This document shows, one piece after another, positions 1-39,496 of a stretch of DNA of 39,496 bases. Positions within the stretch are counted from its first letter, which is position 1. Each line of letters begins with the position of its first letter. The translations under genes were made by a program, and so were the position numbers. Location: NCBI GenBank assembly GCA_024206195.1, contig JAAGZO010001196.1:1-39496 (forward strand), read 5' to 3'. This stretch comes from a bacterium. GTDB taxonomy: Archaea > Nanoarchaeota > Nanoarchaeia > Woesearchaeales > UBA10216. Under the pieces are notes generated by a model. That model was given only the letters and a program-made list of their open reading frames with translations, made no database searches and was not told the DNA's origin.

Positions 1-69
1 GCAGTCTAAAACATCCATATAATCAAATGTATACATAATACTTAATAAATCTATTGTTTTTCATACAAA

Positions 70-80
70 AATATATAAAG
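70..80 (+). promoter_or_regulatory. TATA box of the ligase/NIF3 pair
   Basis: An ATATATAAAG element lies about 25 bases before the ligase ATG at 101, so transcription should start at or just before the start codon. A leaderless or nearly leaderless mRNA is therefore likely. No Shine-Dalgarno site is visible, which fits. The call rests on position and composition only. Confidence 0.6.
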
Positions 81-100
81 CCTGTTTCTATGCTATATCC

Positions 101-2005
101 ATGAACTATATTGAACTCGCAGAGGTCTATGAACGCCTTGAATCAACCACAAAAAGGCTTGAAAAAACCTATATAATCTCTGAATTTCTTAAGAAAATAC
201 CTGATGCAGACTTACCTCAAACAACACTGCTGCTTGAAGGAAGATTATATCCTGCTTGGGATGAAAGAGAAGTGGGCGTTGCATCGCAACTGCTTCTGAA
301 AGCAATATGTGTTGCAACAGGAAGCGATATCACTGCTGTTGAAAAATGCCTTAAAACCACAGGCGACCTCGGAAAGGTTGCAGAGGAACTATCAAAGAAA
401 AAAAAGCAGGTAACACTTTTCTCGCAACAGCTTACTGTAAAAAAGGTATTCGACAACCTTAGAAAGCTTTCTGAAACAACTGGTCCAGGAAGTGTTGATA
501 GAAAAGTTCAGCTGATTGCAGAGCTTCTCACATCCTCAAAACCTATTGAAGCTCGCTATATAATAAGAACCACTCTTGGAGATCTAAGGGTAGGTGTTGG
601 CTCTGGCTCAATGAGAGATGCGATTGTCTGGGCATATTTCCCAAAGATAGTTGGAATATTCTTTAAGTGCACTGAATGCAAGAAATGGGTTCCAAATTCA
701 AAGAAATGTGTGGAGTGCGGAAAAGCTATTGATAATAATCCTGCAAAAGAGATAAAAAGATTCAATGAAAAGGAGTTCTATGAAGCAAAAGACACAAGCG
801 ATCTTGTTTCACTCCAAAAACATAAGCTTGTTTTTGCAAAGGATGACAAGCTCGCAAGAGAACTGTATAATGCTGTTGTTGCAAAAGTGCAGCAGGCATA
901 TGACTTAACAAATGATTTCTCTGTTGTTGCAGAAAAAGCAAAAGCTAACGGTATTAAGGGCTTAGACACAGTTGAGCTGAAGATGGGCGTTCCTGTTAAG
1001 GTCATGCTTGCAATAAAAGCCAAGACAATTGAAGAGGGCTTTGAAAGAACAGGAAAACCAGCTGCTGCAGAGTACAAGTATGACGGCTTCAGGATGCAGG
1101 TGCATAAGAAAGGGGAAAAAATTTGGATTTATACCCGCAGATTAGAAGAGGTTACAGACCAGTTCCCTGATGTTGTTGAGAATATTAAGAAAAGTGTGAA
1201 AGGCGATAATCTTATCCTAGATTCAGAGGCTGTAGGTTTTAATCCAAAAACAAAGGCTTACATGCCCTTCCAGAAAATTTCGCAGCGCATAAAAAGAAAA
1301 TATGGCATAGATCAGATGGCAAAAGAGCTTCCTGTTGAACTGAATGTGTTTGACATTATTGCATATCAGGGGAAGAATCTCATAAATGAGCCATTCATTA
1401 AAAGAAGAGAGATTATTGAAAAGATAATAAAGCCTTCTGAAAGAAAAATTGTACTATCAAAAAGCATCATAACAGATAAAGAGGCAGATGTAAAGAAGTT
1501 CTTCGCAGAATCAAAGGCAAAGGGCAATGAAGGTATAATGATGAAGACTCTTGACGCTCCTTACAAGCCTGGCGCCAGAGTAGGTCATATGGTTAAGTAT
1601 AAGGAAACAATGGAAACACTTGATCTGGTCATAGTCGGTGCAGAGTGGGGCCATGGAAAAAGAGCAAAATGGCTTAGCAGCTTCACAATTGCCTGCAAAA
1701 AAGGCGATGAATTTGTTGAAGTAGGGCAGGTTGGAACAGGCATAAAGGAAAAAGAGGAAGAAGGCATTAGTTTTGCACAGCTAACAGAACTTTTAAAGCC
1801 CTTGATTACATCAGAGAAAGGCAGCGTAGTTACTGTAAAGCCAAAAATAATCATAGAGGTTGGCTATGAAGAGATTCAGAAGAGCCCGACGTATTCATCT
1901 GGCTATGCTTTAAGATTCCCGCGCGTCTTAAGATTAAGAGATGATAAAGGAAAAGATGACTGCAGCACTATCAACATGGTAGAAGATTTGTACAAGAGTC
2001 AATAA
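101..2005 (+). CDS. lig: ATP-dependent DNA ligase with zinc-ribbon insertion
   Basis: Seals DNA nicks using ATP, in replication and repair in the cytoplasm. The 634-residue product has the N-terminal DNA-binding domain of archaeal ligases, then the adenylation domain. The nucleotidyl-lysine is Lys326 in the KYDG motif. Further motifs are YTRRLEEVT, LILDSEAVGF, EGIMMKTL and VKYKE, followed by an OB domain that ends with SPTYSSGYALRFPR. Archaeal ligases are usually about 560 residues; the extra length sits mainly between GSMRDAI and YDLTNDF. It begins with two CxxC pairs (Cys190/193 and Cys203/206), a probable zinc ribbon, followed by a charged stretch of about 60 residues. The chosen ATG sits 25 bases after a TATA box. 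The downstream NIF3-like gene starts two bases after the stop, so the two are co-transcribed. Family assignment is very secure; the role of the insertion is unknown. Confidence 0.97.
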   Translation: MNYIELAEVYERLESTTKRLEKTYIISEFLKKIPDADLPQTTLLLEGRLYPAWDEREVGVASQLLLKAICVATGSDITAVEKCLKTTGDLGKVAEELSKKKKQVTLFSQQLTVKKVFDNLRKLSETTGPGSVDRKVQLIAELLTSSKPIEARYIIRTTLGDLRVGVGSGSMRDAIVWAYFPKIVGIFFKCTECKKWVPNSKKCVECGKAIDNNPAKEIKRFNEKEFYEAKDTSDLVSLQKHKLVFAKDDKLARELYNAVVAKVQQAYDLTNDFSVVAEKAKANGIKGLDTVELKMGVPVKVMLAIKAKTIEEGFERTGKPAAAEYKYDGFRMQVHKKGEKIWIYTRRLEEVTDQFPDVVENIKKSVKGDNLILDSEAVGFNPKTKAYMPFQKISQRIKRKYGIDQMAKELPVELNVFDIIAYQGKNLINEPFIKRREIIEKIIKPSERKIVLSKSIITDKEADVKKFFAESKAKGNEGIMMKTLDAPYKPGARVGHMVKYKETMETLDLVIVGAEWGHGKRAKWLSSFTIACKKGDEFVEVGQVGTGIKEKEEEGISFAQLTELLKPLITSEKGSVVTVKPKIIIEVGYEEIQKSPTYSSGYALRFPRVLRLRDDKGKDDCSTINMVEDLYKSQ

Positions 2006-2007
2006 GC

Positions 2008-2754
2008 ATGAAAAGAAACGAACTAATCAAATATCTTGAAAAGATTCTGAAAGCAAAGCAATTCAAAAAAGATAGGCATAGCAATAAACTTTTTGTTAGA
2101 GGAAAAAATGAAGTGAATAAGATTGGTGTTGCTGTTAATTCATCATTAGAGGCATTCAAAAAGGCAAAATCACAAAAAATTGATTTTCTTATTGTGCACC
2201 ATCCTTCATGGGCGAAGAAGGATCCATTTTTTCGTGAAAAAATGGATTTTATGAGAAAAAACAAGATTTCTCTCTATGTAGCACACGAGACAATGGACGA
2301 TGCAATTGGCTTTGGAATGACAGATTCACTTGCAACTGAAGCAGGAATAAAAATTAAAGGCAGATTCTGCAGGTTTGGAGCAGGCTATGCAGGGATTTAT
2401 GGCACAACAAAGCAGTCTTTCAATACTTTCTCAAAAAAACTTGAGAAAGTCCTTCAAAACAAAGTCAAAATCTTCAAATACTCAAAGAAATTCGGAAAAG
2501 TTGCAATAGTCACAGGTGGCGGTGTGAAAACAGAGTGGATGTCTGAAGCAAAGAAGAAGGGCTATGATACATTCATAACAGGAGAAGGTAACTTCTTTGC
2601 AAAACTTTACGCAAAAGAAGCAGAAATGAATCTTATTCTTGGCTCACACTATGCTACTGAAGTTCTTGGTATGAAATATCTTGCAAAGAAAATAAAAGAT
2701 GACTTGAAAATTAACCCAATATTCATCAAAGAAGAAAATATAGAGAAAATTTAA
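2008..2754 (+). CDS. NIF3/DUF34-family protein (GTP cyclohydrolase I type 2 homologue)
   Basis: This 248-residue protein belongs to the NIF3/YbgI (DUF34) family of di-metal proteins, whose biochemical role is poorly settled. Metal-ligand motifs are visible in order: VHHP with His64 and His65, AHETMDDA with His93 and Asp97, and near the C-terminus SHYATE with His214 and Glu218, preceded by TGEGNFF. Length and motif order fit the single-domain form without the PII-like insertion. It starts two bases after the ligase stop, with no ribosome binding site of its own, so translation is probably coupled to the ligase. Its 3' end overlaps the convergent DHH gene by four bases. The link to the ligase is positional only, and I infer no DNA-repair role from it. 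Confidence 0.9.
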   Translation: MKRNELIKYLEKILKAKQFKKDRHSNKLFVRGKNEVNKIGVAVNSSLEAFKKAKSQKIDFLIVHHPSWAKKDPFFREKMDFMRKNKISLYVAHETMDDAIGFGMTDSLATEAGIKIKGRFCRFGAGYAGIYGTTKQSFNTFSKKLEKVLQNKVKIFKYSKKFGKVAIVTGGGVKTEWMSEAKKKGYDTFITGEGNFFAKLYAKEAEMNLILGSHYATEVLGMKYLAKKIKDDLKINPIFIKEENIEKI

Positions 2755-3776
2755 AACTCTTTTTCTAAGTTCTCAACAAATCTTTTGAAGTCTTCTTTTT
2801 TGACTGCTGCGCCGCAGGCATATTCATGTCCGCCGCCATAGCCCTGCACTCCGATCAGTGCTTTTTCAAGTCTTTTCGGAACTGTCTGCTTCTTTGACCT
2901 TATGCTCATCCTTATTTCGCCTGACTTCTCACGGCCTATCAAAATTATCCTGTTTGGATGTTTGTGCAGAAGCTCATTTGCCAGATCGCCTGTGAAACTT
3001 GTTGTATCACTATAAGTATAAACCAGCAGTTTGCTTTTCTTTGCATTCTTTTCAGCAGTTGCAAGCAATTTTTGGTATTTGTCATTGACTTGTTTGTATC
3101 TCTTGTAGATGAACTTGCCTTTTGAGGTTTCCTGGTTCAGTATCTCAGATGGACTTTCTATTCTTGTTAGCACCCTTAAGCAACTCAGTGCATCCTCTGT
3201 TTTTCCCTTCAGAACAAATGAAAATACTCTACAAAGTTCACCCAGCTTGGATTCAAAAAGAGCGGTCTCAGGGTCTTTTATTTTTTTATCAAGCAGCTCT
3301 GGGTACTTCTCAACAAACTCCCCAGCAAAATCAGGAAAATACCAGTCTCCTACTGCGCCAACCATTGCTATCCACAAGTCCTGCTGCACTGCATTGTAGC
3401 AGAGAACAGAAGCCGGTATGTTATCATCCTTTTTCTCAACCCTTGGATTAAAGTATTTCACGCTGTAGCGCTCTAATGGCTCATGGTGGTCTATCCATAC
3501 TATGGGTGTTTTCACAGTATCTATGAATTCCTGCTGCACAATAGCTATATCAGCCACAAATATCTTGTCTGGACAGTACTCTTCTACCTTTCTTATGTAT
3601 TTATCATCAATATTAGGCGTTGCCTTGACTATTATGGCCTTGCCCTCTTTGCAGAACCTGTAAAGCAGAAGAAATGATGCAAGCCCATCTGGGTCATCAT
3701 GCAGGAAAAAGAGGGGTCTGCTGCACTCCTCAAGCTCCTTTCTTATCTGTGCATATTGCTTTGGACTTAGTGCCAT
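2751..3776 (-). CDS. DHH/DHHA1-family phosphoesterase
   Basis: A 341-residue predicted Mn-dependent phosphoesterase of the DHH superfamily, which includes RecJ-type nucleases, the archaeal GAN nuclease and NrnA-type nanoRNases. Motifs seen are HDDPDG (residues 26-31), VADIAI with Asp76, IDHHE with the signature Asp96-His97-His98, VGAVGDW, and the DHHA1 substrate-binding GGGH at residues 314-317. The architecture is simply DHH plus DHHA1, without the OB-like or helical additions of full RecJ, so a short-oligonucleotide or dinucleotide phosphodiesterase is as likely as a replisome nuclease. It is monocistronic and convergent with the NIF3 gene. A TATA-like element lies about 25-30 bases upstream of the ATG. 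The superfamily is secure; the substrate cannot be read from sequence. Confidence 0.93.
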   Translation of the reverse strand: MALSPKQYAQIRKELEECSRPLFFLHDDPDGLASFLLLYRFCKEGKAIIVKATPNIDDKYIRKVEEYCPDKIFVADIAIVQQEFIDTVKTPIVWIDHHEPLERYSVKYFNPRVEKKDDNIPASVLCYNAVQQDLWIAMVGAVGDWYFPDFAGEFVEKYPELLDKKIKDPETALFESKLGELCRVFSFVLKGKTEDALSCLRVLTRIESPSEILNQETSKGKFIYKRYKQVNDKYQKLLATAEKNAKKSKLLVYTYSDTTSFTGDLANELLHKHPNRIILIGREKSGEIRMSIRSKKQTVPKRLEKALIGVQGYGGGHEYACGAAVKKEDFKRFVENLEKEF

Positions 3777-3796
3777 GAAGAATGGACTATGGTGCG

Positions 3797-3807
3797 CTTA
3801 TTTATGT
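3797..3807 (-). promoter_or_regulatory. TATA-like element of the DHH gene
   Basis: On the minus strand ACATAAATAAG lies about 21-31 bases before the ATG at 3776. That spacing would give a very short leader. A second AT-rich candidate lies further upstream in the palindromic stretch, so the exact box is uncertain. Confidence 0.4.
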
Positions 3808-3822
3808 GTTTCTTATTAAATA

Positions 3823-3842
3823 AATCAATTAATTAATTGATT
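3823..3842. repeat. 20-bp perfect palindrome between divergent genes
   Basis: The stretch AATCAATTAATTAATTGATT is its own reverse complement. It lies between the divergently transcribed DHH and signal peptidase genes, upstream of both TATA-like elements, so it is placed for a dimeric DNA-binding protein rather than a terminator. The whole intergenic region is very AT-rich, so part of the symmetry may be compositional. Confidence 0.6.
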
Positions 3843-3899
3843 ATTTAATTAATAACCTATTAAGGGCATTTTCACTACTACTCAATGCTAAAAATGCAA

Positions 3900-3910
3900 A
3901 GGTTTAAATA
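3900..3910 (+). promoter_or_regulatory. TATA box of the signal peptidase gene
   Basis: AGGTTTAAATA lies about 25-30 bases before the ATG at 3932 and 37-43 before the ATG at 3944. The transcript would therefore start near 3930. This decides between a leaderless start at 3932 and a short leader carrying GAGGGG before 3944. Confidence 0.55.
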
Positions 3911-3943
3911 CCACCTAATTTGTTACCCTTCATGAGGGGTACA

Positions 3944-4423
3944 ATGAACAAAATAATAACTCTTGTTGTATTTATTTTGTTAGCAGCAGCTCTTGTTAAT
4001 GCCTATCTTCCTAAGGCGCCTGAAACAGAGCTTCCAACATCAAACAGCATTGTTGAACGTGCCTCACCACATGACTGGATTAAGGAAGACCAGATTCTTG
4101 TTTATGACGATCGCATAATTCTTAATCTTAAGAATGCAGAGTGGGCAACATTCACAGATACAAACTCGATGGATCCTGTAATTGATAAGGGCGCAAATGC
4201 TATTGAGATTGTGCCTGAGTCAACTAATGACATCCATATTGGAGATATTGTTTCTTATGAATCAGAATATGTTACAGGAACAGTTATCCACAGGGTCATT
4301 GATATCAATCAGGATGAGCTTGGATGGTATGCAACTCTAAAAGGAGATAATTCTAAAAAAATAGACCCAGAAAGAGTACGCTTTGAAAAAATAAAGCGCA
4401 TTGTTGTTGCAGTAATATACTAA
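3944..4423 (+). CDS. S26B-type signal peptidase I
   Basis: Membrane-bound signal peptidase of the archaeal/ER/SipW type, which uses a Ser-His dyad to cleave signal peptides outside the cytoplasmic membrane. Counting from the ATG at 3944 (159 residues), the protein has one N-terminal hydrophobic segment (about residues 3-22) and an unusually long linker. The catalytic serine is Ser75 in NSMDP. GDIV follows, then the catalytic histidine His116 in VIHRV, where Lys would be expected in bacterial enzymes, then KGDN. An alternative in-frame ATG at 3932 would be leaderless from the TATA box. I prefer 3944 because GAGGGG precedes it and the hydrophobic core then starts at once. The gene is convergent with the surface-protein cassette at 4443-5872. 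It may serve general export or mainly those abundant neighbours; sequence does not decide. Confidence 0.85.
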   Translation: MNKIITLVVFILLAAALVNAYLPKAPETELPTSNSIVERASPHDWIKEDQILVYDDRIILNLKNAEWATFTDTNSMDPVIDKGANAIEIVPESTNDIHIGDIVSYESEYVTGTVIHRVIDINQDELGWYATLKGDNSKKIDPERVRFEKIKRIVVAVIY

Positions 4424-4428
4424 AAGTA

Positions 4429-4440
4429 ATAAAAAAAATT
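4429..4440 (-). terminator. U-rich terminator of surface-protein cassette A
   Basis: Just beyond the stop of the minus-strand surface gene there is a run of eight A on the plus strand (4431-4438), read as U8 in the minus-strand transcript. Archaeal RNA polymerase terminates at such U tracts. Confidence 0.55.
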
Positions 4441-4442
4441 TC

Positions 4443-5198
4443 TTATGCTAGGTCGACGTAAAAGTAGTACAGTGTTGGTTCTTCATCTAAGCCGTATTCG
4501 TTAACCATCATCTGGAAATCCCTTGGAGCTCCGTCAAAACCAGCTACGTCCTGCTCAACAACTGTGGTGTATACTACAGCTGAAACATTATCAGTCAACA
4601 ATACCTCTACGAAACTTGCTGTCTGATACGCACCGTCAACAAATGTATACAGTGCCGGACAATTGTCATCAACATTGATGGTCACATCTCCAACCTGGAA
4701 GCCAGTTGCGTCAGAATATGTCTCATTAAAGGTTTCATCTATACCATCAGCATCTGTAAAAGGCACATTAAAGTACGTCTCTAATATAGAAAGGTTCATT
4801 GCGTGCTCTTCCACATAGTCATCAGTTTGAGTCATATTAACACACATTATGGATGCCCATTCAACTGTAAAGTTAGCAGCATATACCTCACCAGTAGGAT
4901 CACTCATATTCCAGTTGTACATCGTGTTGTTGTCTGCATCAGCAAGCACAGTGCTTCCTGTGATATTTCCGAAGTAACCTTGCCAGTAGTTTGTTGATTT
5001 GTTACCATCTATAATCATCTCTGTCATGTTTCCTGCTTCAGCATTTATCTGATAAGGGTCAGCTCCGAATGTTGCCCACTCTGACTCTGATTCTACTATG
5101 CTATTGGGTCCTGCTGGGACTGCTGCATAAACAGCTGTTGTAAACAACGCTAGTGCAACCATTAATACTACTATTAACGCTTTCGTTCTCGCTTTCAT
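4443..5198 (-). CDS. Secreted surface protein, cassette A
   Basis: A 251-residue exported protein of a family I cannot name. Residues 1-25 are a typical Sec signal peptide with a basic start, hydrophobic core and VYAAV cleavage region. The mature part is acidic, rich in Asn, Thr and aromatic residues, and carries many N-glycosylation sequons such as NMT, NKST, NIT, NNT, NMS, NFT and NLS. Conserved landmarks shared with the paralogue at 6111-6866 are NYWQGYFGN, PTGE-YAANFT, EEHAMNLSILETY, TGFQVG, EVLLTDNVSAV and FQMMVNE. Two cysteines (CVN and NCP) are conserved and may form a disulfide. There is no C-terminal membrane segment, so the protein is released or assembled at the surface. A strong AAGGAGGT lies seven bases before the ATG. 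The gene follows its regulator by 29 bases and ends at a U tract. I infer an abundant surface-layer or filament subunit. Confidence 0.88.
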   Translation of the reverse strand: MKARTKALIVVLMVALALFTTAVYAAVPAGPNSIVESESEWATFGADPYQINAEAGNMTEMIIDGNKSTNYWQGYFGNITGSTVLADADNNTMYNWNMSDPTGEVYAANFTVEWASIMCVNMTQTDDYVEEHAMNLSILETYFNVPFTDADGIDETFNETYSDATGFQVGDVTINVDDNCPALYTFVDGAYQTASFVEVLLTDNVSAVVYTTVVEQDVAGFDGAPRDFQMMVNEYGLDEEPTLYYFYVDLA

Positions 5199-5205
5199 TT
5201 CGTTT

Positions 5206-5213
5206 ACCTCCTT
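5206..5213 (-). promoter_or_regulatory. Strong Shine-Dalgarno site, cassette A
   Basis: The minus strand reads AAGGAGGT, a full match to the anti-Shine-Dalgarno core, with seven bases to the ATG at 5198. Most other genes in the window lack any comparable site, which points to high translation of this surface protein. Confidence 0.8.
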
Positions 5214-5227
5214 CCTGTTGTCAGCTA

Positions 5228-5872
5228 TTAAACTTGAGTTGACTTAGGGAATAATTTTTCTGGGTCATAAATGACAGTTATCTTATGAGCATCTGAAAAT
5301 GGCGATTTGCGTTGTTTCATCAGCTTCACAGCTTCATCTTTGGTCATTACCTTAGTCTTGATTGTCTTTGCTTCTTTGCCAGGCTTCCTTATTACCTGCT
5401 CGCCAATCTTTTTTTCCAGCTCACGTTTTTCTGAAATTATCACTATTTCCATTCGATCTGTTGTCGCTGCTGTCACTATGCCCTGTATCTGTTCCATGTA
5501 TGGCTCTATTTTCCAGTAATATTTCTCAACATAGTAGTGCCACTCAGGATTATCAATAAACCAGATTCTTAGTATAATCTCATGATAGTCTGACATCTGC
5601 AACAATCGCTTGTCTGCAAAGCCATTCATCGCAGAAATCAAATAAGCAGAATCATGTGCCAACGAAAACATGGACCTTGGCTTTCCTCGGTCTCTGTTTG
5701 GAATCTTGTCTTTTTTAACAAGGTCTGCTGCCTCTAACAACCTAAGCTGCTGGCTGATATTCGCCATTGTTGTATTAAGCATACCTGCAAGCTGCAAAGG
5801 GGAATATCTCTGATCAGAAAGGCTCCTTATTATGTTCCATCTTTGCTCGGTAAAAAGCGTTTCAGTTTCCAT
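5228..5872 (-). CDS. ArsR-like winged-helix regulator, cassette A
   Basis: A 214-residue cytoplasmic transcription factor. Residues 6-75 form an ArsR/MarR-type winged helix: LFTEQRWNIIRSL, then YSPLQLAGMLN and the recognition helix NTTMANISQQLRLLE, then a wing around NRDRGKPRSMFSL. Residues 76-131 are helical with many aromatics (FIDNPEWHYYVEKYYW). The last 80 residues form a separate domain that differs strongly from the paralogue at 6909-7559. By eye, residues 1-131 differ from the paralogue at only 13 positions. GGAG lies shortly before the ATG. The upstream region carries a TATA box and two GTATAC palindromes between it and the start codon, the usual layout for an autorepressor. It is the first gene of an operon with the surface protein. 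Family is secure; ligand and targets are inferred. Confidence 0.9.
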   Translation of the reverse strand: METETLFTEQRWNIIRSLSDQRYSPLQLAGMLNTTMANISQQLRLLEAADLVKKDKIPNRDRGKPRSMFSLAHDSAYLISAMNGFADKRLLQMSDYHEIILRIWFIDNPEWHYYVEKYYWKIEPYMEQIQGIVTAATTDRMEIVIISEKRELEKKIGEQVIRKPGKEAKTIKTKVMTKDEAVKLMKQRKSPFSDAHKITVIYDPEKLFPKSTQV

Positions 5873-5883
5873 TTAATCTCCTC

Positions 5884-5928
5884 GTATACAAATGATGCAT
5901 TTGCGGATTTGAGTATACAAAATCGTAT
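5884..5928. promoter_or_regulatory. Probable operator of cassette A: paired GTATAC sites
   Basis: GTATAC palindromes lie at 5884-5889 and 5913-5918, exactly 29 bp apart, with a further CGTAT at 5924-5928. The same sites, spacing and a conserved CGGATTTG between them precede cassette B. The sites lie downstream of the TATA box, where a bound protein would block initiation or early elongation. Between them lies the extra palindrome CAAATGCATCATTTG, absent from cassette B. Confidence 0.65.
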
Positions 5929-5952
5929 CTTAATACCATTATTGAGCAACTA

Positions 5953-5967
5953 GTATTTAAATATTTG
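5953..5967 (-). promoter_or_regulatory. TATA box of cassette A
   Basis: The minus strand reads AAATATTTAAATA about 85 bases before the regulator ATG. Transcription should start near 5930, giving a leader of about 60 bases that contains both GTATAC sites. The equivalent box precedes cassette B at the same distance. Confidence 0.6.
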
Positions 5968-5983
5968 CTTTTTTACTGTAGTT

Positions 5984-6026
5984 GATTAATAAAAACAAAA
6001 AACTAGTTAATTAATTACTTAATTAG
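5984..6026 (-). terminator. Hairpin plus U-rich tract between cassettes
   Basis: On the minus strand a 24-base imperfect palindrome (6003-6026, arms starting CTAATTAA and ending TTAACTAG, 10 of 12 positions paired) is followed by TTTTTTGTTTTTATTAA. It resembles the hairpin units at 7700-7984 and lies between the end of cassette B and the promoter of cassette A, so it could insulate the two. Confidence 0.45.
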
Positions 6027-6079
6027 AAGAGTTAAACAAAAAAAATCAAGATAGGTCTAAGAAGTAGCTTACACTAAAA

Positions 6080-6102
6080 GAAAAAAAAATAAAATAAAAA
6101 AA
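6080..6102 (-). terminator. U-rich terminator of cassette B
   Basis: Immediately past the stop of the cassette B surface gene the minus-strand transcript would carry U7, then AUUUUA, then U9. This fits an archaeal U-tract terminator, in the same relative position as the one behind cassette A. Confidence 0.55.
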
Positions 6103-6110
6103 TGGTTGCC

Positions 6111-6866
6111 TTATGCGAGTTCAACGTAAAAGTAGTAGTCCTTTACACCCTCAGTGGTTCCATCCTCATTAACCATCATCTGGAAGTCCCATGGCTGTCC
6201 GTCAAAGCCAGTGGTATCTTGGTCAATAATTGCGGTGTATATGACTGCACTAACGTTGTCTGTTAATAGTACTTCTGGGAAGTCTGTTTGTTGATGCTCG
6301 CTATTTACCTGCGTATAAACCAATGGACAATTGTCTTCTTCATTAATTGTCACTGTTCCAACCTGGAAACCTGTTACATCGTCGTATGTCCAGTTAAAGG
6401 TTTCATCTATACCATCCATAGATGTAGATGGGATGTTATAGTATGTCTCCAGTATTGAAAGGTTCATTGCGTGCTCTTCTATATAGTCATCAGTTTGCGA
6501 AAAGTTGACACACTGTACTGTTGTCCAGTCGCTAACTGTAAAGTTCGCAGCATAAATCTCTCCAGTAGGCTCACTCATATTCCAAGAGTACATCGACATA
6601 TTATCAGCATCGGTTAATACCATTTGTCCACTTACATTTCCGAAGTAACCTTGCCAATAATTTGTTGTCACGTTACCAGAGATTAATATCTGAGTCACGT
6701 TTCCGCCTTCTGCAGGGACTGTTGGTGCGCCACTCTGGCCCATTCGCCACTCAGATGGCGAAACTGTTACACCGTCTGGCCCTATAGGTGCTGCACGAAC
6801 TGTTGCAGATAGCATCAAAACTGCTACCACCATCACTACTATTAACGCTTGCGTTTTCGTTTTCAT
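6111..6866 (-). CDS. Secreted surface protein, cassette B
   Basis: Paralogue of the protein at 4443-5198, 251 residues from the chosen ATG at 6866. An upstream in-frame ATG at 6905 would add 13 residues. The start at 6866 is preferred because AAGGAGGT lies exactly seven bases before it, as in cassette A, and the signal peptide (MKTKTQALIVV, cleavage near VRAAP) then starts properly. The mature part shares all landmark motifs with its paralogue and the two cysteines (QCVN and NCP), and is again dense in sequons. The N-terminal 30 mature residues and some loops differ most. There is no C-terminal anchor. It lies 42 bases behind its own regulator. Function is inferred as a major surface or filament subunit; no named family is recognised. 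Confidence 0.88.
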   Translation of the reverse strand: MKTKTQALIVVMVVAVLMLSATVRAAPIGPDGVTVSPSEWRMGQSGAPTVPAEGGNVTQILISGNVTTNYWQGYFGNVSGQMVLTDADNMSMYSWNMSEPTGEIYAANFTVSDWTTVQCVNFSQTDDYIEEHAMNLSILETYYNIPSTSMDGIDETFNWTYDDVTGFQVGTVTINEEDNCPLVYTQVNSEHQQTDFPEVLLTDNVSAVIYTAIIDQDTTGFDGQPWDFQMMVNEDGTTEGVKDYYFYVELA

Positions 6867-6873
6867 CTCTCCA

Positions 6874-6881
6874 ACCTCCTT
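6874..6881 (-). promoter_or_regulatory. Strong Shine-Dalgarno site, cassette B; decides start
   Basis: AAGGAGGT on the minus strand, seven bases before the ATG at 6866, matches the site in cassette A in sequence and spacing. It supports 6866 over the upstream ATG at 6905. Confidence 0.8.
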
Positions 6882-6908
6882 CCTGTTTTTATATAATCTT
6901 AACACGGC

Positions 6909-7559
6909 CTATGCCACGTTGTTCTTTGAAATCTTCAGGAATATGCTTTCAGGGTCATGTAAAATTGTCAGTTTGCCTGCAGTAAATGGTGCTTTGTGCT
7001 GCTTTGCAAATTTCACAGCCTCTTCTCTTGCAAGCACCTTAACCTTGATCTCTTTGGATTCACCACCAGGTTTCCTTATTGTCTGACTACAGATCTTTTT
7101 CTCTAACTCACGTGGCTTTTCTGAAACAAGCACTAGCTCTACACTGCCATTTGATATTGCAGCAAAACCCTGTATCTGATCCATGTACGGCTCTATTTTC
7201 CAGTAAAACTTCTCAACATAGTAGTGCCACTCAGGATTATCAATAAACCAGATTCTAAGTATAATCTCATGATACTCTGACATCTGCAACAAACGCTTGT
7301 CTGCAAAGCCATTCATCGCAGAAATCAAATAAGCATGATCGTTTGCCAGCGAAAACATGGACCTAGGCTTTCCTCGGTCTCTGTTTGGAATCTTATGTTT
7401 CTTGACGATATTTGCTGCTTCTAACAACCTAAGCTGCTGGCTAATATTCGCCATTGTTGTATTAAGCATACCCGCAAGCTGCAAAGGAGAATAACTCTGT
7501 TCAGAGAGAGATCTCAGGATATTCCATCTCTGCTCGGTAAAAAGTGCTTCTGTGTCCAT
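6909..7559 (-). CDS. ArsR-like winged-helix regulator, cassette B
   Basis: Paralogue of the regulator at 5228-5872, 216 residues. The winged-helix region (residues 6-75, recognition helix TTMANISQQLRLLE) is identical in every presumed DNA-contacting position, so both regulators should read the same operator. The C-terminal 85 residues diverge strongly, including the presence of Cys in KKICSQTIRK and a different end. Even silent positions are largely conserved in the central part of the gene, which suggests recent duplication or gene conversion. A GGGGAG precedes the ATG. The upstream TATA box and paired GTATAC sites match those of cassette A. It forms an operon with the surface protein that follows by 42 bases. 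Confidence 0.9.
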   Translation of the reverse strand: MDTEALFTEQRWNILRSLSEQSYSPLQLAGMLNTTMANISQQLRLLEAANIVKKHKIPNRDRGKPRSMFSLANDHAYLISAMNGFADKRLLQMSEYHEIILRIWFIDNPEWHYYVEKFYWKIEPYMDQIQGFAAISNGSVELVLVSEKPRELEKKICSQTIRKPGGESKEIKVKVLAREEAVKFAKQHKAPFTAGKLTILHDPESIFLKISKNNVA

Positions 7560-7570
7560 TTAATCTCCCC

Positions 7571-7615
7571 GTATACGTAATCGCCGTTAGCGGATTTGGG
7601 TATACAAAACCGTAT
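7571..7615. promoter_or_regulatory. Probable operator of cassette B: paired GTATAC sites
   Basis: GTATAC palindromes lie at 7571-7576 and 7600-7605, again exactly 29 bp apart, with CGTAT at 7611-7615. Flanking CGGATTTG and CAAAA-CGTAT are shared with cassette A, while the sequence between the sites has otherwise changed. Conservation of the palindromes against a diverged background supports a binding site. Confidence 0.65.
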
Positions 7616-7638
7616 ATCAAGGTATTATTGAGCAGCTT

Positions 7639-7653
7639 ATATTTAAATATTTC
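7639..7653 (-). promoter_or_regulatory. TATA box of cassette B
   Basis: The minus strand reads AAATATTTAAATATAAG, about 85 bases before the regulator ATG, matching the cassette A promoter in sequence and distance, together with a shared GCTCAATAAT just downstream. Confidence 0.6.
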
Positions 7654-7699
7654 GTTTTTTACTTAATTACAGTGATTTCTTAAACAATTAAATAGCCTA

Positions 7700-7984
7700 G
7701 TTAATTAATTATTTAATTAGATATATAGGAAAATCACAAAAACAGAGCATAAACAGCAAAGAACAGAATACTAATTAAATAATCGTTTAATTAATTAATC
7801 ATTTAATTACAACATACAAAAACATAAAACCAGAAACAAGAAGAAAGAACAATTCAGTAATTAAATAATCGTTTAATTAATTAATCATTTAATTACAACC
7901 ATCCAAAAGCAAAAAATAAAGAAAAACAAACAAGAACAAGCATATAATTAACTAATTGTTTAATTAATTAATCATTTAATCAGC
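7700..7984 (-). repeat. Four AT-rich hairpin repeats at 85-87 bp spacing
   Basis: This is the main content of the 416-base gap between 7559 and 7976. Equivalent points of the repeats are at 7700, 7785, 7871 and 7958. The second and third copies (7772-7813 and 7858-7899) are identical over 42 bases; the first is shorter and the fourth varies and overlaps the stop codon of the gene at 7976-8368. Each copy is an imperfect palindrome. In minus-strand RNA it would form a stem of about 12 bp in which the one mismatch becomes a G-U pair. The 44-45 base intervals are U-rich on that strand. Hairpin plus U-rich tract repeated four times suggests a tandem terminator or a structured 3' UTR. Confidence 0.6.
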
Positions 7985-8368
7985 GATAAAAGGAACATCA
8001 AACTGCTGCTTTGTCTCTTTTTTGAAGAACCATCTGCCTGATCTAAAAATAACCTCTGCATCTATGCTGTGGCCCTCAATTGGCTCAACATCATACCTTA
8101 AGGTTCTTACACCCCTTCCTTCTACGCTAACCGGCGTTAAATCCCCAAAACGCTGCGTTTTTCCAGAACTATCAACTATGGTGTATTCTCCAATAAAACT
8201 TTCTTCTGAAACACCGTTATTGCTTACTGAAACAATGATCTGCTCTTTCACAGGATCATAGCTGACTGAGAACACCTGAACACTTCTGAACAAAAAAACA
8301 TTGAGAAGAACAAGAATAAGAACTATTGTAAAAAAAATAACAGGACCTCTTTTCTTCAGCTTTGCCAT
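7976..8368 (-). CDS. Small membrane-anchored exported protein
   Basis: A 130-residue protein with a short basic N-terminus (MAKLKKRGP) and one hydrophobic segment at about residues 9-28. It is either an N-terminal anchor with an outside C-terminus or a signal peptide. The rest is one beta-rich, CARDB/Ig-like domain: VSVSNNGVSEESFIGEYTIVDSSG, then GRGVRTLRYDVEPIEGHSIDAEVIF. This resembles part of the neighbouring 565-residue protein (EVTVRNTEEQAIYFKGTYTL through SLKTVTYDVEQMADGKIAADIFI), so the two probably share a domain and may interact. It lies 41 bases downstream of that gene. A TATA-like element about 27 bases before its ATG suggests an extra promoter. No function is recognised. Confidence 0.75.
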   Translation of the reverse strand: MAKLKKRGPVIFFTIVLILVLLNVFLFRSVQVFSVSYDPVKEQIIVSVSNNGVSEESFIGEYTIVDSSGKTQRFGDLTPVSVEGRGVRTLRYDVEPIEGHSIDAEVIFRSGRWFFKKETKQQFDVPFIAD

Positions 8369-8388
8369 GAGAAAACAATTAGCTCATT

Positions 8389-8400
8389 TGTTTAAATAGT
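8389..8400 (-). promoter_or_regulatory. TATA-like element before the 130-residue gene
   Basis: On the minus strand ACTATTTAAACA is centred about 27 bases before the ATG at 8368. This would allow leaderless expression independent of the upstream gene. Evidence is position and composition only. Confidence 0.4.
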
Positions 8401-8409
8401 TTCTGTTTG

Positions 8410-10107
8410 CTAATCCTTCTTTTTCTTTTTTTTCTTCGCAGCGAAGAAGAATCTCCAGATAATAAGGATTATCAAGAGTATAATCAAGACAGCAAGTCCG
8501 TATACTGCAATGTCTGCTGCGCCGAATTTAACAACCTCAAGAGGAAGCTCTGCCTGCAGTATCTTAATCAGGCTATTTTCTCTCTCACCATAATATGCCT
8601 TAATTTTTACTAGCTCGTTGTCTTCAAAGTCCTCATCCTCAAGTTCAGGATCCGCCTTCACTCTCAGCTTTTTTATCTCTCCAACATCAAGATCAGAAAC
8701 CTTTGCAAGACCATATGTGAATGGCTCTCCTGCAATAAGAACATCAATAACCTCTAGATCAACATAGGTCTTAACATCACCTATGTTTTCTATTTCTACA
8801 TAAAAGAACTTGTTTTTGTATTCAACTGAATTTATTTGGATTTCGGCATTATCAAGTATCTTTACTGTTTCTACAAAAACTGCCTTTCCTCGTATCTCCT
8901 TTTCCATTGATCCGCTTGATTCGCCGTAAATAATGAAAATATCAGCAGCGATTTTTCCATCTGCCATCTGCTCAACATCATAGGTCACTGTTTTCAGGCT
9001 ATTGCCATCTATGAAAACAGCTGCATCATCACCAACTGACTGTGTTACTCCACCCTCTTCATTAAGCGTGTATGTGCCCTTGAAATAAATAGCCTGTTCT
9101 TCTGTGTTCCGAACCGTGACCTCCAGCTTGTTTGTTGCCTGGTTGTATTGTATTGAATCAAGCTCAAGATTTAGCGTGTAAACAGGAAGATAAAACATGT
9201 CTAAAGCCTCAACCTGTGATATTGACCCCTGTGGTGCTCTTGATCCCTGAGCAAACTTTACGAAAACGCTTATTCCAACCTGTCTCCTGATGAATGTTGC
9301 TGTTCCAACAAGCTCATTTCCAATCAGTACTCCAACTTCAATGTTGCTTCCGCGAATATAATTTCCTATCTGATCAGGCACGTTATTCGAACCAATAAAC
9401 AGCACAGGTTCTTTTCCTGACATGATCTCCTTTTCTATAAATTCTCCGTTTGTGAGTATGACTTGTTTTCCATCACTCTTTGCCTGATATTTCTTTACTA
9501 TCTCTACATTGTTTGAAAATCTGTCTCCACCTTCATTTATTATCTCTGGCCCGTATTTTGCAAGAGTATCTCTTACCTCTCTGTCAACATGTCCAAAGAT
9601 TATCAACTCGTTAATTGTTCTGTCAGCAAGAATATCATCAACATCATCTATATTAGTTGCATCAGCAAAAAAAACATAAGCATCTGTTATCCTTGCGTAT
9701 GGAGCAACTGCTATTGCATTATAACCATAAGAATCATCAATAACTATGAAGTTATTTACGTCAGGAAGATCTTCTGCAAGCTCAAGATTCATATTATCAT
9801 AGGTAAATTCCTCAACAGAGTATCCCTTTCCAGAAATTATGCCTTCGTAACCAACTATATACGGAACCGACTTTGAGCTAAGGGCCCAAATATGATTTTC
9901 TTTGGGTATGCTATTAAGGATAAGAGGTCCGTGCCTATCGCTTACAAGAAAATTTGGTGTTACCTTTATGATTTGTGAGTAAACCATCGCTGAATAGACA
10001 TCTCTCCAGTCAGCAGAATTAACAATTATTTGATAAGGATCTTCTGCAGCTACAGTACTAGCAAGAAGAAATATAAATATAGCTAAAAACAAAAAGCTTT
10101 TTTTCAT
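8410..10107 (-). CDS. Exported type I membrane protein with CARDB-like domains
   Basis: A 565-residue surface protein. Residues 1-21 are a signal peptide ending STVAAE. Residues 22 to about 290 form an alpha/beta region with alternating hydrophobic strands (NNFIVIDDSYGY, NELIIFGHVDREV, VLFIGSNN, VGVLIGNELVG) that resembles cell-wall-binding-repeat-2-like folds, though I cannot assign it firmly. Residues 310-420 and 425-515 are two beta domains of CARDB/NEW3 type. A transmembrane helix follows at about 530-553 (AVYGLAVLIILLIILIIW), then a short cytoplasmic tail of eight or more lysines. The tail places the bulk outside. The middle beta domain matches the neighbouring 130-residue protein. A TATA box lies about 50-60 bases upstream; the plus-strand coiled-coil gene is divergent. 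Function unknown; envelope location is secure. Confidence 0.82.
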   Translation of the reverse strand: MKKSFLFLAIFIFLLASTVAAEDPYQIIVNSADWRDVYSAMVYSQIIKVTPNFLVSDRHGPLILNSIPKENHIWALSSKSVPYIVGYEGIISGKGYSVEEFTYDNMNLELAEDLPDVNNFIVIDDSYGYNAIAVAPYARITDAYVFFADATNIDDVDDILADRTINELIIFGHVDREVRDTLAKYGPEIINEGGDRFSNNVEIVKKYQAKSDGKQVILTNGEFIEKEIMSGKEPVLFIGSNNVPDQIGNYIRGSNIEVGVLIGNELVGTATFIRRQVGISVFVKFAQGSRAPQGSISQVEALDMFYLPVYTLNLELDSIQYNQATNKLEVTVRNTEEQAIYFKGTYTLNEEGGVTQSVGDDAAVFIDGNSLKTVTYDVEQMADGKIAADIFIIYGESSGSMEKEIRGKAVFVETVKILDNAEIQINSVEYKNKFFYVEIENIGDVKTYVDLEVIDVLIAGEPFTYGLAKVSDLDVGEIKKLRVKADPELEDEDFEDNELVKIKAYYGERENSLIKILQAELPLEVVKFGAADIAVYGLAVLIILLIILIIWRFFFAAKKKKKKKD

Positions 10108-10153
10108 TAAAAACCCCGCTTACATTAACGTTTGATAAAGAAACAATAATCCA

Positions 10154-10167
10154 CCATATATATAAAG
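10154..10167 (-). promoter_or_regulatory. TATA box of the 565-residue gene
   Basis: The minus strand reads CTTTATATATATGG about 50 bases before the ATG at 10107. It would give a leader of about 25 bases ending in GCGGGG before the start. It sits back to back with the plus-strand box at 10209-10217. Confidence 0.55.
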
Positions 10168-10207
10168 TTTATTGTTTGGTGTTAATACTGCTTGTTGACA
10201 AAAGAAA

Positions 10208-10218
10208 GCTTTTTATAC
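10208..10218 (+). promoter_or_regulatory. TATA box of the coiled-coil gene
   Basis: CTTTTTATACC lies about 50 bases before the ATG at 10263. Transcription would start near 10240, at a CGGGGGAA element. A very similar TATA-then-GGGGGAA arrangement precedes the gene at 11493. Confidence 0.5.
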
Positions 10219-10262
10219 CACCTAATCAAGATTATTTCGGGGGAAGTGATTTAACAATTCAG

Positions 10263-11420
10263 ATGTTTAAATCAAATAAATCAAAAAAGAGGGGAAAAGA
10301 GGAGACTAAACAGGACTCTGTACTTCTTGACATAGATCAACTTACAAAGGAGTTCAACAGGAAAATAAGAACTCTTGAAGATGTATACCAAAAAAAGGAC
10401 TTAAGCACAAAAGAAAGGAAAAAACTGCTTAAAGAAAGGGTCAATGTTCTGAAAAAGCTTGTTAAGAAACTAAACAGTGAAATTAAATCAAAAGACAAAG
10501 AGCTTGGAAAGACAACGGATGAATACAGAAAAAAGAGCGAGCTGCAAAAAGAAACAGACATAAGACTTGATAAAAAGAAAGAGAAAGTAAAGCTTGAGAT
10601 TGAAACCAGGCTAGCCAAGGCAAAAGAGCATGAAGCCTTCCATGAAGAAAAAGTTAAGGACATCAAGAAAAAGGAAGATTCGCTCTTAAAACAGCACAAT
10701 AACCGCATGAAGATATTCCGCAACTCAGAAAAGCATCTTAGGGGAGAGGTAGACAAAGAAAAGAGAGAGCTGGCATTAATTAAGGGTATGGTTGATGAAA
10801 AGCAGAAAAACCTTGAGATCCATGAAGAGCGGGTTGTACGTCTGAAGCATGAGTATGACGAAAAGCTAAGGCTACTTGAAAGAAAGGAAAAAAGGCTTCT
10901 CAAAGAAGAAAAAGAGCTCAAAAATGAAAAAGGTGCTTTTTCTAGTAACAAAGAACAGTTCAAAGCGATAATCACTAGGCGTGAGGAAGATAAAAAACAA
11001 CTGGAAAAAGAGTTTGAAGATCTGGCTGAAAGGAAGGCTTTGATTGAAAACGAGATAGTAAAAAGAGCAAGGAAAGTAAATGACCTGAGAAAAGAACTCA
11101 TCAAGAGCAACAAAGAGCTAATGAGAAACCAGATGATCTTTGATCAGAAAATGCAGGCAATCCAGCATTTGGATAAGCACATCAAAAAGAGAGAATTCAA
11201 AAAAAGAACCAAACCAGCTGATGCAAAAACACTTCTCAGAATGGCAAAAGATGCCCACAACGCAATTGGCAAGGAAAGTAACATAGAACTAAAAAGTAGA
11301 TATGAAGAAATGCGTGAAATATACAGCAAACTCAGCAAAAAAGACAAGAAAAAGGTACACAAAAAGCTTATGGCCCTTCATTATGATCTAAAATTATCGA
11401 CGCTGTTGAGGACGAGATGA
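10263..11420 (+). CDS. Cytoplasmic coiled-coil protein
   Basis: From the chosen ATG at 10263 this is a 385-residue, highly charged Lys/Glu-rich protein with no signal peptide or membrane segment. An in-frame extension to 10176 is rejected because it runs through the TATA box. Residues 25 to about 310 are nearly continuous coiled coil (heptads such as LLERKEKRLLKEEKELKNEKG). The last 65 residues form a small helical module (KTLLRMAKDAHNAI, then YEEMREIYSKL, then KKVHKKLMALH). It resembles the cytoplasmic tail of the 954-residue membrane protein at 36368-39232 (SLISEAHFCLQ, then YPKVKLIYQGL, then SEVYGKCLDLH). I infer a cytoskeletal or scaffold role next to the membrane. The long reading frame on the opposite strand is a by-product of Lys/Glu-rich coding. 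Confidence 0.85.
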   Translation: MFKSNKSKKRGKEETKQDSVLLDIDQLTKEFNRKIRTLEDVYQKKDLSTKERKKLLKERVNVLKKLVKKLNSEIKSKDKELGKTTDEYRKKSELQKETDIRLDKKKEKVKLEIETRLAKAKEHEAFHEEKVKDIKKKEDSLLKQHNNRMKIFRNSEKHLRGEVDKEKRELALIKGMVDEKQKNLEIHEERVVRLKHEYDEKLRLLERKEKRLLKEEKELKNEKGAFSSNKEQFKAIITRREEDKKQLEKEFEDLAERKALIENEIVKRARKVNDLRKELIKSNKELMRNQMIFDQKMQAIQHLDKHIKKREFKKRTKPADAKTLLRMAKDAHNAIGKESNIELKSRYEEMREIYSKLSKKDKKKVHKKLMALHYDLKLSTLLRTR

Positions 11421-11446
11421 GCTAATTCTAACAACGAAAAGCATAA

Positions 11447-11457
11447 CATTTATATAC
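11447..11457 (+). promoter_or_regulatory. TATA box of the gene at 11493
   Basis: CATTTATATAC lies about 40 bases before the ATG. The leader would include GGGGG at 11480-11484, eight bases before the start, as a ribosome binding site. Confidence 0.55.
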
Positions 11458-11492
11458 TGGTATATCTCACTAATCTGTTGGGGGAATAACAT

Positions 11493-11903
11493 ATGGTAAT
11501 ATTATTTGACCAGTTTCATCTACCGGATGATATATTTGAAATCATATTCGCTACTAGTCAGCAGAGGATTGTTGCAAAGGTTCTAGTCAAGTACATTAAA
11601 GAAAATGATGGAGAAGTTAACAAGGTTGAGATGAGCCTGTTCGCAACAAAGCTGCATGAAGGCCAGCTAGTTACAGAAATCGATGAACCAGGATATGTTG
11701 GCAAACAAGTCAAGCTTTCCTATAATAAGAGACAGTTTTATGATAGAATTCTTACACCAATGAAAAGCATGGGTCTTGTTGATTACGATTTGTACAAGAA
11801 AACATACAGCCTATCTGACAAGTTCAACAAAGAAATGATGAAAATAGGGCTTATTTGGGTTAGAGAGCTTAGAAAAACATCACTCAAGATAAAAAAAGAT
11901 TAA
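11493..11903 (+). CDS. Small winged-helix-like protein of unknown function
   Basis: A 136-residue soluble basic protein. Residues 20-110 read as a winged helix: a first helix QQRIVAKVLVKYIKE, an element EVNKVEMSLFATKL, a likely recognition helix YNKRQFYDRILTPMKSMGLV, and a wing ending YDLYKKTYSLSDK. The order (helices, then GLV followed by strands) matches PadR/MarR-like DNA-binding folds, but no family signature is certain. The end (RELRKTSLKIKKD) is strongly basic. A GGGGG lies eight bases before the ATG and a TATA box is in place. Its 3' end overlaps by four bases the end of the 27.5-kb operon on the other strand, so the two transcripts converge. A regulatory link to the operon is possible but purely positional. 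Confidence 0.75.
   Translation: MVILFDQFHLPDDIFEIIFATSQQRIVAKVLVKYIKENDGEVNKVEMSLFATKLHEGQLVTEIDEPGYVGKQVKLSYNKRQFYDRILTPMKSMGLVDYDLYKKTYSLSDKFNKEMMKIGLIWVRELRKTSLKIKKD
11891..11897 (-). terminator. U7 terminator of the large surface operon
   Basis: Directly beyond the last stop of the minus-strand operon lies an A7 run on the plus strand, read as U7 by the minus-strand polymerase. It falls inside the last lysine codons of the convergent gene at 11493-11903, so one sequence codes on one strand and may terminate on the other. Confidence 0.45.
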
Positions 11904-13096
11904 AATCGCTTTCTTTTATTAAGTACTATCAAACGTACAAGGAAGAATATAGTAACTATTATAACAATATACACAGCTAGCAAAACAAAACTGAATTGCT
12001 TTTTCTCTTTTTCCTCTGCAATCTCTTCTTCTCCTTCATCATTAACATTCAGTACAGTCGATCTCTCAAATGTAAGTTTATCATTATAAGTAAACCTTCC
12101 ACTCGCGATATAATGGCCTGCTTTTTCTGGTGTAAAGTAAATATCAAAGTCCTGTTTTTCGCCAGCTTCAACCCTGAGCTCATCAGTCTCCAAAACATGA
12201 ACTATGCGATCATCCAGTTTTACATTCCCCTTGAACTTTGCCATAACCATCCTTTGTCCTGTGTTTGCAAATGTTGCAGTAATTAATATTGGCTGGCCTG
12301 TAAACGCCCACACATCACTCTTTATTCCTGCAAAGTGTCCTTTATCCAATATACCGCCCTCTTCAACCACAGTAAAGGTATGAAAATCAGATGCAAAACA
12401 CTCAGGCATAGACATCTTGACCCAATACTGGCCAACAGGAAGTTTATTGGTTGAAAAGGTTAGTTCTGATGTTCTGTCTACTGTTGGAAGTACGCTCTCT
12501 GTATCAAAGTTCTTTGTTAAAACAAGGTTTTCCTGCAGCTGATCCCAAACATCTACTGTCAGCTCCGGACTAATCCTGACATTTCCTGTATTCCTTACAG
12601 TAACACCGAGCTTAAAAGGATAGTTAATCTCAGCATCGCTAAAACGGAAAGCTCCTGCACTGCATCCTACAATTTCCCCTCCAACAACCTCAATGTTTAT
12701 GTTGCTCTCAACACCAACACTTATTGCACTTCCTGCTCTGCCGGATCCAGCTCCTTCTGCATCTGTTATGAAAACAAGTTTTCCGGAATAATTTCCGCTT
12801 TTTGTGTCTTCTGGAGGCTGAACAATAATCTTCAGTTTGTATTGCCTGTCTATTGAAAAGTTTATTCTGTCTGTATCAGGATCAAATGAAAGCCAGTCCT
12901 TTACATCTCCATCTGCTACAAAGTGCGCAAACACCTCCTCTTCTGAATTTGTGCTTATTGAGATTACTCGTTCTGCATATCCTCCCTTAAGCACCTTTGT
13001 GAAGTCAATTGTTCCGCTGACTCCAATTGTTGCTGCAGACACATAAGATACAGAAAACAATGAAACAAGAAACAAAAGCAGCATGATTTTTTTCAT
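11900..13096 (-). other. Possible internal start giving a separate 398-residue exported protein
   Basis: Codon 365 of the 762-residue frame is an ATG (13094-13096) opening a complete signal peptide, and the rest is a self-sufficient type I membrane protein. On the minus strand AAAATATAAAAGCT (13121-13134) is centred about 32 bases upstream of that ATG, the normal distance for an archaeal TATA box. Independent initiation here would give the second half as its own protein. No stop codon separates the halves, so both products may exist. Confidence 0.45.
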
Positions 13097-14188
13097 CTTA
13101 AATTTTTTCAGCTCAGGCTTAGCTTTTATATTTTGTGCTTTACGCCTCAATTTATATTTAATGAATATCAATAAAACCACTATTAATATAGCAACAAGTG
13201 CAACAATCTCATAGATTGACTTTTGTACAATACCTGCAACATTTACGCATTTGTGGTCCTCTGCATCCTGGAAAAACCAGCAGTTCAAATCAGCGCACGC
13301 GTGATCCAAAATTTGCTCGTCTTCTGAACAGTTTAGCTTTTCACATGAGTGGTTTACTGCATGCTCATCAGCTTCGCATTCCAGACTCCAGCATGCATTG
13401 TGCTTAATGTATTCATGCTCCCCGCAATCAAGCTTTATGCATTCATGACCTGAAGCAGACTCGTCTTCGCTGCAGTTAAGCTTCTCACACTTATGGTTTC
13501 TTATGATTTCATCATTCCCGCAAACAAGCCTGCTGCAGGAATGATTTAAGATATATTCATCTTCCTTGCATTCCAGCGCAACGCATTCGTTTGTTGCGTT
13601 TATGCACATCTGATTTTCCATGCATTCTTCATCTTCACAACACTCATAATTAACACAACTGTGATCAGAAATGAACTGACAGGAATTGCATCTCAGCTTT
13701 GTACAGCTATAATTCAAGCATGCCTCTATTGTTTTGCAATGACCCCCTCTTGTACATCCCGGAGCAGGCATGTAATGACTCCTGTAGCAATACCTTGATT
13801 CTGTCCCAAAGAAAACATCACTCAGCATCCGAACACCTTCAGGCACCTCAGTCACCATGCAAAGCTGGTACATCAGGTCTGTTCCATTATTTGCTTCAGG
13901 AATTGTTCCATTAAGAGATACATCAACATGTTTTTCTGGAGATACTTTGATTTCTGAACCATTATAAAAAGCAAGCTGAATCTCTGTTAAAGAATCAATG
14001 ATCTCCAGCGAGTACACCCTTATGTCCCGTGACCCTTGATTACTCATGTTTATTTCCCAGCTTACATCTGCACCCTCGATGCAATCACCGTCACAACTGT
14101 AATTAATGGTATAGAAAGATGCACTCACAACAGGACATAGTAAAATCAGTGCCATAACAATTATTGCTGTTCTTATGCTAAGTTTCAT
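11900..14188 (-). CDS. Two-part membrane protein: Cys-rich half plus CARDB-like half
   Basis: Last gene of the operon, 762 residues. Residues 1-23 are a signal peptide. A beta domain follows (24-130), then a Cys-rich region (about 145-318) with repeats of the form C-x2-[DE]E-x4-H-x-C-x3-C. A transmembrane helix at about 324-347 (IVALVAILIVVLLIFI) ends in RRK. Residue 365 is a methionine starting a second signal-peptide-like segment (MKKIMLLLFLVSLF, ending VSAA). Two or three NEW3/CARDB-like beta domains follow (392-715), then a final transmembrane helix (about 733-757) and the basic end KRKRF. As one chain the topology is outside-in-outside-in, which is consistent. The internal signal peptide and a TATA-like box before codon 365 suggest two ancestrally separate genes fused in frame. 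It starts one base after the previous stop, so translation is coupled. Confidence 0.85.
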   Translation of the reverse strand: MKLSIRTAIIVMALILLCPVVSASFYTINYSCDGDCIEGADVSWEINMSNQGSRDIRVYSLEIIDSLTEIQLAFYNGSEIKVSPEKHVDVSLNGTIPEANNGTDLMYQLCMVTEVPEGVRMLSDVFFGTESRYCYRSHYMPAPGCTRGGHCKTIEACLNYSCTKLRCNSCQFISDHSCVNYECCEDEECMENQMCINATNECVALECKEDEYILNHSCSRLVCGNDEIIRNHKCEKLNCSEDESASGHECIKLDCGEHEYIKHNACWSLECEADEHAVNHSCEKLNCSEDEQILDHACADLNCWFFQDAEDHKCVNVAGIVQKSIYEIVALVAILIVVLLIFIKYKLRRKAQNIKAKPELKKFKMKKIMLLLFLVSLFSVSYVSAATIGVSGTIDFTKVLKGGYAERVISISTNSEEEVFAHFVADGDVKDWLSFDPDTDRINFSIDRQYKLKIIVQPPEDTKSGNYSGKLVFITDAEGAGSGRAGSAISVGVESNINIEVVGGEIVGCSAGAFRFSDAEINYPFKLGVTVRNTGNVRISPELTVDVWDQLQENLVLTKNFDTESVLPTVDRTSELTFSTNKLPVGQYWVKMSMPECFASDFHTFTVVEEGGILDKGHFAGIKSDVWAFTGQPILITATFANTGQRMVMAKFKGNVKLDDRIVHVLETDELRVEAGEKQDFDIYFTPEKAGHYIASGRFTYNDKLTFERSTVLNVNDEGEEEIAEEKEKKQFSFVLLAVYIVIIVTIFFLVRLIVLNKRKRF
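13121..13134 (-). promoter_or_regulatory. TATA-like box inside the 762-residue gene
   Basis: The minus strand reads AAAATATAAAAGCT within codons for the cytoplasmic linker (QNIKAK). Its distance of about 32 bases to the ATG at 13096 fits a nearly leaderless transcript. It may be chance in an AT-rich linker. Confidence 0.35.
13225..13730 (-). repeat. Tandem Cys/His repeats of about 17 residues
   Basis: Within the first half of the 762-residue protein about eight short repeats follow the pattern C-x2-[DE]E-x4-[NDS]H-x-C-x2-L-x-C, for example CSEDEQILDHACADLNC and CEADEHAVNHSCEKLNC. The repeats lie outside the membrane just before the transmembrane helix. They could form a disulfide ladder or bind metal. 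Confidence 0.75.
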
Positions 14189-14189
14189 T

Positions 14190-15959
14190 TTATTGGTTTG
14201 TAACTGCAGAAAAAATGATTGTTCCGCTGCAGTTTCCTCCTACTCCTCCAGGCACCATTATTTTCCAGAACGTGCTGTTCACATCCTGATCATATTCATT
14301 ATCATCTGTTCTCTGGGCTAATGTAAAATTCTTCATCTTTGATGATAATGCAGTAAGGTTTTGCATTTCATCAAATTCTGTTCCGTTTGTTGGTGAGTAT
14401 TTTTCATATCCCACAGGAATTCCGCCGTTTTGGCACTTCATGGACAATTCGTCCTCTTCAACTGAACCATAACCAAGAACAGTTATATTAATTGGTGTAT
14501 TCCCAAGATTAATCAGAGACACATTTGAATCCTCTGATGTGGCGTTGTCAGGAGGTGAAAGCACCTCACTGTAAATCATATATGTTTCAAATGCATCTAG
14601 CGCAACAAGCTGATTTATGGTTGTTGTTTTATTCAGATAACCAGTAAGATTCATTCCGTCTTCTGCTAAAAAATAGCACTGCCACGACGCATTGTCTGCA
14701 TAGTAAGTAACCTCAAAAGAACAGCTAAAGTTCTTTTCATAAATAGCTGACCCTGTTTCAACACAACTTGAATTAAAGTAATGGTTGTTATTATCATTTG
14801 GAGCTAAATGACCAACAGAGGATCTGAAAAAAGTCGCATTAGTGGAGTTTATGTCTCCTGCAAAATCACCATCATAAACTGTTGCATTGCAGTAAATTGT
14901 TCTGTTTGCTCCTGGAATCAAATCAATTGTATCCTCAAGAAAGACCTCAGTTATAATAGGTGGTGCATACTCAACAAGCGTAAGATTATAGGTTAGCGAA
15001 GCACCAGTGTTTAATACATCATTTGTACAGTTTACGCTCCAGTTGTACTGTCCTGCTTCAAGGGATTGAGAGAAATTCTGAGTAGTGTAAGTTACAACAG
15101 TATCATTGCTTATGTTTATCTTATTGTTTAATATTAGGGTGCAATTCAAGATGTCAAAATAAGAGGCAACATAATATTTAAATGTTATTATGCCTGCAGT
15201 TAACAAGGAATTGTTATCCGGAGATTCTAGAGTTATTTCAGGAATAGTTGAATTGACCTGTGAGGTGACATTATATATTGCTTTTGCATTCAAACCCTTA
15301 AGAATTACCCCATCACTAGCGCAACTAGCTCTAAGAGATATGTTAGAAACACCTGGCGAATCTGCAGTGACTGTCCAGGTTGTAGTGTTCTGTTCAAAAA
15401 GAGGGATTATATTACCTATCGGATGAACATAATCATCTCCCTCTACAGAAAATACATGATTTGTGAAATTTATCGTAGCATTACAATCCAGTCCATCTGC
15501 TCCTCCAATTATTGTCACATTTATAGTTACATTAAAGGTGTCTGTCAGGTTGTATACTGTGTTATTAATCAAAGAGATTATTGTTATGTTTGGCTCACTT
15601 GACCTTGTCATATTGAGTATAACATCCAAATATGTTGTTGTTGGAAGCAGTGTTGTATTTGCATTTCCATAATGAGTTGCATTCCAAGAAGTCACAATAA
15701 CTGTGTCTGCATCAGAACCAACAACAGATGCTGCGTACGCACCTGTTGCAAAAGGAGGACCCCAGGTTCTTGTCTCAACAAAATCAGATGAATTTGTGAC
15801 ATTGATTGTGACCTTAGTGTAAAGTGGCATCTGGACCATGTTAATATCATAGATAAAACCGCGAACATTGTGCGGTGCAGGAGGAGCTACTACTAAGTAT
15901 GCTAAACCAATCACCCATGCAAGCATGAATGCTATTCCAACAATTGATTTAATTTTCAT
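14190..15959 (-). CDS. Secreted Ig-like surface protein
   Basis: A 589-residue exported protein. Residues 1-25 are a signal peptide (basic MKIK, then a hydrophobic core). Residues 28-115 form a carboxypeptidase-regulatory-like domain (PHNVRGFIYDIN, then TGAYAASVVGSDADTVIVTSW) that also occurs at the start of the 798-residue-frame gene upstream. Next come Ig-like domains, including one of the operon's Cys-pair type with ILNCTLILNN and YNWSVNCTND. The C-terminal third is beta-rich with several cysteines and ends GGNCSGTIIFSAVTNQ. Unlike its neighbours it has no C-terminal membrane helix, so it is released or held by partners. Sequons are dense. Its ATG overlaps the previous stop as ATGA, and the next gene starts one base after its own stop. 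This indicates a translationally coupled subunit of the same assembly. Function unknown. Confidence 0.83.
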   Translation of the reverse strand: MKIKSIVGIAFMLAWVIGLAYLVVAPPAPHNVRGFIYDINMVQMPLYTKVTINVTNSSDFVETRTWGPPFATGAYAASVVGSDADTVIVTSWNATHYGNANTTLLPTTTYLDVILNMTRSSEPNITIISLINNTVYNLTDTFNVTINVTIIGGADGLDCNATINFTNHVFSVEGDDYVHPIGNIIPLFEQNTTTWTVTADSPGVSNISLRASCASDGVILKGLNAKAIYNVTSQVNSTIPEITLESPDNNSLLTAGIITFKYYVASYFDILNCTLILNNKINISNDTVVTYTTQNFSQSLEAGQYNWSVNCTNDVLNTGASLTYNLTLVEYAPPIITEVFLEDTIDLIPGANRTIYCNATVYDGDFAGDINSTNATFFRSSVGHLAPNDNNNHYFNSSCVETGSAIYEKNFSCSFEVTYYADNASWQCYFLAEDGMNLTGYLNKTTTINQLVALDAFETYMIYSEVLSPPDNATSEDSNVSLINLGNTPINITVLGYGSVEEDELSMKCQNGGIPVGYEKYSPTNGTEFDEMQNLTALSSKMKNFTLAQRTDDNEYDQDVNSTFWKIMVPGGVGGNCSGTIIFSAVTNQ

Positions 15960-18322
15960 CTCTTTTTTCTCTTCTTAAAATAAACTGCAAAAACAATTGA
16001 AAGCGCGACAATTAATATACTTATTGCATAAATTATTTTTCCAGAGGAAGGTTTTCCGGCAAAACTATTGCCTCCAGTAACCAATTCCCTGCTTTCAAGA
16101 TAAACTTCTGTGCCATCCATGTTTCCATCTAGCTTGAATTCGAAGCTCTGTGATCCAATCTTCAGCTCTAGATTATCTCCTATCTCTCCATATACAAGAA
16201 CAACATAGGCTCCTGGATAATTGCCCATGCCTGTTTTTCCCTTTATAGATTCTCCAGTATTCTTATCTGTCAAAACATACTTTGTACCCCATGAAACTTG
16301 TTTATCTGATTCATAGATCACTCCAGAGATCCTGTACGGAACATCTATTGTTGAAGCAACTGGCTCCTTAAGCTCTGTTGCCGCTGTATTCAGGGATATT
16401 GCAAAGTATGAGAAGCCAGTTGTTTTTGATTCATAGCTTATTGTTTCCTCAGATTCTTCAATAATCTCTGTTTCAAGTGTCTGCCACTTATCCTTATGAT
16501 ACCTGTTTAGGATGATGTCTGTTTTCAGTGCATTGTTATTTTCAAGCCACTTTTTGTCAACGCTGAATCGTATTTTTGCCTCATCAATCTTATCCTCTTC
16601 CAAAACCCATGGATCTATCTCAATATACTCGTAAACCTGCTTGTTAAGTGCTGTTATTTCTGGTGGTGCTTGTGCAAGTTTTCTCACAATAAGCTGTCCG
16701 CCTTGACTACTGCTCTTGAAATTAATGACAAGATCATTTAATGAACTGTTGTTTTCTTCAACTGCTACTAATTCTTGCTCCATTGTCTGCAACGTGCTTC
16801 CACCGCCTCCACCACTGCTTACTTGAATTACGCTGCTTTCAGTATTAGATGATATCATACTTACGCTGCCGCTTTCCAACACAGTCACATTAAATGTCTG
16901 CGTATCTGTCAACACTCCATCACTCACCTCTACTTCAACTAAATTTACAGTTCCTACTTGCGATCTCATTGGGAACCAGGATATTCTTCCTGTTTCATCA
17001 TCTATCCGCATGAAACGTGGCGCTTCAAGAAGCTGGTAGCTTAGTGAAAAATTATCCTCATCAATTGCAGTAACATAATAAATATAGAATCTGTATACTG
17101 TTGCCTCGGTTATAGGCTCAGATGTAATCACCGGAGCGTCATTTATATTTTCAACATCCAATACAAATGATTGTACAGCTGTTCCGTTTTCATCATCAAT
17201 AACCATCACACTCACGTTATGACTTCCAACATCTGCATTCAATGGCAGCCATGTTATCAGTCCTGTACTATCATTTATCAACATGTTAACCGGACTCTCA
17301 AGAAGTTCATAGATAAGATAATCGCCCTCATCTGTTGCATCAACATCATAGACATAAAGACTGTCTTCTTGTGCAGTTGTCACTGGCTCAGATGTTATGT
17401 TTGGAAGAATATTGGCTGGCTTTGTAACAATAACAGTGTATGATTGGCTATCTGAAAGCTGCGTGTCTGTTGCATTGACAGTAACATTATGGCTTCCTAC
17501 CTGACTTTTTTCAGGAGTCCATTCTATAAGACCTGTCTCTGAATCAATTATCATTCCTGATGGATTAACAAGAAGCGAATAATGTATTGAGTCATTCTCC
17601 TCATCTGTTGCATTAACATCATATGTGTATTTTTCCTTTGCTATTGCTGCAATAGTCGGCAATGACACAATAACCGGAGCATCATTTGTTTCAGAAACAA
17701 AGACTGTGAATGACTGATAAGCCATAAGATCTCCATCACTTACATTCACAATTACGTTGTTGCTTCCTGCCTGGCTTTGCGCAGGAGTCCATTCAATAAT
17801 GCCTGTCTCTGAATCAATTATCATTCCTGATGGCTTATCAAGAAGAGAATATTCAAGCAGATCATTGTTTTCATCCTCTGCATCAACATCATAACTGTAC
17901 AGATAATCTTCTTGTGCAGTTGTCACTGGCTCAGATGTTATGTTTGGCGCGTAGTTTGGAACCGTAGTGTTCAACAACAAGTCAACACCATGCAAAACAC
18001 CATAGAGTGTTACTGACCTTGATGCATTGTTTGCCTTGTTCCACGCAGTCAATATGATGTTATCACCATCACCACCTTTTAGTGTTACAGCATATTTTCC
18101 AGGGTTTGTTCCTCTACCTGTAACACCTTCTGTATAATACCCACTTGTTGTATCATAAACACTAAAGCGTGTTCCCTTGTCTACCTGAGTAACACCATCA
18201 AGAGTATATATTATTCCGTCAATTCCGTGTGGAACCGGAACTGCAGCTACAAACCCTGCTAACACTATCAAAAACAATGTCAGCATTGCTATTCTAGCTT
18301 TGTTCTTATGTGTTCGGGTCAT
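15956..18322 (-). CDS. Cadherin-like PGF-pre-PGF surface protein, membrane anchored
   Basis: From the chosen ATG at 18322 it has 788 residues. An in-frame ATG at 18349 would add nine and overlap the giant gene further. I prefer 18322 because the signal peptide MTRTHKNKARIAMLTLFL follows at once. Domain order: signal peptide; a carboxypeptidase-regulatory-like domain (HGIDGIIYTLDG, then PGKYAVTLKGGDGDNI); four He_PIG/cadherin-like domains (about 125-480) with LIEWTPEKSQVGSHNV-type repeats; a GGGGG-containing linker; a PGF-pre-PGF domain (about 540-650: IRFSVDKKWLE, then LNRYHKDKWQTLET, then TGFSYFAI). A second copy of the first domain follows (YRISGVIYESDK), then a transmembrane helix and the tail KKRKKR. 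PGF-pre-PGF domains are typical of archaeal surface proteins, but no PGF-CTERM sorting signal is present. The start overlaps the giant gene by 17 bases and the end overlaps the next gene by four. Confidence 0.88.
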   Translation of the reverse strand: MTRTHKNKARIAMLTLFLIVLAGFVAAVPVPHGIDGIIYTLDGVTQVDKGTRFSVYDTTSGYYTEGVTGRGTNPGKYAVTLKGGDGDNIILTAWNKANNASRSVTLYGVLHGVDLLLNTTVPNYAPNITSEPVTTAQEDYLYSYDVDAEDENNDLLEYSLLDKPSGMIIDSETGIIEWTPAQSQAGSNNVIVNVSDGDLMAYQSFTVFVSETNDAPVIVSLPTIAAIAKEKYTYDVNATDEENDSIHYSLLVNPSGMIIDSETGLIEWTPEKSQVGSHNVTVNATDTQLSDSQSYTVIVTKPANILPNITSEPVTTAQEDSLYVYDVDATDEGDYLIYELLESPVNMLINDSTGLITWLPLNADVGSHNVSVMVIDDENGTAVQSFVLDVENINDAPVITSEPITEATVYRFYIYYVTAIDEDNFSLSYQLLEAPRFMRIDDETGRISWFPMRSQVGTVNLVEVEVSDGVLTDTQTFNVTVLESGSVSMISSNTESSVIQVSSGGGGGSTLQTMEQELVAVEENNSSLNDLVINFKSSSQGGQLIVRKLAQAPPEITALNKQVYEYIEIDPWVLEEDKIDEAKIRFSVDKKWLENNNALKTDIILNRYHKDKWQTLETEIIEESEETISYESKTTGFSYFAISLNTAATELKEPVASTIDVPYRISGVIYESDKQVSWGTKYVLTDKNTGESIKGKTGMGNYPGAYVVLVYGEIGDNLELKIGSQSFEFKLDGNMDGTEVYLESRELVTGGNSFAGKPSSGKIIYAISILIVALSIVFAVYFKKRKKR

Positions 18323-21300
18323 GTTTCCAAATGCTTGATTCGGTTGCATCAAAATAATATCCTTTTCCGGGTTCTAATGATGTAAAGTCCTGGTTATCCC
18401 AAGCAGGCCACCATCCCCAACCTGAGAAAAACATTGTTACCTCAAATCTATCTGTTAGTGCATTGTATCTGTCTATTGCCTGTACAGATTCTGTTGGCTC
18501 CACATCAACTGGATAAGCCACATCACCATTAATTGGCAATGTCGAACTGTTTGGCGAATACCATCCAACAGTATTCCAGCCAGATATCAGGCTTGTATTT
18601 ACATTCTCTTCAGGCACAAATCCAACGATCGTAAGGTTACATGAGCCAGTTACCTCAACCCAGTACCCTCCTGTGCTGTCAAAGCGCGTGAAATTCTTGC
18701 TGTTTTCTCCTGCAGGAATCCATGAGCTGTCCTCATACGTCAACTGCTCCCATGGATTCTCCAAGGATTCATTGTAGCGCCATATTGCATCTATGCAAGC
18801 AACAGGTTTAACAGCTAGATCATATCCATCATTTGTTCCATTATCAATTGTTCCGTTTGTTATATTCAGCGACATGCTCAGCATATTCCAGCCATCATAG
18901 AGCTCTATGCCATGCTTGCCCATAAGTATATCACCTGACTTGTTTGTAGCCCCCTTGTTTGTTGATATCTTGTAAAACCTGAATGTTGATTCATTTGCAG
19001 TTGTGTCCTGCCAGCTTTGCTCGGTTGTAGTAACGTTTGGAGTGCTTGAGAACTCTGATGAAAAGTCATCCTTTACATAAACAAAGTATTCAGCTGCATA
19101 GTCCTTTTGCTCCCAAGCTAAGATAACAGTTTCATTATCATCTTCAATTTCAACTGTCACATTGTCTGGAGAATCAACAATTGTAAAGTTCCACATATTA
19201 CTGGTGTTTGAATTATTAGAATCATCAACACAGGTAATATTCCAAAGAATAGTGCCTTCTGGAAGGATTCCTATTGTAACATTTGTAAGTGTTTCATCAA
19301 AGCTGTCAATATTTGAGGTGTTTACAATACCATCAAAGGTTAGATTACATGTAATATTAGAGTCAACATAATCATCAGCTGTCCAGTTAAAGTTAAAGGT
19401 GTTATCTGTGGTGTTGAAATAGTTCTCAGGGGAAGTTAGTGATATTGCAGGAGGGGTTAAATCAGTTGTGATGTTAAAGAATCTGAATCCAATTCCATTA
19501 TTGTAAGAAGGAGGCCTACTAGCCAACGACACTATGCTATAATTTCCATAAATGAGATTTAATGAGTTGAATGTAAAGTTGAATATGCCTGCTTCACTTG
19601 TTTCTCCGCTTTCCATCAGGATTATTTGCTCCTCCTCACCTGTAAGTGTAACTGGCTCATCAGGAATATACCTTCTTACTGTAAGATTATCCCAGGATCC
19701 AATAAACTGAGTACTACCAGTTCCAAATCCTCCTGCAGCTGTGATCCTGTTGCCGATGTCAGAGTCATTTACAGACATAACCTCTTCATCGTTAATATAA
19801 ACTCTTAAGTTGACTGTTGTTGTGTTTACATCGTAAACAATGAACTTCAAATGATATGTGTTGCCTGTTGCATAGTTGCTTAGTTTTTTTGTTAACAGAG
19901 AAGTACTAGATCCCTCATTATAACGACCGATCTCTGAATTGAAGAAGCTCTGAGATTGTATCTTGAAGAAGTAATATGTATCACCAGTGACCCTTGCACC
20001 AAGTTCAAATTCTGCTGTCAATGCTGTTCCAGGAAGTTGCTCGAATTCTTGGTGAACATCTATTTCCACATCAGTAAGAGACTTAGATTCATCCCTTATT
20101 GACTTTCCATAGTCCTGCGTACCAGTATAATCAATAGTAAGCGCTGCAGCATCATGTGTAAGTGTTCCATCTACATCCTCATCAGGATCATCAAATGCGC
20201 GCGTTGTATTATAACTGCTTAGAGTGTTTGTATCAAATGAATCATAATGGAAATAAACCTCAGATTTATTCGCTGGAGGATCTGTTACAGTTGAGTTTCC
20301 ATAATAAATATAGTATCTCACATTAGAGTTATCAATCTCAATATCATTTTGAGTTCTGAACAATACACGTGTATCTGTTGTATTAAGGTTATACAGTATT
20401 CTATTTAGCTCCATGAAATAGTTTGTGTTGTCATCCAAGTATATTACTCTAAGATCTGCACCAGTTTCTTGTAATCTGCTTTCATTTATCAGAGTAATAG
20501 TCTCTATTGAATGGTTTATTGTATAGTTTGCTATTATAGTTCCATTGTTAATGTTTGATATGTTTATTTCTTTTCTATATCTATAGCTTAAATTCCACCA
20601 AGGAATTGTAGAGTTGCCCACAATTATGCTTGATGTTATGTTTGTAGGGAAAGGATTGCTGTATTTATCTGTTGAAATTGTTGTTACATTAACAATTTCA
20701 CCTTCTATAGCAGTGCGTTCATAAGTTACTCTCGTGCTAGGTAGTGTAACAACGATCGTAGTTGATTCAATAACATTAACCTCATATACACTACTATTTC
20801 CAGTGTTTGGTGTCAGAGCAGTATCTGTACAGTTAACATACCACCTATATCTGCCATCATAAACATCATTCACATCAAAGGAATTTAGCTGGTTTTCAAC
20901 AATCGCTGACTCATTCGTCATGTTTATTGTATCATTTATCACAAGAGTACAACTGGAAATATCTGTCAGCAGGTCTGAAACATTATACCAAAAGGTCACA
21001 TCATTACTTCCCAGGGTCGATCCATTAGTTGGATATGATAGATTAATTAGCGGAGGATCAGTATCGCCTGCAATTTCAATGTTTCTTGGATTTGAAATAT
21101 TAGTGTTACCTGCAGTATCTGTACAATTTACATACCATGAATGATTGCCATATTCAAGCCCTGAAAAGGTAAATGTTTGAAGAATATCTTTTGTGATCGA
21201 GTAGTCAATATCTACAGAACCATTGATTGAAAGACTACAATTTGATATCTCAAGCAGGTCATCAGATACAGTGTATCCAAACAAGATATCATCACCATCA

Positions 21301-24300
21301 GCATCCTGGCTGTCATTTTCTGGAATTACTAATGTAATGAAAGGAACCGTTCTGTCTATTGTAATGTTTAGATGTGTGTCATAATCGCCAACATTTCTGT
21401 ATGTATCATTTGCCCACACTCTTACTTGGTAATCCGTACCCTCACTCAATGATCCTGTATCCCAAGTGCACTCATAATCAGGAGAAGACAGATTACATAT
21501 TTCTTTCCAACTTGATAAATGATGTTCACGATACTCAAAGGTTACATGAGCTACACCTATTCCCGCGTCAGTTACTGAAGCATTAACTGTGAATGTGTCT
21601 ATAGATATATTTTCCATCTGACTTGGCAGATCAAGCACAGATACAGGACCAAGTTTATCAATCACTACAGTTCTAAATTCTGAGCTATTCTCATTTCCTA
21701 GGTCATCTGTACAATTTACACTCCAGTTATACTGCCCTTCATCAAAGTTCAAGCCATCAAACTGCTGTGTTACACCGACTGCAATTGAATCATCTGTTTG
21801 GTTTATTGTTCCGTTTATTATCAACGAGCAATTGGCTACTGCTCTTAATGCATCTGATGTGTTGTAATAGAATGACAAGTTCGATGGATTAAGATCCAAA
21901 TCAAGAGGCTCCTCAAGGTTCACTGCAGGTGATGACATATCTATAGTGATATTTGTACTAACATCAAATGCTCCGCCATTGCCATATATATCCTTTGCAA
22001 TGGCCCTCAACTCATAAGTAATTCCGTCAGATAATCCTGTTATTGTCCATGTACACTCAAATGGTTCTGTTCCATCTGTGTCCTCGCATGCAAATGAGAA
22101 GGAGTCCTCATCATTTGCTCTGTAGTCAAATCTAACCTCGCTAACAGGTGTAAATATCTCTTCTATTGTAACATTTACTTCAAATGTTTCTGATGAAATG
22201 TTTTCCATATACCTTGGAAGATACATATAAGCAAAAGGCCCGGTCCTGTTTATGGTAATATTCTGATGCACGTCATAATCCCCAATATTGCCAAACGTAT
22301 CATTTGCAGATACTCTAAATTCATAGGTCTGTCCATCAGTCAGCCCAGTCATATTCGCCAAACATTCATAGGGTTCTGTTGAATTTGTACAGATAAATTG
22401 CCATACTGCTTCGTCATCTTCTCTATACTCGAAAAGCAATGTTTCAACACCTATTCCCAAATCTACAGCTGTTGCATTGATAACTGTTGCATTTTCAGAT
22501 ATGTTTTGAAGGTTGCTTGGCAAATCAAGTGTAGCTGTTGGCCCATTATTATCTATCATCACAGCTATTTGCGTTGAATTCCTAAGACCATCATTATCAG
22601 TAACATTCAACCTGAGATAACAATCATAGCTTTCCTGAGAACACTGAGACTGGTCTGATGTGTTGAACGAACAATTCAGATCCTGAGTGTTGCACAGCAG
22701 TGTTGGTGATGTGAATAATGGATTATCATCCAGCTCAAAAGTATAGTTTTGCAATCCCTGATCATCTATAGATGATGAAGCATTCAGCATTTCTACTGCA
22801 TGCAAGATTGTTCCATTTTCAGGATAAGTAAATGTAGCATTCGGATGGTCATTGGTGTTTATCACTATGCTCTCTGAAGAATAGTATTCTCCAACATCAG
22901 TTGAATTCGCTTTACACCTCACTCTAAACGATTTATCCCCTGCATCTAATGAGGATCTTATTGTGAAATTATACAAACAAGGATCTCCGCCAGCAGTAAG
23001 GTTTCCACAATCATAGCTGTCATTGTTGCTTATCAGGAACTGTGAGGTTGTTGTTATATGGGAAGATAAGCTGACATTGTATTCTGCTATTATATGCACA
23101 TATGAACAATTCTGTTTTGTTAGGTCACAAACAGCTTCACATGCGTGCTCATAAGTGTAATTCAAATCCGGTTCAGACTCATTCAGTTCAATATCGTCTT
23201 CAGGATAAGTAAGGTTTACTGTAACTGATCCTACGCTTGTGGAGTTCCAAGAAAATCCTACTAACGTCGAGTTTTCGTTTCCTGCCGTATCATTAGCAAC
23301 TGCAAAGGTCCAGTTATGCCAACCACGCTGCGATGCTGCGTACTCTACTGAGTAAACATTATTTCCATTTTCACCATCACATAAGGTTGTAGCAGAATCT
23401 GACATCTCTACTGGCTGGATGTCCTTGCTTGGAAGTTCAATCTGAGCAGTTACTGTGTTTACACCTGAAAAAGTGTCAGTAACTGTTATGTTTAGGCATA
23501 CATACTCATAAATGGACGCATTGGTTGTATTCAAATTCGGATCAGTGAATTGTGGGAATGACGTATCAACCTTAACAAGCCTTGTTTCTGATGTGTTTGT
23601 GTTCCCAAGCGTATCTGAGCAGCTTACGCTCCAGTTAATGTTTCCGTCTTCAAATGTTTGAGTGAAGTTTTGTGAAACGTCCTTAGTTACTGTATGATTT
23701 GTTTTGTTGATTACACCTTCTATCAGCAAACTGCAGTTTTCTATTGTCAACAGATCATCAGAAACCTGGTATCTGAAAACAACTTCAGGATTATCAGTGA
23801 ACGTGTCGTTCAGCGGTATCTCAAGGTCAACAAATGGTGGCGTGCTGTCAACTGTAACAAACCAAATCTCGGTCATGTTTGAATTTCCTGCAGAATCATT
23901 AATAGAAACATAATATGCGTAATCACCATCATCTATGTCAGTCAAAGTAATATTTGTGAATGCTGTTGAATATTTCCGTATAGTTGGCGATCCATCAAAG
24001 AACAGAATAACACTGTCTGGATTGACGTCATAATGAGTCACATTAATCGTTAGTGTTCCTGCAGTCTGGTTTGTTTCATTTGCAGGCGTAGGAATTGTGA
24101 AATTAATTGTTGGGCTTATTGAATCCAAGGTTATCTTACGAACTGGCGTGCTGTTTGAGGTTCCTGCAGTGTCCATGACAGAAACATTGTAGTAATACTC
24201 TTCATTTGTATCCAGCAAACCAGTGAAATTAAAGCTGCGATTACCCTTAAGCAGTGTTGTCTCATTAACAAGATCATATGCTGAATCAAACAAGAAGAAC

Positions 24301-27300
24301 GTAATATTTGCCTCATTACCATCATAAGCAGAAACATTCACATAAATCCAATCACGATTGAAATAAGTGTCATTATTTTCAGTTCCAAAACCAAATTCTA
24401 CAGTAGGCAACATGCTATCAAGCGTAAGAACCCTTGTTAATGTCGTGTTAGCATTTCCTGCTTTATCGCGTGCAGTTACATTATAATAATACAGCTCGTT
24501 TGTATCCAAGATGCCTGTGAAATTAAAGCTTGTATTGCCTGCAAGCAACGTTGTCTCATTAACCACACCTGTTGAATTAAACAAGAAGAATGTAAGGTTG
24601 TTAAAGTTGTCCTCAATAATAGATACATTCACAGCTATCCAGTCTCTGTTAAAGAATGTGTCATTGTCCTCTGTTCCTATATCAAAATCTATTTCAGGAT
24701 AAACAGTATCTATATTAAAAGTATAGTTTGATTCATTAAACGCATAGTTACCTGCAGAATCATTACACCAGACATTCCAGTCATATGTTCCATCATCGAA
24801 TTCCAGGGTTACTGTGTCCTGCACACCATTTTCTACAGCACTGTTTGTTTCATTTGCAACAAACTCACCTGAAGCATTGTGGTAAAGCACACAAGCTTCT
24901 GGATTTACATCATAAGGAGTGTAACTTAGGTCTATTGAAGAACTAGACTCCCAGGAGTCATTAGAAGGCATATCAAGACTTGCTGTAGGAACCAGACTGT
25001 CAAGAGTTATTGTTCGAGTTGCTGTTGTCCCATTATTGCCTGCTTTGTCAAGTACAGATACATTGTAATAATATTCCTCGTTTGTGTCCAATAAGTCTGT
25101 GAAATTAATGGTTCTATTGCCCGCAAGCAATGTTGTTTCATTAACAATATGTGTTGAATTAAAAAGGACAAAAGTAATATTATCTTCATTAGTATCAAAC
25201 ACTGTTACAGTAACATTAATCCAATCACGATTGAAATACGTGTTATCATCTTCAGTGCCATCGCCAAAGTCCACAACAGGTGAAGTGCTGTCAAGAGTAA
25301 TAAACAGTATGCCTGTGCTGTTTGAATTGCCTGCTTTATCATACACAGTCACATTATAATAATACTCTTCATCAGCATCTGCTATTCCAGTAAAGTTATA
25401 GTCTCTTGTGCCCGCAGGCAGTGTTTCCTTATCAACAAGATGTGTAGAATTATACAAGAAGAAAGTGATATTATCCTCATTTAGATCATAAGCAGAAACA
25501 TTCACATAGATCCAGTTGCGATTGAAGTAACTGTTGTTTTCCTCAATATTCTCACCAAATTCAACAGTAGGCCACATGCTATCAAGTGTAAGCAGCCTTG
25601 TTAATGTACTATTAGAATTTCCTGCTTTATCCTTAACAGTTACATTATAATAATACTCTTCATTGGTATTTGAAAGCTCAGTGAAATTTATGCTGCGATT
25701 GCCTACGAGCAACATGGTCTCATTTACAAGATCAGTAGAATTAAACAAGAAGAATGTGACATTATCCTCATTAATATCAAAAATAGAAACATTCACAAAA
25801 ATCCAGTCACGGTTAAAGTATGTATCATTCTCCTCTGTAATATTATAGAGTTCTATAAGAGGGAATGTTGTATCAATATGCAGGAGCCATACTTCAGATT
25901 TGTTTGCATTTTCAGCATAATCTGTACAGTTAATGCTCCAGTTATATGAGCCATCATAGATGTCATCAACTGTAAAACCATTTTGCTGTTCATATAATAT
26001 TGGAGTTGTATTGGTCTGGTTTATTAAATCATCAATAATAAGGGAACAGTTACTGAAGTGGAAGGAGTTATCTGCAGGAGTATAATAGAATTCTATGTCG
26101 TTTGTGCTGTTCCAGGAATCGTTTGAAGGGCTGTTAAGGATTGTGTATGGCTTTGTTGTGTCTGGGAGGATTTCAAACAAAGCATAGTCTGTTTCATTTC
26201 CATAGCCTGAACCGTATGCCAAGGAAACAGCTGAATAATTCGTGAATGATTTGTTGAAAGTATCCCATTCATAGGTCCACAAGCCATCAGGTCCTGTAGA
26301 GTCCACTTCACTCAGCATAAGTTCCTGCATAGTTCCATTAGCTGAAACGGTGTCATTAATAGTTTCATAGTAGAACACTTCAAAGGTTGCATAGTCCAGT
26401 GCAAAAGAGCCGTCCTCGTTTCCCCATGTTGCCTGCATTGTAGCATCTGTTTCATACCTGATAGAAACCTTAAGCGTGTCGTCATCTATATAGTCATCTA
26501 TCGAGGATTCCTCTGAAAATGCCTTTGTTTGTTCATTTGGTGAACTTCCGTCCTGAGAAAATGTTCCTATTGTATCCCATATCGATGTTTCAAAGTTGTA
26601 TAGCTCGGCATTAACAGGGTTGTTTGGTGCTCCTGTCATTGCTCCAACACAGGTTATTGGTACTGCTACGTCGTTTGAATGGCAGTATGTAATTGAAAAG
26701 TTAAGTGATGCTACATCCTGGTCCGTTATTTTAAGATCAGGGAAACTGTAGTTTAAACGTATATATGCTCCCAGGTCAACATTCTGTATGAATCCATTGA
26801 TCCTTCCAACACCATAATAAACATTATTGTCTGATAAAGTGTCTGAATAGCTTCCGCTGTTTACATTATACCCTGCTCCAAAGGCGATTAATCCTCCTGC
26901 TTCCCCAGATTCTACAGAACTAAAAATTCTTCTTGACTCAGTATTGCCTGGACTCTCTGCATTTGTATTATTGTAATATGCGAAAAAACTAGTGCTATCA
27001 ACACCTGTTGTTACATTCGCCCTGAACCAGACCATACAGAAATTGTAATCATCCCCTGCTGTAACTGATCTTCGCATTGAACCAATATTAAACTGACCAT
27101 CTGTCTTTATGATTCGTATCTCATTATTACAGCTTTGTATGTTACCATCTAATCCAGAGAGATTAACCTCTATCAAGACATCTTCCTGGTCTGATGAGCT
27201 GTTGATCATAATTGGTTTTCTTTGTTTCCATGAAGAATCCCACCAAGGTATTGTTGTGTTTCCTTTTATGACATCCATGATCACATCAAGGTCAAGATCA

Positions 27301-30300
27301 TTGTCAAATTCATCTTTTACAGTAGTAGAAAGATTTGCTATCTCACCGCGTTCATAGCTTGGCTGGTCACTGGAAAGATTAACAACAATGACAGATGCTA
27401 TCTGTACAGTTAGATTATATGCATAGCTACTTCCAACATTCCTATCTCCGCTGTCATCAGTACAGTTGATACTCCAGTTGTACTGTCCTGTATCAAAATT
27501 AGTTTGAGTTATTGCGTTTATCTGACCTTCTGCTATCGCAGTCTCATTTGATTTATTGAAGATTCCGTTAATGATCAAGCTGCAGTTCCAGATGCCTGAA
27601 AGTTCATCTGTTACATTGAACTGGAAATCAACATTTCCATCGCTGTCAATAGAGTTGTTTGTTGGAAATGTCAAGTTAATCCATGGAGGATCCATGTCAG
27701 GTTCCACTGTCAGGTTTCTTGTTTCTGAACTGTTAATGTTTCCTGCAAGATCTGTACAGTTTACACCCCATAGATAGGTTCCATTCTCAAAGTCCTGTTG
27801 GAAGCTCTGAGTGACATCCTCTGATATTGTTGTATCTGTAAGATTAATTGTTCCATTAATGATCAAGCTGCAGTTAGCTATGTCAATTAGGGCATCTGAT
27901 GCATTATAATTAAATGTGATATGACCAAATACATCATATGTATTGTTTTCTGGTGATTCTAAATTAATCATTGCTGGCGTTCTGTCAAGTGTTATGTTTG
28001 TGTGTGTGTCATTGGTTCCAATATTTCCCAATGTATCATTTGTGCCAACTCTGATTTCATAAAAAGTTCCTTCAGAAAGGCTGCCTGTATCCCAATTACA
28101 CAAATACGGCGCAGTGAAATTTGTGCATATAAACTGCCACTCTGATTCGTCGTTCTCTCTATACCAGAATGTTGTTGAATTTACACCTATTCCAACAGAA
28201 TCATATGAAGAAGCATTGGTGGAATAAGCGGTGGCTGAAATGTTCGAGAGGTTTTGCGGCATGACCAACGTGGATACAGGACCTGAAACGTCAACCTTGA
28301 TCAGCCGGGTTTCAGAACTGTTTTCATTGCCAAGGAAATCAACACAGCGCACTCTCCAGGTGTGGTTTCCTTCATCAAGATTATCAACTGAGAAATTCAG
28401 ACTCTGGTTTTTTGTTATGCTCTTGTTAGTTACATTGACCACTGAATCCAAAATCAAACTGCAATTAGAAATTGATGAGTGTTCATCACTAACATTATAA
28501 AAGAAGATTATATCATCAAGATTCCAGCTGTCATTCAGTGGCTTTTCTAAATGTATGAAAGGGGAAGTTCTATCCAGTGTAATGTTATAATGCGTATCAT
28601 TAGCACCTGGATTTTCTTCATAATCAGTTGAGAAAACCTTAATCTGATAATAGTTACCATCTGGAAGACTAGATATGTCCCATGTACAGTCGAATGGCGC
28701 CTCTCCATCTAAGTCTGAACATGCTGGGCTCCATTCGCTTAAATCGTTCTCCCTGTAACTAAAATTAGTGAAATTAATTCCACTGCCTAAATCAATAACA
28801 GTTGCATTAATCGTGTGAGATGAACCAGTATAGTTTGTTCCGTTCAGCGGACGGTCCAATACAGAAGTTGGGCCTATATTGTCTATTCCAATCGTAATAA
28901 CAGTGCTATTCAATAGCCCGTCTCCGTCTGTTAAATTCAATCTCAAATAACATGAAAGGCTTTCTTCGCTGCACGAACCTGGGCTTTCAGTGTCAAACAT
29001 GCATGTTTCATCAGAACCACTACAAATCTCAGTAGAAGAATCAAATCCTACATTGTTATCAACCTCAAAGGTATACAGATCCAAGTTTCTATCGTCTGTT
29101 GAAGAAGATGCATCTAACTGTTCTGTTCCATGAAGCCATATACCATCATCAGGATATGCAAAAGCAGCAGAAGGATGGTCATTAATAGTAACGTTAATGT
29201 CTGCTGAAAAGTCTATTGGAGCGTTTGTTGAGTTACCATGACATCTTAATGGGAGATCATTATCCCCTGAGGTCATATTTGACGTTAAATTGAATGTTGC
29301 ATTACATGACGCGCCAATTGCAATTTGACCACATTCAAAGAAGCTTGAGTTGGATGTTAAATAACCAGAGATATCTGTGATGTCCTCCCAGACAATATCC
29401 TTTAATTGTGATTTAATGAAAACACCCTCACAAGGGTCTGTTGAAGAAAGACTGCAAAATACCTGGCATTCCTGTATGAATGAATATGTTAATAGTTCAT
29501 CTGACTCATTTAAGGTGACATTAACTGTCGGCTCAAGCATTGAAGCAGAAATGAATACCTGAGAAACAGCTGACCAATTAGTAGGTTCAAGTGGAGTAAC
29601 AAGCTCTTGATTACTTGCTTTATCTATCGCAAATGTCCTAATCCAGGTATAGTTGCCTTCTTCGTTGTTATCTACTACAGCGGCATAAACATCTCCTCCT
29701 GCACTGTCACATATACTATCGTTTTCAAGTGTAAAGTTTACTAGACCGCTGCTCGGCTTGTCTATCTCTGCAAGCACTTCAAACACACCTGAAAAGGTGT
29801 CTGTTACTGTTGCATTAATACAAACCTGCTTGTTAATTGCTGTCTGAGAATCATTTACAGATTCCAAGCTTACAACAGGAAGCGTAGTGTCAACTGTCAG
29901 GTTTCTTATCTTTGAAACATTAAGATTGTCTGTGTAGTCATAACATTGAACACCCCATTCATATGTTCCATTTTCCATTGGCTGAGAAAAGTTTTGAGTT
30001 GCGCTTTCCTGAATCGAATAGTTAGTCTGGTTTATTAAGTCTTCAATTATCAGGCTACAATTCTCCACTCCAATAAAATTGTCTGTGACATTATAGCTGA
30101 AAGTAGGAATACCTGTGTTGTCATATCCTTCTTCCGGAGGATTTTCCAGGAAAAGAGAGGCTGGCGTATAGTCTATATTCACTACCTGCTCCCCAGATCT
30201 ATTGGTGTTCCTCGCAGAATCATTGAGAACAACATAATAATTGTATGCCCCTTCATCAAGATTAATCAATGAAAAGTTTGTGAAATTTCCACTATAGTAT

Positions 30301-33300
30301 CTGGTCTCATTTAGTACTTCATTGATAAACAGAAGTATTGTGTCAGGATTCTCCTCTATAAAGGATACATTTACAATAAAGTTGTCCTGGGTCTGATTTG
30401 ATTCATTACTTGGAGTGGGTATTTCATAGGTCATCGCAGGGAATGTAGTGTCAATTGTAACTGTCCTGTTTGGAAGCGAATCATAATTAGCGTGCGTATC
30501 ATTAATGAAAACACTAAAGTTGTAAACACCATCCTCAAACAATCCTGAAAAGTTGGTGAACTTGTTTGAACCTGCTTCGTAGGTTCTTGATTGGTTTGGA
30601 AGTCCGTTTATCTGTAGCTCTATTGTTCCAGGGTGTAGCTCTGTATGTGTTATGTTTACAACAAGCTCAGATGTATTCAAGAAGTCATTATCCTCTGGTG
30701 TTGGCAATTCATAATCTAAAGTTGGATCTGTATAATCTATTATTAATTTTCTTATTTCTGATGAACCATTGTTCAAAGAAGAGTCTGTACATTCAATAAA
30801 CCAGAAGAACTCTGCTTCAAACAAACTCATATCAATACTATTTGTAGATGATTCATCAACATAGCTTTGATTATTCTGCCTTATCTGACCATCATTCAAA
30901 TCAAGGGTACAGTTTAATATTTCAGAAGACGTATCAGTAACATCATATTCAAACGTTATGTCAACTATTGTGGAAAGAGTATTATTATCAGGACCTACCA
31001 AGATAATATTTGGTGGAGCAGGGTCTCCCCATGTAATGCTCAGATCCTGTAAAGTGATGGTATTTGAATCGTCTGTAGCAAACAAGACTCTGTAAAGCAG
31101 AGTTTCTGTTAAATAAACATCTTGTATTCCTTCGCCATTTGTTGCATTATACCAGCTTGCACCGTCATCAAATGAAACCTCTATTGAGATATTGTTGGTC
31201 GTGTCTGTTCCACTAGTTGACCATGTTATGTCTATTATTTCCTCAATAGTGCTTGTTAAGTTTATTGAATGCGCTATAAAGTTTCCATTTGATGTTACAC
31301 CAACATCACCTGTAAAACTCACAATTCCAGTACTCCAAATAGTTCCATCATACTCTGCAATGCTGGAGTTATCATCATAATCATCATAATAAGTTCCACT
31401 CATGCTAAGATTAAATGAAGAACTGTTCTCCCTAATATTTCCAATTGAATTATTTGAATAAACATTTATTATATATGAACTTTCATTAACAACCAGGAAT
31501 TTTACAATATCACCCATACAATTATTACATATAGTGGTGTTCTCCCTGCCATCAATGTTATACCATAAAGTATCTACAAGAGCATCAAGAGTGATATTCA
31601 AACTAGGGGTATGATCCCCAATAGTACCATTCGGAGCCTTGATAACAACAACAGGAGAATCAATATAAGTATAGTTTAGCACCAGCGTTCGGTTAGATCC
31701 CCATGCGATCTCTCCATCAATGTTCTCACCAAGGCAGTTCCATGTATAATTTCCTACACTCATATTTTTCAGCCAGGAACAGGTTCCACCTAGCCCGGAA
31801 ACTGAGCATGTATCATTGTAAGCATAATTAGAATCTTTATCATCTGTTAAGTAAAGTGAAATAGAATCAACATCAACATCGCTCGAAAGATTACAAGTAT
31901 AAGTAATGTTTCTTGGTGTGTTGTTGTAAAGATACATTGTATAATCCTCTGGCGGAGCAGACAGATTCATAGTAAGAAGAGAATAATATTCTACAACAAC
32001 TTCAGCATAATCTGTCCTTAGAGTATTTGAATTCCCTGAATGAGGATACATTATCTTTGGGATGCTCTTTGGTGAAACAACTGAATTCATCCATGGTGAA
32101 AACAATCCCTTAACAAAACCAGAAATGCTGTTGTTTCCATACTTAATAAAATTGTAATAGCCCTTTATTGAAACAGCGTGGTCCCTATTCCAATCTTCAG
32201 TCTTCTCTGGAGCCTTGTAACGTAGGTCAATGATATCCCCTGTTGTAAAAGACGCATAATCTCCGTCTTCTCTTGCAATCTTTGAATAAACATCTGTCTT
32301 ATTATTGAAGACAGCATGATATGGAATCACCTCATGAACTATCATTTCCTCATCAACAGAGTAATCCATTGCAACATAATCTATTTCATAAAATCCAGTG
32401 CTTGATATCAGCCTTATATTGACTTTTTCTCCCTCAATATCAGAAAGATCTACACTAAAAAGGAAATCATCCATTGTTTCCCTTCCAGCCTTAATATTGC
32501 CAATAGGCCTCCACTCTTCTCCAGTCCATACATCAACCTTTAAATCAACACCTTCTGCAATAGATGCACGAAGCAGTTTTGATAAAAACGGAATACGCAT
32601 TAACTTTTCCCAAAGCCACCAGTTGTTTTCTCCAATTGAACGGATATAGTATACCCATGCACTTGTTATGATTGGCTGTTTCATTACGTTAAGGAAAAAT
32701 TTTCCATGCTCTGCATCCTTAGGCCTGTCAAACATAAGCACTACTTCATTTTCCCATGTGCTCTTGTCATCCACATCCATAACCTCGTAAAAATCATCCC
32801 TCCAGAAAACACCATCCCTAACAAGTACATTGTTTAAACAATCAAAATTGTATTTATCATAACAAAGTTTAGGTGATGTAAGGTTTTGTATAGTGTGCAT
32901 ATTCCCGTCTATATCTGGCATAACAAAACCATCTCCTTTGTGATCAACAACATAGAAATCAAAATCATCAACAAAAGAAACCTCATTGAGCTCTTCCCTT
33001 ATTTGTATTCTATAATCACCATCAACCTCTTCCAAGTATGCTAAACGATCGTGTGTTCTTTCCTCAAGTGCGCCAATTACAGAAAATGGAAATGCCTCGT
33101 GCTCAAATGTCCAGTTGGTTCCATTGTAAGAATAAACAAATGGGCAGGAAGCAACATAGTGCTCGAATCGTGCCATCATGTAAACCCATTTCTCACTTTC
33201 AGTTTGATTGACATAGCTGTCAAAACCACTGGTTATCTCCTTTGTCCACCAAACATCTGTTGTGCTGCCGTCAGAGTCTGTATCTATAAGTTCCCAGCCT

Positions 33301-36300
33301 GTTGTTCCAACATTCCAGCAATATGCAGACAAATCATAATCAGCCCTTTGCTCATTGGATCTGCCTTCCCATGTAAAGTTCAGCGTAGTTAGCCTGCTTA
33401 CATTTGCTGAAATATTGAAATGGAATATATGAATGTCATACTCGCTGTTTGCATCAGCAAGGGCTGTGTCCCAAAGGGCATCATTGCTGGTTGAGATTGC
33501 AGTATAATCAGCACCTGTGGCTTCAGAAGTATATTCATAAGGATTTGGCGGGTTTGAGTCCCTTTCGGTTTCATAAGCCAAGTGCCCCATGGACACAGAG
33601 TAGTTAGAGCCAACTGAAATTGGGTCAACAGCAAGATACCATGGCCGAAGCTCTGTAAAGACCCCTGAATTGTATGTAATCTGCGCAGGACCCATCTCAT
33701 AAAGCTCTGGTGTTACAAGTGGTGGTAGGACTGAGTAAGTGATGACAGAATTATTTTCAAGGTCATTCCAGGTTAGTATTTTCTTATTACCGGACTCTGT
33801 AACAAAAGCTCCGCTGCTTTCAGTTACTGTAAACTCAATTGGAAGGATCTCGCTGAAATCAAAGCTGTCTGTGTCAACATATGAAACAAGTTGTATTGAT
33901 GAGTTGAATGCTCCCTGCCAGGGATCAGTTGTTACTGGTGTTGATCTTAGAATATCAAACTCATAGTAGCGCATTACAGTGAAATAAGAAATCATTGTAC
34001 TGTTAACATCTATTCCTACTGCTTCAACGATTAAGCTGTAGTTTCCTTCAAGATCTGTTTTCGCATAACTTGCTTCATAAATTCCAGGTTCTGTCTCTAT
34101 TATAGTATCATGTGATGATGAATACAATGTTGTGCTGTTATCAGGTGCTGTAACCTCAAGAAGTAAATCTGCCTCTTCAACCAAATAACCCGCAGAGTCA
34201 AGAACAACCATAATCATTTCTGCAGTCTCGCCTGGTCTATAGACTGATTTTTTTGTGTTTATAGTTGCAATTCCTGTTTCAACATATCCCGAGCTTTTGT
34301 CTGTCAGTTTAATAGAATATTCTTCTCCAGGGATAAGATCTCTTGCTTTTTTCCAGTCCCCAATGCAGGTCTGTCCAAAGAAATCCCAGTCTTCGCATTC
34401 AAAAAGCTCAGTTCCTTTTGCAATGGCACTAACTGATGCACTTGCAAACTTAATGCGTGTAGGATCAACTGAATATGCATTCAGAATCTTCTTGTTTCCA
34501 AGATCATATTCCTGCTTGTCAAAGCTGCTCAGACCTAGTTCGACCTTTCCTGAAAATTCCAGGCCTTCGAATCTTATTTTATTCAGTGGAATATCATCAA
34601 CAGTAATCTCAAAATCATAGCTGTCTATATCCAGCTCAACACGTTCCCTTCCAAACGCAGATACTGAAGCTCCATGCATCCCCGTCTTGGATACTTTTTC
34701 TTCACGAACCTCTTTCACAAGATCCTCATTTTTGAAAAATCGTGCTGTGAATCCAAGTTTCTGTCTATTATGGTCTGTTATTTCAAAAAGAACCTCTTTT
34801 TTTCCTGTAAGTACAAACAGAGTTACATTATTGCTGTATGCAGCATTCTTACTATCATTTACAATGAACATTATTGAATCTATTCCAGTGTACTCTTTTG
34901 TTGGAACAAACCTTACAATTGATTCATTGAAAGTAACATTAACATTTCCAGGGATTGTTGAACTAAATGTCAAATAGTCATCCTCAGGGTCCATGACATA
35001 ACTCGAAAGATTCAATTCTTTGCGGCTTCCCTTCAAAATTACCTGGTTTTCAACATTTGACAGGAAAACAGGAGGCAGATTTTCATGCTCCTCTACTAAT
35101 ATTGTGATCTGTTGTGTAGTGCTTAGGTTATTATCTGTTGCCTCTATGAAAAGAATAATCAATCCAACAAAACCAATGTCAGGTCTTAACTCAACTAGTG
35201 AATCATTCTGCAGGATATTTATGTTCTCTGACAGGCTAACAGAGTAGGTCATATTGTCACCATTCTCATCAAAGAAGTATTTGTCTAGGTCTAGTATCAG
35301 TGTCTCGTTCTTTTTTATTATGAATCGGTATTCTTCTGAGTCCCAAACAGGAGCCTTGTTCTCTGATTCATTAAGAGGGAGTATTATTACAGTTGATGTG
35401 TCGAAGCTTGAAAGTATGTTAACTGTTTGCTGGTCAAAGGTGTTCTGTTGCCCGCTGAATGCTGCGTTTATCAGGTAGTTGTCTGGCAGAACAGGTGTTG
35501 TGTTCCATTCAAATGAAGCATAACCCATTATATCCGTTGTTTGGGTTCCAATCAACACATTGTTTCCATAGAACTCAAGCGAACTTCCTTCTATTGGACT
35601 CTCATTTTCATAAACAAGCCTTGCCTGTATTAAGAAAACTGTACCTCTTATTGCCTGCATTGGTGTTATCAATAGCTCTGATATCCTTGTTATGATATCC
35701 TGTGCAGGCTCTATGAAGCTTGCTGTCAGTGTATCCCATTCGCTGTAGTACACCTCTGTGAAAAGATCATCCTCTTCAAGGCTATAATCAACATAAATAA
35801 TCTGTGCGCTTAGCTCATTATTCTCTGTTGTACCATATCTTCCAATGAATGAATAGAATGTTTCATTCCATGCATTATGCAGCGGCTCTAGGCTGATAAA
35901 GTTACAGCATTTTTCTGCTCCAAAACAGACTGTTGTCGATGTATCATTTTCAATTGAGTATGTCTGCCAACGCGTACATAGATTTGATTCATTAACTTCC
36001 CAGGTAAACTGAGAGTTTCTTATTGTCAAATCTATTGTACTGTCTGAAGTGTCTACACCATCATTATCCGCATCCCATGATGTTCCGGATTCATATTCCA
36101 GCTGCACTAATATCTCATTCGTTCCGTTATAGATAGGAGCAGCGGATTCTTGGTGGTCGTTGACACTAGAATTGTCCGCTGCTCCTTTAATTGTCGGAAT
36201 TATCAAAGAAATACTTATTGTTAAGAATAGTACAACTAATAAGAAGAACCAAGGATTCCTAGAAGATGCTCCCAAGACCCCTTTGGTATTAAAACGTTTA

Positions 36301-36338
36301 CTAGACGCTTTCGCTACTACATTTACACTTCTCTTCAT
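18306..36338 (-). CDS. Giant 6010-residue exported repeat protein
   Basis: One uninterrupted frame of 18 kb. The ATG at 36338 is chosen; the preceding TTG adds only one residue. Residues 1-27 are basic and 28-52 a hydrophobic signal or signal-anchor segment. Residues 328-513 hold two cadherin-like domains. About 1060-1420 is a non-repetitive region starting CPFVYSYNGTNWTFEHEAFPF. From about 1560 on, Ig-like repeats follow in several classes: Cys-pair (NCSLIING with WSVNCTD), YREND/CTWD, five 97-residue NRDW repeats (3493-4073), and Cys-rich pairs. There are two DUF2341-like domains (WWDSSWKQRK near 3032, WWNLSYRYRK near 5247). The C-terminus has an FN3-like domain and two GWN modules (near 5817 and 5919), with no membrane helix. 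Sequons are extremely dense, about ten in one 97-residue repeat. It lies 29 bases behind the 954-residue gene. I infer a giant glycosylated adhesin or surface fibre. Confidence 0.92.
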   Translation of the reverse strand: MKRSVNVVAKASSKRFNTKGVLGASSRNPWFFLLVVLFLTISISLIIPTIKGAADNSSVNDHQESAAPIYNGTNEILVQLEYESGTSWDADNDGVDTSDSTIDLTIRNSQFTWEVNESNLCTRWQTYSIENDTSTTVCFGAEKCCNFISLEPLHNAWNETFYSFIGRYGTTENNELSAQIIYVDYSLEEDDLFTEVYYSEWDTLTASFIEPAQDIITRISELLITPMQAIRGTVFLIQARLVYENESPIEGSSLEFYGNNVLIGTQTTDIMGYASFEWNTTPVLPDNYLINAAFSGQQNTFDQQTVNILSSFDTSTVIILPLNESENKAPVWDSEEYRFIIKKNETLILDLDKYFFDENGDNMTYSVSLSENINILQNDSLVELRPDIGFVGLIILFIEATDNNLSTTQQITILVEEHENLPPVFLSNVENQVILKGSRKELNLSSYVMDPEDDYLTFSSTIPGNVNVTFNESIVRFVPTKEYTGIDSIMFIVNDSKNAAYSNNVTLFVLTGKKEVLFEITDHNRQKLGFTARFFKNEDLVKEVREEKVSKTGMHGASVSAFGRERVELDIDSYDFEITVDDIPLNKIRFEGLEFSGKVELGLSSFDKQEYDLGNKKILNAYSVDPTRIKFASASVSAIAKGTELFECEDWDFFGQTCIGDWKKARDLIPGEEYSIKLTDKSSGYVETGIATINTKKSVYRPGETAEMIMVVLDSAGYLVEEADLLLEVTAPDNSTTLYSSSHDTIIETEPGIYEASYAKTDLEGNYSLIVEAVGIDVNSTMISYFTVMRYYEFDILRSTPVTTDPWQGAFNSSIQLVSYVDTDSFDFSEILPIEFTVTESSGAFVTESGNKKILTWNDLENNSVITYSVLPPLVTPELYEMGPAQITYNSGVFTELRPWYLAVDPISVGSNYSVSMGHLAYETERDSNPPNPYEYTSEATGADYTAISTSNDALWDTALADANSEYDIHIFHFNISANVSRLTTLNFTWEGRSNEQRADYDLSAYCWNVGTTGWELIDTDSDGSTTDVWWTKEITSGFDSYVNQTESEKWVYMMARFEHYVASCPFVYSYNGTNWTFEHEAFPFSVIGALEERTHDRLAYLEEVDGDYRIQIREELNEVSFVDDFDFYVVDHKGDGFVMPDIDGNMHTIQNLTSPKLCYDKYNFDCLNNVLVRDGVFWRDDFYEVMDVDDKSTWENEVVLMFDRPKDAEHGKFFLNVMKQPIITSAWVYYIRSIGENNWWLWEKLMRIPFLSKLLRASIAEGVDLKVDVWTGEEWRPIGNIKAGRETMDDFLFSVDLSDIEGEKVNIRLISSTGFYEIDYVAMDYSVDEEMIVHEVIPYHAVFNNKTDVYSKIAREDGDYASFTTGDIIDLRYKAPEKTEDWNRDHAVSIKGYYNFIKYGNNSISGFVKGLFSPWMNSVVSPKSIPKIMYPHSGNSNTLRTDYAEVVVEYYSLLTMNLSAPPEDYTMYLYNNTPRNITYTCNLSSDVDVDSISLYLTDDKDSNYAYNDTCSVSGLGGTCSWLKNMSVGNYTWNCLGENIDGEIAWGSNRTLVLNYTYIDSPVVVIKAPNGTIGDHTPSLNITLDALVDTLWYNIDGRENTTICNNCMGDIVKFLVVNESSYIINVYSNNSIGNIRENSSSFNLSMSGTYYDDYDDNSSIAEYDGTIWSTGIVSFTGDVGVTSNGNFIAHSINLTSTIEEIIDITWSTSGTDTTNNISIEVSFDDGASWYNATNGEGIQDVYLTETLLYRVLFATDDSNTITLQDLSITWGDPAPPNIILVGPDNNTLSTIVDITFEYDVTDTSSEILNCTLDLNDGQIRQNNQSYVDESSTNSIDMSLFEAEFFWFIECTDSSLNNGSSEIRKLIIDYTDPTLDYELPTPEDNDFLNTSELVVNITHTELHPGTIELQINGLPNQSRTYEAGSNKFTNFSGLFEDGVYNFSVFINDTHANYDSLPNRTVTIDTTFPAMTYEIPTPSNESNQTQDNFIVNVSFIEENPDTILLFINEVLNETRYYSGNFTNFSLINLDEGAYNYYVVLNDSARNTNRSGEQVVNIDYTPASLFLENPPEEGYDNTGIPTFSYNVTDNFIGVENCSLIIEDLINQTNYSIQESATQNFSQPMENGTYEWGVQCYDYTDNLNVSKIRNLTVDTTLPVVSLESVNDSQTAINKQVCINATVTDTFSGVFEVLAEIDKPSSGLVNFTLENDSICDSAGGDVYAAVVDNNEEGNYTWIRTFAIDKASNQELVTPLEPTNWSAVSQVFISASMLEPTVNVTLNESDELLTYSFIQECQVFCSLSSTDPCEGVFIKSQLKDIVWEDITDISGYLTSNSSFFECGQIAIGASCNATFNLTSNMTSGDNDLPLRCHGNSTNAPIDFSADINVTINDHPSAAFAYPDDGIWLHGTEQLDASSSTDDRNLDLYTFEVDNNVGFDSSTEICSGSDETCMFDTESPGSCSEESLSCYLRLNLTDGDGLLNSTVITIGIDNIGPTSVLDRPLNGTNYTGSSHTINATVIDLGSGINFTNFSYRENDLSEWSPACSDLDGEAPFDCTWDISSLPDGNYYQIKVFSTDYEENPGANDTHYNITLDRTSPFIHLEKPLNDSWNLDDIIFFYNVSDEHSSISNCSLILDSVVNVTNKSITKNQSLNFSVDNLDEGNHTWRVRCVDFLGNENSSETRLIKVDVSGPVSTLVMPQNLSNISATAYSTNASSYDSVGIGVNSTTFWYRENDESEWQFICTNFTAPYLCNWDTGSLSEGTFYEIRVGTNDTLGNIGTNDTHTNITLDRTPAMINLESPENNTYDVFGHITFNYNASDALIDIANCSLIINGTINLTDTTISEDVTQSFQQDFENGTYLWGVNCTDLAGNINSSETRNLTVEPDMDPPWINLTFPTNNSIDSDGNVDFQFNVTDELSGIWNCSLIINGIFNKSNETAIAEGQINAITQTNFDTGQYNWSINCTDDSGDRNVGSSYAYNLTVQIASVIVVNLSSDQPSYERGEIANLSTTVKDEFDNDLDLDVIMDVIKGNTTIPWWDSSWKQRKPIMINSSSDQEDVLIEVNLSGLDGNIQSCNNEIRIIKTDGQFNIGSMRRSVTAGDDYNFCMVWFRANVTTGVDSTSFFAYYNNTNAESPGNTESRRIFSSVESGEAGGLIAFGAGYNVNSGSYSDTLSDNNVYYGVGRINGFIQNVDLGAYIRLNYSFPDLKITDQDVASLNFSITYCHSNDVAVPITCVGAMTGAPNNPVNAELYNFETSIWDTIGTFSQDGSSPNEQTKAFSEESSIDDYIDDDTLKVSIRYETDATMQATWGNEDGSFALDYATFEVFYYETINDTVSANGTMQELMLSEVDSTGPDGLWTYEWDTFNKSFTNYSAVSLAYGSGYGNETDYALFEILPDTTKPYTILNSPSNDSWNSTNDIEFYYTPADNSFHFSNCSLIIDDLINQTNTTPILYEQQNGFTVDDIYDGSYNWSINCTDYAENANKSEVWLLHIDTTFPLIELYNITEENDTYFNRDWIFVNVSIFDINEDNVTFFLFNSTDLVNETMLLVGNRSINFTELSNTNEEYYYNVTVKDKAGNSNSTLTRLLTLDSMWPTVEFGENIEENNSYFNRNWIYVNVSAYDLNEDNITFFLYNSTHLVDKETLPAGTRDYNFTGIADADEEYYYNVTVYDKAGNSNSTGILFITLDSTSPVVDFGDGTEDDNTYFNRDWINVTVTVFDTNEDNITFVLFNSTHIVNETTLLAGNRTINFTDLLDTNEEYYYNVSVLDKAGNNGTTATRTITLDSLVPTASLDMPSNDSWESSSSIDLSYTPYDVNPEACVLYHNASGEFVANETNSAVENGVQDTVTLEFDDGTYDWNVWCNDSAGNYAFNESNYTFNIDTVYPEIDFDIGTEDNDTFFNRDWIAVNVSIIEDNFNNLTFFLFNSTGVVNETTLLAGNTSFNFTGILDTNELYYYNVTARDKAGNANTTLTRVLTLDSMLPTVEFGFGTENNDTYFNRDWIYVNVSAYDGNEANITFFLFDSAYDLVNETTLLKGNRSFNFTGLLDTNEEYYYNVSVMDTAGTSNSTPVRKITLDSISPTINFTIPTPANETNQTAGTLTINVTHYDVNPDSVILFFDGSPTIRKYSTAFTNITLTDIDDGDYAYYVSINDSAGNSNMTEIWFVTVDSTPPFVDLEIPLNDTFTDNPEVVFRYQVSDDLLTIENCSLLIEGVINKTNHTVTKDVSQNFTQTFEDGNINWSVSCSDTLGNTNTSETRLVKVDTSFPQFTDPNLNTTNASIYEYVCLNITVTDTFSGVNTVTAQIELPSKDIQPVEMSDSATTLCDGENGNNVYSVEYAASQRGWHNWTFAVANDTAGNENSTLVGFSWNSTSVGSVTVNLTYPEDDIELNESEPDLNYTYEHACEAVCDLTKQNCSYVHIIAEYNVSLSSHITTTSQFLISNNDSYDCGNLTAGGDPCLYNFTIRSSLDAGDKSFRVRCKANSTDVGEYYSSESIVINTNDHPNATFTYPENGTILHAVEMLNASSSIDDQGLQNYTFELDDNPLFTSPTLLCNTQDLNCSFNTSDQSQCSQESYDCYLRLNVTDNDGLRNSTQIAVMIDNNGPTATLDLPSNLQNISENATVINATAVDLGIGVETLLFEYREDDEAVWQFICTNSTEPYECLANMTGLTDGQTYEFRVSANDTFGNIGDYDVHQNITINRTGPFAYMYLPRYMENISSETFEVNVTIEEIFTPVSEVRFDYRANDEDSFSFACEDTDGTEPFECTWTITGLSDGITYELRAIAKDIYGNGGAFDVSTNITIDMSSPAVNLEEPLDLDLNPSNLSFYYNTSDALRAVANCSLIINGTINQTDDSIAVGVTQQFDGLNFDEGQYNWSVNCTDDLGNENSSEFRTVVIDKLGPVSVLDLPSQMENISIDTFTVNASVTDAGIGVAHVTFEYREHHLSSWKEICNLSSPDYECTWDTGSLSEGTDYQVRVWANDTYRNVGDYDTHLNITIDRTVPFITLVIPENDSQDADGDDILFGYTVSDDLLEISNCSLSINGSVDIDYSITKDILQTFTFSGLEYGNHSWYVNCTDTAGNTNISNPRNIEIAGDTDPPLINLSYPTNGSTLGSNDVTFWYNVSDLLTDISSCTLVINDTINMTNESAIVENQLNSFDVNDVYDGRYRWYVNCTDTALTPNTGNSSVYEVNVIESTTIVVTLPSTRVTYERTAIEGEIVNVTTISTDKYSNPFPTNITSSIIVGNSTIPWWNLSYRYRKEINISNINNGTIIANYTINHSIETITLINESRLQETGADLRVIYLDDNTNYFMELNRILYNLNTTDTRVLFRTQNDIEIDNSNVRYYIYYGNSTVTDPPANKSEVYFHYDSFDTNTLSSYNTTRAFDDPDEDVDGTLTHDAAALTIDYTGTQDYGKSIRDESKSLTDVEIDVHQEFEQLPGTALTAEFELGARVTGDTYYFFKIQSQSFFNSEIGRYNEGSSTSLLTKKLSNYATGNTYHLKFIVYDVNTTTVNLRVYINDEEVMSVNDSDIGNRITAAGGFGTGSTQFIGSWDNLTVRRYIPDEPVTLTGEEEQIILMESGETSEAGIFNFTFNSLNLIYGNYSIVSLASRPPSYNNGIGFRFFNITTDLTPPAISLTSPENYFNTTDNTFNFNWTADDYVDSNITCNLTFDGIVNTSNIDSFDETLTNVTIGILPEGTILWNITCVDDSNNSNTSNMWNFTIVDSPDNVTVEIEDDNETVILAWEQKDYAAEYFVYVKDDFSSEFSSTPNVTTTEQSWQDTTANESTFRFYKISTNKGATNKSGDILMGKHGIELYDGWNMLSMSLNITNGTIDNGTNDGYDLAVKPVACIDAIWRYNESLENPWEQLTYEDSSWIPAGENSKNFTRFDSTGGYWVEVTGSCNLTIVGFVPEENVNTSLISGWNTVGWYSPNSSTLPINGDVAYPVDVEPTESVQAIDRYNALTDRFEVTMFFSGWGWWPAWDNQDFTSLEPGKGYYFDATESSIWKHDPNT
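19150..24110 (-). repeat. Second copy of a ~1500-residue domain superblock
   Basis: Domain order: IPTPANETNQT domain (near 24087), Cys-pair Ig, TFSGV domain (near 23440), Cys-rich domain (near 23110), DHPNATF/YPENG domain (near 22820), two YR-type domains (near 22420 and 22110), Cys-pair Ig, YR-type (near 21520), two Cys-pair Ig, a YER linker, a DUF2341-like domain (first Trp at 20598), an NYSIVSLA segment and a Cys-pair Ig. It matches the block at 25870-30440 in order apart from one extra YR-type domain. Confidence 0.75.
24120..25862 (-). repeat. Exact 291-bp repeats (five NRDW units plus one Cys-type unit)
   Basis: Equivalent codons of FNRDW units fall at 25801, 25510, 25219, 24637 and 24346. 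All differences are 291 or twice 291, so the intervening Cys-type domain is also exactly 97 residues. Each unit reads FNRDW-VNVS, then FFLFNST, NETTLL-GNR, LDTNEEYYYNV, DKAGN and TLDS. Adjacent units are also similar at the DNA level. Confidence 0.9.
25870..30440 (-). repeat. First copy of a ~1500-residue domain superblock
   Basis: Domain order: IPTPSNESNQT domain (near 30414), Cys-pair Ig, TFSGV domain (near 29790), Cys-rich domain (near 29450), DHPSAAF/YPDDG domain (near 29160), YR-type (near 28740), Cys-pair Ig, YR-type (near 28150), two Cys-pair Ig, a YERGE linker, a DUF2341-like domain (first Trp at 27243), an NYSAVSLA segment and a Cys-pair Ig. The offset to the second copy is 6327 bp at the first domain and 6645 bp at DUF2341; the 318-bp difference corresponds to the one extra domain. 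Confidence 0.75.
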
Positions 36339-36367
36339 CAACGACCACTTTCAATACTAATGATTAA

Positions 36368-39232
36368 TTATAATTTTTTTGAGTCTTTGATTTTTTTGTG
36401 AAGATCAAGGCACTTTCCATATACCTCTGACCTGAATTGTGTAGGTAGACCCTGATAGATTAGCTTCACTTTGGGATAAAGCAAACGTGCTTCATACTCT
36501 TGCCTATTTTGAAGACAGAAATGCGCCTCGCTGATTAAACTGTTCAATTTTATCAACTTTTCAACATCCCCTTTTTTGTGTCCATCACCAAGCCTCTTAT
36601 TTATATCCGCAATCATAGGGTAAAGCTTGTCTGATATGTCTCCCTCTAAATTGTTAATATGGTCATACATATCATTAAGTAGCAGGTATGAATCCTGCTT
36701 ATAAGCCCCTTCAGTTACTTCTGGTTGTGCACCCTTTATATTTTTTGCGAATATCTTAGGGAATTCCATCTCTTCTCGCACAAAGAAGAAATAATATACT
36801 CCCAAAAGCACTATTGTGCTTAGTCCTAGCCAGACGAATAGCGAGCTTAATTTACCAAAACCAAAGTTATCTTTAAAGAATGTTCCTACAGAGAAACCAG
36901 TCACTTTGCTTGATTCCATGCTGTAATCATTGAATGCTGTCAAAACAACTGATTTTGACTTTTTAACCTCTTCAACAGGCACAGTTGCGTGTATTATATA
37001 CTTGATTGTTTTACCTTCAAAACCAAGCTCAAAGAAACCCCACTTAAGCACCGGATCATTCTCCACAATCTCATAACCAGATGTTAAAAGTTCTATATCA
37101 CCTGCACTCTCTACAACTGTCTTAGGTATCATCTCCATAACAAAGATGTCGCTTAAGGACTCAGGATCTTCATAGATTATGTTCTTTTTTATCAAAGTGT
37201 TATCTTGTGTTACCTTATCCAGATACTCTATTGTGTACAGCTTAACAGATATTTCTACTTTTACCTTCTCCTGCAGCTTCTTATTGAGCTTTTCATAATC
37301 CTTAGTGTCGCTTTCCTCTGTTATTGTTCCTTCGAGGAACTTGGCCATTGCCTCTTCAATGATTTCATCATTTAAGCCCTGTATAAATTCAGCTTGTTCC
37401 ATTATAGATACATCAATTGGTGTTGCCTGCCTTACTTTCTTAGAGTCAAGCTCTATGTTCTTTATGTCAGTTTCAAGCTCTCCCTGTGTTGAGTATGAAT
37501 CCTTTAATGCTTCTAGCCTTGCTTTTACACTCTCAATCGTAGACTTTGACCTGCCTATTTCTTCAAGTATTCCCAGCTCAGCTATCAGCTCGCTCTTTGC
37601 TGTGTCACTTGTCTCCTGGAGATTTTTCTCTGCCTCTTCAAGGTCTATTAACAGCGAATCTGCTTGTTTCATTGAAATATCTACAAGTGGTACAAGAGCT
37701 GGTGGAAGAACCTTAGGTGTTTCATCATCAACATTTGTTACTGGCTTTGAAGATGATGAGCTTCCTGTTTCTGATGTTGCATAAACCTCGTCTGACAACT
37801 GCCCTCTGTTTCCTGCAGTATCCATTATTGCAACCTTGTAATAATAGGTTACCATATCTTCGGCTGATGTATCTGTAAATAAAGTTCCATTTACTGTTCC
37901 ATAGAAATCTATGTAGTTCACACCAGGTGTTGTTGAACGATAGATCTCATAGTATTCTACATCTGGTCCATCAAAGAACCATTCCATCTGTATATCTCCA
38001 TTTTTCAGGCTTGTTGCTTCCAGGTTTATTGGAATTGATGGCTGCGATGTGTCAACTAGGAAAAGTTTTCCATCTGTAACTATTGTTCCTGTATTGCCAT
38101 CAGTATCTGTTCCTGAAAAGTAAAAGGTTCCTACTTGATTATCATCCTCTGGTCTTATTATCATGTATCCAGTCCAAAGACTATCTTCTCCTGTAAGAGG
38201 AACCTGTCTGTGTGAGCCAGAATCAAGTGAGTATGCAAGATAAGGTTCTTCATCCATATTCTTTGATGTGAGCAAAGTGACCTCTATCACTCCTGCCTTT
38301 ATAGGGCTTATATCACTCATCTGCACCTCGGCTGTTGGCAACAGCTTTACCTCAAAGCTAATGTGATAAACAGATGCAGTTACATGACCAATTGTGTCTT
38401 CACACTTAATGTAATAGTTCTGGCTTCCTTCTGAAACAGTGATTGTCTTGCTGTGAATTGTTTTGCCTGTAACCGCAAACTCAGTCATGTCTGAGAAGTT
38501 GCTGGCTGAATTATCACTGAACCTACATGTTGCGTTTTCATTTGTCTCTAGGTATAATGTTGTTAGTTCGCTTGTCACTGATCCCTTTGGCGAATAATCA
38601 GTTATCTCTGGCGGTGTAGAATCTGTAAATAGCGTTCTATTTCCAACAGCAAGTTTGTTTCCAGCTTTGTCTGCACATTCAACTGCCCAGAGGTGCTCTC
38701 CATCAGGCATTGAAATAAGCATGTCATTAAGCCAGCCGCTAACAACTGCACTGTCTTTTGCCCGAATATTCCATCCAGACTCGTTTGTGAAAAGACTGCA
38801 TTCCTCAAGATTTGTATCAGCTGGTGTGTAACTGAATGTTACATCATCATAACTAAGCATTACATTGTCTGCTGGTGCATTCAGTGATATTCCTGGCAAT
38901 GTTATGTCAACAGTAAGTGTTCTGGCATCAGTTATTGTTGTTTCACTGTTATTGTTTGTGCAGCTTATCTGCCATGTGTAGCTTGTCTCTGATAATGTTT
39001 CTGTAAAGCTCTGCAGCACTCCTTGCATGATTGAAAGATCAGTTTGAATAATAGAGCTGTCAATAATCAATGAGCAGTTGTCAACAGGCACTGTATCTGA
39101 AACAAGATATTCTATAGTTGCCTCTTGTGCGTTCAAGAACCTGTTATCTACTGTTTCAGGGCTTACATAAGGTGCTGCAGCCACTAAAGGCAACATCAGA
39201 AGAGCCATTAAGAGTAACATTAGGGCTCTCAT
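36368..39232 (-). CDS. Ig/FN3 membrane protein with coiled coil and cytoplasmic helical tail
   Basis: A 954-residue type I membrane protein. Residues 1-19 are a signal peptide. Two Ig-like domains of the same Cys-pair class as in the giant protein follow (VDNCSLIIDS with WQISCTN; EECSLFTNE with WAVECADKAGN), then two more beta domains. An FN3 domain lies at about 405-495 (MEWFFDGPDVEYYEIYRS, then YYYKVAIMDTAGN). A coiled coil runs from about 525 to 640, then a beta domain (VKLYTIEYLDKV through KYIIHATVPVEEV). A transmembrane helix is at about 795-817, and a cytoplasmic helical domain of about 130 residues follows. That domain's end resembles the C-terminus of the coiled-coil protein at 10263-11420. 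The ATG overlaps the stop of the RHH gene as ATGA, and the giant gene follows by 29 bases. I infer a membrane anchor and cytoplasmic link for the giant protein. Confidence 0.88.
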   Translation of the reverse strand: MRALMLLLMALLMLPLVAAAPYVSPETVDNRFLNAQEATIEYLVSDTVPVDNCSLIIDSSIIQTDLSIMQGVLQSFTETLSETSYTWQISCTNNNSETTITDARTLTVDITLPGISLNAPADNVMLSYDDVTFSYTPADTNLEECSLFTNESGWNIRAKDSAVVSGWLNDMLISMPDGEHLWAVECADKAGNKLAVGNRTLFTDSTPPEITDYSPKGSVTSELTTLYLETNENATCRFSDNSASNFSDMTEFAVTGKTIHSKTITVSEGSQNYYIKCEDTIGHVTASVYHISFEVKLLPTAEVQMSDISPIKAGVIEVTLLTSKNMDEEPYLAYSLDSGSHRQVPLTGEDSLWTGYMIIRPEDDNQVGTFYFSGTDTDGNTGTIVTDGKLFLVDTSQPSIPINLEATSLKNGDIQMEWFFDGPDVEYYEIYRSTTPGVNYIDFYGTVNGTLFTDTSAEDMVTYYYKVAIMDTAGNRGQLSDEVYATSETGSSSSSKPVTNVDDETPKVLPPALVPLVDISMKQADSLLIDLEEAEKNLQETSDTAKSELIAELGILEEIGRSKSTIESVKARLEALKDSYSTQGELETDIKNIELDSKKVRQATPIDVSIMEQAEFIQGLNDEIIEEAMAKFLEGTITEESDTKDYEKLNKKLQEKVKVEISVKLYTIEYLDKVTQDNTLIKKNIIYEDPESLSDIFVMEMIPKTVVESAGDIELLTSGYEIVENDPVLKWGFFELGFEGKTIKYIIHATVPVEEVKKSKSVVLTAFNDYSMESSKVTGFSVGTFFKDNFGFGKLSSLFVWLGLSTIVLLGVYYFFFVREEMEFPKIFAKNIKGAQPEVTEGAYKQDSYLLLNDMYDHINNLEGDISDKLYPMIADINKRLGDGHKKGDVEKLIKLNSLISEAHFCLQNRQEYEARLLYPKVKLIYQGLPTQFRSEVYGKCLDLHKKIKDSKKL

Positions 39233-39390
39233 TTCTTCGTCACCTCATCTATCATTGCTTTGTCCTTTTTCACAGCTTCTTCTATTGCCTTCTCAAGATA
39301 CTTACCCAAAGGCACACCCTTCAGAACAGAGATTACCTTAGCTTGTGTGTGCAGATCCTCTTTTAATCCTATATTTACACGCTTTGCCAA
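39229..39390 (-). CDS. 53-residue ribbon-helix-helix protein, operon leader
   Basis: A small gene starting with TTG at 39390. It reads TLAKRVNIGLKEDLHTQAKV and then VLKGVPLGKYLEKAIEEAVKKDK. This is the ribbon-helix-helix pattern of CopG/Arc/VapB-type DNA-binding proteins: a short strand KRVNIGL, helix 1, a turn at KGVPLG, and helix 2. No ATG or GTG exists in this frame before an upstream stop, so TTG is the only start. A GGTG lies six bases before it and the strand begins two residues later, as the fold needs. The stop overlaps the ATG of the 954-residue gene (ATGA), making it the first gene of the operon. Palindromes AGTATACT and TACTATAGTA lie at the expected transcription start. I infer an autoregulator of the operon; no toxin partner is visible, so an antitoxin role is unlikely here. 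Confidence 0.8.
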   Translation of the reverse strand: MAKRVNIGLKEDLHTQAKVISVLKGVPLGKYLEKAIEEAVKKDKAMIDEVTKK

Positions 39391-39401
39391 GGTGACACCA
39401 A

Positions 39402-39431
39402 CATTATACCAGTATACTTATTACTATAGTA
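39402..39431. promoter_or_regulatory. Probable RHH operator at the operon start
   Basis: AGTATACT (39411-39418) and TACTATAGTA (39422-39431) are perfect palindromes about 12 bp apart centre to centre, with a further TATAC at 39405. They lie between the TATA box and the TTG start, around the expected transcription start, the usual place for a dimeric RHH repressor. A nine-codon ORF (ATG at 39404) overlaps the TTG start in another frame. Confidence 0.5.
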
Positions 39432-39448
39432 CACTTCTATGATGGAGG

Positions 39449-39461
39449 TTATATAAATAGT
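39449..39461 (-). promoter_or_regulatory. TATA box of the 27.5-kb operon
   Basis: The minus strand reads ACTATTTATATAAC. Transcription would start near 39430, leaving a leader of about 40 bases. No other clear promoter is seen before the giant gene, so this box may drive the whole operon. Confidence 0.6.
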
Positions 39462-39496
39462 TTACTCTTTTTTATGACTTTTATGACTTTTAGAAA

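What the first reader, a model, noticed from the sequence alone, without database searches (positions are those of the whole stretch)
11900..39390. A 27.5-kb six-gene surface operon in a small-genome-type archaeon
The genes are joined by four-base or 17-base overlaps or gaps of 1 to 29 bases, all on one strand: RHH, 954-residue anchor, 6010-residue giant, cadherin/PGF-pre-PGF, Ig protein, Cys-rich two-part protein. Five of six are exported and three carry C-terminal membrane helices. Shared domains link members: Cys-pair Ig in three genes and a regulatory-like domain in two. This looks like one extracellular machine encoded as a unit, and I do not recognise it as a described system.
Basis: partly seen in the sequence, partly recalled or inferred. 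Interest (0 to 1): 0.82.

Follow-up and report, generated by a model that had tools for sequence, protein, structure and literature searches.

The report
Conserved giant-surface-protein operon in DPANN archaea
A run of six neighbouring genes in an uncultured tiny archaeon encodes a 6,010-residue secreted fibre-like protein with its probable membrane holders and a small regulator, and parts of this set recur in the same order in related genomes, which suggests how such cells hold very long proteins on their surface.

Summary
In detail: RHH, 954-aa anchor, 6,010-aa giant, PGF-pre-PGF protein, Ig protein and Cys-rich two-part protein lie on the minus strand with short overlaps or gaps. G034 keeps it all, with one extra 149-aa gene and the two-part gene split in two.

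The unit is built from modules. An RHH lies upstream of 30 of 37 g954 ORFs but 0 of 597 others. The giant ends in a ~220-aa "GWN" domain, also found as small membrane proteins. GWN genes are followed by a membrane protein with a regulatory-like (REG) ectodomain: 13 of 20 in loci not used for the REG model versus 4 of 89 controls. GWN and REG split into the same two paralogous classes. A second pair, g589C then g762C, behaves alike and is fused once.

Best reading: a secreted, sequon-rich Ig fibre held on the cell by tail-domain docking to the membrane protein encoded next. Docking, glycosylation and adhesion are inferred. It resembles Nanohaloarchaeota SPEARE giants but lacks their C-terminal membrane/ATPase part. 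Eight paper searches listed no matching system.

The parts
39470..39495 (-). tandem 9-bp repeat (AAAAGTCAT...), operator-like, upstream of the RHH gene
   Evidence: Exact 17-mer plus an overlapping 2-mismatch copy; 4 matches with up to 3 mismatches in the window against 0.66 expected. The 8-mer TCATAAAA (either strand) occurs in 13 of 27 regions upstream of RHH-g954 against 0.8 in shuffles. Function inferred.
39450..39457 (-). archaeal TATA-like box TTTATATA, probable operon promoter
   Evidence: one of 6 strict matches on the minus strand of the window; the other one inside the operon is at 15182
39229..39390 (-). 53-aa ribbon-helix-helix-like gene (TTG start)
   Evidence: Translation; Pfam RHH_3 below cut-off; homologue within 450 nt upstream of 30 of 37 g954 ORFs at >=20 bits (33 of 37 at >=9 bits) against 0 of 597 (1 of 597) other ORFs
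36368..39232 (-). g954: exported Ig/fn3-like membrane protein with C-terminal helix and conserved tail
   Evidence: alignment of 14 sequences; in 33 of 237 genomes of the phylum at E<=1e-30
18306..36341 (-). giant: 6,010-aa exported Ig-array protein
   Evidence: (Big_13, Big_7 above cut-off); 325 N-glycosylation sequons against 111.5 +/- 9.3 in shuffles
18309..18980 (-). GWN domain, C-terminal ~220 aa of the giant
   Evidence: model pLDDT 80; no PDB match at Foldseek E<=0.001
15956..18352 (-). g798: REG domain, He_PIG/cadherin-like repeats, PGF-pre-PGF, second regulatory-like copy, C-terminal helix
17960..18238 (-). REG (regulatory-like) domain of g798
   Evidence: 66 bits to the REG model (the window is in the training set)
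16394..16756 (-). PGF-pre-PGF domain of g798
   Evidence: TIGR04213, residues 533-653
14190..15959 (-). g589: exported protein with regulatory-like domain, Cys-pair Ig and C-terminal g589C module
   Evidence: 41 sequons against 11.6 in shuffles
11900..14188 (-). g762: in-frame join of Cys-rich membrane protein (g762N) and g762C
   Evidence: separate neighbouring genes in G034, G214 and G026C98
11900..13096 (-). g762C part (own signal-like helix, Ig-like domains, C-terminal helix)
   Evidence: 83 of 237 genomes at E<=1e-6
11493..11903 (+). p136: convergent neighbour
   Evidence: convergent with g762C also in G034, G007, G150 and G132

Best explanation
A conserved cell-surface operon of DPANN archaea of the Woesearchaeota/Nanoarchaeota group. 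Shown from sequence: an RHH-like gene heads the operon; a membrane platform protein (g954), a secreted giant with arrays of Cys-pair Ig and Big repeats, and membrane and secreted partners follow, with module order conserved. Inferred mechanism: RHH autoregulates the operon through the tandem repeats by the promoter. The giant is exported and probably N-glycosylated. It has no C-terminal helix; its terminal GWN domain docks on the REG ectodomain of the next gene's membrane protein (g798), which holds it at the cell. The g589C module pairs in the same way with the membrane protein g762C, and g954 is a common platform with a cytosolic tail. The extended Ig array then acts as a fibrous adhesin or envelope spacer towards other cells.
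For: GWN to next-gene REG adjacency: 24 of 24 against 2 of 542 in the first contigs (these gave the REG training set); 13 of 20 against 4 of 89 in loci not used for the REG model; 4 of 19 against 1 of 78 among further, mostly distant GWN hits. Of 14 GWN-ended giants (the window and all 13 frames over 1,900 aa with a GWN match of E<=4.1e-26), 12 are followed by REG by the model, 6 of these 12 being training cases; the two others have weak REG-like N-termini (E 0.0059 and 4e-5 in a seven-protein search) and cytosolic CBS domains. The gene after that carries g589C in 9 of 14, 10 of 14 if one intervening gene is allowed. Of 7 giants with a p251-like end in the annotated contigs, 0 are followed by REG/g798. 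In 36 GWN/REG pairs the distance matrices correlate at r=0.875; nearest neighbours are in the same class (giant or small) for 35 of 36 in both domains; in 8 comparisons within 7 genomes that hold both pairs, the giant's domains are nearer to another giant's than to the genome-mate's. g762C is preceded by g589C in 14 of 27 against 37 of 745 others, fused with it in G095, and follows a giant ending in g589C in G152. RHH-g954 link: 30 of 37 against 0 of 597. Sequon excess. Whole order in G034C19; giant-g798-g589-g762N-g762C in G026C98.
Against: No complex was modelled and nothing was measured. Adjacency and co-inheritance can come from plain operon inheritance. The giant's N-terminal hydrophobic stretch (residues 33-51) could itself anchor it. 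No fold match supports GWN as a binding domain. Among the further GWN proteins the pairing is weak (4 of 19), and 7 of 20 in the held-out set missed. Seven more frames of 2,000 aa or more with weaker GWN matches (G090 twice, G093, G103, G228, G036, G016) were not resolved. The relatives are nearly all metagenome-assembled contigs and are related to each other, so the Fisher and Mantel p-values overstate independence. In most contigs examined g954 is not seen next to a giant. g954 itself shows no sequon excess (7 against 7.2).
Confidence: 0.5

Rival explanations
1. The giant is anchored by its own N-terminal uncleaved helix (or released). g798, g589 and g762 are independent envelope proteins that share only a regulator and promoter.
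For: The giant has an N-terminal hydrophobic stretch after a long basic leader. The small GWN proteins also start with a hydrophobic stretch (by eye). He_PIG/cadherin-like repeats of g798 are widespread surface domains (spread recalled).
Against: It does not explain why each GWN class travels with its own REG class, why g798 follows GWN-ended giants, or why 0 of 7 giants with a p251-like end are followed by it.
Confidence: 0.25
2. The operon builds a structural layer (S-layer or sheath) rather than an adhesin for other cells.
For: Secreted small proteins (p251, g589C) occur in several copies beside the genes, the window's p251 and g589 are sequon-rich, and the same modules form the C-ends of giants.
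Against: The giant's length suits a projecting fibre (inference). g954 was found in only 33 of 237 genomes at E<=1e-30, few for an essential wall (at most 3 candidates per genome were scored, so this is a lower bound).
Confidence: 0.2
3. A SPEARE-type injection apparatus like that proposed for Nanohaloarchaeota.
For: Giant Ig-bearing surface protein in a DPANN archaeon (passages).
Against: No C-terminal helix, no ATPase or laminin-G domain in the giant by Pfam, and no VirB4/TraG-like match among the window proteins scanned.
Confidence: 0.05

Closest known systems
SPEARE giant proteins of Nanohaloarchaeota (PMC6642349, PMC10266531; passages seen)
   Same: Very long, mostly extracellular proteins with Ig-like and other adhesion domains on DPANN cells
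   Different: SPEAREs mostly have a C-terminal transmembrane segment and a cytosolic VirB4/TraG-like domain; this giant has none found and ends in GWN, with a separate membrane partner next door
Proteins with PGF-pre-PGF (TIGR04213) and He_PIG domains
   Same: g798 scores above both cut-offs
   Different: Here it follows a GWN-ended giant as its likely holder; no PGF-CTERM tail is seen by eye (motif recalled)
Cohesin-dockerin or C-terminal sorting-domain systems (recalled)
   Same: A C-terminal module of a long secreted protein thought to plug into a surface-held partner
   Different: No sequence relation shown; different module pairs; binding unproven
TasA/camelysin-type fibres with SipW signal peptidase (recalled)
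   Same: Small exported beta proteins beside a signal peptidase gene (SipW model 23.7 bits, below cut-off)
   Different: No sequence or fold match for p251 listed

Membership tests
SPEARE proteins | giant, mostly extracellular, with Ig-like/adhesion domains | tested here: met
SPEARE proteins | C-terminal transmembrane segment and cytosolic VirB4/TraG-like domain | tested here: not met
   No C-terminal helix by the hydropathy scan; no such domain in the Pfam scan of the two halves of the giant up to E 1. One published SPEARE has its membrane segment near the N-terminus.
SPEARE proteins | laminin-G domain | tested here: not met
   No laminin-G hit up to E 1 in the two halves; a divergent copy could be missed by the filters
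PGF-pre-PGF proteins (TIGR04213) | score above the curated cut-off | tested here: met
   g798 87.1 bits, cut-off 28
Ribbon-helix-helix regulators | Pfam RHH score above cut-off | tested here: not met
   RHH_3 14.3 of 21.6, CcdA 15.9 of 22.4, ParG 13.6 of 21.4 bits; pattern and placement fit, membership unproven
TasA/camelysin-like fibres | sequence or fold match to solved members (p251) | tested here: inconclusive
   No such match listed; model pLDDT 72
Cohesin-dockerin-like docking | demonstrated high-affinity binding of tail module to surface partner | not testable with these tools
   No complex prediction available

The most novel reading that the evidence does not exclude
A modular docking system for giant archaeal surface fibres. 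Interchangeable C-terminal plugs (GWN, g589C, perhaps p251), each also encoded as a small exported protein, select a cognate membrane socket encoded by the next gene (REG proteins for GWN, g762C for g589C). Some sockets carry cytosolic CBS or coiled-coil parts, so that contact by a giant fibre could be signalled into the cell.
Probability: 0.3. Interest if true: 0.8.

Novelty: new variant of a known kind. Interest (0 to 1): 0.6.

Why it matters
DPANN archaea are widespread and many are thought to live on other cells; how they hold giant surface proteins is little studied outside Nanohaloarchaeota as far as my paper searches showed. A conserved operon with a specific, testable tail-domain/socket pairing gives concrete binding experiments, markers for finding giant surface proteins that are broken up in assemblies, and a candidate regulator with a conserved operator-like element.

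Tried and rejected

Corrections made on checking: an earlier count said 16 of 26 giants hit the p251 model, but the listing gives 15 of 26, and the report uses 15.

Full report
OBSERVATION. The window is one 39,496-base contig for which no genome is held. The minus-strand genes are as described, with TTG or ATG choices for the starts of the giant and g798. The hydropathy scan fits export of the five larger products and C-terminal helices in g954, g798 and g762; the giant has only the N-terminal stretch and a weak internal one. Pfam finds Big_13 and Big_7 repeats above cut-off in the giant and He_PIG, Big_9 and Cadherin_5 in g798. NCBIfam finds PGF-pre-PGF in g798. The giant has 325 N-glycosylation sequons against 111.5 +/- 9.3 in shuffles, g589 41 against 11.6, g954 7 against 7.2; glycosylation itself is inferred.

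RELATIVES. The g954 search returned 50 proteins; the best 15, the window's own included, look like the family, and 14 of them were aligned. A scan of genome contigs gave 118 confirmed places, 80 of them kept; the first 19 are DPANN or unnamed archaea apart from one labelled Patescibacteria, and the rest mostly share only an fn3-like stretch. In 237 genomes of the phylum of one of them (L002, a Woesearchaeota assembly; Nanobdellota in GTDB by recall), g954 is found in 33 at E<=1e-30 (at most 3 candidates per genome scored), g762C in 83 at E<=1e-6 and GWN in 70 at E<=1e-6. Counting only strong hits (g762C E<1e-90; small GWN proteins E<=1e-49), g954 is in 33, g762C in 31 and both in 28 genomes; small GWN proteins are in 24, 23 of them with g954. 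On shared contigs g954 and g762C pair 19 times, 18 within 25 kb, and g954 and small GWN 19 times, all within 5.4 kb.

SYNTENY. I annotated ten contigs, then 25 more together with the window, then 20 and 20 further stretches. G034C19 keeps the window's order: RHH, g954, giant 3,379 aa, g798-type 401 aa, a 149-aa gene, g589 585 aa, g762N 360 aa, g762C 388 aa, then p136 convergent. G026C98 has giant, g798 837 aa, g589 590 aa, a Cys-rich 382-aa g762N, g762C 394 aa, then, by eye, an HTH gene and the start of a p251 gene; its g954 lies at the end of another contig. G180C46 has g954-giant-g798 up to near the contig end. G001C94 and G002C80 have g954 followed by the start of a giant-like protein where the contig ends. 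G003C2 has g954, a g589C gene, giant, g798, g589. G095C41 has giant, g798-type 530 aa (PGF-pre-PGF 21.9 bits, below the cut-off of 28), and one 835-aa ORF carrying g589C (189 bits) and g762C (260 bits). The window's g762 is therefore a join of two genes that are separate in G034, G026 and G214.

RHH-g954. Within 450 nt upstream of 37 g954 ORFs (two of them pieces of one broken gene in G166), an RHH homologue is found in 30 at >=20 bits and 33 at >=9 bits, against 0 and 1 of 597 other ORFs; it is missing in G010, G012 and G166. The upstream regions share an element: TCATAAAA in 13 of 27 regions against 0.8 in shuffles. The window has the tandem copy at 39470-39495. Autoregulation is inferred.

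GWN AND REG. The giant's last ~220 residues match small proteins of 212-257 aa with a hydrophobic N-terminus and the ends of other giants. The next gene mostly encodes a protein with an N-terminal regulatory-like domain. The REG model was built from 17 such proteins. On the first contigs adjacency is 24 of 24 against 2 of 542 (includes training); on held-out loci 13 of 20 against 4 of 89; on further, mostly distant GWN hits 4 of 19 against 1 of 78. The seven held-out misses are two giants whose partners have weak REG-like N-termini and cytosolic CBS domains, and G172, G208, G141, G123 and a second G235 protein, whose partners stay below threshold. Of 14 GWN-ended giants (the window and the 13 frames over 1,900 aa with E<=4.1e-26), 12 have REG next by the model (6 of these are training cases), and the gene after that carries g589C in 9, or in 10 if one intervening gene is allowed. 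Seven more long frames with weaker GWN matches were not resolved. In 36 pairs the GWN and REG distance matrices correlate at 0.875, 0.86 among 12 giant pairs and 0.55 among 24 small pairs. Nearest neighbours share class in 35 of 36 for both domains; in 8 comparisons within 7 genomes that hold both pairs, the giant's GWN and its partner's REG are nearer to another giant's than to the genome-mate's. Within-class correlation is confounded with species kinship.

G589C AND G762C. g762C ORFs, fragments included, are preceded by g589C, directly or across g762N, in 14 of 27 cases against 37 of 745 other ORFs. They are fused in G095, and in G152 a 4,567-aa giant ending in g589C is followed by g762C with a 35-base overlap. 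In G004, G092 and G230 g762C follows g954 directly, and in G214 it does so across g762N; the remaining cases have other neighbours.

OTHER GIANTS. The C-end of 15 of 26 proteins matches the p251 family model, and 3 of 26, the window included, match GWN; an alignment of 23 such C-ends matches the p251 alignment at 98% probability. The p251 family (about 240 aa, mostly ending YYFYVEL-like) lies in several copies beside these genes in many of the contigs. So three small exported modules also occur as tails of giants.

MECHANISM. Shown: sequence architecture, order and co-inheritance. Inferred: docking of the GWN tail on REG, of g589C on g762C, fibre or adhesin role, glycosylation, regulation by RHH. 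Structures did not decide it: the p251 model (pLDDT 72) and GWN model (pLDDT 80) have no clear PDB relative.

KNOWN SYSTEMS. SPEARE giants of Nanohaloarchaeota share size and Ig domains but mostly have a C-terminal membrane segment and a cytosolic VirB4/TraG-like domain (passages of PMC6642349 and PMC10266531); both were looked for and not found here. A survey of huge proteins names Laminin_G_3 as the commonest archaeal domain (passages of PMC11573180); no hit here. A DPANN paper on vampiristic consortia had no hit for giant, adhesion or surface-protein terms (PMC9723730, term search and passages). Eight paper searches (listings seen) listed no paper that I recognise as describing this operon; the library is open-access only and has no bioRxiv preprints.

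VERDICT.

Noticed in passing
window 4443-5872 and 6111-7559: Two copies of an ArsR-like HTH gene followed by a secreted p251-family gene (the two p251 proteins are 60% identical), each HTH with a TTTAAATA box 88-89 bases before its start; HTH and p251 genes recur near the operon genes in relatives.
   Followed up: partly
window 8410-10107: p565 (weak ArlF match, 20 bits, below cut-off) is found near g954 in 11 of 35 relatives' contigs; 49% and 45% identity in the two compared by blastp.
   Followed up: partly
window 3920-4423: Signal peptidase I gene (archaeal model 40 of 51.85 bits; SipW model 24 of 190 bits) close to the p251 genes.
   Followed up: no
L198 96-2261 and L197 7520-9658: GWN-ended giants (frames of 4,654 and 4,476 aa) followed by membrane proteins with cytosolic CBS domains: possible sensors coupled to giant surface proteins.
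   Followed up: partly
L131 16897-19799 and similar loci: A gene pair of a small GWN protein and a REG protein with a Cys-rich part and several hydrophobic stretches lies within 5.4 kb of g954 in 19 contigs, often just upstream of RHH-g954; in this organism it may lie outside the contig's end.
   Followed up: yes
L149 17774 to L150 11477 (G152:C4:55774-69477): A 4,567-aa giant ending in the g589C module, overlapping a following g762C gene.
   Followed up: partly
G213 and G036: Two genomes with 12 and 10 GWN matches each; none of those read has a REG neighbour by the model: another use of the domain.
   Followed up: partly
L265, L267, L269-L274 (G244, Altiarchaeales): Eight GWN matches in an Altiarchaeales genome, so the domain is not limited to one group.
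   Followed up: no
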